A DNA stretch of 64,000 nucleotides, taken from positions 248,001 through 312,000 of the forward strand of contig NZ_JAIZDP010000002.1 in assembly GCF_021554725.1 (NCBI RefSeq), written 5' to 3'. The first letter of the stretch is position 1, and each line of letters opens with the position of its first letter. Of this stretch, positions 1 through 64,000 are shown piece after piece. Position numbers and translations under genes: made by a program. This stretch comes from Sinomonas notoginsengisoli. Lineage in GTDB: Bacteria > Actinomycetota > Actinomycetes > Actinomycetales > Micrococcaceae. Under the pieces are notes generated by a model that saw only the letters and a list, made by a program, of their open reading frames with translations, was not told the origin of the DNA and did no database searches.

Positions 1-264
1 CTCGAGGCGGCAGAGGATCCAGAAGGCGGCCTGCCCGCACCGATGCAGGCCAAGCTCTCCGCCGCCGCCGACTACCTCGAGGTGGCACCCGTCGTCGTGA
101 ACGTGGTCCGCGACCTCACACTGCCCTCGCTGGAGGCGGCGGGGGCACGGCTCCGGGCGGTCGACGGCGAGCCTCGCCTCGAGCTCGAACAGCTCGCCTC
201 AGGCTGGAACCTCGGCGGGTCGGTGAAGCGCCTCCTCGCAGCGCTCGACCGCTATGGGCGCTGA
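1..264 (+). CDS. C-terminal part of an unidentified protein (cut by window edge)
   Basis: The frame is open from base 1, so the gene starts outside the window; the last 87 residues and a TGA stop are visible. The tail is soluble in character, Leu/Ala-rich, and ends in SVKRLLAALDRYGR. There is no membrane segment or catalytic motif that I recognise. The ATG at 43 is internal to the open frame and probably not the start. The gene converges on the nucleoside kinase gene, whose stop lies five bases away, leaving no room for a terminator. Coding is supported by strong G/C bias at third positions. I do not assign a function. Confidence 0.55.
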   Translation, partial: LEAAEDPEGGLPAPMQAKLSAAADYLEVAPVVVNVVRDLTLPSLEAAGARLRAVDGEPRLELEQLASGWNLGGSVKRLLAALDRYGR

Positions 265-269
265 GGGCC

Positions 270-896
270 TCAGCCAATCACGAGGTCAGCGCGGTGCTTG
301 GTCGCCCTGACGAGGCGGGCGTTGGCCTCGTCCGAGCGGAGCACCCATTCTCTGGCCTGCTCGGAGGCCTTGCCGAACTGGATGTGGCGCGTGACGAGCC
401 GGTCGATGCGGGTGGAGGGCTCGGTGTCGACATACCAGACTTCGCGCATCCATGAGCGGGCGGCCGCCCACTGCGGTTCCTCGAGGAGGAGATAGTTCCC
501 CTCGGAGACAACGAGGCGGGCCTCGGGTGGGACGGCGATGGCCGCGGCGATGGGCTGTTCCAGCGTGCGCTCGAAGCCCGGCGCGTACACAACGGCTCCC
601 GAGCTGGCGGCAATTCTTTCCAAGAGCGCAGCGTAGCCGTCGGGGTCGAAGGTCTCCGGCGCGCCCTTCCGGTCGAGGAGGCCGAGGCGTTCGAGCTGGG
701 CGTCTGCGAGGTGGAAGCCGTCCATCGGCACATGCGCGACCGAGCGCTCGCCATACTCGCCGCGGAGGCTGCGGAGAAGCGCGTCGGCGAGGGTCGTCTT
801 GCCGGCTCCGGGTTCGCCGCAGATCCCGAGGATGGCCCGTGCGCCGTTCTCTGATGCGAGCGCAGCGGCCCGTCGTGTCAAAGTGGCGAGGTCCAT
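270..896 (-). CDS. Nucleoside/nucleotide kinase family protein (P-loop, uridine kinase/pantothenate kinase-like)
   Basis: A cytosolic P-loop kinase of 208 residues, expected to transfer phosphate from ATP to a small metabolite (nucleoside, pantothenate or sugar-like). The Walker A motif GEPGAGKTT is near residues 26-34. Further on, VPMDGFHLAD is the substrate-pocket motif typical of the uridine kinase/PanK/phosphoribulokinase fold, and VVSEGNYLLLEE is the Walker-B-like strand. The length fits the E. coli YggC/FrcK-type family rather than full-length uridine kinase. The ATG at 896 is preceded by a weak GAGG. The gene stands alone and converges on the partial gene upstream. Family is fairly sure; substrate is not. 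Confidence 0.82.
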   Translation of the reverse strand: MDLATLTRRAAALASENGARAILGICGEPGAGKTTLADALLRSLRGEYGERSVAHVPMDGFHLADAQLERLGLLDRKGAPETFDPDGYAALLERIAASSGAVVYAPGFERTLEQPIAAAIAVPPEARLVVSEGNYLLLEEPQWAAARSWMREVWYVDTEPSTRIDRLVTRHIQFGKASEQAREWVLRSDEANARLVRATKHRADLVIG

Positions 897-1219
897 GCCT
901 CAGCCTACCCAGCCGTTCGTCCGGCTGCGGTGCCCGGATGCAGCGAGCCTCAGCGAGATGCAGCCCCTGGATCTCTACGGTCAGAGCATGATCACGGTGG
1001 ACGTACTCGACGGCCAGACCTCGATCGAAGAGGCCCTGGCCGACATAGGCGAGGTGTGGTCCGCGGAGGGATCCGTGGATGAGTTCGTGCAGCTGACGCT
1101 GTTCTGACATCGCGGTCTCCGGCGCGGACGAGAACAGATCTTGTCCTTCCGGCCCCGTGGATCATAGCGTGATGGCATCCCCGGCTATGAAGGGCAGTCT
1201 GACTTGACTGAGGGTGCAC
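897..1219. other. Divergent intergenic region with one doubtful small ORF
   Basis: This 323-base gap separates the divergent kinase and ketopantoate-reductase genes. A plus-strand frame from an ATG at 958 to the TGA at 1105-1107 would encode 49 residues, including the acidic stretch TSIEEALADIGEVWSAEGS. It has no convincing ribosome-binding site and I know no homologue, so I do not call it a gene with confidence. Promoters for both flanking genes must lie here, but I see no clear -35/-10 pair. Confidence 0.3.
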
Positions 1220-2641
1220 ATGTCTGAAGACCGCGATCCGGGCGTCGACGAGACGACACCGCGGCGATATATCGTGATCGGTGCAGGGGCGGTCGGCGGG
1301 ACAATCGCCGCGCGCCTGGCCCAACACGAGGTACAAGCCATCGCGGTTGCCCGAGGCGAACATGGGCGGGCGATCTCCGACCACGGACTGCGGCTGCGCA
1401 CCCCCGATGGCGATACCCTCGTACACCCGAAGGTCTGGAGCTCGGCCGAGCAGGCCAGGCTTGACCACGGCGACGTGCTGGTATTGGCAGTGAAGGCCCA
1501 AGACGCTGGTGCCGCGCTGGCGGAATGGGCCGACGCGCCGCTACCGGATGGCACCTCGGCGGGGGAGACCCTGCCTCTGCTCGTCTGCCTGAACGGGGTC
1601 GCCGGAGAGGACCTGGCGCAGCGGTTCTTCCGCCGGGTGTTCGGCGTCCGCGTCTTGGCGCCGTGCAGCCATCTCGAGCCCGGTGTAGTGGCCGCATTTT
1701 TCACCGGGGCCTCGGCCGTACTCAAGATGGGCAGGGTACCGGCCGCCGCGGCCACCGCGGAAGACCAGCGCCTCCTCACTGCCATCCAGCGGGTATGGTC
1801 AGCAGCCCTGCTCCGGGTCGACCTCCCCTCGGATGTCATGCCGTGGAAATACAGCAAGCTGGTAGCCAATCTCGGCAACGCTGTCGACGCGTTGGTGGGC
1901 GACGTGGGCGGTGCGATCGACCTGGTCGAATTGACCCGTGAGGAAGGCAGACACGTCCTGCGCGCGGCGGGAATTTCGCTGGTTCCCGATCTGGAGGAAG
2001 TGGCCGAAAACGAGAACAGGCCGGGCTATGCGCCACTGCCGGGCCAGCCCCGACCAGGCTCGTCGTCGTGGCAGTCATTGGCACTCGGCCGGGGAAGCAT
2101 CGAATCGGACTACCTCAACGGGGAAATCGTCCGTATTGCCCGCCGAATCGGCCTCGATGCGCCGATCAACGCGCGGCTGAGCCGCATCGCGAGCCGAGTG
2201 GCGCGCCTCGGGAGCGCCCACGCGCTGGTCACCTTCTACTGGGCAGGCGGAGGCCGATGGCTGGTCGAGACGCTGGGGCCTGACCTTCCGGCCCGGTTCG
2301 CCGACCTGGCATGGGTGCTGGCAGTGATCGGCGTGGTGAAGCTGGCCTGCGCCGCGGGCCCTGCCGTACTGGACTGGCTGTCGTGGCCTGCGCCCAAGTT
2401 CTGGCGCCCTACCTGCTGGGCGGGAGCTGCGGTCTTGGTGTGCTGGGGCGGGCTGAACACCATTGTCGGTAATCTGGTGCTCGCAGGCATCGTGCGGCCA
2501 GCCGGGGGATTCGACCGTGATGCGATGGTCGGGCACGCCTGGCTGTGGGACCCGCTGTTCCTGGCATGGGGCGCGGCGCTGGGTCTGGGCATGTGGGCGA
2601 GCCGCCGGCGGGCCGTGGGCTTGTCGACCGAGTCTGGCTAG
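1220..2641 (+). CDS. Ketopantoate reductase-like (ApbA/PanE) protein fused to a DUF3995-like membrane domain
   Basis: A 473-residue two-part protein. Residues about 17-325 are an ApbA/PanE-type NAD(P)-dependent reductase: the Rossmann motif GAGAVGG is at 21-27, followed by VLVLAVKAQD, LVCLNGVAGED and the C-terminal-domain motif PWKYSKLVANLGNA. Family members reduce 2-dehydropantoate or related 2-oxoacids. From about H334 the chain becomes hydrophobic and resembles DUF3995, a small integral-membrane family, starting at the Y/F-W-A-G-G-G-R-W motif that normally follows its first membrane helix; that helix is missing. The chain ends with LVLAGIVRP and a WDPLFLAWG helix. ATG 1220 follows AGGG; GTG 1214 is the alternative start. 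The last bases overlap the stop of the convergent PEP-mutase gene. Confidence 0.75.
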   Translation: MSEDRDPGVDETTPRRYIVIGAGAVGGTIAARLAQHEVQAIAVARGEHGRAISDHGLRLRTPDGDTLVHPKVWSSAEQARLDHGDVLVLAVKAQDAGAALAEWADAPLPDGTSAGETLPLLVCLNGVAGEDLAQRFFRRVFGVRVLAPCSHLEPGVVAAFFTGASAVLKMGRVPAAAATAEDQRLLTAIQRVWSAALLRVDLPSDVMPWKYSKLVANLGNAVDALVGDVGGAIDLVELTREEGRHVLRAAGISLVPDLEEVAENENRPGYAPLPGQPRPGSSSWQSLALGRGSIESDYLNGEIVRIARRIGLDAPINARLSRIASRVARLGSAHALVTFYWAGGGRWLVETLGPDLPARFADLAWVLAVIGVVKLACAAGPAVLDWLSWPAPKFWRPTCWAGAAVLVCWGGLNTIVGNLVLAGIVRPAGGFDRDAMVGHAWLWDPLFLAWGAALGLGMWASRRRAVGLSTESG

Positions 2642-3417
2642 TTCAGAGCGGGGGTGTCGGCTGGGACAACGCCAGTGCCGTAGAGGTCAGATGCGAGGTC
2701 GCGCAGTGCCCTGAGGGCGACCCTCTGGGTGTAGGGCCCGTACGATATCCGAGCCACCCCCAGCTCCTGCATCTGCCCGGCGGGCAGGGCGCCCGGCGCG
2801 CCGATGACCGAGAGCTTTCCTCTCCCGAGCCCCTCGACCAACGGCTCGATGACCTCCCGAGTGAGGGCGCCCGGGACGAACACCAGTGCCGCACCGGCAT
2901 TCAGGAAGGCCCGGCCGCGCTGTATCGCATCCTGGATGCTGTCCTCGATCGGGCGGTTGCCGCCCCGGAAGACCGCGTCCGTGCGGGCGTTGAGCTGGAA
3001 GGCGATGCCCTCATCCGCCGCGGCCGATGTGATGGCTTGGACGCGGGCGACGGCTTCGTCGAAGGGCCGGAGCCTGTCCTCAACGTTCGCCCCCACGACT
3101 CCGAGCGCGATGGCACGGCGGATCGTCTCGGCGGGGTCCTCGTACCCATCGTCCAGGTCAGCGGTCACCGGAAGGTCGACAGCGTCCACGACCGTCTTGA
3201 TCCCTGCGAGTGCTGTCTCCAAGGGCATCGTCCCGTCGGCGTACCCGCGGGAGGACGCGATGGAGTGGCCAGCAGTGGCGATGGCACGGGTTCCCGGAAC
3301 GGCGGCAACCGTCGCGGCGCTCACAGCGTCCCAGACGTTGACCACACGCAGGATCTCCGGTGCTTCGTGCAGCGCCTTGAGACGGTTGGCGCGCTCGGCC
3401 GTATCGGTGGCAGTCAT
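2638..3417 (-). CDS. Isocitrate lyase/PEP mutase family protein
   Basis: A 259-residue (alpha/beta)8-barrel enzyme of the PEP mutase/2-methylisocitrate lyase superfamily, which makes or breaks C-C or C-P bonds next to a carboxylate with Mg2+. The Mg-binding acidic cluster is seen in DLDDGYEDPAE, followed by VVGANVEDR and LNARTDA, all at the expected spacing. The KKCGH-type lyase loop is not obvious, so this is more like the short carboxyvinyl-carboxyphosphonate phosphorylmutase-type proteins than a true isocitrate lyase. The start is well supported by GAAGGAG upstream of the ATG. It appears to be monocistronic. The substrate cannot be named from the sequence. Confidence 0.85.
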   Translation of the reverse strand: MTATDTAERANRLKALHEAPEILRVVNVWDAVSAATVAAVPGTRAIATAGHSIASSRGYADGTMPLETALAGIKTVVDAVDLPVTADLDDGYEDPAETIRRAIALGVVGANVEDRLRPFDEAVARVQAITSAAADEGIAFQLNARTDAVFRGGNRPIEDSIQDAIQRGRAFLNAGAALVFVPGALTREVIEPLVEGLGRGKLSVIGAPGALPAGQMQELGVARISYGPYTQRVALRALRDLASDLYGTGVVPADTPALN

Positions 3418-3524
3418 GCTCTCTCTCCTTCTGTGGCCATGGTGAGCATCAGCGACCTCGACCTCAGCTCCTGTGCTGCAACCGCCGGTGCGGCGACGCT
3501 GTCGACGTCCGGGGCGAATTGGGT

Positions 3525-3553
3525 GGGGCGGCGGTCGGAGAGATCGCCGCCCC
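3525..3553 (-). terminator. GC-rich hairpin downstream of the DUF2171 gene
   Basis: GGGGCGGCG (3525-3533) pairs perfectly with CGCCGCCCC (3545-3553) across an 11-base loop. It lies about 40 bases beyond the stop of the minus-strand DUF2171 gene and upstream of the PEP-mutase gene, so it could end transcription of the former. There is no long T-run, as is common in high-GC actinobacteria. Confidence 0.55.
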
Positions 3554-3590
3554 CCTTCAGAGCAAGGCCGTTGGCCTTTGCGCTCACTGG

Positions 3591-3926
3591 TCAGCCTCGC
3601 TGGCCTGCCTTGAGCCAGAGCGTGTCTCCCTCGACGCGGTCCAGCTCGTCCGAGGCGAGGTACTCGTGGCCTGCGAACAGGCCGGACTTGTCGATCTTCA
3701 CGAAACCCAGCCGCAGAAGCCTTTCAGCTTCGTGCCGAGGCAGTTTGGACGTTTGGGCGAAGTCGTCGACGAGGGTCCCGGCGAGCCCCCCGGTTTCGGG
3801 ATCGGTCTGCCCATCGGCTGTCACTGCCTCCGGGTCGCCCATCTTGAGGTCTTCGACCTTGCCGATCTTCTTCCCATCGGGCCCAACTACATGCATCCCT
3901 TCACGTACCTGTTCGATGACGGACAT
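3591..3926 (-). CDS. DUF2171 domain protein (PRC-barrel-like)
   Basis: A small cytosolic protein of 111 residues. The N-terminal half contains the PRC-barrel-like pattern VREGMHVVGPDGKKIGKVED, a beta-barrel fold typical of DUF2171 proteins; the C-terminal half carries GFVKIDKSGLFAGHEYLAS and ends DTLWLKAG. Family members have no established enzymatic role and are often stress-associated. I choose the ATG at 3926 because AAAGGA sits eight bases upstream; an in-frame upstream extension to 3968 has no such site. Single gene, followed by a hairpin at 3525-3553. Confidence 0.85.
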   Translation of the reverse strand: MSVIEQVREGMHVVGPDGKKIGKVEDLKMGDPEAVTADGQTDPETGGLAGTLVDDFAQTSKLPRHEAERLLRLGFVKIDKSGLFAGHEYLASDELDRVEGDTLWLKAGQRG

Positions 3927-4009
3927 CGTTGGTGTCCTTTCAGTCGGTCCCCGGAGCTGGATGCCCACATTCTAGAACTGGCCCCGCTCCGGGAGAATGC
4001 GCCAGGGTG

Positions 4010-4960
4010 TCAGGCGCTGAGCTCCAGCATCAGGGCAGGCAGTTCGTCGGCAAGTTCGCGGGCCAGGAACCCCAGCGGCCCCAGCCTGCTTGCCAGCCGG
4101 TCCGCCGCTGATGCGTGCAGGTGGGTGCCCCAGCAGGCTGCCTGCACGCTGCTGGTTCCCCGGGCCCGGAGACCGGCAATCGCCCCGGCCAGGACGTCCC
4201 CGCTGCCGGAGGTGCCCAGGCCGCCGTATCCCGTGGTGATCTTCCACAATTCCGGTTCCTTCGGACCCCGTCCGGGCGGCTGGGTGATCAGCCCGTGGCA
4301 GCTGACCACGGCGTCGAACCTGTCGGAAATCTCCGCGAGGTCCTTCTCGAGGTGGTCCACCTCCCGGCCCAGCAGGACCGCCGCCTCCCTGAGATTCGGG
4401 GTGAGGATCAGCCGGCCGCGCCACGGGTCCAACTGGTCCTGAAGCGGCACCAGGGCGCCCAGGGCGTAGGCGTCGAGGACGACGGCGGACCCTCCCCGAC
4501 CGCCAGCGTCACCGCCGGGCGGACCGCCGTCGCCCGCCTCGCGTGTGAGCATCGCGGCCAGCAGCTCCCCGGCAAGGTCGGGATCGTCCAGCCCCGGCCC
4601 CACCAGGACCGTGTCCGCCTGGTCCAGATATGACGAGATCCGGTCCAGGTCTGGCTTGACCGAGCCGTCCGCGGTTTCCGGCAGGCCGATAGAACCACAC
4701 TCCGGCAACGCCACCCCCAGCTGCACGGCCACCGATTCGGCCACTGCCACTGTGAGTTTTCCAGCCCCGGCGCGCAGGGCCGTTGCCCCCGCCAGCAGGG
4801 CGGCGCCGGGGGTGGCCCGGGCTCCGCCGACCACCAGCACGGATCCGCGGGAATACTTGTCCTGGCCGGGCGCCGGGAGCGGCCACTCCCTCAGGAGCGA
4901 CGGCGTCACCAGGGTAACGCCGGAGGAATCACTCCGGCCGGGCACTGGTGTCTCCGGCAT
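4010..4960 (-). CDS. nnrD: ADP-dependent NAD(P)H-hydrate dehydratase
   Basis: A 316-residue ribokinase-fold enzyme that repairs damaged NADH and NADPH hydrates in the cytosol, using ADP or ATP. Diagnostic motifs are KYSRGSVLVVGG near the N terminus, LTPNLREAAVLLG, and the nucleotide-binding, catalytic glycine/aspartate motif TTGYGGLGTSGSGDVLAG. In many bacteria NnrD is fused to the epimerase NnrE; this is the stand-alone dehydratase. ATG 4960 is chosen because residues upstream of it in the frame do not resemble the family. It overlaps the 3' end of the histidine phosphatase gene by 32 bases, so the two are probably co-transcribed. Confidence 0.92.
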   Translation of the reverse strand: MPETPVPGRSDSSGVTLVTPSLLREWPLPAPGQDKYSRGSVLVVGGARATPGAALLAGATALRAGAGKLTVAVAESVAVQLGVALPECGSIGLPETADGSVKPDLDRISSYLDQADTVLVGPGLDDPDLAGELLAAMLTREAGDGGPPGGDAGGRGGSAVVLDAYALGALVPLQDQLDPWRGRLILTPNLREAAVLLGREVDHLEKDLAEISDRFDAVVSCHGLITQPPGRGPKEPELWKITTGYGGLGTSGSGDVLAGAIAGLRARGTSSVQAACWGTHLHASAADRLASRLGPLGFLARELADELPALMLELSA

Positions 4961-5801
4961 GCTCTGTGACCGCGACGCCCTGCTCCGCCAGATGGCTGGC
5001 CACGTTGAAGCTCTCCAACGTCCACGGCCCCACGCCGGAGGGGCGGACAAACCGGGTCACCGAGGCGTTCAGGATGGATTCCCTGGCTGCAAGGTCCAGC
5101 AGTTCCCTCTCGCTGAGGCCTTCGAGCACATACCGGAACAGCATGATCACGGCGTCGTGGCACACCAGCATCACCCGGTGTCCCATGCCCAAATTGTTCA
5201 GCTCCGCCAGCACGGACCGCAGCCGCAGTGCCACGTCCGCCCAGGACTCCCCTCCCGGCGGACGGTAGTACAGCTTGCCCAGCCAGTTCCGGCGCTCGGA
5301 CTCCTCGGGATAGCGGTTCTCCACGCCCAATCGGGTGAGCCGGTCCAGGATGCCGAGTTCGCGGTCGCGCAGCCGCTCGTCAGCACGCACCTGCAGGGGC
5401 CAGCCTGCTGTCTCCACCGCTATCTCGGCCGTCTGACGGGCCCGCGCGTAGGGGGAGGACACCACAGCGTCCGGGCGGAGCTCAGCGGCGATCCGGCCCA
5501 ATGCGGTACCCAGGGCCTTGGCCTGGTCCCGACCGGTTCCGGACAGGTCGACGTCCGCATCCCGCGCGGGGACGTCGATGACCTCCACGCCGGCCTCACG
5601 CGCGTCCGTGGCCGCGACGTTGCCTTCGCTCTCACCATGCCGGATCAGCAGCAGCTCCACCGCCCCGGCCTCTTGGACCGCCTCCGTCAGGCCGTCGTCG
5701 CTGGCCGAATCACCATTGGCCGAATCACCGGCCGCTGAAGTGCCCTTCAAGAAATCACCCCGTCCTCGCCGTGCCGAATGCACGAACACTACCAACGGCA
5801 T
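4929..5801 (-). CDS. Histidine phosphatase (phosphoglycerate mutase-like) family protein
   Basis: A cytosolic phosphohydrolase of up to 290 residues. The catalytic RHGESEGN motif is at about 54-61, with a second arginine in SSPYARARQTAE, the acidic residue in RLRDRELG, and the second catalytic histidine in MLVCHDAVI. The start is uncertain: ATG 5801 lacks a ribosome-binding site and its first 35 codons have lower G/C at third positions. TTG 5750 (GGGGTGA upstream) and GTG 5660 (AGAGG eight bases upstream) are good alternatives. The disputed N terminus holds a short duplication, GDSANGDSA. The gene overlaps nnrD and likely forms a two-gene operon with it. Substrate unknown. Confidence 0.85.
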   Translation of the reverse strand: MPLVVFVHSARRGRGDFLKGTSAAGDSANGDSASDDGLTEAVQEAGAVELLLIRHGESEGNVAATDAREAGVEVIDVPARDADVDLSGTGRDQAKALGTALGRIAAELRPDAVVSSPYARARQTAEIAVETAGWPLQVRADERLRDRELGILDRLTRLGVENRYPEESERRNWLGKLYYRPPGGESWADVALRLRSVLAELNNLGMGHRVMLVCHDAVIMLFRYVLEGLSERELLDLAARESILNASVTRFVRPSGVGPWTLESFNVASHLAEQGVAVTEHAGDTSARPE

Positions 5802-5889
5802 ACCCGGGGAGCGACAGAAAATAACGGACGACGTCGGCCGCGCGCCGTAGCGGGCCTAGCCGCCACCACGCTTACAGTGCGTGAGACCG

Positions 5890-6236
5890 TCACAGCGCGC
5901 CCAGCACATGCTCAAGGTCCTTCAGCGCCGCCGCCGCAGTCGCCGTGGGATCGGACGCTCCCCCGGTCACCGTCACACGGTCCACATCTCCTCCGTCACG
6001 GCGCAGAGGCCCTTCATGCTTCCGTGCAGCAGCGCGAAGGGATGGTCCCCCCGATACAGCCGGAGCTCAACGTCGGCCCGGAACCCCGCGCCGTCGTGCT
6101 CAACGAAGCCGACCAGGCGCGGAGCGAGGCCCCCAGCCCGCCACTGCGCAACGTCCACAGGCGCAACAGGGCGGATCCCATCCCTCGGAAGGCTGTCGAT
6201 ACGCAGCCCCGCGCTGAACACCTCCCCGCCCGGAAC
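5890..6236 (-). pseudogene. Relic of a homoserine dehydrogenase-like protein (C-terminal part, frameshifted)
   Basis: Directly after the tRNase Z stop, in the same frame, about 80 codons read as a protein tail: GLRIDSLPRDGIRPVAP, then DHPFALLHGSMKGLCAVTEE, ending at a TGA after MWTV (5973-5975). Shifting frame there restores TVTGGASDPTATAAAALKD and a stop at 5890-5892. The joined product follows the C-terminal pattern of homoserine dehydrogenases (a DHP-a-L-G segment, then a G-G-A/T-A-A-A-L-D-L segment closing the catalytic domain). The Rossmann half and most of the catalytic domain are missing. A GTG at 6221 could start an 82-residue ORF, but nothing suggests it is functional. Confidence 0.55.
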
Positions 6237-7136
6237 CTATCCCGACACCTGCCACCCGCGCCGCCGCGGCAACCCGACTCGGTCCAGATCATCCGCGGCG
6301 CGCACGACGGCGCCGCCCGCCCGCCGCTGTGCCTGCCGTTCCAGCTCGCCCACCTCGGTATAGCGGGCCGAGAAGTGTGTGAGCACGAGGTTCCGCGCCC
6401 GGGCGCGGCCCGCGATCTCCCCCGCCTGCCCCGCGGTGAGGTGAAGGTACTGCTCGGCGAGCGACGCGTCGTCGTCGCTGAAGGTGCACTCGGTGACCAA
6501 GAGGTCCGCGTCCTCCGCGAGCTCGTCAGCGCCGGAGCAGGGCGCGGTGTCCATGACGAACGCGAAGCGTTGCCCGCGGCGGGCGACGCTCACGTCGTCG
6601 AGCGTCACCTGCCCAAGGCGCCCTTCGCGCTGGAGCCGCCCGACATCCGGCCCCGCGATCCCGGCCTCGGCGAGGCGCTCGGGGATGATCGTCCGTCCGT
6701 CCGGCTCGGCGAGCCGGTACCCGTAGGCCTCGATCCGGTGGCGCAGCGGGCCCACCTCGAGTCCGTCGGCAACCGCCCCCGGAGCACCATGCGGCACGAG
6801 GCGCAGGTCCAGGCCCGGGGACGAGATGGCCACGAGCGCCCGGACCATTGCCTCCCCGGAGGCGGGATAGTGAAGGAAGACCGGATGCTCCACACGGTCG
6901 AGAGACATGCGCGAGAGCACGCCGGGGAGCCCGTAGCAGTGGTCCCCGTGCATGTGGGTGAGGCAGATGCGAGTCACATGCGTGGCGGCGACCCCGGCGT
7001 AGACCATCTGGCGATGGGTCCCCTCGCCCGGGTCGAACAGGAGGCCCTCACCGTCCCACAGCAGGAGATAGCCGTTGTGGTTCCGAGCCCGAGTCGGAAC
7101 CTGCGAGGCGGTGCCGAGCACCACGAGTTCGCGCAT
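6237..7136 (-). CDS. rnz: Ribonuclease Z (tRNase Z, tRNA 3'-end processing)
   Basis: A 299-residue metallo-beta-lactamase-fold endonuclease that removes 3' trailers from tRNA precursors in the cytosol. The metal site is the motif THMHGDHCYGLPG, followed by the aspartate in MDTAPC and the histidine in LVLTHFSARY. VVLGTASQVPTRARN at the N terminus is the usual family start. The length fits the short (bacterial) form, though actinobacterial proteins vary at the C terminus. The stop is immediately followed, in frame, by the homoserine-dehydrogenase-like relic. Probably transcribed alone. Confidence 0.9.
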   Translation of the reverse strand: MRELVVLGTASQVPTRARNHNGYLLLWDGEGLLFDPGEGTHRQMVYAGVAATHVTRICLTHMHGDHCYGLPGVLSRMSLDRVEHPVFLHYPASGEAMVRALVAISSPGLDLRLVPHGAPGAVADGLEVGPLRHRIEAYGYRLAEPDGRTIIPERLAEAGIAGPDVGRLQREGRLGQVTLDDVSVARRGQRFAFVMDTAPCSGADELAEDADLLVTECTFSDDDASLAEQYLHLTAGQAGEIAGRARARNLVLTHFSARYTEVGELERQAQRRAGGAVVRAADDLDRVGLPRRRGWQVSG

Positions 7137-7270
7137 GCTGCTCAGTATGTCCCAGCGCGATGCAGCTGGGCTGCTGCACAGCGGCTACAGCAGCGTGCAG
7201 CCGCGCGGGAGGAGTCCGCCGAGGAGCGCGTGCACGAAGCCACGGCAGGAAACCGGCTCCGCATCTCAGG

Positions 7271-7333
7271 GATGTGACCCCGCAACGCGGAGAGGTGACC
7301 CCTCGTTGCGGAAAGGCGACCACGCGTTGGGCG
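7271..7333. repeat. Array of three degenerate 21-bp units (array A)
   Basis: Three consecutive 21-base units at 7271-7291, 7292-7312 and 7313-7333, all carrying a GTGACCCC- or GCGACCAC-type core followed by a GTTGCGGA-type tail. The first is preceded by CAGG, giving AGGGATGTGACCCC, which closely matches AGGGACATGACCCC of array B at 19.6 kb. It lies 15 bases beyond the stop of the MarR gene that ends the crt operon. See the finding on 21-bp arrays. Confidence 0.65.
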
Positions 7334-7348
7334 GGGGATTGATGCGGC

Positions 7349-7972
7349 CTAGTGCGCCTGCCCGTGCGCTGCATCGATGCGGGCTTCGGTGATCGCCTGT
7401 GTGAGCCGGTTGATCATCCCTGTCACGAGCCATAGCTGCTCGGGCGTGTACTCCGCGAGAACTGGCAGCATGTGCTGGACCATCGGGTCGAACATCTCGC
7501 GCCCCGTCTCGCGGGCACTGGGCGTGGGGCTCACCTCGATCTGGCGCCTGTCCTCGAGCGAATGCCTCCGCTCGAGGTGCCCGGACGCTTCGAGCCTGTC
7601 GATCACGGAGGTCATCGCCGCAGAGCTCAGCACGAGCCGCTCGCGGAGCGCCCCCGGGGTTGCCGTCTCGCCCTGCCGCTCGGCCTCCATGACGGCGTTG
7701 AGTGCGTGGACGTCGTTTCGGGCGAGTCCATGCATGCGCCGAACTGTCTCGGCGTAGCGGTCGGCTTCATTGGTGAACCTCTGCAGGAGGAACAACAACT
7801 CGAAGCCCGGGGATGAGCGCAGCGCGCTTCGCGCTGGATCATCCGCCCCCTCGGGCTCGAAGCGGACGTCCTCCGACCAAGCGATGTCGGGTGGACCAAT
7901 GGGAGCTCCCGTCTCCGGCTCCCGGGGCACAGGGATCCCCTCGGGGTGGCTCGGGTGGTGCACGCTGGACAT
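7349..7972 (-). CDS. MarR family transcriptional regulator, last gene of the carotenoid operon
   Basis: A 207-residue winged-helix regulator. The DNA-binding region is visible as LSSAAMTSVIDRLEASGHLERRHSLEDRRQ (recognition helix plus wing, residues about 117-146), flanked by dimerisation helices. A 60-residue N-terminal extension rich in Pro/Glu is longer than usual. The ATG lies one base after the photolyase stop and has GGAGG upstream, so it is the eighth gene of the crt operon. In Corynebacterium glutamicum, crt genes are repressed by the MarR-type CrtR, which responds to geranylgeranyl diphosphate. By analogy this protein may bind the dyad at 14974-15022, but that is inference; the gene position differs. 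Confidence 0.88.
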   Translation of the reverse strand: MSSVHHPSHPEGIPVPREPETGAPIGPPDIAWSEDVRFEPEGADDPARSALRSSPGFELLFLLQRFTNEADRYAETVRRMHGLARNDVHALNAVMEAERQGETATPGALRERLVLSSAAMTSVIDRLEASGHLERRHSLEDRRQIEVSPTPSARETGREMFDPMVQHMLPVLAEYTPEQLWLVTGMINRLTQAITEARIDAAHGQAH

Positions 7973-7973
7973 T

Positions 7974-9470
7974 CTAAGCTCGCCTCCTCCCTTCAGCCTG
8001 ACCGAGTGCCTTGTACTCAGCGAGCGCGAGGGTGCGCGTCTCGGTCAGGTCGACGCATTCCTCCGGGTACCCGCCGCCCCCCAGCTCGGGGATCCAGGCC
8101 CGAACATAGGTTCCGTCCGGGTCGAACTTCTTCTGCTGGGTGCGGGGGTTGAAGATCCGGAAGAACGGCGCCGCGTCCGCCCCGGATCCCGCGACCCACT
8201 GCCAGTTGAACGGGTTGTTCGCGGCGTCCGCATCCACGAGCGTGTCCCAGAACCACTCCTCGCCGACCCGCCAGTGAATGCCGAGGTTCTTCACGAGCAG
8301 GCTCGCCGAGGCCATCCGGACCCGGTTGTGCATCCAGCCGGTGGCCCACAGTTGACGTTGGCCCGCATCCACGAGCGGGAACCCGGTCCGCCCCCGCCTC
8401 CACGCCTCAAGCAGGCGCCGCGCCTCCCGCTCTCCCCGCACGACGGCGGGTGCCTCCTCCTGCGGGCGGCGCCGGTCGGCGTCGTGCACCGCACCGTGCC
8501 CTGCGCGGGGAAGCCACCAGGGGTAGTCATCGAACTCGGGGCGGAGGTTCTCGGTGGCCAGGTTGGGGCGGTGGTACAGCGTGTGCCAGGCGAACTCCCG
8601 CCACCCGAGCTCGGAGGCGAACACGGCGCTGCCCTCGGGGGCCGCGCGCCGCCGTTCGGCTACGGCATGCCAGACCTGGAAGGGGCTCACGTGCCCCCAC
8701 CGCAGGTAGGGCGAGAGGCGGCTCGTGCCGGGACGCCCGGGAAGGTCCCGGGCCTCAGGGTATTCGGCAAGCGCGCTCTCGGCGGTGTCGGGGCCGAGGA
8801 AGTCAGCCAGGACGGCGAGCCCAGCCTCCTCCCCTGGGACCCACGCCTCGGCCAGCGGCGCGGACCAGTCCGGGTCGTGGGGCAACAGATGCCACGTGGC
8901 GAGATCATCGCTCGCCGGGACGCGTTCCGGCACCGCTCGCTGGCGCTCCGGCGGGGGCAGCGGATGGCGGTGGTCGCGCCTCGAGAGCTCCTTCCAGAAG
9001 GGGGTAAAGACCTTGTAGTGGGTGCCCTGCTGGGTCAGGACGTCCCACGGCTCGTGCAGGAGCGAGGCGTGGAAGCTCTCCGGCTCGCGGCCTGACCTGC
9101 TGACGAGCGCTTTCACCGCCGCATCCGCCCGCCGTTCCGGCCCCCCGTAGCGCCGGTTCCACGCCACGAAGCCTGCGCGGCACTCTTCGGCGACCTCGGG
9201 CACCACACGGGCGGCTGGGCCGCGCCGGAGGACGAGCGGCACGCCGAGCTGCCCGAGCGATGCCGCGAGCTCCTCGAGGGCGTGGTGGAGCCACCATCGG
9301 GCCGCACCGCCGATGGGGCGGATCCCGGGCGACTCCTCGTCGAGGACGTACAGGGCCACCACCCGCCCGCGGGCCTGGGCAGCGCGCAACGCCGGGTTGT
9401 CGCGGACACGGAGATCGTCCCGGAACCACACGAGGGAGGTGGCGCCGGTGCGGCTGCTGGGTTGGGTCAT
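7974..9470 (-). CDS. Cryptochrome/DNA photolyase family protein
   Basis: A 498-residue flavoprotein expected to repair UV pyrimidine dimers with blue light, or to act as a photoreceptor. The N-terminal photolyase domain starts with SLVWFRDDLRVRDNPAL. The C-terminal FAD domain shows TSRLSPYLRWGHVSP, WREFAWHTLYHRP, RTGFPLVDAGQRQLWATGWMHNR and the DADAANNPFNWQW motif typical of CPD photolyases. Between YPWW and LEAWRRGRTG the family normally has a few residues; here about 30 extra residues are present, coded largely by the palindromic element at 8438-8487. ATG 9470 overlaps the crtEb stop (ATGA). Its place in the pigment operon suggests a joint photoprotection response. Confidence 0.92.
   Translation of the reverse strand: MTQPSSRTGATSLVWFRDDLRVRDNPALRAAQARGRVVALYVLDEESPGIRPIGGAARWWLHHALEELAASLGQLGVPLVLRRGPAARVVPEVAEECRAGFVAWNRRYGGPERRADAAVKALVSRSGREPESFHASLLHEPWDVLTQQGTHYKVFTPFWKELSRRDHRHPLPPPERQRAVPERVPASDDLATWHLLPHDPDWSAPLAEAWVPGEEAGLAVLADFLGPDTAESALAEYPEARDLPGRPGTSRLSPYLRWGHVSPFQVWHAVAERRRAAPEGSAVFASELGWREFAWHTLYHRPNLATENLRPEFDDYPWWLPRAGHGAVHDADRRRPQEEAPAVVRGEREARRLLEAWRRGRTGFPLVDAGQRQLWATGWMHNRVRMASASLLVKNLGIHWRVGEEWFWDTLVDADAANNPFNWQWVAGSGADAAPFFRIFNPRTQQKKFDPDGTYVRAWIPELGGGGYPEECVDLTETRTLALAEYKALGQAEGRRRA
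8438..8487. repeat. HDAA palindromic element inside the photolyase gene
   Basis: A 50-bp insert bounded by inverted ends GCACGACGGCG and CGGCGTCGTGC. Its left end shares 24 identical bases (8437-8460) with the left end of the element inside the MFS gene (24926-24949). Read in the photolyase frame it gives A-V-H-D-A-D and EEAPAVVR; the MFS copy gives A-A-H-D-A-A and EEAPAVVR. It falls in a loop where other photolyases have only a few residues. Confidence 0.65.
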
Positions 9471-10381
9471 GGAAGCATCCATACGGAGATGAGCAGGAGC
9501 GTGACGAGGAATCCCGTCACGTAGTTGAGCCAGAGGAAGCGGCGCCATCCTGAGCGGGTGCGCCCCGCGTCGTCATCGGTGACGTTCCAGAACACGGCCG
9601 AGCTGGCAGCGTACGGGAGGGCGAGGACTGCCGCGAAGCGGGCCGGTCCGGACGCCCCGCCCGCGAGTGCCAGAAGGAGCACGCCCGCCACGAGGTAGCC
9701 TGCCACGGCCAGCCGGACGGTGGCCCGCGCCCCGAAGAGGGTCGCGATCGAGCCAATGCCGGCCTCGCGATCCGGGCCGATGTCCTGCACCGCCCCGAAC
9801 GCGTGGCTCGCCATCCCCCACAGGAAGAAGGCCCCGAGGACGGCGAGGGCGATCGGCGTCGCCGCCCCGCCTGCAAGCGCCATCCCATACACGGCGGGTG
9901 AGACGAAGTGGGTGCTGGACGTGACAGAGTCCAGAACCGGGCGCTCCTTGAATCGCAGCCCCGGGACGCTGTACGCCGCGACGGCGAAGAGCGAGACCGC
10001 GAGCACCCCCCAGCTCGCCGGCGGGCCGGCAGCGACGAGCACGACGACGAACGGCACGCACCCGCCCCACGCCCACGCGAGCGCGGCACGGTGCAACGGC
10101 GGCGGCAGCACGGCCCCCTCGGCCCCGCCCTTGCGGGGATTGAGGACGTCGGACGCATAGTCGAAGACGTCGTTGGTGCCGTACATGGCGAGGTTGTAGG
10201 GCACGAGGAAGAACAACGTGCCGACCGCGAGCCTCCAGTCCACTGCCCCGGCGGCGAGGAGGTACGCCGCTGCGAACGGATAGGCCGTGTTCACCCAGGA
10301 CAGCGGCCGGGAGGAGATCAGGAGTGCCCGGGCCAGCCCGGCGGCGGGCCCGGCATGGGTGGGGAGCGAGGCGGCGGTCAC
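9467..10381 (-). CDS. crtEb: Lycopene elongase / UbiA-type prenyltransferase for C50 carotenoids
   Basis: A 304-residue polytopic membrane prenyltransferase. The two Mg2+-diphosphate motifs are visible: NDVFDYASD (about 70-78) and DIGPDREAG (about 199-207), with SSRPLSWVNTAYPF at the N terminus as in CrtEb proteins. In C. glutamicum the enzyme adds dimethylallyl units to lycopene, giving flavuxanthin. The GTG start is coupled to the crtYf stop (GTGA) and the stop is coupled to the photolyase start. Position in crtE-B-I-Ye-Yf-Eb order makes the role secure; the final pigment (decaprenoxanthin or sarcinaxanthin type) is not. Confidence 0.92.
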   Translation of the reverse strand: MTAASLPTHAGPAAGLARALLISSRPLSWVNTAYPFAAAYLLAAGAVDWRLAVGTLFFLVPYNLAMYGTNDVFDYASDVLNPRKGGAEGAVLPPPLHRAALAWAWGGCVPFVVVLVAAGPPASWGVLAVSLFAVAAYSVPGLRFKERPVLDSVTSSTHFVSPAVYGMALAGGAATPIALAVLGAFFLWGMASHAFGAVQDIGPDREAGIGSIATLFGARATVRLAVAGYLVAGVLLLALAGGASGPARFAAVLALPYAASSAVFWNVTDDDAGRTRSGWRRFLWLNYVTGFLVTLLLISVWMLP

Positions 10382-10821
10382 GGGCGCGACCCACTTGCCG
10401 AGCGCCTCATCGCGCGCCTCGCCGGGTGCTTCCGAACGGGCATTCCGTCACGGGTGTCCAGCCCACCGTGTCGGTCACCAGCGTCATCGTCATGCCGTGC
10501 GAGCCGGTGCCACAGGGCCGGGATCAGGAATGCCGCCGCGACCGGGTAGGCGACGTCCTCGACCGGGACGAGGCCGAGCGCGATCCCACTGAGGGCGTGG
10601 GGAGCATAGCCGAAGAGTCCGCTGGCGATCATGGCGTTGTCGAACACCGCCGTGAGCGCCACAAGGACCAGGCCGCTGACGAGAATCGGTACGGGCCGGA
10701 GCCGCTGGCCGCGCTGAAGACCCTGGGGAGTGGTGGGCTGTGTCCGGCGCCGCATGGACGCGAGCACTGTGAGAGCGATCGCCGCCGCGAGGAATACGAC
10801 GTCAAGGGCCAGATAGCTCAT
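10378..10821 (-). CDS. crtYf: C50 carotenoid epsilon-cyclase subunit
   Basis: A 147-residue membrane protein with three to four helices, of the lycopene-cyclase-domain family. The hallmark is a PVEDVAYPV segment after GYAPHALSGIALGLVP, equivalent to the PxE motif of the cyclase family. In C. glutamicum, CrtYe and CrtYf form a heterodimer that closes both ends of flavuxanthin. The last 30 residues are Arg/Asp-rich and polar, longer than needed for the fold. The start overlaps the crtYe stop (ATGA), and the stop overlaps the crtEb start (GTGA), so all are translationally coupled. Confidence 0.9.
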   Translation of the reverse strand: MSYLALDVVFLAAAIALTVLASMRRRTQPTTPQGLQRGQRLRPVPILVSGLVLVALTAVFDNAMIASGLFGYAPHALSGIALGLVPVEDVAYPVAAAFLIPALWHRLARHDDDAGDRHGGLDTRDGMPVRKHPARRAMRRSASGSRP

Positions 10822-11156
10822 GCCGACTCCTTTGCCGCCCGGGTCGCGGGGCGCCGGACGAGGACACGCCTGGCGCCGCTGTAGAGCACGAGCGCGGTGT
10901 AGGAGAAGAAGGCGAGGAAGACGGGCTCCTCGACCGGCATCTCGGGCCCGAGCATCAGTCCAGTCGTGAGCGGCGACGCGCGGTGCTCAAAGATGCCTGC
11001 GGCGATCGCCGCGGCGTCCCACGCGAGGAAGAAGGCCGTCCCCGCGGCGACCGTGAGGGCCGCAGCGCGCGGATCGCGTCCGAACGCGAGCCGGAAGCGC
11101 GCATCGAGGACGGCGACCCCCGAGGCAGAGACCAGCAGGGCGATCAGGTAGGCCAT
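10818..11156 (-). CDS. crtYe: C50 carotenoid epsilon-cyclase subunit
   Basis: A 112-residue membrane protein with three predicted helices and the lycopene-cyclase-domain motif GPEMPVEEPVFLAFFSYTALVLY split around the conserved PVEEP. It is the partner subunit of CrtYf in the heterodimeric cyclase. ATG 11156 lies inside the 3' end of crtI (13-base overlap in another frame), and the stop overlaps the crtYf ATG. Order and sizes match crtYe/crtYf of C. glutamicum and related actinobacteria. Confidence 0.9.
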   Translation of the reverse strand: MAYLIALLVSASGVAVLDARFRLAFGRDPRAAALTVAAGTAFFLAWDAAAIAAGIFEHRASPLTTGLMLGPEMPVEEPVFLAFFSYTALVLYSGARRVLVRRPATRAAKESA

Positions 11157-12922
11157 GGCACCCCTTCAGGCATGTGGGACTCATCCGCCAGGACGTCCGG
11201 GGACGTGCCGCGCCCACCTCTCCGGGTCCGCGTGTGCTCACCCGCCATGTGCGCCTCGTCAAGGGCCCGTGGAGCCGAGGCTGGTCCGGCCAGCGCGGGC
11301 ACCCGTACAGGAACAACGGGTGGCCCCACTGGTCCAGGCCGGCGTTCGCCTCGGACACGCTTGAGCACGAGCTCCGCGCTGATGAGGCACATCGGCACCC
11401 CGATCCCGGGTCGCACCGAGGCACCCGCGTAGAGCAGCCCGGAGACCTTGGAGCTCGCGTTGCCCGGGCGGAGGAAAGCACTCTGCCGGAGGGTGTGGGC
11501 CAGCCCGAGCGCTCCCCCGCGCCACGCATTGACGTCGTGCTCGAAGTCAGCTGGGCCGTAGGTTCGGCGGACAGCAATTCGGTTGACCAAATCAGGGACG
11601 CCGGCCCATGCCGACACCTGGCGGATGGCGGCGTCTGCGACGGACTCGACGGCGGGAGCCCCGGCCCCGCCCACGCCCCCGCGACCCCATGATGGCGCCG
11701 CAGCGGTGGGTACGAGGACAAAAAGGTTCTCGTCTCCGGCGGGCGCGGTGCCCGGATCGGTCGCGCTCGTTCGGGACACATAGATCGACGTGGGGTCCCC
11801 TGGGCTGCGGCCGTCACCGATGCGGGCAAAGTTGTCCTGCCAGTCTCGCGCGAAGAAGAGCGTGTGGTGGGCGAGCTGCGGCAACCGTCCGCGTACGCCG
11901 AGGCACGCCAGCACGGCCCCCGGGCCCGGATCGCGACGATTCCACGACCGCTCGGAGTGGGTCCGGAGGCCCTCGGGAAGGAGCTCCGTCTCAAGGTGGT
12001 GCAGGTCTGCGGCGCCGACGACCGTCGAGACTCCCGTTCGGTGCTCGTGCCCCATGCGGTCGGTCCAGACGACCCCCTCGACCCGTGGACCGCCGGGGGC
12101 CGGCCCGGTGACGATCTGCGTGGCGCGGGCGCCCGTGTGGATCCGTACCCCCGCCGCGCGGGCAAGCCGCTCCATGGCATCGACCAGCGCCGCGAACCCG
12201 CCCTGAGGGTAGAGGACGCCCTGGGTCAGGTCGAGGTGGCTCATCAGCTGATAGAGCGCCGGCGCCCGGTAGGGGGTGGTCCCCAGGAACACGGCCGGGT
12301 AGCCGAGGATCTGCTGCTGTCGCGGGTCCGCAAAGCGCCGCTCGACGCGCTCGTGCAGAGACTGCGCGAGCAGCGCGGCGAGCCGGGCACCTCGGCGGAG
12401 TACTGCGGGGCGGGTGAGGCCTCGGAGGCTGCGGAAGTCGTCATAGAGGAAGTGCTCGAGCGCGACGCCGTATGCCTCCTCGGCCTCATCGAGGTACGTT
12501 CCGAGGGCGGCGCCGGAGCCGGGCCGCAGCGACTCGAAGAGGGCCTCCGCACCCGCCCGTCCCTCGGGCACGTCCACGGGCGCGGCCTGCCCCTCGAAGT
12601 AGACCCGGTACGCCGGGTCGAGACGGGACAGCCGCAATTCCTGCTGTGCGCTCGAGCCCATGAGCCGGAACCAGTGGTCGATCACCTCGGGCATGAGGTA
12701 CCACGAGGGCCCTGTGTCGAAGGCGAAGCCCTCTGACTCCCAGCGGCCCGCGCGGCCGCCGAGGACGTCGTTCTGCTCGAGGAGCCGCACCGCATACCCG
12801 TCCCGGGCCAGAAGCCCTGCCGTGGCGAGCCCGGAGATGCCTCCGCCGATGACGACGACAGTGCGCGATGGCCGCGGCCTGCCCACCATCCGCTCGCGCC
12901 GCCTCCACTCGGGCCGGTTCAT
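11144..12922 (-). CDS. crtI: Phytoene desaturase
   Basis: A 592-residue FAD-dependent oxidoreductase that converts phytoene to lycopene at the membrane. The dinucleotide-binding motif VVVIGGGISGLATAGLLARD is near residue 21, followed by LLEQNDVLGGRAGRW, FDTGPSWYLMPEV and the C-terminal signature GLLYAGASVRPGIGVPM. After this signature there is an unusual polar, Pro/Arg-rich tail of about 80 residues not needed for the fold. ATG 12922 overlaps the crtB stop (ATGA); an upstream extension of the frame inside crtB is not used. The tail runs 13 bases into crtYe. Confidence 0.95.
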   Translation of the reverse strand: MNRPEWRRRERMVGRPRPSRTVVVIGGGISGLATAGLLARDGYAVRLLEQNDVLGGRAGRWESEGFAFDTGPSWYLMPEVIDHWFRLMGSSAQQELRLSRLDPAYRVYFEGQAAPVDVPEGRAGAEALFESLRPGSGAALGTYLDEAEEAYGVALEHFLYDDFRSLRGLTRPAVLRRGARLAALLAQSLHERVERRFADPRQQQILGYPAVFLGTTPYRAPALYQLMSHLDLTQGVLYPQGGFAALVDAMERLARAAGVRIHTGARATQIVTGPAPGGPRVEGVVWTDRMGHEHRTGVSTVVGAADLHHLETELLPEGLRTHSERSWNRRDPGPGAVLACLGVRGRLPQLAHHTLFFARDWQDNFARIGDGRSPGDPTSIYVSRTSATDPGTAPAGDENLFVLVPTAAAPSWGRGGVGGAGAPAVESVADAAIRQVSAWAGVPDLVNRIAVRRTYGPADFEHDVNAWRGGALGLAHTLRQSAFLRPGNASSKVSGLLYAGASVRPGIGVPMCLISAELVLKRVRGERRPGPVGPPVVPVRVPALAGPASAPRALDEAHMAGEHTRTRRGGRGTSPDVLADESHMPEGVPWPT

Positions 12923-13848
12923 GCCGCCCTCCCCTCGAACCCCGCAGCCGACCGCGCGCCGTCGTGCGCAAACGCCGGCCCGGCGCCAGCCAGCACGCCG
13001 GCCGCAAGACGCAGCTTGACGTGGGTGGGGACCCTGATCCGGGTAGTGACGAGGACCTCCGTGGGACACGCGGCGATCCGGGCGGCGAGCTCAGAGAAGA
13101 GGGCGTGGGCGAGGGCGACCGCCCGGCGGGAGGTCCCGGGAAGCAGGCGGAGGCCGGGAAGCGCGGCATCGAGGTCCGTCTGGAGGTCCGCCAAGAGGAT
13201 GCCTTTCTGCTCCTCAGTGATGCTGCTGGGCTCGACGCCCGGAAAGTAGCGGCGCCCGAGCTCCTCGCCGTCCTGCCCGAGGTCTCGGAGGAAGTTGACC
13301 TTCTGGAACGCGGCTCCGAGCCGTCGCGCGGACTCCTCGAGCACGGCGCTCTCGGCGGGGAGGACGGTGAGCCCCGTGAGGAACACGCGCAGGCACATGA
13401 GTCCAACCACCTCGGCCGAGCCGTAGATGTAGGCGCCGAGGGAGTCCTCGGAATGTGCGCGGGGGTCGCAGTCGCGGCGCATCGAGGCGAAGAACGGTTC
13501 GATGAGGTCGGCGCCGATCCCTGCGCGCCTGGCTGTAAGGGCGAACGCGTGGACCACCGGGTTGGTGCTGTACCCGGCTGCGAGGGCAGCCATCGCCTCC
13601 TCCTCGAGTCGCCCGAGCTGGGCGAGGACGGCGTCGACAGAGAGCCCGGCTTCCGCGGCGGCGCCGTCCACCGCCTCGTCCGCGATGCGCACGAGGGCGT
13701 ACAGATTCTCGATGTCCGCTCGCTTCTGCGGCCCGAGCAGACGGCACGCGAGCCCGAATGACGTCGAGTAGCGGCGGATGACGACTGCGGCGCCCGCCAT
13801 TGCCATACCGGAGTAGCGCTCGAGCGGGGAGCCCTGCCGTGTGCCCAT
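12919..13848 (-). CDS. crtB: Phytoene synthase
   Basis: A 309-residue squalene/phytoene synthase that condenses two geranylgeranyl diphosphates. Aspartate-rich substrate motifs are visible as VRIADEAVD (about 52-60) and NFLRDLGQDGEELGR, with YSTSFGLACRLL near the N terminus and IYGSAEVVGLM in the core. The start lies one base after the crtE stop. The last residues read AHDGARSAAG, encoded at 12950-12969 by a close variant of the HDAA element, extending the normal C terminus. Second gene of the operon. Confidence 0.95.
   Translation of the reverse strand: MGTRQGSPLERYSGMAMAGAAVVIRRYSTSFGLACRLLGPQKRADIENLYALVRIADEAVDGAAAEAGLSVDAVLAQLGRLEEEAMAALAAGYSTNPVVHAFALTARRAGIGADLIEPFFASMRRDCDPRAHSEDSLGAYIYGSAEVVGLMCLRVFLTGLTVLPAESAVLEESARRLGAAFQKVNFLRDLGQDGEELGRRYFPGVEPSSITEEQKGILLADLQTDLDAALPGLRLLPGTSRRAVALAHALFSELAARIAACPTEVLVTTRIRVPTHVKLRLAAGVLAGAGPAFAHDGARSAAGFEGRAA
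12950..12969. repeat. Partial HDAA element in the crtB 3' end
   Basis: On the minus strand these 20 bases match the arm of the MFS-gene element (core GCGCACGACG, then CGC and CGGTC) at 18 of 20 positions. They encode A-H-D-G-A-R in the CrtB tail. Only this short portion is recognisable, so it may be a decayed copy or chance similarity. Confidence 0.4.
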
Positions 13849-13849
13849 G

Positions 13850-14956
13850 TCAGCGCTCCCGGTGGAGGACGTGGTTGCAGATCCGGGTCAGCTCGGAGCG
13901 CAGGGCCGGCGGGAGTTCGGACCGCCCCGCCTCCTCGAGTGCGTCCGCAACCATCGAGTGCGCGAGGGTGAGCGCGTAGGCGTCCGCACCGGCGCCCTGA
14001 AGTGCTGCACGGACGCGCTCGACTTCACCCGCCCCACCCGGCTCGTCCAGTTCCTCGGTGACTGGCGCAAGGAGCCGCTCAACGTCCGGGTTCTTTCGCG
14101 CGTACGCGGTCAGCACGGTGAGTTTGCCCTCGCGTAGATCGGACGTGGCAGGCTTGCCGGTCTGCTCCTCGTCGCCGAACGTGCCGAGAACGTCATCGAT
14201 GACCTGGTACGCGGTTCCTACGAGCATCCCGACCCGCGCCACGGCCTCGGCGCGGCCGGAGGGCGCTTCCGCGAGGATCGCGCCGAGCCGGAGGGGGGCG
14301 GCGAACGAATAGGCGGCGGTCTTGAGCTGCTCCATCTCAAGGACGTCCTCGAGGGTGCGCTCGGAGTCATGGGCCATCAGGACATCATCGAGCTCCCCCG
14401 CGGCTGCGTCGGCAACCGCCGCGTGCATGACGCCGCTGATCCGATCGCGGATGCCCGGATCGTCACTGACCCGGTCGGCGAGGCGGAAGGCCGCGGCGAG
14501 GAGAAGGTCGCCGGCGATGACTGCCACCGAGGCGCCGAGATGCCGCGCCTCAGCATCACTCCGCCCGCGCGCCGCGGCGTCGTCTCGGTAGAGCCCCGCC
14601 ACATTGGGACGACCACGGCGCACGAAGTCCCGGTCAATGACATCGTCGTGCACCACGAGCGCGCCATGGAGGAGCTCGAGGGCGGCCCCTAGAGTCGCAC
14701 AGGCAGTGGCGTCGTGGCCCCCGAAGGCTGCGTAGGCATGGAAGGTGAGCTGGGGCCGGAGGCGTTTCCCTCCGGCCAGGCCCTCGCCTATCCGTTCCCA
14801 CAGGAGTGCGAGGCCCGGGGTCGCCGCCGTAGTCCGGAAGGAGTTCACCGCGTCGGCGAGCACCTTCTCCGTCTCTGCCGCCACCCCTTCCCACGTCATG
14901 GGCTCGCCGGTGGTGTCAGGTGTGGGCCTCTCGGGGCTTCGGGTGGCTGTTCGCAC
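13850..14956 (-). CDS. crtE: Geranylgeranyl diphosphate synthase (polyprenyl synthetase)
   Basis: A 368-residue all-helical prenyltransferase supplying geranylgeranyl diphosphate to CrtB. The first aspartate-rich motif is in LLHGALVVHDDVIDRD, and the second in YQVIDDVLGTFGDEEQTGKP; GGKRLRPQL is the isopentenyl-diphosphate site. I choose GTG 14956 because AAGGAGG lies five bases upstream; the frame is open further up but enters the promoter dyad. First gene of an eight-gene operon in which every junction is an overlap or a one-base gap. Confidence 0.95.
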   Translation of the reverse strand: MRTATRSPERPTPDTTGEPMTWEGVAAETEKVLADAVNSFRTTAATPGLALLWERIGEGLAGGKRLRPQLTFHAYAAFGGHDATACATLGAALELLHGALVVHDDVIDRDFVRRGRPNVAGLYRDDAAARGRSDAEARHLGASVAVIAGDLLLAAAFRLADRVSDDPGIRDRISGVMHAAVADAAAGELDDVLMAHDSERTLEDVLEMEQLKTAAYSFAAPLRLGAILAEAPSGRAEAVARVGMLVGTAYQVIDDVLGTFGDEEQTGKPATSDLREGKLTVLTAYARKNPDVERLLAPVTEELDEPGGAGEVERVRAALQGAGADAYALTLAHSMVADALEEAGRSELPPALRSELTRICNHVLHRER

Positions 14957-14973
14957 GAGGTCCTCCTTCAGGA

Positions 14974-15037
14974 TTCTCGTTTTCTTGATGTCTCGCTTAT
15001 CGAGATTTATGATCGTCGAGAACGGTGTGGAAGTAAA
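14974..15037. promoter_or_regulatory. Divergent crt / TspO-like promoter with nested dyad operator
   Basis: Rightward promoter: TTGATG (14985-14990), 17-base spacer, TATGAT (15008-15013). Leftward promoter toward crtE: TTTACT (15037-15032), 17-base spacer, GATCAT (15014-15009); the two -10 boxes overlap. A dyad centred at 14998 combines an inner palindrome TCTCG-N5-CGAGA (14991-15005) with outer arms TTCTCG (14974-14979) and CGAGAA (15017-15022), each 11 bases from the inner arms. Its inner part fills the rightward spacer. A repressor bound here would block both promoters; the MarR protein of the operon is the obvious candidate. Confidence 0.7.
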
Positions 15038-15057
15038 GGCCCTAGGGAGAGTCAGCG

Positions 15058-15930
15058 ATGGAACATTCCGACGTCCGGCCCGAAGCCGCACGTCGCCGGC
15101 ATTTGATACCGGCGGCGCTGACGGCCTTCGCAGCTGTGGCTGCACTCGTTCTGGCCACTTTCGGCAGCGGCGCCTTCGGGGGAACCCGTGTCCAGGACAC
15201 CGGCGGTGGCTACCTCTCGGCCACTGCGACGCCGGTCGCTCCTGCCGCAGCCGCCTTCGCAGTGTGGAGCGTCATCTACGCGGGCCTGCTCGCATATGCC
15301 ATCTGGCAGCCGCTGGCAGCCGCACGCGCCAGCGAGCGCCAACGCAGAGTCCGGCCGTGGGCCGCAGCGTCGATGCTGCTCAACGCCGCGTGGCTGTGGG
15401 CGTCCCAGATCCCGGTTCCGGCCATTGCGCTGCCGGCCACCCTCGCAGTCATGCTCGTCCTGCTCGCAGTCCTGTGCCGCATGGTCGTCCTGCACCGCTC
15501 TTCTCCCGCAGGGTCAGGGGCAGAGGCCCTCCTCTCGGATGGCACGTTCGGGCTCTATCTGGGATGGATCAGCGTTGCGACGATGGCGAATCTCGCAGCG
15601 CTGCTCGGGTGGGCCCTCGGCGTCCGTCCCGGCGACCCGGCCCCCGTCCTCCCCGGCGCGCTGCCCGCGGAGGCGTTGGCCGTCGTCGTGCTCGCGGCGG
15701 CAACCGCGCTCGGGCTCGCCCTCGGCGTCCGAGGCCACTGGGTCCCTCCCCTTGGAATAGCGTGGGGGCTGGCGTGGATCGCGGCGGGCCGCATTGCCGG
15801 GCCTCTCGAGATGCCGTCAGTGGGGGCGGCAGCGGCGGCCGCCGCCGTCGTGGTGCTCGGTGCCGGGGCTCTCGGACTCCGGCGCCCCCGCCTCCGCCTG
15901 CGGACGTCCTCGCGCGAGGCCCACGCGTGA
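15058..15930 (+). CDS. TspO/MBR-like (tryptophan-rich sensory protein-like) membrane protein
   Basis: A 290-residue integral membrane protein with about eight hydrophobic segments. The middle shows FAVWSVIYAGLLAYAIWQPL and AAWLWASQ, patterns seen in TspO/MBR-type proteins, which bind porphyrins or isoprenoids; the second half (GLYLGWISVATMANLAALLGW) matches the same superfamily, larger actinobacterial form. ATG 15058 has AGGGAGAG upstream. It is the first gene of a plus-strand operon divergent from crtE, sharing its operator, and its stop overlaps the next start (GTGA). A link to pigment or light stress is inferred from position only. Confidence 0.7.
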   Translation: MEHSDVRPEAARRRHLIPAALTAFAAVAALVLATFGSGAFGGTRVQDTGGGYLSATATPVAPAAAAFAVWSVIYAGLLAYAIWQPLAAARASERQRRVRPWAAASMLLNAAWLWASQIPVPAIALPATLAVMLVLLAVLCRMVVLHRSSPAGSGAEALLSDGTFGLYLGWISVATMANLAALLGWALGVRPGDPAPVLPGALPAEALAVVVLAAATALGLALGVRGHWVPPLGIAWGLAWIAAGRIAGPLEMPSVGAAAAAAAVVVLGAGALGLRRPRLRLRTSSREAHA

Positions 15931-17474
15931 GCCGCGTCATCAGCGTCACAGGCGCCACCGGATACATCGGGGGCCGGCTCGTGCCGCGGCTCCTCGCCGC
16001 GGGCCACCGCGTCCGCGTCCTGACGCGGGACGCCGCGAAGCTCCGCGATGTGCCGTGGGGGCGCGACGTCGAGGTGGTCGTCGGCAGTCTCGACGACGCC
16101 GATGCGGCGAGCTCACTCTGCGACGGGGCGGAGGTGGTCTACTACCTCGTGCACTCGATGGGCGCACGCGGTGACGAGGACTTTGCCGCCCGGGAGCGTG
16201 CGTGCGCCGAAACACTCTCGGCAGCCGCCCAGGAGGCCGCAGTGCAGCGGATCATCTACCTCAGCGGCCTCAACCCCGGCGCAGGCCTCAGCCGCCACTT
16301 GGCCTCCCGGGCAGAAGTCGGGCGCATCCTCATGGAGTCGGGGGTCCCCACCGCCGTCCTCCAGGCCGGGCTCGTGATCGGCTCGGGCTCCGCGAGCTTC
16401 GAGATGGTCCGGCACCTCACCGACGTCCTGCCTGTGATGCCCGCTCCTCACTGGGTGCTCAACCGGGTCCAGCCCATCGCAGTGCGGGACGCGCTGCACT
16501 ATCTGGAAGCCGCCGCGGACCTCCCGGCCAACGTCAACCGGGCCTTCGACATTGGCGGGCCGGACGTCCTCACGTACGCGGACATGATGCGCGGCTATGC
16601 GCGCGCCAAGGGGCTGCGCGAGCCGGTCATCCTGGCCCTGCCCGTCCTCACGCCGTGGCTCGCGGCACAGTGGGTCAACCTCGTCACGCCGATCCCCCGG
16701 GCCTTGGCGATCCCCCTCGTGGAGTCGCTGCAGAACGACTGCGTGGTGCGCGAGCACGGCATCGACGAATTCGTACCGCGGCCCCCCGACGGTCTTACGG
16801 GCTACCAGAGGGCAGTCGAGCTTGCGCTGGGCAAGATCGAGCGGGGCGAGGTCGAGACGACGTGGGCCAGCTCCTCACCCTTGGACGCTCCCAGCGACCC
16901 GCTGCCGAGCGACCCCGACTGGTCTGGCGGGACCGTATTCACCGACCTGCGCACTACGGAGAGTTCCGCCTCGCCTGAGCGGCTGTGGTCCGTCGTGGAG
17001 GGGATCGGCGGGGAGAACGGCTGGTACTCGCTTCCCCTGGCGTGGGGCGTGCGGGGCTGGATCGATAAGCTCGCGGGTGGGGTCGGCCTGCGGCGGGGCC
17101 GCCGGAATCCACACCGGCTGCAGCTCGGTGAGGCCCTGGACTGGTGGAGGGTGGAGGCGCTCGAACCGGGGCGACTCCTGCGCCTGCGGGCGGAGATGCT
17201 CGTCCCGGGACGCGCGTGGCTCGAGATGACCGTGGAGCCCCGGCGTGGGGGCAGCGTCTACGCCCAGCGTGCCGTGTTCGTCCCCCAGGGGCTCGCCGGC
17301 CGGCTGTACTGGCTCGCCGTGCTGCCGTTCCACGGGATCATCTTCAGCACCATGGCCTCGCGTATCGCCGCCAGAGCCGAGACAGACCTGAAAGCCACCC
17401 CCGGGCAACCACGCACGGACGCAGCCCGGCGCCCAGCGCCCAGAACGCAGAGGAACACCACCCATGACTCGTAG
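15927..17474 (+). CDS. SDR family NAD(P)-binding protein with C-terminal DUF2867 domain
   Basis: A 515-residue two-domain protein. Residues 1-310 are an atypical short-chain dehydrogenase: VTGATGYIGGRLVPRLLAAG at the N terminus, then VYYLVHSMG and IYLSGLNPG. Residues about 335-495 are DUF2867: the WSVVEGIGGENGWYSLPLAW and WRVEALEPGRLLRLRAEM segments are typical, ending in WLAVLPFHGIIF. This fusion is common in actinobacteria; its substrate is unknown. GTG 15927 overlaps the previous stop, and its 3' end overlaps the MMPL start by 11 bases, indicating one operon. Confidence 0.85.
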   Translation: MSRVISVTGATGYIGGRLVPRLLAAGHRVRVLTRDAAKLRDVPWGRDVEVVVGSLDDADAASSLCDGAEVVYYLVHSMGARGDEDFAARERACAETLSAAAQEAAVQRIIYLSGLNPGAGLSRHLASRAEVGRILMESGVPTAVLQAGLVIGSGSASFEMVRHLTDVLPVMPAPHWVLNRVQPIAVRDALHYLEAAADLPANVNRAFDIGGPDVLTYADMMRGYARAKGLREPVILALPVLTPWLAAQWVNLVTPIPRALAIPLVESLQNDCVVREHGIDEFVPRPPDGLTGYQRAVELALGKIERGEVETTWASSSPLDAPSDPLPSDPDWSGGTVFTDLRTTESSASPERLWSVVEGIGGENGWYSLPLAWGVRGWIDKLAGGVGLRRGRRNPHRLQLGEALDWWRVEALEPGRLLRLRAEMLVPGRAWLEMTVEPRRGGSVYAQRAVFVPQGLAGRLYWLAVLPFHGIIFSTMASRIAARAETDLKATPGQPRTDAARRPAPRTQRNTTHDS

Positions 17475-19743
17475 GGCGCGATGGGTCCGATGGCTGCTCC
17501 CCGTGGGCCTCGTGGCCGTATGGTTCGCGCTGAGCGGCTTCGGCGGACCCACCTTCGGCAAGCTCTCCTCGGTCTCGAGCAATGACCAGGCATCGTTCCT
17601 GCCAGCAAGCGCGGAATCGACTGAGGTAAGGGCCTGGCAGGAGAAGTTCACCGCATCGAACGCGATTCCTGCGCTCGTGGTCGTGGAGAAGGACTCGCCA
17701 CTCAACCCGTCAGATCTTGCGGCCTTGGGCACCCTCTCGGGGAAGCTGAGTGCGGTCGAAGGGGTGGCTGCGCCCCCGGCAGGGGCGGCGTCGAGTGTCG
17801 CAGGGCCAATCCCCTCGAAGGATGGACTCGCTGCGCAATTCGTGGTCCCGATCGCGGACAGCGGGCGGTTGCGGGCCGTCGTCGCCTCGTTGCGCAATGC
17901 GGCCGCCGGGGTGCCCGACGGGATGAGGGCCTACGTGACGGGACCGGCTGGGCTGACGGCAGACCTCGTCTCGGCCTTCGGAGGGATCGATGGGATCCTG
18001 CTGCTCGTGGCGGGCGGCGCAGTCTTCGTGATCCTTGCCCTCGTCTACCGTTCGGTTGTCCTGCCGTTCGTGGTCCTCTTCGCCGCGGTCGCCGCCCTGT
18101 GCGGGGCTGTCCTCGCGGTGTACTGGCTGGCGCGCGCGGGATGGATCACCCTCAATGGGCAGAGCCAGGGCATCCTGTCGATCCTCGTGATCGGCGCCGC
18201 GACCGACTACGCCCTGCTCCTCGTGGCCCGCTACCGTGAGGCCCTCCATACCGTCGAGTCTCGGTGGGAGGCGATGCGCCGCGCCTGGCGGGCGGCCTTC
18301 GAACCCATCCTCGCCTCGGGGGCGACCGTGATCCTCGCCCTCCTGTGCCTCCTCTTCTCAGACCTGAACTCGAATCGGAGCCTAGGCCCGATCGCCGCTG
18401 TGGGCATCGGCTTCTCCCTGCTGTCCTCGCTCACGTTGCTGCCCGCCCTGCTCGTGCTCTTCGGACGGTCTGCGTTCTGGCCCCTGCGGCCCGCGCACGA
18501 CGCCGCGCACTCACCTGCGCGGCACACCGCACCGAGCGCGTGGGCCGCCGACTCCGCCAACGGCGCGAGTGGCCTCGAGGGAGTCCGTGGAGTGTGGCGC
18601 CGTGTCGGGACGCTCATCTCCCGCCGACCGCGGATCACGTGGGTCGCGGCGCTTGTGCTGCTCGTCCTCGGAGTGGCCGGCCTGCCCCAGCTCAAGGCCA
18701 ACGGAGTCGAGCAGACGCAGCTCGTCCTCACTGCCACGGACTCCGTGGCCGGCCAGAAGACCCTCGCGAGGCACTTCGACGCCGGCTCGGGCAGCCCTCT
18801 GGCGATCGTGGCCTCTGAGAGCACTGCTGATGCGGTCCTGAAGAAGGTCCAGGAGACGCCCGGGATTGCTTCCGCGGCCGTGTACACCGGGGCCGCGCGT
18901 CCCGGACCCGGCGCCCCGGGCGCTCCGGCGAGCGGCGCCGTCGTGCGCGACGGGCGGGTGCTCATCAACGCCGTGCTCGCGAATCAGCCCGACTCCCCCG
19001 AGGCCGAGCGCACGGTGACGGACCTCCGCTCCTCGCTGGACGCCGCCGACCCCGGCGCGCTCGTGGGCGGAGTGACCGCAATTGCCCTGGACACGAACGT
19101 GACCGCGCAGACCGACCTGCGCAAGATCATCCCGTTAGTCCTCGGGGTGATCCTCCTGGTGCTGATCCTGCTGCTGCGCTCGCTCGTGGCGCCGCTGATC
19201 CTCATCGGGTCCGTGGTGCTCTCGTACGCCGCCGCCCTCGGGGTCTCCGCGCTCGTGTTCAATAACGCCTTCGGGTTCCCCGGGGCCGATGCGACGGTAC
19301 CCTTGTTCGGTTTCGTGTTCCTCGTGGCCCTGGGCGTGGACTACAACATCTTCCTCATGACCCGGGTGCGGGAGGAGTCGCTCGCCCACGGCACGCGGCC
19401 CGGGATCCTGCGGGGCCTCGCCCTGACCGGAGGGGTGATCACGTCTGCGGGCGTCGTCCTCGCGGCGACGTTCGCCGCGCTGGGCGTCATCCCCATCCTG
19501 TTCCTCGTGCAGATCGCGTTCATCGTGGCGTTCGGCGTGCTCCTGGACACCGTGGTGGTGAGGTCCCTGCTCGTCCCGGCCGTGGCCTACGACCTCGGCC
19601 GTGCGATCTGGTGGCCGTCCCGCCTGGCATCGCAGGGACATGACCCCTCACCCCAGGGACATGACCCCTCACCCCAGGGACATGACCCCTCACCGCGGTC
19701 CGGGGCGAGCCTCACTCGGCAGTCTGCTTCGCCCAGAGGTTGA
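17464..19743 (+). CDS. MMPL-family (RND superfamily) transporter
   Basis: A 759-residue membrane exporter with two repeats of one plus five helices. Typical segments are SILVIGAATDYALLLVARYRE in the first half (proton-relay TM4) and FVFLVALGVDYNIFLMTRVRE in the second. Such proteins export lipids or related hydrophobic molecules. In C. glutamicum an MMPL gene lies within the crt operon; here it is in the divergent operon. Residues about 344-350 contain A-H-D-A-A encoded by the 14-mer core at 18493. The C terminus carries QGHDPSP three times, encoded by array B. The gene overlaps the convergent aldo/keto reductase by 32 bases. Confidence 0.9.
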   Translation: MTRRARWVRWLLPVGLVAVWFALSGFGGPTFGKLSSVSSNDQASFLPASAESTEVRAWQEKFTASNAIPALVVVEKDSPLNPSDLAALGTLSGKLSAVEGVAAPPAGAASSVAGPIPSKDGLAAQFVVPIADSGRLRAVVASLRNAAAGVPDGMRAYVTGPAGLTADLVSAFGGIDGILLLVAGGAVFVILALVYRSVVLPFVVLFAAVAALCGAVLAVYWLARAGWITLNGQSQGILSILVIGAATDYALLLVARYREALHTVESRWEAMRRAWRAAFEPILASGATVILALLCLLFSDLNSNRSLGPIAAVGIGFSLLSSLTLLPALLVLFGRSAFWPLRPAHDAAHSPARHTAPSAWAADSANGASGLEGVRGVWRRVGTLISRRPRITWVAALVLLVLGVAGLPQLKANGVEQTQLVLTATDSVAGQKTLARHFDAGSGSPLAIVASESTADAVLKKVQETPGIASAAVYTGAARPGPGAPGAPASGAVVRDGRVLINAVLANQPDSPEAERTVTDLRSSLDAADPGALVGGVTAIALDTNVTAQTDLRKIIPLVLGVILLVLILLLRSLVAPLILIGSVVLSYAAALGVSALVFNNAFGFPGADATVPLFGFVFLVALGVDYNIFLMTRVREESLAHGTRPGILRGLALTGGVITSAGVVLAATFAALGVIPILFLVQIAFIVAFGVLLDTVVVRSLLVPAVAYDLGRAIWWPSRLASQGHDPSPQGHDPSPQGHDPSPRSGASLTRQSASPRG
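18493..18506. repeat. HDAA element core in the MMPL gene
   Basis: The 14-base core GCGCACGACGCCGC is followed by GCACTCACC, close to the arm that follows the same core in the MFS-gene copy. It encodes PAHDAAHSPAR in the polar loop between the two halves of the transporter, where length is not conserved. Confidence 0.5.
19633..19695. repeat. Three near-identical 21-bp direct repeats (array B)
   Basis: Units at 19633-19653, 19654-19674 and 19675-19695 are identical except for the last base of the third. The core is AGGGACATGACCCCTCAC. In the MMPL frame each unit encodes seven residues (QGHDPSP), so the array extends that protein without a frameshift. It lies where MMPL and the aldo/keto reductase genes converge. 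Confidence 0.9.
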
Positions 19744-20749
19744 CGCCGGAATCGACGGCGTGCTGGTCGATGACGTTCAGCTCCGCCACCGTGAGGGGCG
19801 GCCCCGCGAGCGCGTCGAGGTTGGTGTCGAGCTGCTCGACGGAGGAGGCCCCGATGACCGCGGACGTCACGCGCGGGTCCCGCAGTGCCCACTGGAGGGC
19901 GAGCTGGGCGAGCTTCTGACCGCGGCTCTGGGCGATGCGGTTGAGCTCGCGGACGTGGTCCAGCGTGCGCTCGTCGAGGTGGTCGGACTTGATCGTGGAG
20001 CCCTCCCGGGCGGCGCGCGAGTCCTCGGGGATGCCCCTGAGGTAGCGGTCGGTGAGGACTCCCTGGGCGAGGGCCGTGAAGACGATGCACCCCATGCCCT
20101 GCGCGGCCAGCTCGTCGAGGAGGTCGGCCTCGATCCACCGGTTCAGCATCGAGTAGGAGGGCTGGTGGATGAGCAGCGGCGTGCCCAGGTCCCGGGCGAT
20201 CTCGGCCGCCTCGCGGGTCTTCGCCGCCGAATAGGACGAGATCCCCACATACAGCGCCCGGCCGGAGCGGACTGCGGCGTCGAGGGCCATCATGGTCTCC
20301 TCGATAGGTGTCTCCGGATCGAACCGGTGGCTGTAGAAGATGTCCACGTAGTCGAGGCCGAGCCGTTTGAGGGACTGGTCGATGCTCGCCAGCACGTACT
20401 TGCGGGACCCGCCGCCCTGTCCGTAGGGGCCGGGCCACATGTCCCACCCGGCCTTGGTGGAGATGATGAGCTCATCCCGGTACGGTGCGAAGTCATCCTT
20501 CAGGTAGCGGCCCATGTTCTCTTCGGCGCGGCCGTAGGGCGGGCCGTAGTTGTTCGCGAGGTCGAAGTGGGTGACGCCGCGGTCGAACGCCCTTCGAAGG
20601 ATGGCCCGCTGGGTCTCCTTCGGCCGGTCCTTGCCGAAGTTCTGCCACATCCCGAGCGAGAGGGCGGGCAGCTTGAGCCCGCTCCTGCCTGTGAAGCGGT
20701 ACTCCATGGTGTCGTAGCGGTTCTCGGCTGCCGTATAGGTCATCCCCAC
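19712..20749 (-). CDS. Aldo/keto reductase, L-glyceraldehyde 3-phosphate reductase-like
   Basis: A 345-residue (beta/alpha)8-barrel NADPH-dependent reductase. Catalytic tetrad residues are seen in FDLANNYG (Asp, Tyr), STKAGWDMWPGPYGQGGG (Lys) and YSHRFDPETP (His). The TKAGW...GPYGxGGSRKY region and VIGASSVEQLD are the signature of the YghZ/GPR group, which reduces L-glyceraldehyde 3-phosphate or methylglyoxal. ATG 20749 gives the standard length. Monocistronic, convergent with MMPL, with the 21-bp array at the junction. Confidence 0.9.
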   Translation of the reverse strand: MGMTYTAAENRYDTMEYRFTGRSGLKLPALSLGMWQNFGKDRPKETQRAILRRAFDRGVTHFDLANNYGPPYGRAEENMGRYLKDDFAPYRDELIISTKAGWDMWPGPYGQGGGSRKYVLASIDQSLKRLGLDYVDIFYSHRFDPETPIEETMMALDAAVRSGRALYVGISSYSAAKTREAAEIARDLGTPLLIHQPSYSMLNRWIEADLLDELAAQGMGCIVFTALAQGVLTDRYLRGIPEDSRAAREGSTIKSDHLDERTLDHVRELNRIAQSRGQKLAQLALQWALRDPRVTSAVIGASSVEQLDTNLDALAGPPLTVAELNVIDQHAVDSGVNLWAKQTAE

Positions 20750-20805
20750 AGCCTACGGGGGCTGGCCACGACGCGCCCCACCCTGCTCAACCATGATCCC
20801 CATCG

Positions 20806-21711
20806 TCAGCGGCGCAGCACTTCTGCGGCGCGCACCATCGCGTCGCCGACCTCCGCGAGTCCCGGCGAGTCGAGGGTCCATGACTGCCAGTACAGCTCGA
20901 GGTCCTCGCTCCATGAGGGGTCCAGCTCCACGAGCAGCCCGTCCGGGTCCTGCTGGTCCGGAACCATGCCCCACCCGAGCCCGGCCCATACGGCCTCGAC
21001 GTACTGCACCGAGTCGGGGATGAAGTGCTGTGGCGGCGTTGCCTCCGGCGCAACGCGTGCCAGGAGCGCGAGCTGGTGGCTGTCCTTGCGGTCGTACTGC
21101 ATCACCGGAGCGGCCGCGAGCGCCTCGGGCGTCGCCCCCGAGGGGAACCACCGCGCCACGAACTCGGCCGAGGCCTTGGCCCTGTACACCATCGTCCCCA
21201 GCGGCCGCACGCTGCACCCCTGCACCGGCCGCGGGTCCGCCGTCACTGCCCCGACGGCATCCCCGGAGCGCAGCAGGTCGGCGGTCGCGTGCTCGTCGTC
21301 GCGGAGAAGCTCGACGGCGATCCGTCCTCCCAGCGCGACCTCGCGGATCGCGTGCGGCAGCCAGGTGGCGATCGAGTCCGCGTTGGCCACGATCGGCACC
21401 CGCAGCCGCTCGGTGCCGGCGCCGCCCTCGTAACCCGGCCCGGCGGCGTCGTGCGCGTGGTCCGAACGGAGGGCGAGCAGCGCCTCGTCGGCGAGCAGGA
21501 GCAGCTGGCGTGCCGAGCGCAGGAGCCGCTCCCCCGCAGGCGTGGGCACCACGGGCTTGAGGCGCCGGACCAGAACGCTGCCCACGCTGCGTTCGAGTGC
21601 CTTGATCCGCTGGCTCACGGCGGAAGGCGTGATCCGCAACTCATCCGCGGCGGCCTCGAACGTCTCCTGGTCCACGACGGCGGCCAGCGCCCGCAGCTGC
21701 TCCAAGTCCAT
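20806..21711 (-). CDS. lysG: LysR family regulator of the ArgP/LysG type
   Basis: A 301-residue LysR-type activator. The HTH is residues 1-60 (LEQLRALAAVVDQETFEAAA, ITPSAVSQRIKALERSVG) and the effector domain starts with RVPIVANADSIATWL, the signature of LysG/ArgP proteins that sense lysine or arginine. Divergent to the LysE exporter, as in C. glutamicum. The hinge contains an insert HAHDAAGPGYEGGAG, encoded by an HDAA core (21443-21456). TAGAAT (21723-21718) ends six bases before the ATG and there is no ribosome-binding site, suggesting a leaderless mRNA. Confidence 0.88.
   Translation of the reverse strand: MDLEQLRALAAVVDQETFEAAADELRITPSAVSQRIKALERSVGSVLVRRLKPVVPTPAGERLLRSARQLLLLADEALLALRSDHAHDAAGPGYEGGAGTERLRVPIVANADSIATWLPHAIREVALGGRIAVELLRDDEHATADLLRSGDAVGAVTADPRPVQGCSVRPLGTMVYRAKASAEFVARWFPSGATPEALAAAPVMQYDRKDSHQLALLARVAPEATPPQHFIPDSVQYVEAVWAGLGWGMVPDQQDPDGLLVELDPSWSEDLELYWQSWTLDSPGLAEVGDAMVRAAEVLRR
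21443..21456. repeat. HDAA element core in the lysG gene
   Basis: The reverse complement of these bases is the exact 14-mer GCGCACGACGCCGC. It encodes A-H-D-A-A in the hinge between the HTH and the effector-binding domain, where related regulators are shorter. Confidence 0.5.
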
Positions 21712-21745
21712 GAAAAGATTCTAATGGAGGCTGAAAATGGGTTAG

Positions 21746-21774
21746 TTGATCTTCATATATTCGACCCGTACCGT
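21746..21774 (+). promoter_or_regulatory. lysE promoter, leaderless
   Basis: TTGATC (21746-21751), 17-base spacer, TACCGT (21769-21774), then six bases to the GTG start at 21781. The distance places the transcription start at or next to the start codon. LysG would be expected to bind just upstream, in the AT-rich stretch shared with its own promoter. Confidence 0.5.
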
Positions 21775-21780
21775 CGAAGA

Positions 21781-22386
21781 GTGTTCCTCTCCTACCTCGC
21801 CGGCCTCGGCGCGAGCTTGGGCCTCATTGTGGCGATCGGCGCTCAGAACGCGTTCGTGCTCCGACAGGGGATCAAACGCGAATGGGTGCTGGCCGTGGTG
21901 CTCGTGTGCGCCGCCAGCGACGCCATGCTCATCTTCTCCGGCGTCGCAGGGATCGGAGCCGTGGTGCAGGGGGCGCCGGCAGTCCTGCAGGTGATCCGTT
22001 GGGTGGGCGTTGCCTTCCTCGTGGCGTACGGGTTCTTCGCGGCAAAACGCGCACTGCGTCCCGGCACGCTGCACGCCGCCGAGGGCCGCGGCAACGGCAC
22101 ACTGTGGGCCACGCTCGGCACCGCCCTCGCGCTCACCTGGCTCAACCCGCACGTGTACCTCGACACGCTCGTGCTCCTCGGCTCGCTGGCCAATGCCCAG
22201 GGAGACGGCCGCTGGGCCTTCGGTGCCGGTGCCGCGACCGCGAGCGCCGTCTGGTTCCCCACCATCGGCTACGGGGCCCGGGCCCTGAGCGGCTTCTTCG
22301 CGCGCCCGGCCGCATGGCGGGTGCTGGACGGGTTCGTGGCCGCGCTCATGGTCAGCCTCGCGGCGATGCTCACCTTCAGTGGGTGA
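21781..22386 (+). CDS. lysE: LysE/ArgO family amino-acid exporter
   Basis: A 201-residue inner-membrane exporter with six hydrophobic segments. Near the N terminus GLIVAIGAQNAFVLRQGIKR is the LysE/ArgO signature, and TWLNPHVYLDTLVLLGS is the conserved Asn-Pro motif of the fifth region. Members export lysine or arginine when these accumulate, induced by the adjacent LysG/ArgP. GTG 21781 is used: it begins the family N terminus (VFLSYLAGLGASLG) and sits six bases after a -10 box. The upstream frame is antisense to lysG and not coding. Confidence 0.92.
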   Translation: MFLSYLAGLGASLGLIVAIGAQNAFVLRQGIKREWVLAVVLVCAASDAMLIFSGVAGIGAVVQGAPAVLQVIRWVGVAFLVAYGFFAAKRALRPGTLHAAEGRGNGTLWATLGTALALTWLNPHVYLDTLVLLGSLANAQGDGRWAFGAGAATASAVWFPTIGYGARALSGFFARPAAWRVLDGFVAALMVSLAAMLTFSG

Positions 22387-22531
22387 TCCACGGCAAGCCG
22401 CTGTCGAAGCGCACGGGCGCATCGGCCTGCGGCGCACCGTGGGCCGCAGGCCGGCGGCCCTCCTGGCTGCTTGCCATCCTCGGGACGGGGTAAGCACGCG
22501 GTATGAGTGCCCCACGACCAAGGAGGAAGCC

Positions 22532-23107
22532 GTGACCGCAGTTCCCGCAGGGCCTACCGAGCCGGACGTCGTCTCCATCCTCACGCGAGACCACCAAGAC
22601 ATGGTGGACCTGATAGAGACTATCGAGGAGGCCGGCGATCCAGCCCGTCGTCGCGATCTGGCGGACACCGTGATCGCCGAAGTGATGCGCCACGCCGTCG
22701 CCGAGGAGATGTACGTGTACCCCGCCATGGAGAAGCACATCCCCAACGGGACCGAAGAGGTCGAGCACGACAAGGGCGAGCACGCCGAACTCGTGCACCT
22801 CATGAAGCAGCTCGAGGCAGTCGACGCGGCGAACGCCGGGTTCATGCCGCTCGTCCAGGAGCTCGAGGAGAAGCTGCGCCACCACGCCCATGACGAGGAG
22901 TCCGAGCAGTTCCCGAAGCTGCGCGCCCACATCCCATACGACGATCTCGTCGAGATGGGCAAGAAGGTCGAGGGCGCCAAGAAGCTCGCCCCCACCCGCC
23001 CGCACCCGCACGCGCCGCACTCCGAGCTGTTCCACAAAACGGTGGGACCCGGCGTGGGAATGGTGGACCGCCTGCTGGACAAGCTCAGCGGACGTCACAC
23101 GGGCTGA
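22532..23107 (+). CDS. Hemerythrin domain protein
   Basis: A 191-residue cytosolic protein with a hemerythrin/HHE four-helix bundle for a di-iron centre. Ligand residues appear in RDHQDMVDLIE, MRHAVAEEMYVYP, DKGEHAELVHLM and HHAHDEESEQFP, in the usual order. Members in actinobacteria bind oxygen or peroxide or respond to oxidative and nitrosative stress. The tail HPHAPHSELFHK is His-rich. The GTG start has AGGAGG at 22521-22526. It stands alone and converges on the lactonase gene across array C. Confidence 0.9.
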   Translation: MTAVPAGPTEPDVVSILTRDHQDMVDLIETIEEAGDPARRRDLADTVIAEVMRHAVAEEMYVYPAMEKHIPNGTEEVEHDKGEHAELVHLMKQLEAVDAANAGFMPLVQELEEKLRHHAHDEESEQFPKLRAHIPYDDLVEMGKKVEGAKKLAPTRPHPHAPHSELFHKTVGPGVGMVDRLLDKLSGRHTG

Positions 23108-23120
23108 ACGGCCCCTTCAG

Positions 23121-23183
23121 AAAGCCTGGACCACCCGCCGACAAGCCCGGACTACCCGCCGGAAAGTTCGGACTACCCGGTGG
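23121..23183. repeat. Array of three 21-bp units at a convergent gene junction (array C)
   Basis: Units at 23121-23141, 23142-23162 and 23163-23183 share the core CGGACTACCCGCCG (first unit TGGACCACCCGCCG, third CGGACTACCCGGTG) preceded by AAG. The third unit contains the stop codon of the minus-strand lactonase. The core sequence differs from arrays A and B, but copy number and period are the same. Confidence 0.75.
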
Positions 23184-24228
23184 CCATGGGGCCGCACTCA
23201 ATCCAGAGCGGCCCCGAGCTGGTCCGCGCCCCGGACGCCTCTGACAGGGCCCCGTCCTGGTCGATCCGGTATGCCGTCACGTGATGCGAACCCTCGCCGG
23301 CCACCAGCAGGAACTGGCTGGAGGGGTCCACGGCCGTTCCGCACGGCTGATTCTCGGTCTCGATGCGGCCCAGGAACTCGAGCAGGCCCTCCCCGCGCAC
23401 CGCGAACCCTGCCACGGTGCTGGTGGAGCGCTCGGTCACGTACACGAAGCGCTCGTCGGGGGTGAGGCGCAGGTCAGCTGCCCAGATGACGTGCGGCCCC
23501 GGATCCGGCCTCTCGGCCGAGCGCACCTCGCCCGGCGCCAGGTCCAGCCCTTGGACGGCGGAAACGTGTTGGAGCAGGCTGAGCCGGCCTGTCTCGGCAG
23601 ACCGCTCGTAGACCGCGACCTCACCGGAAAGCTCGTGCACCACGTAGGCACGGTCGCCGGCCCGGTTCAGCCGGATGTACCTTGGCCCGGAGCCCTGCTC
23701 CGCGGCGACGTGGCCGCTCGGGGAGGTCGCGGCGTCGTGCGCCGCCTCCCCTAGACCGGACGGATCGAGCGCGAACCAGCTCACCCGGTCGTCGCCGAGG
23801 GAGGTCGCATAGAGGAACTGGCCGTCAGGGCTGACCACCGCACAGTGCGTGTTTCGCCCAGTCTGATAGGTGTGCACCGCGCCCGGCCTGCCCGGCAGGG
23901 GAACCAGGTCGAGCCGCCCTTCCCCGTACGATGCGCTGAACAGCGCGTCACCGCCCGGCGCCAGCGTGATGAAGCACGTCGAGGCCGGGAGCTTGCGCGC
24001 CTGGCCCTCCCCGCCGCCGTCCGCAGGGAGCACGACGACGCGCGGCGGCTCGCCGTTGCACGCGGCGCTAAGCGTGCCATCGGGACCGAAGGCAAGGGCG
24101 GCCACGCCGTCGAGCCCGGTGTGCCGGGTGAGCGGCTCGAGCTTGCCGCTCGCGGTATGGAGCGCGAGGAGGTCGACGGCGCCGGCTCCGGCGCAGGCGA
24201 TGGCGACGAGGGTTCGCTGGTCGGTCAC
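23173..24228 (-). CDS. Lactonase family protein (6-phosphogluconolactonase-type beta-propeller)
   Basis: A 351-residue seven-bladed beta-propeller of the cycloisomerase-2/YbhE family. Blade motifs repeat roughly every 45-50 residues: LAFGPDGTLSAACN, ALFSASYGEGRLD, VVSPDGQFLYATSLGDDRVS, RLTPDERFVYVTERS and VDPSSQFLLVAGEGSHH. Members hydrolyse 6-phosphogluconolactone or other lactones. Between two blades an extra segment EAAHDAATSPSG is encoded around the HDAA core at 23729. The GTG start is the only one giving the first blade (VAIACAGAGAVDLL). Convergent with hemerythrin. Confidence 0.8.
   Translation of the reverse strand: MTDQRTLVAIACAGAGAVDLLALHTASGKLEPLTRHTGLDGVAALAFGPDGTLSAACNGEPPRVVVLPADGGGEGQARKLPASTCFITLAPGGDALFSASYGEGRLDLVPLPGRPGAVHTYQTGRNTHCAVVSPDGQFLYATSLGDDRVSWFALDPSGLGEAAHDAATSPSGHVAAEQGSGPRYIRLNRAGDRAYVVHELSGEVAVYERSAETGRLSLLQHVSAVQGLDLAPGEVRSAERPDPGPHVIWAADLRLTPDERFVYVTERSTSTVAGFAVRGEGLLEFLGRIETENQPCGTAVDPSSQFLLVAGEGSHHVTAYRIDQDGALSEASGARTSSGPLWIECGPMATG
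23729..23742. repeat. HDAA element core in the lactonase gene
   Basis: Exact reverse complement of GCGCACGACGCCGC, followed on the coding strand by GACCTCCCCGAGCG, which matches most positions of the corresponding arm in the MFS-gene copy (CCGGTCACCCGAGCG). It encodes A-H-D-A-A-T-S-P in an inter-blade loop. Confidence 0.5.
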
Positions 24229-24303
24229 GGGCGGTCCGCCTTCCGGTGGGAGGTGTGTCCCCCGGTCCTACCCCGAACTCCCGCGCCGCACACGCAAGAG
24301 GCC

Positions 24304-25701
24304 TCAGCCCACGAGCGCAGGCCGGTTCCGCGGCAGGAAGAACAGGCTCGCGGCGGCCGCGAAGCACAGCGCTGCTGCGGAAATCCATGCCGCCAGGTAC
24401 GTCCCGGTCGCCTCACGGCCCCATCCAGCAAGGAACGCACCCACCCCGGCGCCCACCATGTGCGAGGCGAACACCCATCCGAACACCACCGAGCTCCTCG
24501 CCGCCCCGAAGTACTCGCGGCACAGCGCCACGGTGGGTGGAACGGTCGCGACCCAGTCGAGGCCGTAGAACACGATGAAGATCCACAGCGGCGGCTCGAC
24601 GTCCGGCCCGAGCAGCGCGTTGACCGTCAGCAGCGAGGCTCCGCGCAGCGCGTAGTACGCGACGAGCAGGATCCAGGGGCGCATGCGGTCGGTGAGCCAC
24701 CCGGAAGCGACGGTGCCGATCACGTCGAAGACGCCGATGAGCGCGAGGAGCCCCGAGGCAGTGGTGGGTGGCATGCCATGATCGTGGGCGGCGGGGATGA
24801 AGTGGGTCTGCATGAGCCCGTTGGTGCTCCAGCCGCACACCCAGAACGTGAAGAGCAGGATCCAGAACGGGCGCGAGCGCAGCGATTCGCGGAGCACCGC
24901 GAGCGCCTCGGCGGCTGCGTTCCGGCGCACGACGGCGGGTGCCTCCTCCCGCTGGGCCGGCGCCTCGCGCTCGGGTGACCGGGCGGCGTCGTGCGCTGCT
25001 TCCGTTCCCGCGCCATCAGTGCCAGCAGCGCCAACAGCGTCAACAGGGGCGGTGCCGTAGGGGGCGAGGCCCACCTCGGCGGGCGAGTTCGCGAACGGCC
25101 ACGCGAGCAGGGGCACGATCGCGAGCGCGAACACCGCGACGAGCAGAGCGGCGGTCCGCCAGCCCTCGTGAGCGGCCAGGTGCACCACGACGGGCAGGAA
25201 CACGAGCTGCCCGCACGCGTTCGCCGCTGAGAAGAAGCCCATGACGAGGCCCCGCCGCTGAGCGAACCACCGGTTCGCCACGACAGCGCCGAAGACGAGC
25301 GCGAGCATGCCCGTCCCGACCCCGATGAACGCCCCCCACAGGGCCCACAGCTGCCACGCGGCCGTCATGACGGTGGTCAGCGCGCTCCCCGCCGCGACCA
25401 GCAGGAGGGCCGCGGCCACAACCTTGCGCAGCGTGAACCGCTCCATGAGCACCGCGGCGAACGGCGCGACGAGCCCGTAGATGACGAGGTTCGCGGTCAC
25501 GGCGCCGGACGTCTCGGCGCGCGTCCAGCCGAACTCGGCCTCGAGCGGCTCGAACAGAGCGCCGGTGGTCGAGCGGAACGCGGCCGCGGCCACGAGGGCG
25601 AGCAGGGTCACTGCGGCGACGAGCCATGCGCGGTGCGGCCCGCCACGCAGGGCTACGCGCACGGCGCCGCGCGCCCGGGTCTGCTGGGATGTCTCGGTCA
25701 T
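24304..25701 (-). CDS. MFS transporter, oxalate/formate antiporter-like
   Basis: A 465-residue transporter with twelve predicted helices. The N-terminal half has TTGALFEPLEAEFGWTRAET and FSAANACGQLVFLP, typical of the OFA/monocarboxylate branch; the second half shows FWVCGWSTNGLMQTHFIP and DVIGTVASGWLTDR. The central cytoplasmic loop is about 70 residues, Ala/Glu-rich, and contains the full-length HDAA element (24927-24994). ATG 25701 overlaps the stop of the upstream SRPBCC-like gene (ATGA), so the two form an operon. Substrate unknown; an organic anion is likely. Confidence 0.85.
   Translation of the reverse strand: MTETSQQTRARGAVRVALRGGPHRAWLVAAVTLLALVAAAAFRSTTGALFEPLEAEFGWTRAETSGAVTANLVIYGLVAPFAAVLMERFTLRKVVAAALLLVAAGSALTTVMTAAWQLWALWGAFIGVGTGMLALVFGAVVANRWFAQRRGLVMGFFSAANACGQLVFLPVVVHLAAHEGWRTAALLVAVFALAIVPLLAWPFANSPAEVGLAPYGTAPVDAVGAAGTDGAGTEAAHDAARSPEREAPAQREEAPAVVRRNAAAEALAVLRESLRSRPFWILLFTFWVCGWSTNGLMQTHFIPAAHDHGMPPTTASGLLALIGVFDVIGTVASGWLTDRMRPWILLVAYYALRGASLLTVNALLGPDVEPPLWIFIVFYGLDWVATVPPTVALCREYFGAARSSVVFGWVFASHMVGAGVGAFLAGWGREATGTYLAAWISAAALCFAAAASLFFLPRNRPALVG
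24927..24994. repeat. Full-length HDAA palindromic element in the MFS gene
   Basis: A 68-bp insert bounded by GCACGACGGCG on the left and GCGGCGTCGTGC on the right, forming inverted ends. The left end and its flank share 24 identical bases with the photolyase copy. The right end holds the 14-mer core. In the MFS frame it reads AAHDAARSPEREAPAQREE followed by APAVVR, in the large loop between helices six and seven. Confidence 0.7.
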
Positions 25702-26114
25702 ACAGCACCCGCCTCGGGCAAACCGCCCTCGAGGACACGGCGGAGTGCCTCGAGATCCGACTGGACTGCTGCGGCGTCGGCCTCGAAGGCCTTTTCCGTG
25801 GCGCCCTCTGCGCGGCGCAGGTGGAACACCGCAAGGCTGTGGGGGCCGTCGTCGAGGATGCGGAACTGGTTCAAAACTCTGGTCCCGTCTGGGAGGGCGA
25901 CCTCATGGTCGAGTATGCCCGCGGCGGTGTCCCCGACGAAGCGCACCTCGACGGGACCCATGGGTGACTCTGCGAGCCAGCGCCCGCGCTCTTCGCGGAT
26001 CCCCGCGGCCAGGCCCGCCGCCCACCGCGGGAGGTTCGCGGGGTTGCCGGCGAACGCCGCGACGGCGCGCTGCGACAGGGCGATCGGGACGCCCAGATGA
26101 CGGAACTCAGACAC
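25698..26114 (-). CDS. SRPBCC/polyketide cyclase-like protein
   Basis: A 138-residue cytosolic protein. FAGNPANLPRWAAGLAAGI and GPVEVRFVGDTAAGILDHEV follow the START/SRPBCC fold (helix-grip), as does RVLNQFRILDDGPHSLAVFHLRR. Such proteins bind hydrophobic ligands; no catalytic role can be named. The GTG at 26114 gives the family N terminus; no strong ribosome-binding site is visible. The stop overlaps the MFS start, so it is the first gene of a two-gene operon. Confidence 0.65.
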   Translation of the reverse strand: MSEFRHLGVPIALSQRAVAAFAGNPANLPRWAAGLAAGIREERGRWLAESPMGPVEVRFVGDTAAGILDHEVALPDGTRVLNQFRILDDGPHSLAVFHLRRAEGATEKAFEADAAAVQSDLEALRRVLEGGLPEAGAV

Positions 26115-26290
26115 CCGATCAGGGTACGCCAGGCGCCGCCAGCCCGAACCGTGGACGCCGCGTCAAGCAGCGGGCGCGGCCGGTCAAGGCTGGCGTCGAA
26201 GGCCTCAAGCCCTCGGCCGGCCGCAAGTCATCGACGGCTGAGAATCGCCGCAGGGAATACACCTGCCAGTCGGTGTGGTTCCAGCCATGT

Positions 26291-26340
26291 ACGAGAGGCC
26301 CGACCACACGTGGTTCCCGCGCAGGATCGGGCCTTCTCGT
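26291..26340. other. Long imperfect hairpin in a divergent intergenic region
   Basis: In the 305-base gap 26115-26419 there is no gene I can support. It holds a stem of 13 pairs with one bulged T: ACGAGAGGCCCGA (26291-26303) against TCGGGCC-T-TCTCGT (26327-26340). The loop contains a second small hairpin CCAC-AC-GTGG (26304-26313). It lies upstream of both the SRPBCC-like gene and the Ser/Thr kinase, so an ordinary terminator role is unlikely; an RNA leader or small RNA is possible. Confidence 0.45.
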
Positions 26341-26419
26341 GCGCCGAGTCTTGCGCGGTGCACGCCCTTGCGTCGACTAGGCTTAAGGAGGCGGGTGGAG
26401 GGGCGAGAAGGGGCAAGAC

Positions 26420-27709
26420 GTGGCCGAGGGCAAGACTGAGCTCGAGCCTGTCATTGTCGGCGGCAGGTACCGTCTCCTCGAGCTCGCGGGAAGCGGTGCG
26501 ATGGCCACAGTGCACCGGGCCCGTGATGAGGTCCTGGGCCGCGATGTGGCCGTCAAGACGTTCCGCACGCACGCCCCGGATCCGCGCCACGAAGAGCGGC
26601 GTCGGAGCGAGATGCAGGTCCTCGCGCGCCTCAACCACCCCAGCCTTGTCCGGCTCTACGACGCCGGAACGGACACCCAGGAAGACGGCACCGCCCACGT
26701 TGCCTACCTCGTCATGGAGTTCGTGCACGGGACGGACCTGCGCCAGCATCTTGCCGCCGGACGGCTCACGTCCGACGCCGTGCGGCGGCTCGGCGTCGAC
26801 CTCGCCTCCGCGCTCGCGTATGTCCATTCGCTCGGGATCGTGCACCGCGATATCAAGCCGGCCAATATCCTCGTCCCCGCCGCCTCCGGCAGCGAACGGC
26901 CGGCCAAGCTCACGGACTTCGGGATAGCACGCCTCACTGATGCCTCGAAGCTCACCGTGACCAACACGACGATCGGCACCGCGAACTACCTGAGTCCGGA
27001 GCAGGCACGCGGGGAGAAGGTCGGGCCCGCCTCGGACATCTACTCGCTGGGGCTCGTGCTGCTCGAGGCCCTCAAGGGCGCCATGGAGTTCACCGGTGGC
27101 GCGGTCGAGGCGGCTGTGGCGCGCCTCCTGCGCTCCCCGCACATCCCAGCGCACCTCGGAGAGTCCTGGGTCGCTCTCCTGACGCGCATGACGTCGAGCA
27201 ATGTCGCCGACCGCCCCGAGGCCTCCGAAGTCCTCGGGGTTCTCCGAGGCGATCTCCCGGCCGCCGGGACAACCGCATCCGCGACGGAGGTGGTGACAGA
27301 GGCGATGGCCCCGGCCACTCCTGCCTTGGGGACGAGGGTTCTCGGACTGGCCGACGAACCCCACCGCGGGCACTCGCGCGCGCGTTCGGGAGCGCGGCCG
27401 GGGGCAACGAGCCGGCCTCGGCGCGGCCGCCTCGTCTGGGGCGCCACAGTAGTAGGGGTCCTGTCGGCGTTGCTCGTGGTCGTTCCGCTCATCCTCAGGG
27501 CCGCCATCCCCGCACCATCTCAGGAGGTGCCGCCGGCCACGGTGTCTTCAGTCGCACCCAGCCAACTCGCCTCCCCTCCTGCCGACGTGCTGCCCGCCCA
27601 GGCCGCGGAGCCAACGCCGGCCGCTAGTTCGGTCCCCGCCCCCGAACCTCCCAAGGCCAACGGGAAGGCCAAGAAGGCCCAGAGCGCACCACAGTCCGCC
27701 GACGACTGA
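26420..27709 (+). CDS. Serine/threonine protein kinase (PknB-type, single-pass membrane)
   Basis: A 429-residue Hanks-type kinase. The glycine loop GSGAMATV is at 24-31, catalytic lysine K46, HRDIKPANI with catalytic aspartate at 142-150, DFG at 166-168 and SPEQARGE in the activation region. After the kinase domain comes an Ala/Thr linker, one membrane helix (about 338-362) and a short extracytoplasmic tail rich in Pro/Ala/Ser, with no PASTA repeats. The GTG start has GAAGGGG upstream. It stands alone, so its substrates and signal are unknown. Confidence 0.92.
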   Translation: MAEGKTELEPVIVGGRYRLLELAGSGAMATVHRARDEVLGRDVAVKTFRTHAPDPRHEERRRSEMQVLARLNHPSLVRLYDAGTDTQEDGTAHVAYLVMEFVHGTDLRQHLAAGRLTSDAVRRLGVDLASALAYVHSLGIVHRDIKPANILVPAASGSERPAKLTDFGIARLTDASKLTVTNTTIGTANYLSPEQARGEKVGPASDIYSLGLVLLEALKGAMEFTGGAVEAAVARLLRSPHIPAHLGESWVALLTRMTSSNVADRPEASEVLGVLRGDLPAAGTTASATEVVTEAMAPATPALGTRVLGLADEPHRGHSRARSGARPGATSRPRRGRLVWGATVVGVLSALLVVVPLILRAAIPAPSQEVPPATVSSVAPSQLASPPADVLPAQAAEPTPAASSVPAPEPPKANGKAKKAQSAPQSADD

Positions 27710-27814
27710 GCCGGCCAGACTCCCCGGCCCTGCCCCCGCCTCTGCCCCACGTGAGGGGGTCTCTGGTGGCCCGTTGCGGGTGCTCTGGACTCGCCAAGAC
27801 CGCCGCCACATGGA

Positions 27815-28360
27815 TCAGGCGCTGTCTCGCCCGGGAATCGGCGCCCCACTCGGAAGGCCTGCCTTCACGTAGCCCTCGTACAGTGGTCCCCAGTCCGCCG
27901 GCCCCTCGGGCCCCGGCGTGGCATGCGGACCCGCCGGGAGCGCTCCCCCGAACTTCTTGGCGAGCTCGCCGAGGCATACATGCCACCCAGCGGCGTTGCG
28001 CGCCGCGGCGGAGTTGTCGGCGAGCCAGTTCCGCAGCGTGAGCTCGGCCTCCGCCTCGGAGCCCTCGACGAGGAACTCCATGAGGTCCCCGCCCCATTCG
28101 AAAGCCCAGCGCCGGGGTGGATCCCAGTCGACAATCCGCTCGGGGCTGCCCTCTGCTCCAGCAGCTGCATTCGGGTCACCGCTGAACGTCACCGTTCCGC
28201 CCTCAAGATCCACCGCTGCGCTCGAGGGGAACCAGCCGGCGAGCCCCTCCGCAGTGCTCACGGCCGCCCACGCGTGGCTGGCGCCCACCGGGAAGGACCG
28301 GATGAACGTCACGGCCCCGCGGCCCTCGATCTCGGCGTACTGGCCGTCAAGTTCCTCCAT
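27815..28360 (-). CDS. SRPBCC family protein (AHSA1-like)
   Basis: A 181-residue protein of the activator-of-Hsp90-ATPase-like SRPBCC family. The motifs FIRSFPVGASHAWAAVSTAE, GLAGWFPSSAAVDLEGG and AAGWHVCLGELAKKFGG are characteristic of the fold, including the final long helix. Such proteins bind hydrophobic ligands or act as stress-related cofactors; the role here is unknown. ATG 28360 follows GGGAAGCG. The 105-base gap to the kinase stop holds a C-rich tract with a poor hairpin only. Confidence 0.8.
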   Translation of the reverse strand: MEELDGQYAEIEGRGAVTFIRSFPVGASHAWAAVSTAEGLAGWFPSSAAVDLEGGTVTFSGDPNAAAGAEGSPERIVDWDPPRRWAFEWGGDLMEFLVEGSEAEAELTLRNWLADNSAAARNAAGWHVCLGELAKKFGGALPAGPHATPGPEGPADWGPLYEGYVKAGLPSGAPIPGRDSA

Positions 28361-28398
28361 CGCTTCCCCTCATGAATAGGTCGGGATGTTCCCTATGC

Positions 28399-29217
28399 CT
28401 AGTGGCGGTAGACCGCGCGCACGATGACGTCGAAGACCCGGTCCGGCAGGATCTTGCGCAGCGCGAGGATCGGCTTGGCACCCATCCCCACGCGATAGCG
28501 GGGCGCCGGATTCGGGGACTGGACGGCACGGACGATCACGCGCGCAACGACCTCCGGCGGAGACGCGATCCCGGGGAGGTACGCGGACGTGAGCACCCCG
28601 GCAACGCGGCGGGCGTTCTTCGCGTACGGGCCCTTCGACGACGTTTCGAGGAGGGAGGAGCGGGCAATCTCGGCCCACTCCGACCTGATGGATCCCGGCT
28701 GGATGACCACGACACGGACGCCGAAGGGGCGCAGTTCGATCCGCAGGGAGTCGGAGAGGCCCTCAACCGCGAACTTGGTCGCGTGGTACCAGGACCCGAG
28801 CGGCTCGTAGTACTGCCCGCCGATTGACGACACGTTCACGATCGTGCCGGAGCGGCGCTCGCGCATGCCCGGGATGACGAGCTGGATCAGGCGGGCGAGC
28901 CCGAAGACGTTGACCTCGAACTGACGACGGCCCTCCGCGATCGAGACCTCCTCGAGCGCCCCGTAGGAGCCATAGCCGGCGTTGTTCACGAGAACGTCGA
29001 TGCGGCCGGCCTCTGTCAGGACCTTGCGGGCTGCGTCCGTGAGCGAGGAGTCGTCGGTGAGGTCGAGCGCTAGGAGGCGGGCGCCGTCGTGCCTCAGGCC
29101 CTCCATCCGCTCCACCCGGCGTGCGGCGGCGTAGACGATGTAGCCCGCACGCAGGAGGGCGCGCACCGTAGCCTCGCCGATCCCGCTCGACGCACCTGTC
29201 ACCAGAGCAACCTGCAT
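28399..29217 (-). CDS. Short-chain dehydrogenase/reductase (oxidoreductase)
   Basis: A 272-residue classical SDR. The cofactor motif VTGASSGIGEATVRALLRAG is at the N terminus (TGxxxGxG), followed by DVLVNNAGYG, the catalytic serine in VNVSSIGGQYYEP and YxxxK in YHATKFAVEGL. RIELRPFGVRVVVIQPGSI is typical of the oxidoreductase subgroup that often reduces ketones or aldehydes. The ATG at 29217 opens the Rossmann strand; the frame is open upstream but those codons do not look coding. An AT-rich stretch at about 29320-29355 probably holds the promoter. Confidence 0.88.
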   Translation of the reverse strand: MQVALVTGASSGIGEATVRALLRAGYIVYAAARRVERMEGLRHDGARLLALDLTDDSSLTDAARKVLTEAGRIDVLVNNAGYGSYGALEEVSIAEGRRQFEVNVFGLARLIQLVIPGMRERRSGTIVNVSSIGGQYYEPLGSWYHATKFAVEGLSDSLRIELRPFGVRVVVIQPGSIRSEWAEIARSSLLETSSKGPYAKNARRVAGVLTSAYLPGIASPPEVVARVIVRAVQSPNPAPRYRVGMGAKPILALRKILPDRVFDVIVRAVYRH

Positions 29218-29409
29218 GCCGACCACGCTACCCTGCCCCTGCGGAAGTGGGCCCCGTGGAGCAGAGGCGCTGGTGGGAAGGGGGGACCCCACCAGGCCTC
29301 GATACCCCACGGGGTGTCTACCAGTTTATTTAACAGTTGGCGGGAAAACTATCATTGAAGGCCCGCGGCGCGCCATGCCCCCATCCGTGGGCGGCGGGTC
29401 TACGGAAGT

Positions 29410-30192
29410 TCAGGCGAGGAGGCCGGCGGTCCCCACGACGGCGGTGCCGGCGCCGACCGCCGCGAGCAGCACGATGAACGCGCGCTGCAGGGCGTGGGGC
29501 GGGATTTTGCCGCCGAGGCGCGCGGCAGCGAGGGATCCCACGACGGCGGCCACGGCCAGGAGCGCTAGGGGCACCCCCGTGGCACCGGCCCGCAGGAGCT
29601 GTTCGCCGTGCTGGGCAAGCCCGGCCAGCGAGTTGACGGCGATGACCGGCAGGGACGTCGCCGCGGCGGCGCGGAGGGGGAGCCGCATGGCGACCAGGAG
29701 AACCGGGGTGAGGAGGAAGCCGCCGCCCACGCCGAGGAGTCCGGTCAGGAAGCCCACACCGATCGCGGCCAGCGCGCTCGGCGCCCAGCAGCGCAGGCGA
29801 GCGGCGGTGCTGCCTGTCGAGCAGCGGATCTCGTCGCCCGCTTCGGTCTTGCGCCGCAGGGCGGCGACCGCGGCCGCTGCCGCGAGGACGGCGACACCGA
29901 GGAGGAGGTAGGGCCCAGGGATTCCGCGCCCGATTGCGGCGCCAGCCATTGCGGCAGGGGCACCGAGGATGGCGAAGGTCCCGGCAATCCCCCAGCGCGC
30001 ATTCCGCCATGCACCCCCGATGAGGGCGACTACGGCGGCAGATGCGACGACGAGCAACGAGGCGGCGACGGCGTCGTGCGCCTCGAGCCCGAGGAGGACG
30101 AACGCCGGGACGGCGAGGATCCCTCCGCCGGAGCCGAAGAGGCCGATGACGGCGCCTACGGCGAGCGCCGCGAGCAGAGGCAGGGCGATCAT
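29410..30192 (-). CDS. TauE/SafE family sulfur-anion exporter
   Basis: A 260-residue membrane protein with about eight helices in two homologous halves, each starting with a glycine-rich motif: VIGLFGSGGGILAVPAFVLLG and GVGFLTGLLGVGGGFLLTPVL. Family members export sulfite, sulfoacetate or related anions. ATG 30192 is preceded by CAGGAGC. It is divergent from the CstR-like repressor across two operator copies, matching known pairs in which persulfide- or metal-responsive repressors control TauE proteins. This suggests a role in disposal of toxic sulfur species. Confidence 0.88.
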   Translation of the reverse strand: MIALPLLAALAVGAVIGLFGSGGGILAVPAFVLLGLEAHDAVAASLLVVASAAVVALIGGAWRNARWGIAGTFAILGAPAAMAGAAIGRGIPGPYLLLGVAVLAAAAAVAALRRKTEAGDEIRCSTGSTAARLRCWAPSALAAIGVGFLTGLLGVGGGFLLTPVLLVAMRLPLRAAAATSLPVIAVNSLAGLAQHGEQLLRAGATGVPLALLAVAAVVGSLAAARLGGKIPPHALQRAFIVLLAAVGAGTAVVGTAGLLA

Positions 30193-30241
30193 GCTGAGCT
30201 CCTGGGGAATGGTGCGGCCAATCACGTAGTTCGAGTATGTA

Positions 30242-30279
30242 ATACCGTAGGGGGTATGTCAAAATACCCACAGGGGTAC
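30242..30279. promoter_or_regulatory. Two CsoR/CstR-type operators
   Basis: ATACC-GTA-GGGGGTAT (30242-30257) and ATACCC-ACA-GGGGTAC (30264-30279) are G/C-tract palindromes of the kind bound by CsoR/CstR tetramers. Their centres are 22 bases apart, about two helical turns. They sit between the divergent TauE and repressor genes, 46 to 84 bases from the repressor start, so they can control both. Confidence 0.8.
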
Positions 30280-30325
30280 ACTGAATGAAGCGTCTTGCGG
30301 CGCGACTACTTGAAGGAGGATTTCC

Positions 30326-30583
30326 ATGGATGTCGAGCCTGAGTCGATGAGGGCGGCCATCAACCGGCTGAAGAGGGCGCAGGGCCAGCTCAACGCGGTG
30401 GTGCGCATGCTCGAGGAGGGCCAGGACTGCAAGGCGATCATCACGCAGCTCTCGGCCGTCTCGAGCGCGGTGGACAAGGCAGGATTCGCGATCATCGCCA
30501 CGAACCTGCAGCAGTGCATCGCCCACCCAGAGCGCGGCGGAGACGTGGCCGAGCTCGAGAAGATGTTCCTCAGCCTCGCCTGA
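30326..30583 (+). CDS. CsoR/CstR family transcriptional repressor
   Basis: An 85-residue all-helical repressor of the CsoR/FrmR/CstR family (RLKRAQGQLNAVVRMLEEG is the conserved N-terminal helix). Copper sensors use a Cys-His-Cys triad. Here the positions are C35, N60 and C64, so the histidine ligand is replaced by asparagine. That pattern fits persulfide-sensing CstR-like proteins rather than copper sensors. GGAGG lies upstream of the ATG. It is divergent from the TauE exporter and flanked by two operators, supporting self-regulation and sulfur stress control. Confidence 0.9.
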   Translation: MDVEPESMRAAINRLKRAQGQLNAVVRMLEEGQDCKAIITQLSAVSSAVDKAGFAIIATNLQQCIAHPERGGDVAELEKMFLSLA

Positions 30584-30622
30584 GGCGGCCGCCCTCTAAC
30601 CTCGTATGACAAGCTGGGGGCC

Positions 30623-31840
30623 ATGACCCTCCGCCGCCTCGCCGCCTCGTCTCGCTCGCAGGTCCCTCCGTTCGCGGTCATGGACATCCTGGCCCGCGTC
30701 GACGCGCTGCGGGCGGCTGGGCGGGACGTCGTAAGCCTGTGCGCAGGCGAGCCCTCGGGCGGGGCGCCGGCAGCCGTCTCCGCGAAGGCCGCTGCGATCC
30801 ACGCCTCCGGCCGGGCCCTCACGTATACCCCCGCCCTCGGCACCGCAGAACTCCGCGCTGCGATCGCCGGCCACTACCACCGCTGGTACGGCCTGGACGT
30901 CGATCCGGCCCAAGTCGCGGTGACCACAGGTTCCTCGGGCGCGTTCCTCCTCTCCTTCCTCGCCTCATTCGAGGTCGGCGACCGGGTGGCCCTCGCCCGT
31001 CCTGGCTACCCCGCCTACCGGAACATCCTCGCCGCGCTGGGCTGCGAGGTCGTGGAGCTCGACGCCGGTCCGGACACCCGCTACCAGCCCACCCCTGCGA
31101 TGCTCGACGCCGCCGCTTCCGCGCGTGGCCCGCTCGCCGGACTAGTGCTCGCCTCGCCCGCCAACCCGACAGGGACCATGGTGGACCGCGCCGAGCTCAC
31201 CGCGTTGACGGACTGGTGCGCGATCAACGACGTGCGGCTTGTGAGCGACGAGATCTACCACGGGATCACGTACCCGGATGCCTCCGGCGCCACGGAGGAT
31301 GACCCACGCGGCGTGTGCGCGTGGGAGCTGGATCGGGAGAGCATCGTCATCTCGAGCTTCTCGAAGTACTGGGGCATGACGGGCTGGCGGCTCGGCTGGG
31401 CCCTCCTGCCCGAGGAGCTCGTGGGGGCGGTGGACGCCCTCGCGGGAAACGTGGCCCTGTGCCCGCCGGCGCCGTCCCAGCTCGCGGCGGTTGAGGCGTT
31501 CTCGCTCGACTCGTACGCCCAGGCGGATGCCTGGGTCACGGACTACGCACGCACCCGGCGGACACTGCTCGACGCCCTTCCAGCCTTGGGCTGGGGGCCG
31601 GCGGCCCCCGCTGATGGCGCGTTCTACCTCTATGCCGAGCTGGGGAACCAGCTCGAGCGGTTCGGGGATTCCCGGGAGTATGCCCGGCAGCTGCTCGAGG
31701 CCGAGGCGGTCGCCCTCGTCCCGGGCACTGATTTCGACGGCCTGCACGGCACCCGGGGTGTGCGGCTCTCCTTCGCGGCGGGCCAGGAGGCCGTGGAGAC
31801 CGCGATCGAGCGCATCCTCCGCTTCCAGCGCCGCGCCTGA
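30623..31840 (+). CDS. Pyridoxal-phosphate-dependent aminotransferase, class I/II
   Basis: A 405-residue fold-type I aminotransferase. The PLP lysine is in ISSFSKYWGMTGWRLGW, the asparagine in LASPANPTGTMV, and the aspartate/tyrosine in VSDEIYHGITYPD. The N-terminal pattern (AVMDILARVDALRAAGRDVVSL split around CAGEP) is the aspartate/aromatic aminotransferase group. Start: ATG 30623 with GGGGG four bases away; no strong alternative. It follows the repressor by 39 bases and may be transcribed separately. Amino-acid substrate is not predictable. Confidence 0.9.
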   Translation: MTLRRLAASSRSQVPPFAVMDILARVDALRAAGRDVVSLCAGEPSGGAPAAVSAKAAAIHASGRALTYTPALGTAELRAAIAGHYHRWYGLDVDPAQVAVTTGSSGAFLLSFLASFEVGDRVALARPGYPAYRNILAALGCEVVELDAGPDTRYQPTPAMLDAAASARGPLAGLVLASPANPTGTMVDRAELTALTDWCAINDVRLVSDEIYHGITYPDASGATEDDPRGVCAWELDRESIVISSFSKYWGMTGWRLGWALLPEELVGAVDALAGNVALCPPAPSQLAAVEAFSLDSYAQADAWVTDYARTRRTLLDALPALGWGPAAPADGAFYLYAELGNQLERFGDSREYARQLLEAEAVALVPGTDFDGLHGTRGVRLSFAAGQEAVETAIERILRFQRRA

Positions 31841-31908
31841 GCGCACCGGGCAAAGGCGCAGGTTCCCGGGTCACTTCGCACATCCTCCGCATCGGGACAC
31901 CTGTAGAC

Positions 31909-31959
31909 ATTTGAGTTCGTTCGGGTAAATTTGAGTTCAGTTAATTACCACTAACTCAA
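31909..31959 (+). promoter_or_regulatory. AT-rich operator region upstream of the carboxyltransferase gene
   Basis: ATTTGAGTTC occurs twice as a direct repeat (31909-31918 and 31929-31938, 20 bases apart). TTGAGTT at 31931-31937 also forms an inverted repeat with AACTCAA at 31953-31959. The stretch is strikingly AT-rich for this genome and lies directly before the ribosome-binding site (GGAGG) of the gene, so it is probably a repressor site over or downstream of the promoter. Confidence 0.6.
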
Positions 31960-31969
31960 CGGAGGACCG

Positions 31970-33577
31970 ATGGAGACCTTGCTCACCCGCGTCGACCCCG
32001 GGAGTGCAGACTTTGCCGGGAACGACGCCGCCCAGCGTGCCCTCGCCGCCGAGCTGCGCGAGCGCCTCGCCGCAGCGGCGCTCGGCGGTCCCGAGCGGTC
32101 CCGGGAGCGGCATCTTGCGCGAGGCAAGCTGCTCCCGCGGGAACGAATCGATGTGCTCCTCGACGAGGGCTCCCCATTCCTAGAAATCGCTCCGCTTGCT
32201 GCGGACGGGATGTACGACGGCGCGTCCCCGGCGGCGGGGATCATCGCCGGCATCGGCCTCGTCCACGGCCGGCACGTCATGGTCGTGTCGAACGACGCGA
32301 CTGTCAAGGGCGGGACCTACTACCCGATGACCGTGAAGAAGCACCTCCGCGCCCAGGAAATCGCGCTCGAGAACCGCCTCCCGTGCATCTACCTCGTCGA
32401 CTCCGGCGGCGCGTTCCTGCCCAAGCAGGACGAGGTGTTCCCCGACCGGGAGCACTTTGGCCGCATCTTCTACAATCAGGCCCGGCTGTCGGCGGCGAAG
32501 ATCCCGCAGATCGCCGCCGTCCTGGGCTCGTGCACGGCCGGCGGGGCGTACGTGCCCGCGATGAGCGACGAGACCGTGATCGTCCGGAACCAGGGCACCA
32601 TCTTCCTGGGCGGCCCGCCTCTCGTGAAGGCCGCGATCGGCGAGATCGTCACAGCGGAGGAGCTGGGCGGAGGAGACGTCCACGCCGCTGTCTCCGGCGT
32701 CGCGGACCATTTGGCGGAGAACGACGAGCACGCCCTCGAGACGGTCCGGAGCATCGTCGAGACCCTGCCGCCCGCTGCGGGCCCGGCCTGGGAGGTGCGC
32801 ACCGCCGTCGAGCCCAAGGCCGATCAGGCCGAGCTCTACGGTGTGGTGCCCACCGACGTCAACGCCCAGTACGACGTGCACGAGGTCATTGCCCGGCTTG
32901 TCGACGGCAGCGAGTTCCACGAGTTCAAGAAGGATTACGGGGCGACCCTCGTCACTGGCTTCGCGCGCATCGATGGCCACCCCGTCGGGATCGTGGCGAA
33001 CAACGGGGTCCTGTTCTCCGAGTCGGCCATGAAGGGCGCGCACTTCATCGAACTGTGCGACCAGCGCGGCATCCCGCTCGTGTTCCTGCAGAACATCTCC
33101 GGCTTCATGGTGGGCAGCGAGGCCGAGCACGGGGGGATCGCGAAGCACGGGGCGAAGATGGTCACCGCGGTCGCGACCACACGCGTGCCCAAGCTGACTG
33201 TGGTGATCGGCGGCTCGTTCGGCGCGGGAAACTACTCGATGTGCGGCCGCGCGTACTCGCCCAGATTCCTGTGGATGTGGCCGGCAAGCCGCATCTCGGT
33301 AATGGGCGGGAACCAGGCCGCCTCCGTGCTCGCGACGGTCAAGCGGGACCAGCTCGAGGCGCGCGGCGAGGACTGGCCGGCCGGAGACGAAGAGGCCTTC
33401 AAGGCGCCCATCAAGGACCAGTACGAGCACCAGGGCAGCCCCTACTACTCGACCGCCCGGCTCTGGGACGACGGCGTGATCGATCCCGCCCACACGCGCC
33501 GCGTGCTCGGGATGGCTCTCGCAGTTGTGGCCCAATCGCCACTGCCGGACACCTCGTTCGGCGTCTTCAGGATGTGA
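31970..33577 (+). CDS. Acyl-CoA carboxylase carboxyltransferase (methylcrotonoyl-CoA carboxylase beta-type)
   Basis: A 535-residue biotin-dependent carboxyltransferase beta subunit. The N-terminal domain has [38 protein letters not shown] and the oxyanion glycines in [17 protein letters not shown]. The C-terminal domain has [32 protein letters not shown] and [20 protein letters not shown]. Length and motifs match methylcrotonoyl-CoA carboxylase (leucine degradation). ATG 31970 follows GGAGG. The biotin-carboxylase alpha gene normally follows, but only a 20-codon relic remains (33591-33650), so the protein must pair with a subunit made elsewhere or be idle. Confidence 0.93.
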
Positions 33578-33590
33578 GGACCTGACCCAC

Positions 33591-33650
33591 TTGAAGGAAG
33601 CCCCACTCTTCGCCAAGGTCCTCGTGGCCAATTGTGGCGAGATCGCCTGA
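33591..33650 (+). pseudogene. Relic of an acyl-CoA carboxylase alpha (biotin carboxylase) gene
   Basis: Thirteen bases after the carboxyltransferase stop a frame reads LKEAPLFAKVLVANCGEIA and then TGA. FxKVLVANRGEIA is the invariant start of biotin carboxylases, where the arginine has become cysteine here. Nothing further of the roughly 650-residue subunit is present before the convergent amidase gene, whose 3' end is at 33713. A 12-mer of the HDAA core (33679-33690) lies at the scar. Confidence 0.6.
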
Positions 33651-33712
33651 GGCGGGCCGACGACGCCAGCCCACGCACCGGCGTCGTGCGTCCCCGTCCG
33701 CCCCTGGTCGTG

Positions 33713-34978
33713 TCAGTGGGAGGCGTAGGCCTGCTTCCACCGAGCAAGGGCCGCCGCCGTGGCCAGCAGGCGGTCGTCGTCGTGGAGGTTGCCGACCAGC
33801 TGGATCCCGACCGGGAGCCCGGACGGTCCGGAGAGCAGCGGCAGCGCCACGGTAGGGCACCCCAGCAGCGTCCACGCGCGGCAGAAGAGCGGATCACCGG
33901 TCCCTTCCGAGGCTGGCGGGGCCTCGCCCAGGACGGCTGGGACAACCAGAGCGTCGATCCCAAAGAAGACGGAACCGAGCTCGTCCCGGCATGCCTCGGC
34001 GAGCTCGAGGGACTGACGGTAGTCGCGCTCTGGGATTGAGGCGCCGCGGTGCAGCAGCTCGGTCAGCCGCGGGCTAACCAAGGCCCAGTTCCCCTCGCAG
34101 CGAGGCCCGAGGTTCCTGGCGGCCTCGTATTCCATGACCGTGTTCTGGGCCGCGCTCAGGCCAACGAAGCTCGCGGGCAGCTCGACGTCCACCACACCGA
34201 ATCCGCCGTCCGGCAGGCGCTGCTCCAGCCCGTCGATGCCGTCCCGCGTGTACTGCTCCGCCTGCTCCCACTCTGCAGGACGCGCGAATCCGAGGGTTGG
34301 CCGCGCTGGCGGCACCGGCTGGGGGGCAGGCTGATCGGCACGCAGCACGTCGAACACCGCGGCCACGCGTTCCACATCCCGGCCCAGCAGTCCCACAGTG
34401 TCCAGCGTCCCGCTGACCGGGAGCACGCCCTCGCGGTCGATCGCTCCAAAGGTCGGCTTGAATCCGACGATTCCGCAGAACGAGGCGGGCCGGGTAATCG
34501 AGCCGGCGGTCTGGGTGCCCAAGGCGATGGGGAGCAGGCCCGCCGCGACGGCCGCCGCGGAGCCGCTGGAGGAGCCACCCGGGGTCCGGTCGGGATCGAG
34601 CGGATTGCGGGTGGGGCCAGCCTGGAACAGGGCGAATTCGGTGGTGACCGTCTTGCCCATGGGAATTGCCCCAGCAGCGCGGAGGGCACGCACCACGGCC
34701 GCGTCGGCCACCGGCCGGTGCCCGCGGTAGATCGGCGATCCGTACTCCGTGGGCATGTCCGCCGTGTCGATCAAGTCCTTGACCCCCACAGGCAGTCCCC
34801 TGAGCGGGAGCTGCTTATCCTCAGCCTCGTCCAGCCCCCTGGCCGCCCGGCGCACTGCGTCCTCGTCCAGATGGGCGAACGCCCTCAGGGCCGGCTCCCG
34901 TTCTCTGATCACGGCGAGGCACGCCTCGGCAGCCTCGGCCACGCTCACGCCGCGGCCCTGCCCAGGCAGGTCAGACAT
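33713..34978 (-). CDS. Amidase (amidase-signature family)
   Basis: A 421-residue amidase-signature hydrolase. The Ser-cisSer-Lys triad lies in GLPVGVKDLIDTADMP (Lys), TPGGSSSGSAAAVAAG (cis-Ser) and GTQTAGSITRPASFCG (nucleophile Ser). The C-terminal half ends in VALPLLSGPSGLPVGIQLVG, typical of the family. Members hydrolyse amides of small acids, ureas or aryl amides; the substrate is not predictable. The start overlaps the 3' end of the atoE-type gene by eight bases, so the amidase is the second gene of that operon. This hints that it frees a short-chain acid or its amide. Confidence 0.9.
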   Translation of the reverse strand: MSDLPGQGRGVSVAEAAEACLAVIREREPALRAFAHLDEDAVRRAARGLDEAEDKQLPLRGLPVGVKDLIDTADMPTEYGSPIYRGHRPVADAAVVRALRAAGAIPMGKTVTTEFALFQAGPTRNPLDPDRTPGGSSSGSAAAVAAGLLPIALGTQTAGSITRPASFCGIVGFKPTFGAIDREGVLPVSGTLDTVGLLGRDVERVAAVFDVLRADQPAPQPVPPARPTLGFARPAEWEQAEQYTRDGIDGLEQRLPDGGFGVVDVELPASFVGLSAAQNTVMEYEAARNLGPRCEGNWALVSPRLTELLHRGASIPERDYRQSLELAEACRDELGSVFFGIDALVVPAVLGEAPPASEGTGDPLFCRAWTLLGCPTVALPLLSGPSGLPVGIQLVGNLHDDDRLLATAAALARWKQAYASH

Positions 34979-36422
34979 GCGGCATGATCAGCATCGCAAT
35001 GCCAAAGATGACGGAGCCGACCAGGAACGCGGCCACCGTGTACCCCATGACCTTCCGCACGCTGAGCTTGGCGATCGCGAGCACCGGCAGGAGCCAGAAG
35101 GGCTGGATCATGTTGGCCACCGCCTCTCCTGCCGCGACGGACATGGAGACCTTGCCGAGGTAGGCGGGCGAGTTCTCGCCCAGCTGCCGGGCGGCCTCGA
35201 CCGCGATGGGGCCCTGGACACCCCAGTGCCCGCCGCCCGAGGGGACGAAGAGGGAGATGATGATGGACCCGATGAAGTTCAGGAACGGCAGCGTCGCGGT
35301 CGTGGCACCCGCCACGATGGACGCGGAGATGACGGCCTGCAGCGGCCTGGTGTGCGTGTCCGGGGCATAGGCGAGCAGGCCCACGATGCCCCCGTAGAGC
35401 GGGTACTGCAGCAGCAGCGGCCCGCAGGTCTTGGCCGCGTCCGTGAAGGCCCGGATGAACCGGATCGGCGTGCCGTGCAGGAGGGCGGCGAGGATGGTGA
35501 AGAGCATCACCATGGAGGAGATGTTCAGGTTGAAGCCGCTGATGACGAAGTAGGTGGCGCCGGCGAGGAAGAGCAGCACGTTGAGGATCCACAGCCCCTC
35601 GAGGCGCTCGGCGAAGGACCGCCGGACGCCCGGCCTCGCCCCCGCCTGCGGCGGCTGAGCGCCCATCGCGTCGGCACCCAGCAGGGCCTCGCGGTCCACC
35701 TCGTCCGTCTCGTGCGGGGCCATCTTCCAGATCAGCAGTGCCAGTGCCGCGGTGACCACGAGAACGGTCACCCAGCTGTAGGGCTGCAGGATGGTGAGCT
35801 CGAGCGGCACGAGCTGGTGGGTCGCCGTGTAGATGACGTTGAGCTTGCTCGTCGGGTCGGTGTTGGCCAGGGCGATCGAGCTGGAGAAGCCGTTGGTCCA
35901 GAGCATGTAGCCCATGTATCCCGCGGCAATCATGTATCCGAAGTTGGCCTTGGACAGTCGCGCGAAGACACGGCGACCGAGCAGCGCGCCAACCACGAGG
36001 CCGAGGCCCCAGTTGAGGATGTTCGCCACGGCGGCGGCGCCGAAGCACATCAACGCGCCCTCGATCTGGTTCCGCGGCTTCGAGGCCAGCCAGATCAGGC
36101 CCCTCTTCACGGCCGGTGCCTCGGCGAGCGTGTAGCCACTAACGAGGATCAGCACCATCTGCAGCGCGAAGGTGAAGATGTTGTTGGTGCCCCAGACGCC
36201 CTGGTACCAGCCCTCGAGGATGCCCTGGGGCGACGCGTGCGGGACCCACAACACGATCATGACCACCACGAGCAGGGTCAGGATGACCGCGAAGAGGAAC
36301 GGATCCGGCATGAAGCGCTCGACGTAGCGGACGCAGAGGTCCGTGAAGCGCTGGATCAGGGTCTTCCGCGGGGCCTCGACCGCGGTGGCGCCGTGTGGGC
36401 CGGTCTTCGGTGAGCTGGACAT
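34971..36422 (-). CDS. atoE: Short-chain fatty-acid transporter (AtoE family)
   Basis: A 483-residue membrane protein with about twelve hydrophobic segments. FMPDPFLFAVILTLLVVVMI at the N terminus, LNWGLGLVVGALLGRRVFA, and FVPSGGGHWGVQGPIAVEAA are characteristic of AtoE proteins, which import short-chain fatty acids such as acetoacetate or butyrate. GAGGAAGACC precedes the ATG. First gene of an operon with the amidase. The upstream region has overlapping palindromes of GntR type at 36489-36507; no regulator gene is adjacent. Confidence 0.9.
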   Translation of the reverse strand: MSSSPKTGPHGATAVEAPRKTLIQRFTDLCVRYVERFMPDPFLFAVILTLLVVVMIVLWVPHASPQGILEGWYQGVWGTNNIFTFALQMVLILVSGYTLAEAPAVKRGLIWLASKPRNQIEGALMCFGAAAVANILNWGLGLVVGALLGRRVFARLSKANFGYMIAAGYMGYMLWTNGFSSSIALANTDPTSKLNVIYTATHQLVPLELTILQPYSWVTVLVVTAALALLIWKMAPHETDEVDREALLGADAMGAQPPQAGARPGVRRSFAERLEGLWILNVLLFLAGATYFVISGFNLNISSMVMLFTILAALLHGTPIRFIRAFTDAAKTCGPLLLQYPLYGGIVGLLAYAPDTHTRPLQAVISASIVAGATTATLPFLNFIGSIIISLFVPSGGGHWGVQGPIAVEAARQLGENSPAYLGKVSMSVAAGEAVANMIQPFWLLPVLAIAKLSVRKVMGYTVAAFLVGSVIFGIAMLIMPHV

Positions 36423-36488
36423 GGTCTTCCTCAGTGATCGGGTCGGCTCGTCCCGCTGTCTGGGCTCCGTTGGCCGACAGACGGGAAG

Positions 36489-36507
36489 CTACCACTTGGT
36501 AGGACCA
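36489..36507 (-). promoter_or_regulatory. Overlapping palindromes upstream of atoE (GntR-type operator)
   Basis: CTACCA-CT-TGGTAG (36489-36502) is a perfect palindrome, and TGGT-AGG-ACCA (36497-36507) is the TGGTnnnACCA pattern recognised by FadR-type GntR regulators. They overlap by six bases and lie about 70 bases upstream of the atoE start, so two binding modes compete. No GntR gene lies nearby, so the regulator would act in trans. Confidence 0.55.
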
Positions 36508-36579
36508 CATCAAGGCGCAACGCCGGTGGTCCGGATCACTCTGAGGCTACGAACTCCTCGGTGCCCATGTCCACCCGCA

Positions 36580-37902
36580 TCAGAGGCGGACGACGGTTTC
36601 GCCGTCGGAGGCCGTGATGTCCGCCCCCTCGAGGGCGGCCACGCTCGGCCCGAGCCAGGCGGCATCAGAGCCTTTGCCTTCGGCGCTGATTCCGCCCGCG
36701 ACCTCGAATTCCCTGACCGTGCCCTCGATCTCGACGGTGGCCACGTTGTCCCCCGTGGTCGCGAGCCTGCCGCCGATGGTGATCGAGTCGACCTCGCCTC
36801 CGGGCTTGATGCTCAGCGCGATGGCCTTGAGCGGCATCTGGACGCCCTTGACGAGGCTCATGCCCTCGCCGCCACTGGTAATGACATCTCCGACCACCGA
36901 GAGGCTACCGAGAGGTTTGCTGATCTGGATGCCCACCGACCCGTCCCCGGTCGTCTCAATGGAGGCGAAGCGGGCCTCGCGCAGCGAGCCGTCGTAGAGG
37001 TTGAACCCCCGGGCACCCTTGCCGGTGGTCCGGATGGTGTCCTCCACATCCAGCACGTCGATGTCTCCGAAATTCACGAACCCGATCCCACTCGGCCCGT
37101 GCGAGGTCACCGGCGCCTGCGCCGTCCATCTCTTCACCATGCCCCAGTTGTCCAGCACCATGTCGTTCTGCCCGTAAGTGGTGACCGGGCCGGCGTTGAC
37201 CACACTGTCCACGCTTGCCCCGGAGATGACGAACACTCCTCCAGAGATGACGTCCGGGGTGCCCCCGGGGATGCGCCCGTCGGTGTGGATCTCCCCGGTG
37301 CGCAGCTCACCGACGGAGAGGGCGCCGCCGTCGGCCTTGCCGGACCAGTCGCCGTGGCCGCCCACGAGCACTCCGCTGCCGCACACCGGCTGCTCCTTTG
37401 AACCGACGACGACGTCGAGCACCTCGGCGGTGATCGTCACGACGGGGTCGGGCTGGCGGTTCCAGACGGTGAGCGCCCCTTGGAGCGCTTCGACGCCGAA
37501 TCCGTGCGGGCGCAGCGCACGTCCGCGCACATCGGCAGCCTCGATTGTTAGGCCCTCGATCTGCACGTGGCCCGCCCGGACGGCGTCCTGTGCCATGAGG
37601 CACACTTGGCCCCGCGTCGTCACGTTCTTGAGCGTGAGCCGGCCGAAGTCCTCGACAGAGGTGTCGTTGAGGATGGCCATCTCGTCTGGCTCAGTGAGCA
37701 CCGTGACGCGGTCGAGCGTGTTGTCCTTGGTGAGGCGAACGCCCTTCGCACCGAATTGCAGCGTCCCCCCGCGCAGCGTAGTGCCCGGCGGCAGCGTGAT
37801 CATCCCAGAGCCTGTGATGGTCCCCTGCACTTCGATCTCGCTAGCCCCGCTGCTGAGGGCCTCCGCGAGCTCCTGGGCGTTGGTCACTGGCGTGCTGGTC
37901 AT
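36580..37902 (-). CDS. Predicted right-handed parallel beta-helix protein of unknown function
   Basis: A 440-residue protein without signal peptide or membrane helix. It consists of short strands separated by Gly/Asp turns, with recurrent units such as SGMITLPPGTTLRGGTLQFG, LTLKNVTTRGQV, VVSGGVF-type and GDGSVGIQISKPLGSLSV. This spacing of about 20-25 residues is typical of pectin-lyase-like beta helices. No catalytic residues of polysaccharide lyases can be singled out. ATG 37902 has TAGGAG upstream; the frame is open to 38007 but without a site. ACCGATCGGT, a perfect palindrome, lies at 37922-37931 just upstream. Isolated gene with no informative partner. Confidence 0.6.
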   Translation of the reverse strand: MTSTPVTNAQELAEALSSGASEIEVQGTITGSGMITLPPGTTLRGGTLQFGAKGVRLTKDNTLDRVTVLTEPDEMAILNDTSVEDFGRLTLKNVTTRGQVCLMAQDAVRAGHVQIEGLTIEAADVRGRALRPHGFGVEALQGALTVWNRQPDPVVTITAEVLDVVVGSKEQPVCGSGVLVGGHGDWSGKADGGALSVGELRTGEIHTDGRIPGGTPDVISGGVFVISGASVDSVVNAGPVTTYGQNDMVLDNWGMVKRWTAQAPVTSHGPSGIGFVNFGDIDVLDVEDTIRTTGKGARGFNLYDGSLREARFASIETTGDGSVGIQISKPLGSLSVVGDVITSGGEGMSLVKGVQMPLKAIALSIKPGGEVDSITIGGRLATTGDNVATVEIEGTVREFEVAGGISAEGKGSDAAWLGPSVAALEGADITASDGETVVRL

Positions 37903-38523
37903 CGGAACTCCTAAGCGGCCGACCGATCGGTTCCCTGTCCCGGAGACACCATAGCGCGGTGATCGCTTCTCGGCTGGAAGTACATTTTGAGCAACTTTGT
38001 CTTCCACTGCGTCTACGGTGTGCTCACCTCGGCCTCGTCTACAGCTCGCTCGCCCGCTCGGAAGACGGCCCCTCGCCCGGCTCTGTCCAGCCGCCTCGGA
38101 GTTCGATGTGCCGTGGCGAGCTGCGGCCTCCGTATGGCCCCGAGCACAGCGAAACCCAATGAGAAGTCTTCGGGCCCACCGGCAGCCCGCCGCTCATGTA
38201 GGTCCGGTCAATATCAGCGACAACGACTGATGGCCGATGAGGGTTCTCCTCGGGAGATATCTCTTCGACTTCGAGAGGCCAGAACGGTACACCGCCCGTC
38301 GTATCCGCCACAGGTTCGATCGGACACTGCTCCTCGAGTATCTGGCTGCGCTAGGAATCCCTGCCGACAGCGATGCTTCCTACGGACCGGCCAGGCTCCC
38401 ACAGCGACGACGAGACTACCCGGGGCGCGAGATCTCGCTCGAAGAGGCACGGTCCCTCTTCGCCTAGAGCGCCGGACCCGTTCCAATTGCGATATAACTC
38501 GAGGGTTCGCCCCGCGTCGGCAA
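37903..38523. other. Gene-poor region with two antisense, mutually exclusive doubtful ORFs
   Basis: This 621-base stretch has lower G+C than its neighbours and no gene I can support firmly. It holds a palindrome ACCGATCGGT at 37922-37931, likely an operator for the beta-helix gene. Further on a minus-strand frame (38039-38311) reads ADTTGGVPFWPLEVEEISPE and overlaps a plus-strand frame at 38237-38467. Both have moderate G/C at third positions, so neither is clearly coding. The area borders immunity relics and looks like decayed accessory DNA. Confidence 0.4.
38237..38467 (+). CDS. Doubtful small hypothetical protein
   Basis: A 76-residue frame, basic at the start (FDFERPERYTARRIRHRFD), then LLEYLAALGIPADSDASYG and ending REISLEEARSLFA. 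The composition is protein-like, but there is no clear ribosome-binding site and the frame is opposed by another ORF. I do not recognise a family. It could be a remnant of a larger gene. Confidence 0.25.
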   Translation: MRVLLGRYLFDFERPERYTARRIRHRFDRTLLLEYLAALGIPADSDASYGPARLPQRRRDYPGREISLEEARSLFA

Positions 38524-38784
38524 TCACTCGGGCGTGCGCTTGCCGGACATGGTGATCGATCGCAGCCTGCGCGGCTCCGTTTCGAATACGGGCCGCAGCT
38601 CCGGCCAGCGGTTCCGCAGATACTCAAGCGCCTGGACCATCACGTTCGAAGCGTCGTTGATTTCGGTGTCAGTCTCGTCACCGATCATGGCACCCCAGCC
38701 AGAATCACGTTCATTGTCGGGATTTTCACGATACACATACTCCGGACGAAGGTCCCTCTCTAGGCTTCGACGGCTGACCAACAC
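38524..38784 (-). pseudogene. DUF2185/Imm33-type immunity protein fragment
   Basis: A minus-strand frame of 86 codons reads VSRRSLERDLRPEYVYRE, then DSGWGAMIGDETDTEINDAS and LEYLRNRWPELRPVFETEP. This is the core of the Imm33 (DUF2185) immunity family, which protects against polymorphic toxins. There is no strong ribosome-binding site; the frame starts with GTG/TTG just after the broken DUF2314-like frame, so it was probably the second half of one gene. No toxin gene is present nearby. Confidence 0.55.
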
Positions 38785-39034
38785 CTTCTACCGACTCCGG
38801 TAGTTGTGATTGTGCGAGGTACGTTCGTGCCGAGCACCTGCACCCACATGGGTTCCGCGCCGGGATCATCTGGCACCGGGTCAATCACTTCAAACAAGAG
38901 TTTGCCGTAATCGCCTGGCCGCAGGGACTCCCGCTCGTGGCGAGGAGGAATGAGAAGGTGCGCGGTGCTTCCCGGTTCCGTCTCTCTCCATCAGCAATTC
39001 GGTGTTGCACGATTCGGTCGCTCACGTCGCACAT
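38785..39034 (-). pseudogene. Frameshifted DUF2314-like immunity relic
   Basis: From ATG 39034 the frame reads MCDVSDRIVQHRIADGERRN and EAPRTFS, then loses one base near 38963. In the shifted frame it continues IPPRHERESLRPGDYGKLLF, VIDPVPDDPGAEPMWVQVLG, and soon stops. EAPRTFxIP, LRxGDxxKLLFE and E-x-MWVxV are the pattern of DUF2314/Imm proteins. The second half of the domain is missing and the frame ends next to the Imm33 fragment. Two lesions in a short stretch indicate a dead gene. Confidence 0.55.
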
Positions 39035-39175
39035 TCCTCCATCCTCGCCGAATCGCATGAGCCGAGACCGTGAGGGATGGGAGCGGGTGCAGATGGCGAG
39101 GCCTGACGAGGTCTTCGCCCTCAACCCTTTCCTCGAATACAGGAACCCCTCCTCTGGTTGTCGGCCTTCCCAGAC

Positions 39176-39346
39176 CTATTTGGCCGGGTCCTTCGTTACT
39201 ACCAAGAGGCCGTAGATGACACCGGGCACGTGGCCGAGCAGCTGCCACAGGAGGGCCCAGAGCACCTTTCGGGTCAGGCCCTCGTGGAGGAACACGGCCA
39301 GAGGCGGGAGGATGAAGCACAGGACGATGAGCAGGAGTTTCTTCAT
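39176..39346 (-). CDS. Pmp3/UPF0057 family small membrane proteolipid
   Basis: A 56-residue hydrophobic protein of the Pmp3/YqaE family. LLLIVLCFILPPLAVFLHEG, then LWALLWQLLGHVPGVIYGLL form two membrane helices with the conserved proline-proline. Members help maintain membrane potential under cold or salt stress. ATG 39346 overlaps the TetR stop by four bases (ATGA), so it is co-translated with TetR, which is unusual for this family. Confidence 0.85.
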   Translation of the reverse strand: MKKLLLIVLCFILPPLAVFLHEGLTRKVLWALLWQLLGHVPGVIYGLLVVTKDPAK

Positions 39347-39960
39347 GGCCCCATAGTGGGCCATGAAGAGCCCCCAGCACAGCTGTGCGGCCGCGACACC
39401 GCACCCAGGACGCCTCGGGCTTCGGCCATGAGCTCGTGAAGGATGTCCGTCAGTTTCGAGCCATCCGGGCCGCGCACCCAAAGCGCAAACGCAACCTTGA
39501 AGATCGCGACCCCTTGTTCGGCAGCCAAATTCGCGACGCGTTCGGAGACTCCGCGTTCGATCAGGGCTTCGGTCATGACTGAGGCGAACATCGCGAGTTT
39601 GATGAGCTCGCGCTCCCGCAGCTCGGTGTGCGCCGAGACCACCGAGTCACGCAGCCTCACCCTTTCGGGGTCTTCCTGCATGATGCCGCAGACCGCGCCG
39701 AGCGCTGCTCCGACCGCCTGGACGGGGGCTGCCGTAGCGGGAACTTCGGCGATGGTGCGCGCGAGGAGATCACGCACCATCTCGGTCCCAGAGAAGAGGA
39801 CCTCACGCTTGTCGGGGAAGTGGCGGAAGAAGGTCCGCTCGCTCAGTCCCGCGCGCGCCGAGATCTCGGCCACAGTCGTCGCATCGAATCCCTTCTCGTT
39901 GTAGAGCGTTAAAGCCGCCTGGGCGAGGCGGCCGCGCGCGTTCGGCTCCCATCGACCCAT
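39343..39960 (-). CDS. TetR family transcriptional regulator
   Basis: A 205-residue repressor. The N-terminal HTH is visible in LAQAALTLYNEKGFDATTVA and ISARAGLSERTFFRHFPDK (residues about 10-48); the helical ligand-binding domain follows. The upstream frame extends to 39993, but ATG 39960 gives the typical length and lies outside the operator. It is divergent from an SDR gene, with two matching 21-base operators between, and is coupled to the Pmp3 gene downstream. Confidence 0.88.
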   Translation of the reverse strand: MGRWEPNARGRLAQAALTLYNEKGFDATTVAEISARAGLSERTFFRHFPDKREVLFSGTEMVRDLLARTIAEVPATAAPVQAVGAALGAVCGIMQEDPERVRLRDSVVSAHTELRERELIKLAMFASVMTEALIERGVSERVANLAAEQGVAIFKVAFALWVRGPDGSKLTDILHELMAEARGVLGAVSRPHSCAGGSSWPTMGP

Positions 39961-39974
39961 ACCTCGATCATAGG

Positions 39975-40029
39975 TGATGACAGACGCTGACATCAGTCGT
40001 ACTCTTAGTGATGACAGTGACTGACATCA
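39975..40029. promoter_or_regulatory. Two 21-base TetR operators
   Basis: TGATGACAG-ACG-CTGACATCA (39975-39995) and TGATGACAG-TGA-CTGACATCA (40009-40029) differ only in the central three bases. Each is a near-perfect palindrome. Their centres are 34 bases apart. They lie between the divergent tetR and SDR genes and cover both promoters, so TetR should repress itself and the SDR gene. Confidence 0.8.
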
Positions 40030-40042
40030 TGAGGAGTGGAAC

Positions 40043-40921
40043 ATGAAGATCTTTGTGACAGGGGCATCCGGATGGATCGGCTCCGCGCTCGTTCCCGGGC
40101 TGCTTGCCGCGGGTCATGACGTCGTGGGGCTGGCGAGATCCGCAGCGTCCGCCGAAGTCGTGACCGCGCTGGGCGCCGAGGTGCTCCGGGGCGATCTGGG
40201 TGACCTGGGCGTCCTTCGCACGGGAGCCGAAGCGGCCGACGGCGTCATCCACCTCGCATTTATCCACGACTTCACTGACTTTCCCGCGGCAGTAAAGGCA
40301 GACGGCGACGCCATCGGCGCGATGGGCGATGCGCTCGTCGGATCGGGCAAGCCGTTCGTCATCGCCTCGGGCACACCTGTGGTCCCGGGGCGCGTGGCCA
40401 CCGAGCACGACCGCAACGCTTCCGGCTCTCCAGCCGCAGGGCGGGAAGCCAACGCACAAGCGCTTCTGGCCATGGCGGAGCACGCGGTGCGTTCCGTCGT
40501 CGTGCGTTTGCCCCGAACCGTTCACGGCGAAGGCGACCACGGCTTCGTGGCCCGCCTCATCTCGATAGCCCGCGAACGCGGAGTCTCGGGCTACGTCGGT
40601 GACGGGTCCAACCGTTGGCCGGCCGTTCACGTGCTCGACGCTGCTCACATGTTTCGTCTCGCAGTGGAGCAGGCGCCTGCCGGGTCAGTCCTTCATGCGG
40701 TGGGGGACGAGGGGGTGCCCATCGGGGAGATTGCGGCCGGGATCGGACGCCGTCTGGGGCTTCCAACGGCGTCCGTCCCGCCCGAGCAGTTCGGCTTCCT
40801 GGGCGGGATCCTCGCTCATGACCAACCGGCGTCGAGCTGGCTCACCCAGCACACGCTCCCGTGGAGCCCAGTGCAGCCCGGCCTCCTGGAAGACCTCGCG
40901 AAGGGCCACTACTTCGAGTAG
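40043..40921 (+). CDS. NAD(P)-dependent SDR family epimerase/oxidoreductase
   Basis: A 292-residue extended SDR. IFVTGASGWIGSALVPGLLA contains the TGxxGxxG motif; VIHLAFIHDF, PFVIASGTPVVPG and VRLPRTVHGEGDHGF follow in the usual order, while the YxxxK motif is replaced by a GREANAQAL-type segment, as in atypical members. GAGGAG lies upstream of the ATG. It is repressed, by inference, by the divergent TetR through the paired operators. Substrate unknown; many TetR-linked SDRs of this kind detoxify carbonyl compounds. Confidence 0.88.
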   Translation: MKIFVTGASGWIGSALVPGLLAAGHDVVGLARSAASAEVVTALGAEVLRGDLGDLGVLRTGAEAADGVIHLAFIHDFTDFPAAVKADGDAIGAMGDALVGSGKPFVIASGTPVVPGRVATEHDRNASGSPAAGREANAQALLAMAEHAVRSVVVRLPRTVHGEGDHGFVARLISIARERGVSGYVGDGSNRWPAVHVLDAAHMFRLAVEQAPAGSVLHAVGDEGVPIGEIAAGIGRRLGLPTASVPPEQFGFLGGILAHDQPASSWLTQHTLPWSPVQPGLLEDLAKGHYFE

Positions 40922-41628
40922 GCACGTGGGCGAGCGGACGTCGTCGTACCAGGCGACCGGGAGCCGCTAGATGCGGCTCTCGTCGAGGCCGCTCCGCCGA
41001 TCCGGGAACGATGCCCTCGTCATCCGCCTGGGGTCAGGGGAGTCCGTCGCGGCGGCGAGCCACTCGACACGAACGCGCTCAGTCAGCTTGGGAGGCAGCG
41101 AAGAGCAAGCCAGTACTTTCTGGAGAGTGCCGTTGTGCCAGAGGCTGTATTGCACGAGGCCCGAGGTTTTCCGGACTTCAAATCCCTGCACCACAACGCC
41201 CATCCAACGACGCCGAGGGTGCTTCAACTGCTGGTCGAAGTCATGGCCACAGTGCCGGACGCTGACACCCGGCTCGTCAACCTCTACGCCAACCAGGGCA
41301 ACGCCGACCCACTGGTTGTTGCATGAGCCTTGGAGGGCCGTGAGCACGACAGCCGCTACCTCATGGCACCGGAGTGGATCGTCGTCTCGGGCGACAATGC
41401 AGTCAGCGACAAGGCGGCGGAGTTCTAAGGGGTCATCACCCTAAGGCACGGTCGACGGCGCCCGGGCCCTGTGTCTCATTTCAGATGCACGTACGAAACC
41501 CGATGGGCACCCGAAACACGGAGCCCAAGCCGCGTAGCATCCGCCTGTCTTGATTTGGCACTCGAGCTCGACACAAGGCAGGGGCGCTGGGTGTACTCCC
41601 TGCGCCCCTGCCCCGTTGGTCGCCGAGT
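40922..41628. other. Degraded region without a supportable gene
   Basis: This 707-base stretch has lower coding bias on both strands. A plus-strand frame from 41135 to 41326 reads LHEARGFPDFKSLHHNAHPT and TRLVNLYANQGNADPLVVA, and a further piece in another frame reads LMAPEWIVVSGDNAVSDKAAEF up to 41428; these may be parts of one decayed gene that I cannot name. An opposed minus-strand frame (40967-41347) is also open. A conserved gene is absent. Confidence 0.35.
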
Positions 41629-41742
41629 CTACCGTGCGGGCTCGATCCTGCCGGTCACCTCGCCGAACGAGATGGTGGCCCCGCCGGGCCCCGGCGCGGT
41701 GGCCGCCATGGTGACGGTCTGGCCGTCTTCGAGGAAGGTCAT
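41629..41742 (-). pseudogene. C-terminal relic of fumarylacetoacetase
   Basis: Thirty-seven codons on the minus strand read MTFLEDGQTVTMAATAPGPG, then ATISFGEVTGRIEPAR and a stop. FLEDGDTVT...GEVTGRI is the conserved C-terminal strand pair of fumarylacetoacetase (tyrosine degradation). The remaining 380-odd residues are missing; upstream the sequence runs directly into the MHS transporter relic on the other strand, so a deletion or rearrangement joined them. Confidence 0.6.
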
Positions 41743-41768
41743 GGTGCGGCCCGCGCTCCTGCCAGGCC

Positions 41769-42287
41769 ATGACCACCGTCTGGGGCGTGTCCGCGGCGGT
41801 CGGCCACGGCGTCGACAAGAATGACGTGCTCAACCTCAAGGCTGTCACCGCCGTGATCACCCTCTTCGTGACGCTCTACGCGGCCCGCCTCAGCGATCGG
41901 CTCGGACGCAAGCCGGTGTTCATCGCGGCGGCGATTGCCGGCGTCGTGCTCGCCTACCCCATCGTGTCCCTGCTCTCGGACGGCACAGTGTGGGGTTTCG
42001 GACTCGCCATGCTCCTGGGTAACGGCCTCATCCAGGGTTTCCTGTGCGGCCCCATCACCGCCTACGTCGCCGAACAGTTCCCCGCCCGCAGCCGCTACTC
42101 CGGCGCATCCCTCGCATACCAGGGCGGCTCGATGCTGGGCGCCGGCTTCACCCCGGTGATCGCGGAAGCCCTCGGAATCGCCGGCGGGGGCGTGTGGCTC
42201 ATCGCCCTCTTCTGGGCAGGCTTGCTCGCCCTCGCGGCAGTGACCACTTTCTTCACCCCTGAGGGCAAGAACCGCGTCATCGACTGA
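41769..42287 (+). pseudogene. C-terminal relic of an MHS-family MFS transporter
   Basis: One hundred and seventy-two codons encode the last five or so helices of a metabolite:H+ symporter: LYAARLSDRLGRKPVFIAAA is the loop motif that follows TM8, then QGFLCGPITAYVAEQFPARS and RYSGASLAYQGGSMLGAGFT. The family is about 440 residues, so the N-terminal half is lost. ATG 41769 is an internal Met without a ribosome-binding site. Probably not expressed as a functional carrier. Confidence 0.7.
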
Positions 42288-42414
42288 GGATGACGCGACG
42301 TCTCGTCGATCTGCAACTGCTGTGGCGCCAATGTCCTGAACTTCTCCCGCAGTGCAGCGAAGGAATAGCTGGGCGGTCGGCGCCGTGCGAAGGCTTGCGC
42401 CCCCGCGGCGCCGC

Positions 42415-43683
42415 CTACGTCCCCAGCACCCGGTCCAGGAAGCCGTTGCGGAAGACTCCTCCCGGATCGCGCTTCGCCGCCAGGTCGTGGAAGTCGACGA
42501 ACCGGGGGTACAAGCCCCTGAGCTGCGAAGGGGCCAGCGCGAACAACTTCCCCCAGTGCGGACGGGGTGCAAACGGCGAGAGTGCGGCCTCGAGTTCGGG
42601 CAGGAACGCTTCGACCTCGGCCTGCAGGGGCCGCCAAGTGAAATGCAGCGCAATGCTCTCCTGGCCCTGCGAGGGGCTCAGCCAGAACTCGTCCGATGCG
42701 ACGGTCCGGACCTCGGAGACGAACAGGAGCGGCGCGAGCTTCGCCGCGAGGCCGCGCACTGTCCGGAGCGCCTCGGCAGCGTGTGAGCGCGGAAGCAGGT
42801 ACTCGGTCTGGAGCTCGTCGCCCGCACTCGGGGTGAACTCATGACGGAAATGCGGGAGCCGATCAAGCCACGGCCCGGGCACGTCGAGCTGCTGCGTGCA
42901 GTTCACGGCGTCCATCTCCGGAAGCGGGTGCCGTGGCCTGGTTGCGCGCACGGCGCCATGGAAGGCATGGGGAGGCTCTGCCGCGCCTTCGTCGCTGGCC
43001 TCGCACTTCACCTTGCGCCATGCCTGCTGCACCGTGTCCCCCGCGTAGTCGGTGAAGAGCGATACGCTGTAGCCGTCTCCAGCCACGGCGTCGTAGTCGG
43101 CGAGCACCTCGTCCCACGGCAAGTCCTCGAACACCTGTTGGCGCATCTGGTAGCTCGGCTCGATCGCGAGCTCGAGCGAGGTGACGATGCCCAGAGCCCC
43201 GAGGCTGACGACGGAGCCGAGGAACTCATCGCCAGACCCCTCCGCTAGGCGGTCGGTCTCCCCGGACGCGCGCACGAACTCGACCGCCTTCACCGCCGAT
43301 GCCAGTCCCGGGCTCCTCATGCCTGAGCCGTGGGTGCCGGTCTGGACCGCCCCGGCCACGGAGATGTGCGGCAGGGACGCCATATTGTGGAGCGCCCAGC
43401 CCGCGCGTTCGAGCGCGAGCCCCAGCTCCCCGTACGTGCACCCTGCGGGCACGCGCACGACACGGCGCGACGAATCCACCTCGATCCCACCCGGCAGCCG
43501 GTCGAGCAGCACGTGCAGACCAGGGGTGTCGGCGACATCGTTGAAGCAGTGCCGCGACCCTAAGGCCTTGACACGGCCGCCGCGGCGCCCGGCATCCACG
43601 ACCACCTCCGCCAGCTCGGCAGTGGTCGTGGGCCGGATCGCGGAGGCCGCGGAGTACTCGAGGTTCCCTGCCCAGTTCTTCAT
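42415..43683 (-). CDS. Alditol oxidase-like FAD-dependent oxidase
   Basis: A 422-residue flavoprotein of the VAO family. [14 protein letters not shown] carries the histidine expected to bind FAD covalently; [18 protein letters not shown] is the pyrophosphate loop and HWGKLFA near the C terminus is the substrate-side motif of alditol oxidases. Such enzymes oxidise xylitol or sorbitol to the aldose with H2O2 formation. ATG 43683 overlaps the xylB stop (ATGA), so it is the third gene of xylA-xylB-oxidase. Product xylose would enter the same operon's isomerase. Confidence 0.88.
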
Positions 43684-45128
43684 GGCCGTCCCTCCGTATA
43701 AGTAGCTGAGACGACGGCGCGGTACCGCTCGAGGACGCCGGAAAGGGGAGGCGAGGCGATCGGGGCCGTGCGTGTTTCCTCCCAGTCGGGGAACCGGCCC
43801 CCGAGGACTCCCGCGGCTTGGCGGGCTGCGCCGTCGGCGACGTACTCGCCGGCCTCGGGCACGAGGACGGGTAGGCCGAAGATTCCGGCGGCGGCCTGCT
43901 GGACGGCCTCTGACCGCGCGGCTCCGCCCACGAGGATGATCCGCTCCGCTGCGACCCGTTGCGCGGTGAGCGCGGCCAGGCCGTCCGCGAGGGCGCACAC
44001 GATCCCCTCGACCGCCGCTCGCGCCAGGTTCGCCCGCGTGTAGTTCCTCAGCGTGAGCCCGTGAAGGGACCCGGTCGCATCCGGCAGGTTGGGGGTCCGC
44101 TCCCCTTCGAAGTAGGGAACGAGTGTCAGGCCCTCGGCCCCGGGAGACGCAGAGAGCGCGAGCTCCGTCAGCCCGGGCAGCGTGACGCCGAGCAGCGCCG
44201 CGCTGGCGTCGAGCACGTGCGAGGCGTTGAGCGTGCAGACCAGCGGCAGGTAATGGCCCGCCGCGTCGGCGAAGCCAGCCACGAGCCCGGACGCGTCCGA
44301 CGTCGCGTGCCCGGCGACGGCGAACACCGTGCCCGAGGTTCCGATCGAGACCACGACGTCGCCGACGCCCGCTCCGACCCCCAGCGCGGCTGCCGCATTG
44401 TCCCCGGCACCCGGGCCGAGAAGAGCACCCGTCCGCGCCACCGTGCGGGCGCGGCCCGCGGCTTCCAACGGGCCGAGCACCCGCGGCAGGACCGGAACGT
44501 GCCCGAGGGTCTGCTTGAGCACGGCCGGGAGATACTCTCCTGAGGCCGGTGACCAGTACCCGGTCCCAGAAGCATCGGAGCGGTCGGTGGCCAGGGCGGC
44601 GAGGCCCGGCTCCCCCGACCCTGCCCCATACCCGGCGAGCCGCCAGGTGAGCCAGTCGTGCGGGAGGCACACGGCCGCCGTTCGTTCAGCGTTCGCGGGC
44701 TCGTTCTCGGCCAGCCAGCGCAGCTTGGCCGCTGTGATCGAGGCGACCGGCACAGTTCCGGTCGTCTGGGCCCACCACCGCGCACCGGCCGCCTCGTCGC
44801 CGTCGCCCGCCTCCTTGATGAGCGTCTCCGCGGTCCCGGCGGAGCGGATGTCGTTCCACAGCAGGGCCGGGCGGACCACGGCACCGGATGCGTCGAGGCA
44901 GACCATGCCGTGCTGCTGGCCTGCGATGGAGACGGCAGCGACGTCGTCGAGGCCGCCCGCCGCGGCGACGGCGGCTTGGAGGGCGTCCCACCACGCGTCC
45001 GGGTGGACCTCCGTGCCCTCCGGGTGGCGGGCCGATCCCGAGCGCACAGCCGCCCCGGTCTGGGCATCACGGATGATGACTTTGCAGGACTGTGTGGAGC
45101 TGTCGACGCCGGCGACGAGGGTGGCCAT
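43680..45128 (-). CDS. xylB: Xylulokinase
   Basis: A 482-residue FGGY carbohydrate kinase that makes D-xylulose 5-phosphate. [18 protein letters not shown] is the N-terminal phosphate-1 motif, [13 protein letters not shown] and [11 protein letters not shown] are substrate-binding, and [20 protein letters not shown] is the C-terminal FGGY signature. Start: ATG 45128, three bases after the xylA stop. Its stop overlaps the oxidase gene. Operon position with xylA and the ROK regulator leaves little doubt. Confidence 0.95.
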
Positions 45129-45131
45129 GGC

Positions 45132-46331
45132 TCAGCGTGCCCCGAGGAGGTGCTCGAGTGCGAGCTGGTTGAGCCGGATGAATGCGTACGAGCGCGCGGC
45201 GGCCTTCTCGGCGTCGAAGTTCTCGAACGCAGAGGTGTCAGCGAGCAGGTCCGTCGTCGTCTCCCCCGCCGCGAGGGTCGGCTCGGCGAGCTCGAAGACG
45301 CCCGAGGCGGCGAGGGCCTCCTGGACCTCGGCGTCCGCGCGGAACGCCGCCGCCCGCTCGGCCAGCAGAAGGTACATGCGCATGTTGGCCCTCGCGGACT
45401 CCCACACGCCGTCGTAGCCGTCGGTGCGGGACGGCTTGTAGTCGAAGTGCCGGGGGCCCTCGTACCGGGGACCGCCGTTCGGGAAGCCGTTCTCAAGAAG
45501 GTCGACCGTGAAGAAGGCGCTCGTGAGGTCGCCATGACCGAACACGAGGTCCTGGTCGTACTTGATCCCCCGCTGGCCGTTGAGGTCGATGTGGAAGAGC
45601 TTGCCCGCCCAGAGCGCCTGAGCGATCCCATGGGTGAAGTTCAACCCAGCCATCTGCTCGTGGCCGGTCTCAGGGTTGAGGCCCACGATGTCCCCATGCT
45701 CGAGCTGGGCGATGAAGGCCAGGCCGTGACCCACGGTGGGCAGGAGGATGTCCCCACGCGGCTCGTTCGGCTTGGGCTCGAGCGCGATCCGCAGCCCGTA
45801 CCCCTTTTCCTTGATGTAGGCGGCGGCGGTGTCCACGCCCTCGCGATAGCGGTCCAGGGCCGCGTTGAGGTCCTTCGCCCCGTCGTATTCCGAGCCCTCG
45901 CGCCCGCCCCACATGACAAACGTCTCCGCGCCCAGCTCGGCGGCAAGGTCGATGTTCCGGAGCACCTTCGCGAGCCCGAAGCGGCGTACCGAGCGGTCGT
46001 TGGATGTGAAGCCGCCGTCCTTGAACACGGGATGGCTGAACAGGTTGGTCGTGACCATCGGCACCTTCAGCCCCGTCTCCTCGAGCGCGGCGCGGAAACG
46101 CTTGAGGATGAGCTCCCGCTCGTCCTTGGATGCTCCGAAGGGCACGACGTCGTTGTCGTGGAAGGTGATGCCGTAGGCGCCGAGCTCGGCGAGCCGGTGG
46201 ACGGCCTCGATCGGGTCCAGGGGGGCGCGGGTCGGGACGCCGAACGGGTCGTTTCCAGTCCAGCCGACTGTCCAGAGGCCGAAGGTGAACTTGTGGTCGG
46301 GCGAGGGGGCAGAGGTGGGGTTCGCGGACAT
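45132..46331 (-). CDS. xylA: Xylose isomerase
   Basis: A 399-residue TIM-barrel enzyme converting D-xylose to D-xylulose. Motifs include [27 protein letters not shown] (catalytic His), [21 protein letters not shown] (metal Glu) and [17 protein letters not shown] (metal Asp). ATG 46331 has GAGGAGC upstream and matches the family N terminus; upstream codons belong to the promoter. First gene of the xylA-xylB-alditol oxidase operon, divergent from the ROK regulator. Confidence 0.96.
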
Positions 46332-46385
46332 GGAGAGCTCCTCGTTGAACTGTGGCGGCGGCCGGGACGGTGCGTCCCCGCGAAT

Positions 46386-46430
46386 TAGTATGTATTCTAA
46401 ACTATATGTGTCATGATGTGATGTGGTCAA
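46386..46430 (-). promoter_or_regulatory. xylA promoter and ROK operator
   Basis: On the minus strand TTGACC (46430-46425), an 18-base spacer and TATAGT (46406-46401) form a good promoter toward xylA. The -10 box is embedded in TAGTATGTATTCTAAACTA (46386-46404), a dyad with TAGT...ACTA arms resembling XylR-type ROK operators. The divergent ROK protein would block the -10 region in the absence of xylose. Confidence 0.7.
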
Positions 46431-46454
46431 CATGTTTCTGACCGAGAAGGTGCC

Positions 46455-47675
46455 ATGACTGTTCGGACCGGCACCACCTCGCCGGGAGCGGAGGCTCCGG
46501 GCCGGGTGGGAGACGTACGACGACGCAATCTCGCGCTCGTCCTCACACGGCTCACCCCGCACGCCGTCGCCACACGCGCCGAGATCGCCGTGGCCACGGG
46601 GTTGACGAAAGCCTCCGTTTCAAGCCTCGTCGCGGACCTGCTCGCCACCGGGCTGATCGAGGAGCGGGGCGTGACTCGCGATGGCGAACGTGGACGCCCG
46701 GGCGTCGGCCTCGCCTTCAGCCCAGGGCAGGGGGCGCTTGGGGCCGAGGTCAACGTCGACTACCTCGCCGTCGGAGTCGTCGACCTCCAAGGGACCCTCC
46801 GTGTCCACGAAAGGATCGAGGCCGCGAACCAGCGGCGACCGCCCGAGGATATCCTTGCCGAACTGCACGGGCTGGCGGCCCGGGTGCGCAAAGCCGCCGC
46901 GGACAAGGGCATCGCGCTCCTGGGCGGCGGACTCGCCGTCCCCGGGCTGGTGGAACCTGACACGGGAACCGTCGTCACCGCCCCGAACCTCGCCTGGGCC
47001 GACATCTCCCTCAAAGAGGGCCTGGCGGGGCTCGCGCCCGGGGCACCGTGCGGCGTCGTCCTCTCCAACGAGGCGGATAGCGCCGCGCTCGCCGAGCTCT
47101 GGTACGGCACCGGCCCGGCGGTGGACACCTACCTGTACCTCTCCGGCGAGGTCGGTGTGGGCGGCGGGCTCGTCATCGGCTCGTCGCTGTTCACCGGGGC
47201 CGGAGGGCACGCTGGCGAGGTGGGGCACGTCGTCGTCGACCCTCGCGGCCGCCGCTGCTCGTGCGGCGGGCGGGGGTGCGTCGAGACGATGGCTGGCCAA
47301 GAAGCCATCCTCGCCGCCGCGGGGCTCACCGACGGGGGTAGCACGACGGCGGCGAGGCTGGCTGCGCTGCAGGCTTCCCTGGCGGAGGGGGACGCCCGGG
47401 CGATCAGCGCGGTCGAACGCGCAGGCGAGGCCCTCGCGGTTGCCGTGATCGCGGCAGCACGCCTCGTCGACCTCTCGGCGGTGGTCCTCGGCGGCCACTT
47501 TGCGACACTGCGGGACCTCATCGGACGGCCACTCGAGGCCGCGCTCGAGGATCTGGCGCCGGGACGTGTCACGGCCCTCCACTTTTCCGAGCTCGGCTCC
47601 ACGGCCGCCGTCCGGGGCGCCGCCGGTGCCGCGCTCCGGAGGGCCCTCGCGTCACCTCATCAGCTCCTCAGGTGA
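46455..47675 (+). CDS. ROK family transcriptional regulator (XylR-type)
   Basis: A 406-residue repressor. The winged HTH is at the N terminus ([20 protein letters not shown], motif [20 protein letters not shown] split); the ROK sugar-kinase-like domain has [20 protein letters not shown] and the zinc-binding [21 protein letters not shown] precedes the ATG. Divergent from xylA and next to an operator overlapping its promoter, so xylose control is the natural inference. Convergent with the aldose-epimerase gene. Confidence 0.92.
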
Positions 47676-47690
47676 CAGCACCGCGGGCGC

Positions 47691-48632
47691 TCACGCCTCC
47701 AGCATGTAGATGCGCCACCGCGCGACGTGCTCCTCGCCGGGGCTGAGCCAGACGAGGTCTGTGCCGCTCGCGAAGGCGTTCGGAGGACAGGTCATGGGCT
47801 CCACAGCCAGACCCAGGCGGTTCGGCGCGGGCGGCCTCTTGTCCGCAGTGTGGATCTGGACCCACGGGCACGTCCCGTCCCAAGCCATTCCGACGCCGTT
47901 CCCCGCAGGATCCCGCAGGGTCACGCGGGCCATACCGTCAGAGTCAAACCGCACGCCAGTAAAGGCGTGATCGATCTCGACGGAGCCGATGGGCCGAGGC
48001 TCGCAGAAGTCGAACGGGTGCCCTGCCACCCGGCGCAGCCCCAGGGGCAGCATGCGCTCCGACGTGACCTCGAGGAACTGCTCCGCCGGCAGCCCCAGCT
48101 CCCATGAATCCAGGGGCGAAGGCCCTGCGACGAGGTATGGGTGCGGGCAAACGCCGTATGGCGCCGTCTCCTCGCCGCTGTTCACGGCGCGCACAGACCA
48201 CGTGAGGCCCCCTGGGTCTCCGGGCTCTGGCGCCCTCAGCGCGTAGACAGCCTCGAGTCGCAGTTGGTAGGGGTAGCCCGCGCACGGGCCCAGGTCGAGC
48301 GCGAAGGTTGCCGACGCGTCGTCGTGCGCCGCGAGCACCCACTTCCGTCCGAAGGCGAGGCCATGGAGCGCGCACCCGCGCTCGGCCTCGTTGACCCTCA
48401 CGGCGAATTCGCGGCCATCCACCCTATAGCGTCCGTCGACCAGTCGGTTGGGCCACGGCGCCGCGATGATCCCGCGGTAGTCCGGGATCGGGGCCTCGGG
48501 GGCGAAGGGGACCACGAGGTCGCGTCCGCGGTAGGTGAGCGCGGCGAGCGCCGCCGCCGTGTGGGCCACGACGGCGACGTACTCGCCGGAGCGGATGACG
48601 GCGCTCACGACGCTCCGTTCATGCTCTGCCAT
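47691..48632 (-). CDS. Aldose 1-epimerase family protein
   Basis: A 313-residue beta-sandwich enzyme interconverting sugar anomers. Catalytic and binding residues appear in IIAAPWPNRLVDGRYRVDG, ALHGLAFGRKW (His) and GVCPHPYLVAG (His), with LAVEPMTCPPNAF (Glu) at the end. The ATG follows the preceding Gfo/Idh stop with no gap (TGA-ATG), making it the last gene of the eight-gene LacI-linked operon. It probably readies the sugar for the operon's oxidoreductases. Confidence 0.9.
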   Translation of the reverse strand: MAEHERSVVSAVIRSGEYVAVVAHTAAALAALTYRGRDLVVPFAPEAPIPDYRGIIAAPWPNRLVDGRYRVDGREFAVRVNEAERGCALHGLAFGRKWVLAAHDDASATFALDLGPCAGYPYQLRLEAVYALRAPEPGDPGGLTWSVRAVNSGEETAPYGVCPHPYLVAGPSPLDSWELGLPAEQFLEVTSERMLPLGLRRVAGHPFDFCEPRPIGSVEIDHAFTGVRFDSDGMARVTLRDPAGNGVGMAWDGTCPWVQIHTADKRPPAPNRLGLAVEPMTCPPNAFASGTDLVWLSPGEEHVARWRIYMLEA

Positions 48633-49802
48633 TCATGTGGACAGGGAATCCTCGCGCTCGCGCTGGGAGAGATTCTGGAGCGCGACCGGGCGCGGCCGCT
48701 CAGCCCGGCTTACCACCGGCTCGGCCCGGCCCGTCCCCGCCGACCTGAGCAGGGACTCCATGACATCGAGCACGTGGAACGCGAGGGTGCCGCCGGCGCG
48801 GGGCTCTTCTCCGGGGCCCGCGTCCGCGAGCGACCGCGCGAGGTCCGCGATGCCGTAGCCTCGTCCCGAGTCCACGTAGCCTGCGGAGACGGGCAGCGTC
48901 TCCCACTCGGTGCCGCCGAGCCGGAACAGCCGCGTGTCGCCATCGAAGTGGTTCGGGTCCGACACGGCGAGCGTGCCGAGCGAGCCGTGGATCTCGATGT
49001 TCGGCGAGTTGGTCTGCACGGCATCGAAGCTCATGACGAGCGTCGACAGGGCGCCGGACTCGTGCATCAGGACGCCCGTGACGTGCGTGTCGGTCGTGAC
49101 AGGGATCTTCTCACCGGCGCGCGGCCCAGAGCCGATCACCCGTTCCGAGCGCGTGTGGCTCGCCGCCCCGATCACCGAGACGACCGGCCCGAGCAGCGTG
49201 ACCAGCGCGCTGACGTAGTACGGGCCCATGTCCAACAGCGGGCCGCCGCCGGGCACGTAGTAGAAGTCCGGGTTCGGGTGCCATCGCTCGTGGCCGGGGG
49301 TAACCATGGTTGCGGTGGCGGCGACGGGTGCGCCGATGAGGCCGTCGTCGATCGCCTTCCTGGCGGTCTGGATGCCCGTTCCGAGCACGGTGTCCGGCGC
49401 GCAGCCCACGATGACGCCGGCCTCCCGCGCCGCCTCAAGCACCCCATGGGCCTCAGCGGTCGTCGCGGCCAGGGGCTTCTCGCCGTACACGTGCTTGCCT
49501 GCGGCAATCGCGGCGAGCGCGACCTCGGCGTGCGCTGCTGGAATGGTGAGGTTGAGGACGAGGTCCACGTCATCGGCCGCGAGGAGCTCCTCGACGCCGA
49601 GGGCGCGCGCTCCCTCCCCGTAATCCTTGGCGACGTCCTGAGCCCGTGAGGCGTCGAGGTCGGCGACCGCGACAAGCTCCACGTCCGGCAGCCGCCGGAA
49701 GCTTGCGAGGTACTGGCCCACGATCTTCCCGCAGCCGATGATGCCCACCTTCAGCGGTTTCCCGCCAGCGCGCGGCCCTTCCGTTCCTACCGGCTTGCCC
49801 AC
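48633..49802 (-). CDS. Gfo/Idh/MocA family oxidoreductase
   Basis: A 389-residue NAD(P)-dependent sugar dehydrogenase. LKVGIIGCGKIVGQYLASFR starts the Rossmann fold, GKHVYGEKPLAAT contains the EKP motif, and PGGGPLLDMGPYYVSALVTL the catalytic-domain helix. I choose GTG 49802: it lies five bases after the ThuA stop with AGGA upstream. The start codon lies in the second copy of a tandem 21-base duplication (array D), so the first residues VGKPVGTEG are repeat-encoded. A longer frame is open but overlaps thuA. One of two dehydrogenases in the operon. Confidence 0.9.
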   Translation of the reverse strand: MGKPVGTEGPRAGGKPLKVGIIGCGKIVGQYLASFRRLPDVELVAVADLDASRAQDVAKDYGEGARALGVEELLAADDVDLVLNLTIPAAHAEVALAAIAAGKHVYGEKPLAATTAEAHGVLEAAREAGVIVGCAPDTVLGTGIQTARKAIDDGLIGAPVAATATMVTPGHERWHPNPDFYYVPGGGPLLDMGPYYVSALVTLLGPVVSVIGAASHTRSERVIGSGPRAGEKIPVTTDTHVTGVLMHESGALSTLVMSFDAVQTNSPNIEIHGSLGTLAVSDPNHFDGDTRLFRLGGTEWETLPVSAGYVDSGRGYGIADLARSLADAGPGEEPRAGGTLAFHVLDVMESLLRSAGTGRAEPVVSRAERPRPVALQNLSQREREDSLST

Positions 49803-49824
49803 AGTTCCTACCGGCTTGCCCACA
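49783..49824. repeat. Two tandem 21-bp units at the thuA/Gfo junction (array D)
   Basis: Units 49783-49803 and 49804-49824 are identical (core TTCCTACCGGCTTGCCCAC). The second contains the stop codon of thuA (49808-49810). The duplication places a new GTG and AGGA site in the right phase for the downstream gene. Same period as arrays A-C, but its sequence is not clearly related. Confidence 0.9.
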
Positions 49825-50503
49825 GCAGGCCCCTTTCGATGATCGTGCGGACGTTGGGGTCCTGGAGGACCTCGACCCGGTGCCCGGGCGTGCAGACGAA
49901 GATGCGCCCGGCCCCCCACTCACGTGTCCAGATGGCTGGGGACGTGACTTCGCGGTGCCACGGGTCCCACGCACGGACCTTCTGCGTGGTCGTGGCGAGG
50001 ACGTCGATGTAGTCGTCGGCGAGAACCCAGTACTGCTCGGTCACGAGGTCGAAGTCTGAGATGCCGCGGGTGATCGAGTGCTCGGTGGCGGCCGGGAGCA
50101 TGTTCACGGTGTAGGGCACGTAGTTGTCGGACTGCTCGCCGATGCGCTCGTCGGGGTGTTTGCCCGGGTGGCACGCGAACTGGCCGCCGATGAGGTGCAG
50201 GTAGTCCGAGGTGTTGCGGTACGAGTCCGCGATCCCGCCGTGCCAGCCGGCGAGCCCCGTGCCGTGCTCGACCGCGGTTCGAAGGCCCTCGAACTCGTCC
50301 TTCTCGATCGTGGACATCGTCATGCACTGCATCACGAGGTCAACGGTGCCCATGTACTCGGCGTCCGCGTAGATTTTGGGCGATTCCTCGATGCGCACCT
50401 CGTACCCGTTAGCCCTCAGGTGGGGGATGAAGAGGTCTGTGGCCTGGACGGGCTGGTGGCCGTCCCAGCCCCCGCGCACCACGAGCGCGTTCTTCGTGGT
50501 CAT
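49808..50503 (-). CDS. ThuA-like (trehalose utilisation) domain protein
   Basis: A 231-residue protein of the ThuA family, a glutamine-amidotransferase-like fold. NALVVRGGWDGHQPVQATDL at the N terminus, GTGLAGWHGGIADSYRNTSD and IGGQFACHPGKHPDE are characteristic. ThuA proteins act with ThuB-type oxidoreductases in disaccharide catabolism through 3-keto sugars, and several are isomerases of such intermediates. ATG 50503 follows the epimerase-family gene stop with no gap. It sits between two Gfo/Idh enzymes, consistent with that pathway. Confidence 0.88.
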   Translation of the reverse strand: MTTKNALVVRGGWDGHQPVQATDLFIPHLRANGYEVRIEESPKIYADAEYMGTVDLVMQCMTMSTIEKDEFEGLRTAVEHGTGLAGWHGGIADSYRNTSDYLHLIGGQFACHPGKHPDERIGEQSDNYVPYTVNMLPAATEHSITRGISDFDLVTEQYWVLADDYIDVLATTTQKVRAWDPWHREVTSPAIWTREWGAGRIFVCTPGHRVEVLQDPNVRTIIERGLLWASR

Positions 50504-51517
50504 CTACTGGTTTCCTTTGCTGCTGAAGGCGGCGTCGAATGCCGCTGCGGGCGGGGCGATCTCGGCCAGACCGCGCACGAGAACGAGCGCCTGCGGGGCC
50601 CCGATGAGACGGTCCATGCCAGCGTCCTCCCATTCGATGCTCGTCGGTCCCTCGTAGCCGATCGCGTTGAGGGTGCGGAAGATCGGCTCCCACTGCACGT
50701 CCCCGTGCCCGGCGGTGACGAAGTCCCAGCCACGCCGCGGGTCTGCCCACGCGAGGTGGGAGCCGAGCCGGCCGTTGCGGCCGTTGAGCTGACGGATGGA
50801 TTCCTTGACGTGCACGTGGAAGATCTTCTCCGCGAAGTCCTGCAGGAACATGACAGGGTCGAGGTCCTGCCAGATGAAGTGCGAGGGATCGAAGTTGAGC
50901 CCGAACGACTCCCGGTCCCCGATGGCCTCGAGCGTGCGCTTGGCGGTCCAGTAGTCGTACGCGATCTCGGACGGGTGCACCTCTAGGGCGAACCGGACCC
51001 CGACCTCGTCGAAGACGTCCAGGATCGGGTTCCACCGGTCCGCGAAGTCCCGGTACCCGGCCTCGATCATCCCCTCCGGCACGGGCGGGAACATCGCCAC
51101 GGCCTTCCAGATCGAGGACCCCGTGAACCCCGTGACGGTCTTGACGCCGAGGCGGGCCGCGGCCCGGGCGGTGGCCTTCATGGCCTCGGCCGCGCGGGTG
51201 CGCACGCCCTCGGGCTCGCCGTCGCTCCACACCTCATCGGGGAGGATGCCGCGGTGCCGGGCGTCGATCGGGTCGTCGCACACGGCCTGGCCCGTGAGGT
51301 GGTTCGCGATCGCGTAGACCTTCAGGTCGTGCTTTTCCAGGATGTCCAGCCGGGTCTGGAGGTACGCGTCGTCCTCAGCGGCCCGCACCGGGTCGAGATG
51401 GTCGCCCCAGCAGGCGATCTCGAGCCCCTCGAAGCCCCACTCCCCCGCGAGCCGTGCGACCTCCTCGAAGGGCAGGTCGGCCCACTGGCCGGTGAAAAGC
51501 GTGATCGGTCTTGTCAC
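50504..51517 (-). CDS. Sugar phosphate isomerase/epimerase (xylose isomerase-like TIM barrel)
   Basis: A 337-residue AP-endonuclease-2-like TIM barrel. [47 protein letters not shown] (metal Glu), [17 protein letters not shown] (Asp/His) and HVHVKESIR (His) define the family of sugar and keto-sugar isomerases. The GTG start with AGGAGC nearby gives the standard N terminus. Operon neighbours suggest action on an oxidised sugar. Product not predictable. Confidence 0.9.
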
Positions 51518-51526
51518 GGGATGCTC

Positions 51527-52702
51527 CTAAACCTTGGTCCAGCGTGATTCGTCCGCGGCGCTCGTCTCGACGGCCTCCAGGACGCGCTGGACCTGGAGCG
51601 CGTCGGTGAACGACGGCGTGGGCTGCTTCCCGGCGGCGATCGCCTCGACGAGGTCCACCACCTGGTGCGTGAACGCGTGCTCGTAGCCGAGTCCGTGCCC
51701 GACCGGCCACCAGTGCGCGGTGTAGGGGTGCTCGGGCTCGGTGACCTGGATCTTCCGGAAGCCGGCGTTCGGCTCGTCAGCCGCGCCGTAGAACCACAGC
51801 GAGTTCATATCCTCGAAGTCGAACGCGAGCGAGGCCTTCGAGCCGTTCAGCTCCAGCCGCATCGCGTTCTTCCTGCCGAGGGCGAACCTCGTCGCCTCGA
51901 AGACCCCGACCGCGCCGCCGTCGAGCCGCGCCGAGAAGATCGCGGCGTCGTCGACCGTCACCGGTCCCTTCGGCCCCCCGGCGGCCCCCGCCCCGCCCAG
52001 GCCGACGAAGTCCCCGCCCAGGGGCCGCTCCTTCACGAACGTCTCCAGCAGCGCCGAGACGCCGGTGATGCTCTGCCCGCTGATCCACTGGGCCGCGTCG
52101 ATGATGTGTGCGCCGATGTCTCCGAGCGAGCCTGAACCGGACTTCGACTTGTCGAGCCGCCAAGTCAGCGGCGCGTTCTCGTCCGTGAGCCAGTCCTGGA
52201 GGTACTGAGCCCGCACATGCCGGAGCTGCCCTAGCGCGCCGGAGTCCACAAGCCTCTTCGCGAGGGACAGGGCCGGGGTCCGCCGGTAGGAGAACCCGCA
52301 CATCGCGAACACCCCGCGGGACACGGCCGCGTCGGCGGCCGCCGCCATCCGCTCCGCCTCCGCCACCGAGTTCGCGAGCGGCTTCTCGCACAGCACATGC
52401 TTGCCCGCCTCGAGAGCGGCGACGGCGATCTCCTCGTGTGTGTCGCCGGGCGTGCAGATGTCGATCAGGTCGATGTCGTCCCGCTCGATCAGTCGTCGCC
52501 ACTCAGTCTCGGCGGAGTGCCACCCAAGCTTCTCCGCGGCCGCCGACACACGCTCCGGGTCTCGCCCAGCCACCGAGGCCATCACCGGCGCCAGCGGAAG
52601 GTCGAAGAACCGCGGCGCGGTCCGCCATGCCTGCGAGTGGGCCGCGCCCATGAAGGCGTACCCCACCATCCCCACACGCACGGGCCTCGCCCGGGCGCTC
52701 AC
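51527..52702 (-). CDS. Gfo/Idh/MocA family oxidoreductase
   Basis: A 391-residue NAD(P)-dependent oxidoreductase, different from the other in the operon. VRVGMVGYAFMGAAHSQAWR is the Rossmann start, DICTPGDTHEEIAVAALEAG and LCEKPLANS (EKP lysine) follow, and SGSLGDIGAHIIDAAQWISG is the catalytic Asp/His helix. Resembles ThuB/inositol-dehydrogenase-like enzymes. GTG 52702 overlaps the permease stop (GTGA). Probably catalyses the first oxidation of the imported sugar. Confidence 0.92.
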   Translation of the reverse strand: MSARARPVRVGMVGYAFMGAAHSQAWRTAPRFFDLPLAPVMASVAGRDPERVSAAAEKLGWHSAETEWRRLIERDDIDLIDICTPGDTHEEIAVAALEAGKHVLCEKPLANSVAEAERMAAAADAAVSRGVFAMCGFSYRRTPALSLAKRLVDSGALGQLRHVRAQYLQDWLTDENAPLTWRLDKSKSGSGSLGDIGAHIIDAAQWISGQSITGVSALLETFVKERPLGGDFVGLGGAGAAGGPKGPVTVDDAAIFSARLDGGAVGVFEATRFALGRKNAMRLELNGSKASLAFDFEDMNSLWFYGAADEPNAGFRKIQVTEPEHPYTAHWWPVGHGLGYEHAFTHQVVDLVEAIAAGKQPTPSFTDALQVQRVLEAVETSAADESRWTKV

Positions 52703-53601
52703 TTGCTGAATCCCGCGGTGAGGCCGCTCAGCAGCTGGCGGCGAGCAACAACGTAGATGACCAGGAGCGGGAGCGTCGCGAGCACCACTGAAGCGAGCAC
52801 GGCTGGGATGTTAGCGGTGAACTCGCCCTGGAACGTCCACAGGGACAGGGGCAGGACCCGCGTGGACGGGCTCTGGGTGAGGATGAGCGGGAAGAGGAAG
52901 CCGTTCCAGACGTGGAGCGCGTCGTAGATGCCCACGGTCACCACGGCCGGCTTGACGAGCGGGAACGCGAGACGCCACATCATGGTCCAGTCGCTGCACC
53001 CGTCCAACCGCATCGATTCGAACAGCTCGTTCGGAACGTCGCGCATGAAATTCGCGAGGATCAGGACCGAGATCGGGATGGCGAAGGCGATCGAGGGCAG
53101 CATGAGCGCAAGCAGGGTGTCATACATGTGCGCCCTCGTGATCATCCAGTAGATGGGGATGATCGTGGCGTGCAGCGGAATGGCGAGGCCCAGCAGGAAC
53201 AGCTTATTGGTGACGTTCAAGAACCAGCCCCTGCCCCGCACAATCGCGTAGGCCGCCATGAACGAGACGAACAGGGTGGGGACCACGCTGCCAATGGTGA
53301 CGATCAGGCTGTTGGTGAAGTACTGGACAAAGTTGTTCTCGAGCACCAGCTGGTAGTTCGCCAGTGTCGGCTCGGTGGGCGGGGCCATCGGATTGGCGGT
53401 GAAGAAGCCGGCCTGGTCCTTCAGGCTCGTGATCACCACGTAGTAGATGGGCAGGATGATGATCGCGAGCCAGAGCCAGCCGCCGAGGCCGCCGAGGACG
53501 TTCGGTCGGAACCTGCCGGGGCCCTTGGGAGGGGTCCCTGCACGTTGGCGGCGGCCTGCGCGCGCCACCGGGGGGACGGGGAGTTGGGTGGTGGAAGCCA
53601 T
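52699..53601 (-). CDS. ABC sugar transporter permease (MalG/UgpE-type)
   Basis: A 300-residue inner-membrane permease with six helices. The EAA loop is visible as NELFESMRLDGCSDWTMMWR followed by LAFPLVKPAVVTVGIYDALH, which docks the ATPase. YYVVITSLKD is the usual first-helix end. The ATG overlaps the upstream permease stop by one base. No ATP-binding gene is in the operon, so a shared MsiK-type ATPase must be supplied elsewhere, as in other actinobacteria. Confidence 0.93.
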   Translation of the reverse strand: MASTTQLPVPPVARAGRRQRAGTPPKGPGRFRPNVLGGLGGWLWLAIIILPIYYVVITSLKDQAGFFTANPMAPPTEPTLANYQLVLENNFVQYFTNSLIVTIGSVVPTLFVSFMAAYAIVRGRGWFLNVTNKLFLLGLAIPLHATIIPIYWMITRAHMYDTLLALMLPSIAFAIPISVLILANFMRDVPNELFESMRLDGCSDWTMMWRLAFPLVKPAVVTVGIYDALHVWNGFLFPLILTQSPSTRVLPLSLWTFQGEFTANIPAVLASVVLATLPLLVIYVVARRQLLSGLTAGFSK

Positions 53602-54503
53602 CAGGCACCTTCCAATTGGCTCGCACTCGCGTTCTTGCCTCCGAGGCGCTGCAGGAGCAGGGCCAGGGCGAGGCCGATGACGACGAGGATGACGCCGAGC
53701 GCGCTGGCCGCGCCCATGTCGTTGGCCTTGAAGCCGGTCAGGTACATGTGCAGGGGCAGGAGACGGGTCGAGTAGCCGGGGCCGCCCGCCGTGAGGACGA
53801 ATACAAGGTCGAAGTAGGCGAGGGACCCCAGCACCATCAGCGTCGAGGAAGTGATGATCGTGTACTTCAGCTGCGGGAGCGTGATGTGCAGGAACTGCTT
53901 CACCCGTCCGGCGCCGTCGATCTGCGCGGCCTCGTAGAACGAGGTAGGGATCTGGCGGACACCGCCTTGGTAGATCAGCGTGTGGAACGGCACGAACTGC
54001 CACGCGATGACGAAGACGACGACGAACAGCACCAGGTCCGAGTTGCCCAACCAGTCCTGGGCGAGGGCGGGCAACCCGAAACCCGGGCCGACCCCGAAGT
54101 TCGGGTCGAGCAGGGCCTTGTAGGCGATCGCCACGGCCGCCGAGGACAGCAGGAGCGGCATGAAGTAGAGGACCGCGAGGGCAGCCCGGTATTTCTGGCC
54201 GCCAGCTGTGAAAACACCGAGCAGGAGGCTGATGGGTGCCTGGACGATGAAGGAGAAGAACATGATCTTCGCGGTCACGCAGAGGGCGTTGAGCGTGAGC
54301 TCGTCCGTGAGGACGCGTGTCCAGCTGGACACGCCGTCGAACGTTATCTCGCTCAGCCCGTTCCAGCGGGTGAAGCTCAGGGCGACAACGCCGATGAGCG
54401 GGAGGATGGCGAAGACCAGGAAGAACACGAGAGCCGGAACGGCGAGCCAACCCGACGGGCCCTTCTCGCGGGCCCGTCGGGAGACGAGGGTTGTCAGAGC
54501 CAC
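53601..54503 (-). CDS. ABC sugar transporter permease (MalF/UgpA-type)
   Basis: A 300-residue permease with six helices. SFTRWNGLSEITFDGVSSWT is the family's periplasmic segment, and the EAA loop is in IPTSFYEAAQIDGAGRVKQF then LHITLPQLKYTIITSST. Second permease of the carbohydrate importer. The start lies ten bases after the substrate-binding-protein stop; its stop is shared with the next start. Same operon as binding protein and catabolic enzymes. Confidence 0.93.
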   Translation of the reverse strand: MALTTLVSRRAREKGPSGWLAVPALVFFLVFAILPLIGVVALSFTRWNGLSEITFDGVSSWTRVLTDELTLNALCVTAKIMFFSFIVQAPISLLLGVFTAGGQKYRAALAVLYFMPLLLSSAAVAIAYKALLDPNFGVGPGFGLPALAQDWLGNSDLVLFVVVFVIAWQFVPFHTLIYQGGVRQIPTSFYEAAQIDGAGRVKQFLHITLPQLKYTIITSSTLMVLGSLAYFDLVFVLTAGGPGYSTRLLPLHMYLTGFKANDMGAASALGVILVVIGLALALLLQRLGGKNASASQLEGA

Positions 54504-54513
54504 GGTGAAGCGC

Positions 54514-55821
54514 CTACTTGCCGATCGTCGCGTTCATCGAGGAAACGAACTGCTCGGAGGTGATCTTCTTCAGGAAGATCTGGTCCAGGTTGGAGAGCAT
54601 GGCGTCGCCCTGGGCCGGGCTCAGCGCCTGGTCCCAGGAGAGGGTGAAGCTCGGCGCGTTCTTGGCCAGGCCGTAGACGAAGGTCAGGAAGTCCTTGTCG
54701 GGCGAAGCCTCGAGCTTGCCCTCAACCCCCTTGATCACCGGGACCGCACCGGAGTTGATGAGATCCTGCGTGTTCTCCTCGTTGAACATGCCGTCCTTGA
54801 TGTAGTTCTGCGCAGTCTTCTTCTGGGCATCAGTGGCCTTGGAGGACACGGACCAGAAGTTGGACGGGTTGCCCACGATGTCCTTCGGGTCCCCAGCGCC
54901 GCCACCGACCGTCGGGAAGGTGACGAAGCCGAGCTTGCCGCTCTTGACGAAGTCGGCCGCATCCTTCTTCATGCCCTGGTAGATCCAGCCGCCCTGCAGG
55001 ATCATCGCCGCCTTGCCGGTGTACAGCAGGGCCTGGTCGGCGTTGCTGTCCGCGGCGATGGAGGAGAAGCCGTTGACGAAGCCACCGGCGTCCACCAGCT
55101 GCTGGATCTTGGTGAGGGCCTCGGTGACCGCGGGATGCGACCACGCGTTGGGCTTGTTGGCTGCAATGTCGGCGAAGACCTGTGGGCCACCGATGCGCTC
55201 CACGAGGTACTCGAGCCACATCAGGTCAGGCCACTTCGATTGCCCCCCAAGGGAGAACGGGGCGATCCCGGCATCCTTGAACTTCGGCACGAGGGCCATC
55301 AGCTCGTCCCAGGTCTTGGGTGGCTGCGCCCCCACCTTCGCGAAGACGTCCTTATTGAAGTACAGGACGACCGGCTGGGTGTTGTTGTTCGGCACCGCGT
55401 AGGTCTTGCCGTTCACTTGGCCGTTCTTGAGCACCGAGGGCAGGTAGCGGTCCTTCACCTGCGGGTTCTGGTCGAGGAAGCCGGTGAGGTCATCGACCTG
55501 GCCGGCGTCCACGTAGGACTTCAGCACGCCGCCGCCCCAACCGTAGATGAAGGTGGGGCCTTGGCCTGCGCCGACAGCCGTGCGGACCTTGGTCTTGTAC
55601 GCATCGTTGGCGAAGAAGTCGAGCTTGATGGTCTGGTCGCTGTGGGCCTTGTTCCACGAGTCCGCAGACTTCTGCAGGGATGCCTGGTTTCCACCCGTGA
55701 GGCCCCACATGGTGGCGGCGTCCCCGCCGCCGGGGCCAGCGGAGCCGCAGGCAACGAGGGACAGGGCCAGTGCCGCGGCGGGGATGGCCGTCGCGGCCGT
55801 GCGCAATTTCCGAATGTTCAT
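54514..55821 (-). CDS. Extracellular sugar-binding lipoprotein of an ABC importer
   Basis: A 435-residue solute-binding protein. The signal peptide (MNIRKLRTAATAIPAAALAL) ends in a lipobox SLVAC with lipidated Cys25. Typical cluster-1 features are SADSWNKAHSDQTIKLDFFA, GPTFIYGWGGGVLKSYVDAG and MILQGGWIYQGMKKD. ATG 55821 has GGAAG five bases upstream; ATG 55836 is a poorer alternative. First gene of the eight-gene operon controlled by LacI. Sugar not predictable; enzymes suggest a disaccharide or keto-sugar precursor. Confidence 0.92.
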   Translation of the reverse strand: MNIRKLRTAATAIPAAALALSLVACGSAGPGGGDAATMWGLTGGNQASLQKSADSWNKAHSDQTIKLDFFANDAYKTKVRTAVGAGQGPTFIYGWGGGVLKSYVDAGQVDDLTGFLDQNPQVKDRYLPSVLKNGQVNGKTYAVPNNNTQPVVLYFNKDVFAKVGAQPPKTWDELMALVPKFKDAGIAPFSLGGQSKWPDLMWLEYLVERIGGPQVFADIAANKPNAWSHPAVTEALTKIQQLVDAGGFVNGFSSIAADSNADQALLYTGKAAMILQGGWIYQGMKKDAADFVKSGKLGFVTFPTVGGGAGDPKDIVGNPSNFWSVSSKATDAQKKTAQNYIKDGMFNEENTQDLINSGAVPVIKGVEGKLEASPDKDFLTFVYGLAKNAPSFTLSWDQALSPAQGDAMLSNLDQIFLKKITSEQFVSSMNATIGK

Positions 55822-55869
55822 GGTCTTCCGTTTCATCCTCAGGGGTCGTCACTGACCGCAAGGCTTCGA

Positions 55870-56027
55870 AATCTTTCGAATTAGTTTCGGCGTGCACTGC
55901 CACGCTAAACGGTGACATGGGTCACGGTCAACGGGAAAAGCCGAGAAAGTTCAGGAGCTTGACGAACCAACACTTGACCTGAGGCGCTTCTCCCTACAGA
56001 CTGGACGACGAAACATTTCGAAAGATT
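55870..56027. promoter_or_regulatory. Two LacI-type operators in the divergent region
   Basis: AATCTTTCGAATT (55870-55882) and ATTTCGAAAGATT (56015-56027) are the same 13-base pattern in opposite orientation, each built around TTCGAA. The second lies ten bases before the lacI start, the first near the binding-protein gene. Two sites about 145 bases apart would allow looping repression of both genes. Confidence 0.75.
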
Positions 56028-56036
56028 GGTGGGCTG

Positions 56037-57089
56037 ATGGCGACCGCGACAAAGGCCGGAACCAAACCCACACTTGCGGAAGTCGCCCGGCTTGTAGGCG
56101 TTTCAGCACCTACCGTCTCCAAGGTGGTCAACGGTCGCAATGACGTCGCCCCGGAGACGCGGGCCAAGGTGTTGGCCGCGCTGGCGCAGATCGGGTATGC
56201 GTCGCCGGCCCAGCGTCGCGTGGCAACGCCGGGACCGGACGTGGTCGAGGTGGCCTTCGACGCCCTGACCTCGGCCTACAACACGGATGTGCTCACGGGA
56301 ATCCTCGAGTATGCCGCCCTCACCGGCGTCGAAGTATTGGTCAGCATTACCGGCGGAGCCTCCCACACGGGACTAGGTCCTCAACCGCGCGCCCAGAGGA
56401 TGCTCGACCAGGGTCGCGCAGGTTTGATCGTCGTGACCTCGGCCTTCAGCCAGGCGCAGCTGTCGGCCTTTCGCAGGCACGGGATCCCGGTCGTCGTCAT
56501 CGACCCACAGAACCCTCCGCCCCCGGACGTGGTCAGCGTGGGAGCCACGAACTGGGCAGGCGGCAAGGCCGCAGCCGAACACCTGCTGGAACTGGGCCAC
56601 GAGAGGATCGGGTATCTCGGCGGTCCAGAGGGGGCAGAGTGCAACCAGGCCCGCCTGCACGGCTACATGTCGGTTCTGATGTCCCGCGGGATTGACGTGA
56701 AGCCGGAGTACATCGTGCACGGAAAATTCCGCATCGAGCAGGGCATCGAGGGGCTGAAGCGGCTGCTCTCGCTCCCGGAACGGCCAACGGCGATCTTCGC
56801 TGCCAGCGACAGCATCGCCGTCGGCGTGCTGCGCGAGGCGCATCTTCAGGGGATACGAGTTCCCGAGGACCTGAGCCTGGTGGGTTTCGACGGCACCGCT
56901 CAGGCGGAGGACTCGGTGCCAGCGCTCACGTCGGTCTCACAGCCGCTTCAGGAGATGGGGCGGTCGGCACTCCGCTCGGTCCTGCGTCAGGCCCACGGGG
57001 AGCCACTCGACTCCCATCGCGTCGAACTGGCGACCGAACTCGTGGTGCGCGAGTCCACCGCCCCTCCCGCCGCATTGCCAGCGGCCTAG
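56037..57089 (+). CDS. LacI family transcriptional regulator
   Basis: A 350-residue repressor. The HTH and hinge are at the N terminus (TLAEVARLVGVSAPTVSKVV, then NGRNDVAPETRAKVLAALAQ); the sugar-binding domain has VVVIDPQNPPPPDVVSVGAT and GHERIGYLGGPEGAECNQAR, with SLVGFDGTAQAEDSVPALTS typical of the C-terminal lobe. Divergent from the ABC importer operon with matching operators, so the imported sugar or a product is the likely inducer. Weak GGTGGG before the ATG. Confidence 0.93.
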   Translation: MATATKAGTKPTLAEVARLVGVSAPTVSKVVNGRNDVAPETRAKVLAALAQIGYASPAQRRVATPGPDVVEVAFDALTSAYNTDVLTGILEYAALTGVEVLVSITGGASHTGLGPQPRAQRMLDQGRAGLIVVTSAFSQAQLSAFRRHGIPVVVIDPQNPPPPDVVSVGATNWAGGKAAAEHLLELGHERIGYLGGPEGAECNQARLHGYMSVLMSRGIDVKPEYIVHGKFRIEQGIEGLKRLLSLPERPTAIFAASDSIAVGVLREAHLQGIRVPEDLSLVGFDGTAQAEDSVPALTSVSQPLQEMGRSALRSVLRQAHGEPLDSHRVELATELVVRESTAPPAALPAA

Positions 57090-57285
57090 GGTCTGCGGCA
57101 CGGATAGGAGGCATCGGGCCTGCGTCGATGTGTGAGGCCGCTGCACGGATGTGCACTATCCGGGAAAAGGTTCGTGACAACGCGGCTCATGACTCGGGCC
57201 CCTCTCTGATCCGCCCACAGCCGTAAGCCTAGGCCACCCGTTGTCCCGGCTGTCGCGCAAACCATCGTTTCCCTCCCAGGCCCGG

Positions 57286-57687
57286 CTAATCGTCCCGGCC
57301 CTCCCGCCGCAGCCGCTCCATCTCCCGCCGGTCCTTCTTGGTGGGCCGGCCAGCACCGCGGTCGCGCTGGGGGAGCCCGAGGAACGGCGCGGGCGGCCGC
57401 TCGGGCGTGTGGTCCGTGTAGCACCGCGACGCCGCCTCCGCCCCGACGCGCTTGACGATGAGCACGTGCACCTCCAAGATTCGCTCGAACCCCGGCTGCC
57501 GGAGGCGGATCGTGTCCCCCGGAACGACGGTCTGGGACGCCTTGACTGGATTGCCATTGAGCCTTACATGCCCCGCGCGGCATGCTGCAGTCGCGGCGGA
57601 GCGGGTCTTGAAGGCGCGCACCGCCCAGAGCCAGGAGTCGATGCGGACGGCCGAGGAAACACTGGCTGGCGCGTGGGAAAGGGGCAT
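57286..57687 (-). CDS. RNA-binding S4 domain protein (HslR/Hsp15-like)
   Basis: A 133-residue cytosolic protein. The S4 RNA-binding domain is residues about 15-60: IDSWLWAVRAFKTRSAATAA, then CRAGHVRLNGNPVKASQTVV. The tail is highly charged (KKDRREMERLRREGRDD). Hsp15 homologues recycle stalled 50S subunits with attached peptidyl-tRNA. ATG 57687 gives a standard N terminus; upstream in-frame ATGs are possible but lack sites. Monocistronic, with a 196-base gap to lacI that contains no gene. Confidence 0.88.
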   Translation of the reverse strand: MPLSHAPASVSSAVRIDSWLWAVRAFKTRSAATAACRAGHVRLNGNPVKASQTVVPGDTIRLRQPGFERILEVHVLIVKRVGAEAASRCYTDHTPERPPAPFLGLPQRDRGAGRPTKKDRREMERLRREGRDD

Positions 57688-57751
57688 GGTGCCCAGCATC
57701 TTACCGGCGTATCGTCGTGTGCACCGGGGGGATGACCAAAGGAGCTCAGAC

Positions 57752-57898
57752 ATGCCTGACAAGCAGCCTCACCAGCCCGAAACCCACAAAAAGCCGTCCA
57801 AGTCCTTGAAGGAGCAGCGCGCGGTGAAGAAGGCGAAGAGGGCCGTCGCCCTTGACGCGGATCCCGTGGCGCATCTGCGCAAGCCGCGCAGCAAGTAG
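57752..57898 (+). CDS. Small basic hypothetical protein
   Basis: A 48-residue protein rich in Lys, Arg and His (PDKQPHQPETHKKPSKSLKE, then QRAVKKAKRAVALDADPVAH and LRKPRSK). AAAGGAG at 57738-57744 lies at a good distance from the ATG and third positions are G/C-rich, so it is probably real. No family is recognised; the basic character suggests nucleic-acid contact. It is divergent from the S4 gene and convergent with the UDG-like gene across a strong hairpin. Confidence 0.6.
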   Translation: MPDKQPHQPETHKKPSKSLKEQRAVKKAKRAVALDADPVAHLRKPRSK

Positions 57899-57927
57899 GG
57901 CTTGAAGAAGTAGCCCCGACAGGGCAG

Positions 57928-57965
57928 GGCGGACGACGCCGGCCAAGTGGCCGCCGTCGTCCGCC
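57928..57965. terminator. Bidirectional terminator hairpin
   Basis: GGCGGACGACG (57928-57938) pairs perfectly with CGTCGTCCGCC (57955-57965), and the interior GGCC-AAGT-GGCC extends the stem. It lies between convergent genes (small basic protein and UDG-like protein), so it can serve both strands. A short pyrimidine run (TCCTTGCTCT) follows on the plus strand. Confidence 0.8.
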
Positions 57966-57997
57966 TCCTTGCTCTGGGGTGCTTTCGAAAAGGCCCT

Positions 57998-59194
57998 TTA
58001 CCGGCCGCTCTTGAGGCCCGCGCGGGCCATCGCGTCGGCGTAGGCGCGGCCCATGTCGATGAGCCACTCCGTCTGGCGCTCCTTCGACCCGGCGAACGCG
58101 CGGCCGTGCAGCGCACGCGCCTTGTAGACCTTGAGCCCGCGGCGCCAGATGAGCGGGTTGTCCGTCTTGAGGAGCATCTGGGCGAGGCGATTCGCCTCGG
58201 TACCGTGCGCCACGATCGCGGAGGCGCGCGGGACCGCCTTGAGGAACGTCAGAAGCGGCTTGAGGCCGGCGTGCAGTTGCTCCGGCGTGAGCTTGCCGTT
58301 CGCCTCACCGGGCGTGAACCAAGGATATGCGTTCCACGGCATGGTCCATTCCGGGCGCAGCCCGAGCTGGTACTGGAGGCCGAGCAGGCGGGTGACAGCG
58401 GCGTCGTCGCCCGCCCAGACGTAACCGCAGGGACTCGCCTCGCCGGTGTTGGAGAAGAGGCTCACAATCCGGCACTCCTCGACCGAGTGCATGGGGTCGA
58501 CGTACGGCACCTCACAACCCGGGCGCAGCTTCCGGAGGAACTCGACGTGCTGGTTGACCGGCGCGATATGCGCGGCGAAGTTCGGGTCCTGCGACGCCGA
58601 GATCGGGTCCGACGAGCCTGCAGGCACGGAAAGGGCAAGCTCGAGCTCGGCGCCAGCGTGCAGGGCAGCTTGCTCTGCAGCTGCGGACGCGGCGAGCGCC
58701 TCCTGTGCCGCCTGCTCGGCTGCCGAAGCCTCGGCCGCGGCCGCCTTGGCCGCCGCGGCCTTGGCCACGGCGTGCGCCACGGCCTGCTCCGCGGTGGCGG
58801 CAGCGGCGTCGGCGGCAGCACGGGCCCGCTCTGCGGCGGCCCGAGCCGAGGCAGCACGTCGCTCGGGAACGGCCGCCCCAATCACCTCGGACGCCCGGGG
58901 CGTCCCCTTGGACGTGACCCTCTTCTTGGCCGAACTCGCGGGCGCAGCAGCCTTCGCCGTACTGACCGTCGCCTTCGCCGCCGCGTTCTTCGGTGAGGCC
59001 TGCGGCTTGACGGGCTCGAGGTCGTCGTCCCCTTCCTCGTCGAACAGCCCCGCGAAGAGGTCGTCGGATCCGTCATCGTCCTCATCGTCGATCTGCGGGC
59101 CGAACCCGAAGCCCTCCTCGTACTTGGCATCGAGCTCCGAGCGGTAGTCGGAGTCGAAGTCGTCGTAGTAGTCAGGCTCGGCCAGGGCGGTCAT
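57998..59194 (-). CDS. Uracil-DNA-glycosylase-like protein with acidic and Ala-rich N-terminal extensions
   Basis: A 398-residue protein. Residues about 200-398 resemble actinobacterial uracil-DNA glycosylase family proteins: VPYVDPMHSVEECRIVSLFS, CGYVWAGDDAAVTRLLGLQY, WNAYPWFTPGEA and AIVAHGTEANRLAQMLLK. Before this lie an acidic segment (residues 1-60; DDEDDDGSDD) and an Ala-rich, probably coiled-coil helix (about 100-185), which the family normally lacks. The classical GQDPYH motif is not present, so catalytic activity is uncertain. The ATG follows GAGGAGA. Separated from the preceding gene by a strong terminator. Confidence 0.7.
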   Translation of the reverse strand: MTALAEPDYYDDFDSDYRSELDAKYEEGFGFGPQIDDEDDDGSDDLFAGLFDEEGDDDLEPVKPQASPKNAAAKATVSTAKAAAPASSAKKRVTSKGTPRASEVIGAAVPERRAASARAAAERARAAADAAAATAEQAVAHAVAKAAAAKAAAAEASAAEQAAQEALAASAAAEQAALHAGAELELALSVPAGSSDPISASQDPNFAAHIAPVNQHVEFLRKLRPGCEVPYVDPMHSVEECRIVSLFSNTGEASPCGYVWAGDDAAVTRLLGLQYQLGLRPEWTMPWNAYPWFTPGEANGKLTPEQLHAGLKPLLTFLKAVPRASAIVAHGTEANRLAQMLLKTDNPLIWRRGLKVYKARALHGRAFAGSKERQTEWLIDMGRAYADAMARAGLKSGR

Positions 59195-59340
59195 GAGGGC
59201 GGGAATCTCCTCTTTTCGGGCGCGACCCGGCCGCGGGCGCCAGGTGGCGTCCGTTCCGGGCTGTCATGGGGTGGTGAGCCTGTGGTGGGCTCAGCCGTTC
59301 GAGTCTAGCAAGCCGCGGTTGACGTTCGGTTCGCCTGCCG

Positions 59341-59375
59341 TTCACCTCCCGGCGGGTTCAGCGTAGGCTCGGCCT
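59341..59375 (+). promoter_or_regulatory. Leaderless promoter of the GNAT gene
   Basis: TTCACC (59341-59346), 17-base spacer, TAGGCT (59364-59369), then six bases to the GTG at 59376. The start codon has no ribosome-binding site. This geometry equals that of lysE at 21781 and supports translation of a leaderless transcript, which is common in actinobacteria. Confidence 0.55.
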
Positions 59376-59819
59376 GTGGACGCGGACAGCGCGCGGAACA
59401 TCACCTTGCGGCGCCTGATTCCAGGCGACGCGGCCCGCCTCGTGGCCGCCTCCGACCTCTTCGACCACCCCGTCGCCGATTCCGGCGCGCGCGAGTTCCT
59501 CGCCAAACCGGGCCACCACCTGCTCTTGGCCGAGGACGCGGACGGCCGGGCGGTCGGATTCGTCAGCGGCGTCGAGACCAGCCACCCGGACAAGGGCACC
59601 GAGATGTTCCTCTACGAGCTGGCGGTGGCCCCGGATTGGCGTCGCCGCGGGGTGGCCTCCCATCTGGTCAACGCCCTCGCGGAGATCGCCCGCGAGCTCG
59701 GCTGCTACGGCATGTGGACGGGCACGGAGCCCGGCAACGAGGCCGCCCTGGCAACTTATCTGTCCACGGGTGCGCGCCTCGAGCCGGGCACCACGACAGT
59801 GGTCTACGACCTCGCGTGA
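59376..59819 (+). CDS. GNAT family acetyltransferase (AAC(3)-I-like)
   Basis: A 147-residue GNAT enzyme. LFDHPVADSGAREFLAKPGH, GFVSGVETSHPDKGTEMFLY and ELAVAPDWRRRGVASHLVNA (acetyl-CoA binding R/Q-x-x-G-x-A) match the aminoglycoside 3-N-acetyltransferase-I-like branch, which includes both resistance enzymes and housekeeping paralogues. Resistance is not implied. The GTG start is leaderless. The ABC exporter follows after 12 bases, so it may be co-transcribed. Confidence 0.85.
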   Translation: MDADSARNITLRRLIPGDAARLVAASDLFDHPVADSGAREFLAKPGHHLLLAEDADGRAVGFVSGVETSHPDKGTEMFLYELAVAPDWRRRGVASHLVNALAEIARELGCYGMWTGTEPGNEAALATYLSTGARLEPGTTTVVYDLA

Positions 59820-59831
59820 GCGGCGATCCAC

Positions 59832-60845
59832 ATGGGCGCTCCTGTGGCGATCACCGGTCTGACGAAGTCGTTCGGGCGGGCGCTCGCGCTAGACCGCCTC
59901 GACCTGGACGTCCGGGAGGGCGAGGTTCTCGGGTTCCTCGGGCCCAACGGCGCCGGGAAGTCCACCACCCTGCGCATCCTCCTGGGCCTGCTGCGCCCGG
60001 ACTCGGGCCGCGTGGAACTCCTTGGCGGGGACCCGTGGCGGGACGTGGTCGCGCTGCACCGGCGCGTCGCGTACGTGCCCGGGGACGTGAGCCTGTGGCC
60101 GTCACTCACGGGCGGCCAGGCAATCGACCTCATGGGCAGGCTCCGCGGCGGTCTTGACGAGTCACGCCGCGCCGAGCTCATCGAGACCTTCGAGCTCGAC
60201 CCGTCCAAACGCGGGCGGGCCTACTCCACCGGGAACCGGCAGAAGGTCGCGATCGTCGCGGCCCTGTCCTCGCACGCGGAGCTCCTGATACTCGACGAGC
60301 CCACCGCGGGGCTGGACCCCCTCATGGAGGCCCTGTTCCGCGGGGAGATCCGCCGCGAGAAGGCCGCCGGCCGCAGCGTGCTCCTCTCGAGCCACATCCT
60401 CTCGGAGGTCGAGGCCCTCGCGGACCGGATCAGCATCATCCGTCAGGGGCGCGTCGTGGAGACTGGCACGCTCGAGCAGATGCGCCTCCGCACGCGTACC
60501 AACGTCGCCGCGACACTCGACGACAGCGCCGGACAGCACCCTGGCCTCGCGGGGATTCCCGGCGTTGAGGACCTGCTCGTCGAAGGCCACCGGGTTCGCT
60601 TCAGCGTCGACGCCGCGGGACTCGGCGCCGCGATGGCGGCCCTCGGGACCCAAGGGATCCTCGCCCTCACGGTGACCCCGCCCAGTCTCGAGGACCTCTT
60701 CCTGCAGCACTACGGGGAGCGGATCCCCACCCCGGGAGCCGGAGAAGACCGGGGGGCCGCAGACGGGGAGGAGACGCACGACGCCGCCCAGCACCGCCCG
60801 GTGGTGCCCCGCCACCGCGCGGACTCGCCGCAGGACAGACCGTGA
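59832..60845 (+). CDS. ABC exporter ATP-binding protein
   Basis: A 337-residue ATPase. Walker A is GPNGAGKSTTLRILLG, the signature is YSTGNRQKVAIVAALS (an unusual NRQK instead of SGGQ-type), Walker B is LLILDEPTAGLDP and the switch histidine is in LLSSHILSEVEAL. A C-terminal extension of about 90 residues, polar and Glu/Asp-rich at the end, is found in daunorubicin-type (DrrA) and polyketide-antibiotic exporters. GTGA coupling to the permease. Cargo unknown; drug or lipid efflux is typical. Confidence 0.9.
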   Translation: MGAPVAITGLTKSFGRALALDRLDLDVREGEVLGFLGPNGAGKSTTLRILLGLLRPDSGRVELLGGDPWRDVVALHRRVAYVPGDVSLWPSLTGGQAIDLMGRLRGGLDESRRAELIETFELDPSKRGRAYSTGNRQKVAIVAALSSHAELLILDEPTAGLDPLMEALFRGEIRREKAAGRSVLLSSHILSEVEALADRISIIRQGRVVETGTLEQMRLRTRTNVAATLDDSAGQHPGLAGIPGVEDLLVEGHRVRFSVDAAGLGAAMAALGTQGILALTVTPPSLEDLFLQHYGERIPTPGAGEDRGAADGEETHDAAQHRPVVPRHRADSPQDRP

Positions 60846-62431
60846 CCGGATTCGCGGGGACGGGGCGCCTGCTCCTCCTCGCGCTGCGGATCGACCGGTT
60901 CAAGCTCGCGCCGTGGGTGCTGATCATCGCGTTCTTCCCTGTCGTGTCCTACAACGGATACTCGGCTGTGTTCTCGGGCCCCCGCGAGGCCCTGGCACTC
61001 GAGGCGAGCATGGGTGCGAACCCGGCATTCATGCTGCTGGTGGGCCCGGCGGAGCACTTCGGCACCGCTTTCGGGTTCACCGCGTGGCGTGTCGGCGTCT
61101 TCGGCATGTTCTTCGCGGCGCTCATGGCCGTCTTCGCTGTCACCCGGCATGCGCGGGCGGCAGAGGACTCGGGGCAGGCCGAGCTCATCGACTCGGGCGC
61201 CGTGGGGCCGTATGCCAGGCTCACTGCCGCGATCCTGCTCGCGTGGATCGCCTCCGCCGCGGTGGGCCTCGCGGTCGCGGGCACGCTCGCGGCCTCGGGT
61301 GCGACAGCGGCCGAGGGGCTTGCCCTCGGTGCCCAGTTCGGCGGCATGGGGGTGGCGTTCAGCGGGGTAGCGGCGATCACGTCGCAGGTCGGCGCCTTCT
61401 CGCGCACCGCCAACACGCTCGCCACCGGGGTCCTCGTGCTCAGCTACGTGCTCCGCGGCGTCGCCGACTCCCTCACGGACGGGCAGTGGCTGTTGTGGAC
61501 CAACCCGATGGGCTGGGGCGAGCTCATCCGTCCCGCCGGCGAGCGACGTGTGCTCCCGCTCGCGGCGCTCGTCGCGGCCGGGGTCGCGACCGCCGTGGCC
61601 GGAGGCTGGATCTCGCGGCGGCGCGATTACGGCTCCGGCCTCATCGGACAGCGTCCCGGCCCATCGAGATGGCAGGCCGGCATCTGGGGCCAGACGGCCA
61701 CACTGAATCGGGCGCCCATGGTCACCTGGCTCGCCACCTTCGTGTTCCTCGGGTTCGTGTACGGGCTCGTGACGGGCACCATGGGGGACTTCTTCGCCAA
61801 GAACGCTTTTGTGCGCCAGCTCATCGCCACGCGCTCCGCCACCGAGACGGACCTCACGTTCACCTTCGTGTCGATGCTGCTGCTGATCCTCGCGATGGGC
61901 GGCGGCGTGTTCGGCATCCAGCTGGCCGTGCGGTTCGCTGTGGAGGAGGAAGAGGGCCGCGCCGACTGGGTCCTCTCGGCTGGCATCTCCCGCTCGGGTT
62001 ACTTCGCCCCGGTCGTGGCCGTCGCCGTCGTGGCGCCCGCCATCGCGGCCGTCATCGGCGGCGTCGTGCTCGCGTTCACTGCCGTGGCGACGGGCACCGC
62101 GATCGACGCCGGGGACGTGGTGCGCCAGGCGTTCGCGACCGTCCCGGCGCTGTGGCTGACCGCGGCGGTGGGTCTGGCCTTCGTGGGCGTTGCGCCGCTG
62201 TTCCGCTGGATCGCCTGGCTCCTCGTCGTGTACTGGCTGATCCTGACCGTCTTCGGGCCGCTGCTCAAGGCCCCCGACTGGCTCCTGGACACGAGCCCCT
62301 TCCACGTGATCCCCAGCGTGACCGCCTCCGATGCCGATTGGGCGCCCGTGGGCTGGATCGTCGCCATCACAGTGGCTCTCATCCTGGCCGGGTTCATCGG
62401 CTACAGGATCAGGAGCATCCGCGGCGGGTGA
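60842..62431 (+). CDS. ABC exporter permease (antibiotic-exporter type)
   Basis: A 529-residue membrane protein with about 12 helices. GFTAWRVGVFGMFFAALMAV, WTNPMGWGELIRPAGERRVL and TSPFHVIPSVTASDADWAPV are typical of the actinobacterial polyketide-antibiotic/tetronasin-type exporter permeases that pair with a single ATPase. GTG 60842 overlaps the ATPase stop. The following 131 bases hold no gene. Likely forms a self-contained exporter with the ATPase. Confidence 0.88.
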   Translation: MTGFAGTGRLLLLALRIDRFKLAPWVLIIAFFPVVSYNGYSAVFSGPREALALEASMGANPAFMLLVGPAEHFGTAFGFTAWRVGVFGMFFAALMAVFAVTRHARAAEDSGQAELIDSGAVGPYARLTAAILLAWIASAAVGLAVAGTLAASGATAAEGLALGAQFGGMGVAFSGVAAITSQVGAFSRTANTLATGVLVLSYVLRGVADSLTDGQWLLWTNPMGWGELIRPAGERRVLPLAALVAAGVATAVAGGWISRRRDYGSGLIGQRPGPSRWQAGIWGQTATLNRAPMVTWLATFVFLGFVYGLVTGTMGDFFAKNAFVRQLIATRSATETDLTFTFVSMLLLILAMGGGVFGIQLAVRFAVEEEEGRADWVLSAGISRSGYFAPVVAVAVVAPAIAAVIGGVVLAFTAVATGTAIDAGDVVRQAFATVPALWLTAAVGLAFVGVAPLFRWIAWLLVVYWLILTVFGPLLKAPDWLLDTSPFHVIPSVTASDADWAPVGWIVAITVALILAGFIGYRIRSIRGG

Positions 62432-62562
62432 GAGCGGGTGCCGGTTTCGCCCATCTTCTGGAAGAATAGTGCCTCCCGCGCACCTGTTCCGGGAATCAGC
62501 GCGCCCCGGCTCCGGTTGCACCTCCCGTACGCCTTCCTGAACCACCCTCCCAGGAGACCCCG

Positions 62563-64000
62563 TTGCCTTCCGAAGCCAAGCCCGACTCGCCGTCGGTGAC
62601 CGGAGACCCCGGAAGCCCTCGCGACGCGGACCGCATCACCCCCGAGAACCGGCTCGTCGTGACCGTCCTGGTGGTCGCAGCCTTCGTGGTGATCCTCAAC
62701 GAGACGATCATGAACGTCGCCCTGCCGCGGCTCATGGCCGAGCTCAAGGTCGACGCGCCCACTGTCCAGTGGCTCGCGACCGCGTTCATGCTCACGATGT
62801 CCGTGGTCATCCCGACCACCGGCTTCCTCCTGCAGAAGTTCACCACCCGAACCGTCTACGTCCTCGCGATGAGCCTGTTCAGCGCCGGCACCCTGCTCGC
62901 GGCGCTCGCACCCGGCTTCGGCGTGCTCCTGCTGGCGCGCGTAGTCCAGGCATCGGGCACCGCGATCATGATGCCGCTGCTCCTGACAAGCGTCCTGAAC
63001 CTCATCCCGATTGCCCGCCGCGGTCAGGTCATGGGGACCGTGAGCATCGTGATCTCCGTGGCGCCCGCCGTGGGGCCCACCCTCTCGGGCCTCATCCTGC
63101 AGTTCCTCTCGTGGCGGTTCATGTTCCTCACCGTGCTGCCGATCGCCGTAGCCGCACTGCTGTTCGGCGCCGCGAAGCTGCACGGGAATTCCTACAGCGA
63201 GCGACCGGCCCTCGACGTCCTCTCCGTGGCGCTCTCAGTTCCGGCGTTCGGCGGCGTGGTCTACGGACTCAGCCAGCTGGGAGGCACTGGGGCCGGCGGG
63301 CTCGGTCCCGTGGTCCCACTCGCGGTGGGCGGTGTGGCGCTCGTGGCGTTCGTGCTGCGCCAGATCGCGCTGCAGCGCGGCGGATCGCCGCTGCTGGACC
63401 TTCGCGCCTTCGCGTACCCGATGTACACCGTGGCCACCGCGCTGCTCATGGTGGGCATGATGGCGCTGTTCGGCGTCGTAATCCTCCTGCCCCTCTACCT
63501 CCAGGAGCTGCGGGGCCTCGACACCCTCGGCACCGGGCTCCTGCTCCTACCGGGCGGGCTCGTGATGGGCCTGCTCGCACCGACCGTGGGGAAGTGGTTC
63601 GACCGAGTCGGACCCGTCCCGCTCACGGTCACGGGAACCTCCCTCATCACGGCGGTGCTCGTAGCCCTCAGCTTCCTCGCGGCAGACACGTCCGTGTGGC
63701 TCGTGATGGGCCTGCATAGCGTGTTGTCCCTGGGACTCGCGTTCCTGTTCGCACCGACGTTCACGTCAGGCCTCAACCCCCTGCCTCCGCAGCTGTACAG
63801 CCACGGCTCGGCGATCCTGAGCACCCTGCAGCAGGTGGCCGGCGCGGCGGGAACGGCGCTCCTTGTTGCCGTCATGGCGGGAACAGCCCACGCGTCGTCC
63901 TCGAGCATGCCTGCGGTCGATTCTGCTCTGGCCGGCTTCCACGCGGCGTTCCTTGTGGCGGCGGGCGCGGGAGCGGCGGCGATCGTCCTCGCGGCGTTCC
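62563..64000 (+). CDS. DHA2-family MFS multidrug transporter (truncated by window end)
   Basis: The frame runs off the window end after 479 codons. TTG 62563 is the probable start (AGGAGA upstream). FVVILNETIMNVALPRLMAE is the DHA2 motif D1-type helix, followed by VQWLATAFMLTMSVVIPTTG and PAVGPTLSGLILQFLSWRFM, the EmrB/QacA pattern for 14-helix drug pumps. About 13 helices are visible. It lies downstream of the ABC exporter, so this end of the window is rich in efflux functions. Substrate unknown. Confidence 0.92.
   Translation, partial: MPSEAKPDSPSVTGDPGSPRDADRITPENRLVVTVLVVAAFVVILNETIMNVALPRLMAELKVDAPTVQWLATAFMLTMSVVIPTTGFLLQKFTTRTVYVLAMSLFSAGTLLAALAPGFGVLLLARVVQASGTAIMMPLLLTSVLNLIPIARRGQVMGTVSIVISVAPAVGPTLSGLILQFLSWRFMFLTVLPIAVAALLFGAAKLHGNSYSERPALDVLSVALSVPAFGGVVYGLSQLGGTGAGGLGPVVPLAVGGVALVAFVLRQIALQRGGSPLLDLRAFAYPMYTVATALLMVGMMALFGVVILLPLYLQELRGLDTLGTGLLLLPGGLVMGLLAPTVGKWFDRVGPVPLTVTGTSLITAVLVALSFLAADTSVWLVMGLHSVLSLGLAFLFAPTFTSGLNPLPPQLYSHGSAILSTLQQVAGAAGTALLVAVMAGTAHASSSSMPAVDSALAGFHAAFLVAAGAGAAAIVLAAF

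Follow-up and report, generated by a model that had tools for sequence, protein, structure and literature searches.

A 12-bp word maintained at the DNA level in one Sinomonas clade resembles a DNA uptake sequence

A short sequence repeated in unrelated genes

Why does the same short sequence recur in unrelated genes of Sinomonas notoginsengisoli? In a 64,000-nucleotide stretch of this genome (hereafter the window), the 14-mer GCGCACGACGCCGC is present exactly at 18493 on the plus strand and at 21443, 23729, and 24983 on the minus strand, with near copies at 8476 (two mismatches) and 12956 (one mismatch). The original prediction placed longer copies at 8438-8487 and 24927-24994, with 24 common left bases (located here at 8437-8460 and 24926-24949), and named six host genes, namely those for a photolyase, CrtB (SQS_PSY), an MMPL protein, a LysR-type regulator, a lactonase, and an MFS protein; these positions and names were all reproduced. 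The predicted A-H-D-A-A reading is exact in four of the six genes (MMPL, LysR-type, lactonase, and MFS), the corresponding residues being A-H-D-G-A in CrtB and V-H-D-A-D in the photolyase. The proposed palindromic unit of 50-70 bp was not borne out, as what the copies have in common is the 12-mer CGCACGACGSCG, which is non-palindromic (it differs from its own reverse complement) and is mostly present in single copies. The window holds 12 exact copies, including five missed earlier, and other reading frames are also in use (Table 1).

Table 1. Copies of CGCACGACGSCG and facing pairs in the window
Feature	Position	Strand	Remarks
Exact copy	6301..6312	+	Within minus-strand open frame, read G-A-V-V-R; missed earlier
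Exact copy, photolyase-gene loop, left arm of facing pair	8437..8448	+	Read A-P-A-V-V-R; clade B orthologues have a shorter loop
One-mismatch copy TGCACGACGCCG, right arm of photolyase pair	8477..8488	-
Exact copy, CrtB C-terminal tail	12957..12968	-	Word present or absent among rich-clade orthologues of equal length
Exact copy, MMPL gene	18494..18505	+	Read A-H-D-A-A
Exact copy, MMPL gene	18936..18947	-	Read G-A-V-V-R; missed earlier
Exact copy, variable segment of LysR-type regulator gene	21444..21455	-	Read A-H-D-A-A
Exact copy, lactonase gene	23730..23741	-
Exact copy, MFS gene, left arm of facing pair	24926..24937	+	Read A-V-V-R
Exact copy, right arm of MFS pair	24984..24995	-
Exact copy in open frame	30069..30080	-	Read A-H-D-A; missed earlier
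Exact copy	33679..33690	-	Missed earlier
Facing pair of one-mismatch copies CGGACGACGSCG	57930..57963	.
Exact copy	60775..60786	+	Read A-R-R; missed earlier

Abundance and distribution of the word

In total, 514 copies of CGCACGACGSCG were counted in the genome that contains the window, 251 and 263 on the two strands. The 14-mer GCGCACGACGCCGC occurs 64 times genome-wide, compared with two occurrences of the same word read backwards, and when up to two mismatches are allowed it has 29 matches in the window, compared with a mean of 6.6 (maximum 14) in 100 dinucleotide shuffles. A 464-kb sample of the genome (window included) was analysed alongside samples of relatives (520 kb of G002, 320 kb of G013, 220 kb of G010, and 120 kb each of G003, G004, and G009); gene calls in these samples came from a simple in-house criterion, GC content by codon position, and not from annotation. 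An early pooled k-mer run over the relatives was set aside, being swamped by shared orthologous DNA. Coding DNA of the 464-kb sample contains 54 copies, whereas 6.1 remained after synonymous codon shuffling (11 in the top of 50 shuffles) and 5.8 (maximum 14) were expected from within-gene codon shuffles, leaving ~48 of the 54 unaccounted for. Non-coding DNA contains 20 copies against 0.3-0.5 expected. These shuffles, together with the conserved third codon positions described below, reject a codon-usage artefact, an excess over codon usage having been one of the checks named at the outset.

The best-scoring 12-mers in the samples of this genome, G002, G003, and G004 contain or overlap CGCACGACGSCG, except for parS words and ATCATCGCCACG in this genome and poly-C words in G002. 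Tolerance to change is graded around a near-invariant core, CGACG.CG. The word is found in all six combinations of frame and strand, at a density of 0.149/kb in coding DNA (198 sites) versus 0.253/kb in non-coding DNA (84 sites), and the earlier expectation of a repeat spread genome-wide across loops and tails encoded by unrelated genes holds.

Genome counts also agree with the expectation that the family is restricted to close relatives. Nine Sinomonas genomes (the rich clade, or clade A) contain 387-892 copies (~94-202 per Mb), whereas six other Sinomonas genomes contain 49-116 and the maximum outside the genus is 161 (118 genomes counted). Coding DNA of the low-copy clade, clade B, contains seven copies against 2.1 expected, and a weaker excess is therefore present outside the rich clade too. 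In a de novo word search of the clade B genome G010, CGCCGTCGTC-type words were no more than mildly enriched (56 versus 19), and no clear second dialect therefore emerged.

Conservation between orthologues

Orthologue pairs were identical at CGCACGACGSCG in 127 of 261 cases, compared with 88 of 645 for permuted words and 97 of 705 for random words. When alignments were made with the motif masked and gaps were disallowed within 15 bp, 82 of 134 pairs were identical, compared with 100 of 794 for permuted words, and sliding of alignments onto the motif is rejected because the signal persists under these settings. Identity at codon position 3 is 0.90 within the motif but 0.65 in the near flank, 0.67 in the far flank, and 0.65 in control words, and near-flank identity at codon positions 1 and 2 is 0.75, compared with 0.83 and 0.88 in controls. 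Non-coding pairs were identical at the motif in 23 of 59 cases, compared with three of 113. The edge of conservation is sharp at 12 bp, and the flanks are poorly conserved. Pairs are not independent, one site being counted from several genomes; totals vary slightly between analyses because span and gap rules differ, and sites lacking a qualifying alignment were dropped (104 of 146 sites were aligned in one analysis and 108 in the clean-gap analysis below). CGCACGACGSCG is thus a genome-wide DNA word that is maintained at the DNA level in one Sinomonas clade. Even without uptake, a 12-mer preserved unchanged at many orthologous sites would be a functional DNA element with no known reader.

A candidate DNA uptake tag

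The best explanation, to which we give an even chance, is that CGCACGACGSCG is a DNA-uptake-sequence-like (DUS/USS) tag spread through biased uptake and recombination. DNA bearing the word would be preferred by a competence machinery, for which comEA-comEC and a tad/flp-like pilus cluster are present. We propose that, because homologous DNA would recombine into the chromosome once taken up, copies arising by point mutation would gain favour and be restored, and would build up where the protein sequence is tolerant, i.e. in loops, tails, and intergenic DNA. The features of such tags recur here: a short word (9-12 nt) in hundreds to thousands of copies on both strands, a lower density in coding DNA with avoidance of constrained protein segments, inverted pairs predicted to form terminator-like hairpins, change by point mutation rather than insertion (272 rich-clade pairs and the CrtB and MMPL alignments, below), and the presence of competence genes, though these are not clade-specific.

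Genes for ComEA and ComEC are present both in this genome and in clade B G010, and this genome carries a tad/flp-like pilus cluster (putative gene names). ComEC was found in 27 of 28 genomes and TadE in all 28 (27 above the cut-off); ComEC was also matched in 10 of 14 control genomes. No clade-A-specific pilus gene was seen when open frames of the tad regions of this genome and G004 were compared with eight other stretches, and the search for a receptor yielded none, the tad and comE genes being common to clade B, which is without a high abundance of CGCACGACGSCG.

To our knowledge, self-recognition tags for DNA uptake have previously been described from two other families of bacteria. We tentatively propose, at odds somewhat short of even, that clade A performs sequence-specific natural transformation with its own 12-letter tag and a tad/flp-pilus machine; self-DNA recognition would then have arisen independently three times, and for the first time in a Gram-positive lineage. 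If true, self-DNA recognition would have evolved again, in another phylum and with another pilus type; the soil bacteria concerned would be predicted to be transformable, molecular-drive theory would gain a fresh test, and clade B would serve as a ready-made low-copy control.

According to the available text of PMC3630211, the DUS of Neisseriaceae is a word of ~12 nt with many copies (thousands per genome), an essential inner core, and clade dialects, and a terminator role of inverted DUS pairs is described in the accessible part of PMC12616744. The Sinomonas word is likewise short and abundant, with an inner core and inverted pairs, but differs in its sequence, its actinobacterial host, the tad/flp-like pilus cluster, its fewer copies, and the lack of a known ComP-like receptor. 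The USS of Pasteurellaceae is reported, in the portion of PMC7811141 available, to originate by point mutation and not as an inserted element and to be under-represented in constrained coding DNA; substitution turnover and lower coding density are common to both words, which differ in sequence, phylum, and machinery. Further matching DUS/USS traits are given in the accessible part of PMC5031613. A literature search yielded no paper on natural transformation in Sinomonas or on an uptake word in Micrococcus luteus.

Micrococcus luteus belongs to the same family as Sinomonas. It is a competent actinobacterium with Flp-pilus-dependent transformation and resembles Sinomonas in having comEA, comEC, and tad/flp genes, but no enriched uptake word is described there in the available text of PMC6370729.

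Position on chromosome and plasmid

CGCACGACGSCG could instead be recognised by a DNA-binding protein of this clade that acts genome-wide, for example in organising the chromosome, with selection at each site, a reading that we regard as rather unlikely. Conservation at orthologous coding and non-coding places, the sharp 12-bp edge, and dispersal over the chromosome (at least one copy in 16 of 20 spaced 20-kb stretches of G002) are consistent with it, as is the lack of any strict copy on the only plasmid tested. Divergent intergenic regions are the poorest in copies: non-coding density is 0.40/kb between convergent genes (27 in 66.8 kb), 0.26/kb between co-directional genes (44 in 171.0 kb), and 0.12/kb between divergent genes (seven in 58.0 kb), and the word is therefore hardly a promoter site. 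Nor was replichore strand bias seen in the 20 G002 stretches (31 leading and 36 lagging sites), unlike the case of Chi or KOPS, which are rejected here since such bias is their hallmark; the origin was placed near contig position 0 from synteny with the parS cluster of the window's genome, and the two end stretches of G002 yielded no parS word. At least 100 plus-strand copies lie within the first 843 kb of G002. Facing pairs at hairpin spacing would also be unexpected for a plain binding site, and we know of no such actinobacterial site of 12 bp that reaches 500-900 copies.

An improbable alternative is a HIP1-like repeat, raised and kept by DNA methylation with linked mismatch repair bias. 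Like cyanobacterial HIP1, the word is short, highly repeated, and lineage-specific, its frequency varies between clades, and it lies in both coding and non-coding DNA. HIPs are palindromes tied to the methylases reading them according to the available text of PMC4390886, and HIP1 is an 8-bp palindrome, whereas CGCACGACGSCG is a non-palindromic 12-mer. A mutational process should also reach plasmids, but the one S. atrocyanea plasmid tested has no strict copy in 80 kb, compared with 26 in 320 kb of chromosome, the composition-scaled expectation for the plasmid being only ~3.6. The 9-mer core ACGACGGCG exceeds expectation on the plasmid too (13 versus 5.25; 94 versus 29.6 on the chromosome), which favours a HIP1-like process, while the facing pairs are left unexplained by it. 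For the uptake-tag explanation, under which newly acquired DNA should be poor in the word, this plasmid points both ways, strict copies being absent and the core being raised.

Some low-GC stretches carry no site, namely L129 (polysaccharide-type genes) and L299 (transposase, STAND NTPase, and Mrr). This absence was not used as evidence because some normal-GC stretches are likewise empty and the gene-level test has no power (no copy seen in low-GC genes versus 0.25 expected from codons).

Substitution turnover and facing pairs

The original prediction invoked a mobile palindromic element inserted in frame, comparable with rickettsial palindromic elements or CGTC-tagged REPs, which are short hairpins that lie in some cases in frame and often in loops (accessible text of PMC3733652). 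Strong hairpins, some of them in genes, speak for such an element, which we now consider very improbable. Its inverted ends were recovered, GCACGACG..CGTCGTGC ranking first of all inverted 8-mer pairs in the 464-kb sample (11 versus 1.1 expected), but most copies are single, the copies lie in every combination of frame and strand, and they have a conserved 12-bp core with poorly conserved flanks. CGCACGACGSCG is absent as one clean gap in none of 272 aligned orthologue pairs, all from rich-clade genomes; 66 of these pairs are substituted without gaps, and 48 have a partial gap inside the word. Equal-length rich-clade orthologues of CrtB and MMPL differ in having the word at the site, and the lactonase orthologue of clade B G011 is equal in length and lacks the exact residues. 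Unlike inserted palindromic units, then, orthologues differ by substitution, and an insertion element is largely rejected. In favour of insertion, length varies among orthologues in the photolyase, LysR-type, and MFS loops and the CrtB tail, most of clade B has a shorter photolyase loop and CrtB tail than the rich clade, and the photolyase loop of one relative (L100) has a 24-bp tandem gain. Because the clean-gap comparison covered rich-clade genomes only, an old length gain may have occurred at these four places at the base of the rich clade.

A reading of the facing pairs as ordinary intrinsic terminators, with single copies as by-products of codon usage, fits the pair hairpins, some of them just after called stop codons, and the ~6 of 54 coding copies that codon usage yields, but the other ~48, the conserved third positions, and the 250 of 282 sites outside facing pairs <60 bp make it highly implausible as a complete account. 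Under the uptake-tag explanation, the hairpins of facing pairs probably double as transcription terminators. Among the 17 pairs of neighbouring copies <60 bp apart, 16 are facing, one is tandem, and none is back-to-back; the 16 fold at -22.7 to -66.4 kcal/mol, seven are called coding, and some hairpins lie 7-38 bp past a called stop codon. A facing partner lies within 100 bp of nine of 54 coding and five of 20 non-coding sites, and a near-complete second arm follows 11 of 200 single sites.

Repeat unit and excess over codon usage and composition

Word counting identified the 12-mer CGCACGACGSCG as the repeat unit. Among one-mismatch neighbours in the sample of the Sinomonas notoginsengisoli genome itself (own sample), the core CGACG.CG is almost invariant and the edges are tolerant, with A for C at position 1 in 12 copies; substitutions were also found at positions 3 (G for C, 14 copies), 4 (T for A, 9 copies) and 10 (G to C in 25 copies and G to A in 8). 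In total, 74 exact copies were identified in this sample, 54 coding and 20 non-coding. The coding copies occupy all six frame/strand settings, two of which predominate and read A-H-D-A/G or A/G-V-V-R. Shuffling codons with the proteins fixed yielded an expectation of 6.1 coding copies (largest of 50 shuffles, 11), and within-gene codon shuffles yielded 5.8 (largest, 14), whereas Markov models predicted 0.3-0.5 copies for non-coding DNA.

A 14-mer containing a repeat of this type, and two longer copies, had been interpreted in the original prediction as a palindromic mobile element inserted in frame into six unrelated proteins and read as A-H-D-A-A. Their positions in the window and their host genes (encoding photolyase, CrtB, MMPL, LysR-type, lactonase and MFS proteins) were confirmed, and the A-H-D-A-A reading is exact in four of the six genes and differs in the other two. 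Matches of the 14-mer type number 29 in the window versus 6.6 in shuffles, and the 14-mer occurs 64 times genome-wide, compared with 2 occurrences of the same word read backwards. In an unbiased test of a 464-kb sample, GCACGACG..CGTCGTGC ranked top among all inverted 8-mer pairs (11 versus 1.1 expected).

Conservation and mode of change

Orthologous sites were compared using 120 kb from each of five relatives in the motif-rich Sinomonas clade (clade A) and 84 kb of own DNA. All 12 bases were kept in 127 of 261 orthologue pairs, compared with 88/645 for permuted words of equal composition and 97/705 for random places. Identity was 0.87 across the 12 motif columns, 0.70 and 0.67 across the eight flanking columns on either side, and 0.80 at random control places, indicating that the word itself is conserved within weakly conserved surroundings. 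At third codon positions of coding DNA, identity was 0.90 in the word and 0.65 in both the near flank and control words. Non-coding pairs were identical in 23 of 59 cases for the motif versus 3 of 113 for controls, and when the motif was masked during alignment and gap-free alignments alone were considered, 82/134 pairs versus 100/794 controls were identical. The 12-mer is maintained at the DNA level.

The word changes by substitution. Among 272 rich-clade pairs, 132 were identical, 66 were substituted with no gap within 6 bp, 26 were substituted with a gap nearby and 48 were partly gapped; a clean single-gap absence of the word was found in none of the 272, although gains older than the rich clade are invisible to such pairs. 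Equal-length rich-clade orthologues of CrtB and MMPL include some with the word and some without it. At some sites the clades differ in length, so the original prediction picked up real differences, but the 12-mer is not borne out as the insert. Between its anchor residues, the photolyase loop spans 14-34 residues in the motif-poor clade (clade B), compared with 37-54 for most rich-clade genomes and 25 for G004. Four of the five clade B genomes have a CrtB tail shorter by 8-14 residues (about 10 in G011), and in the fifth it is shorter by 6. In the photolyase loop of G009 (S. atrocyanea group; stretch L100), a 24-bp tandem duplication holds the motif, repeating G-A-H-D-A-G-R-G.

Distribution among genomes

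Among the 118 genomes counted, nine Sinomonas genomes, including the own genome, contain 387-892 copies and six others contain 49-116; the highest count outside the genus was 161 (G096). In a draw of 394 genomes from the class, with the own genome as the sole Sinomonas, no other genome exceeded 124 copies. The S. atrocyanea group (G005, G009 and G013; 387-445 copies) lies below most of the rich clade. Sampled coding DNA contained 168 copies versus 22.6 expected in the rich clade and 7 versus 2.1 in the poor clade, which is thus not entirely flat. A tree built on 1594 columns from four open frames covered 13 of these Sinomonas genomes, without G008 and G012. It unites the five motif-poor genomes with support of 1.000, and midpoint rooting places the eight motif-rich ones in the other group.

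Other words were also enriched: CGCCGTCGTCC-type words, mildly, in clade B genome G010 (24 versus 4.6), possibly a weak related word; TGGCGCGCCA in G013 (10 versus 0.6) and G009 (8 versus 0.6); and GACGCGGGGTCA in G013 (10 versus 0.2). Poly-C/G runs, perhaps phase-variable tracts, are much over-represented in G002 (L281-L300 and neighbouring stretches; CCCCCCCCCCCC, 57 versus 0.1 expected).

Geometry and chromosomal placement

Among 282 copies from six genomes, 17 neighbour pairs lie less than 60 bp apart, 16 of them facing and one in tandem; neighbours more than 120 bp apart show mixed orientations. Folding energies of the 16 facing pairs range from -22.7 to -66.4 kcal/mol; seven of these pairs were classed as coding, and of the remaining nine several lie directly past called stop codons. 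Non-coding density was 0.40, 0.26 and 0.12 per kb in convergent, co-directional and divergent gene gaps, respectively (class assigned for 78 of 84 sites). The own, G002, G003 and G004 samples contain 246 copies, of which 200 lie away from stretch ends and lack an exact partner within 60 bp. Of these 200, 11 are followed and one is preceded by an inverted copy matching at 11 of 12 bases, so few of the single copies resemble hairpins that have decayed.

No replication-strand bias was found in genome G002, a single contig sampled in 20 spaced stretches (31 copies leading, 36 lagging), with the origin inferred from synteny to the parS cluster of the own genome. The own replication origin probably lies near that cluster, about 40-100 kb from the window. 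An S. atrocyanea plasmid contains no strict copy in 80 kb read of 82 kb, and the chromosome contains 26 in 320 kb; the core 9-mer ACGACGGCG exceeds expectation on plasmid and chromosome alike (13 versus 5.25 and 94 versus 29.6, respectively).

Possible role in DNA uptake

Like the DNA uptake sequences (DUS/USS) described in PMC12616744, PMC7811141 and PMC5031613, the 12-mer is numerous, occurs on both strands, has a core flanked by tolerant positions, evolves by point mutation, sits in protein segments under weak constraint, forms hairpins as facing pairs, is clade-limited and is accompanied by competence genes. The published sequence-level traits open to testing were observed, apart from scarcity in newly acquired DNA, for which the plasmid gives a mixed picture (no strict copy, raised core 9-mer). 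Adjacent ComEA-type and ComEC genes lie next to a DNA polymerase III delta gene in the own genome, which also carries a tad-like cluster (genes named from order and similarity, TadE by search). ComEC was found in 27 of 28 genomes searched and TadE in all 28 (27 above cut-off); this near-universal presence is compatible with uptake and does not mark out the rich clade. No receptor for the 12-mer was found, and the com/tad machinery is common to clade B. These points, together with the sequence-level basis of the comparison, give a DUS-like uptake tag a roughly even chance; the main alternative is that the 12-mer is a genome-wide protein-binding site.

Additional loci

The nearest named photolyase loci place the window in the genus Sinomonas. 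The photolyase search also returned a record titled Vibrio cholerae, which is probably a contaminant contig or mislabelled.

Locations and contents of additional stretches
Stretch	Location	Positions in stretch	Feature
L135	G000:C12:350001-370000 (own genome)	297-2700	Four clustered parS words (GTTTCACGTGAAAC)
L129	G000:C1:800001-820000 (own genome)		Low-GC; three DUF6541 proteins near a GlfT2-like galactofuranosyltransferase gene and an ABC-2 transporter
L191	WNZI01000032.1 (strain 35D)		Photolyase 54% identical to query; fellow hits mostly Micrococcaceae and Microbacteriaceae
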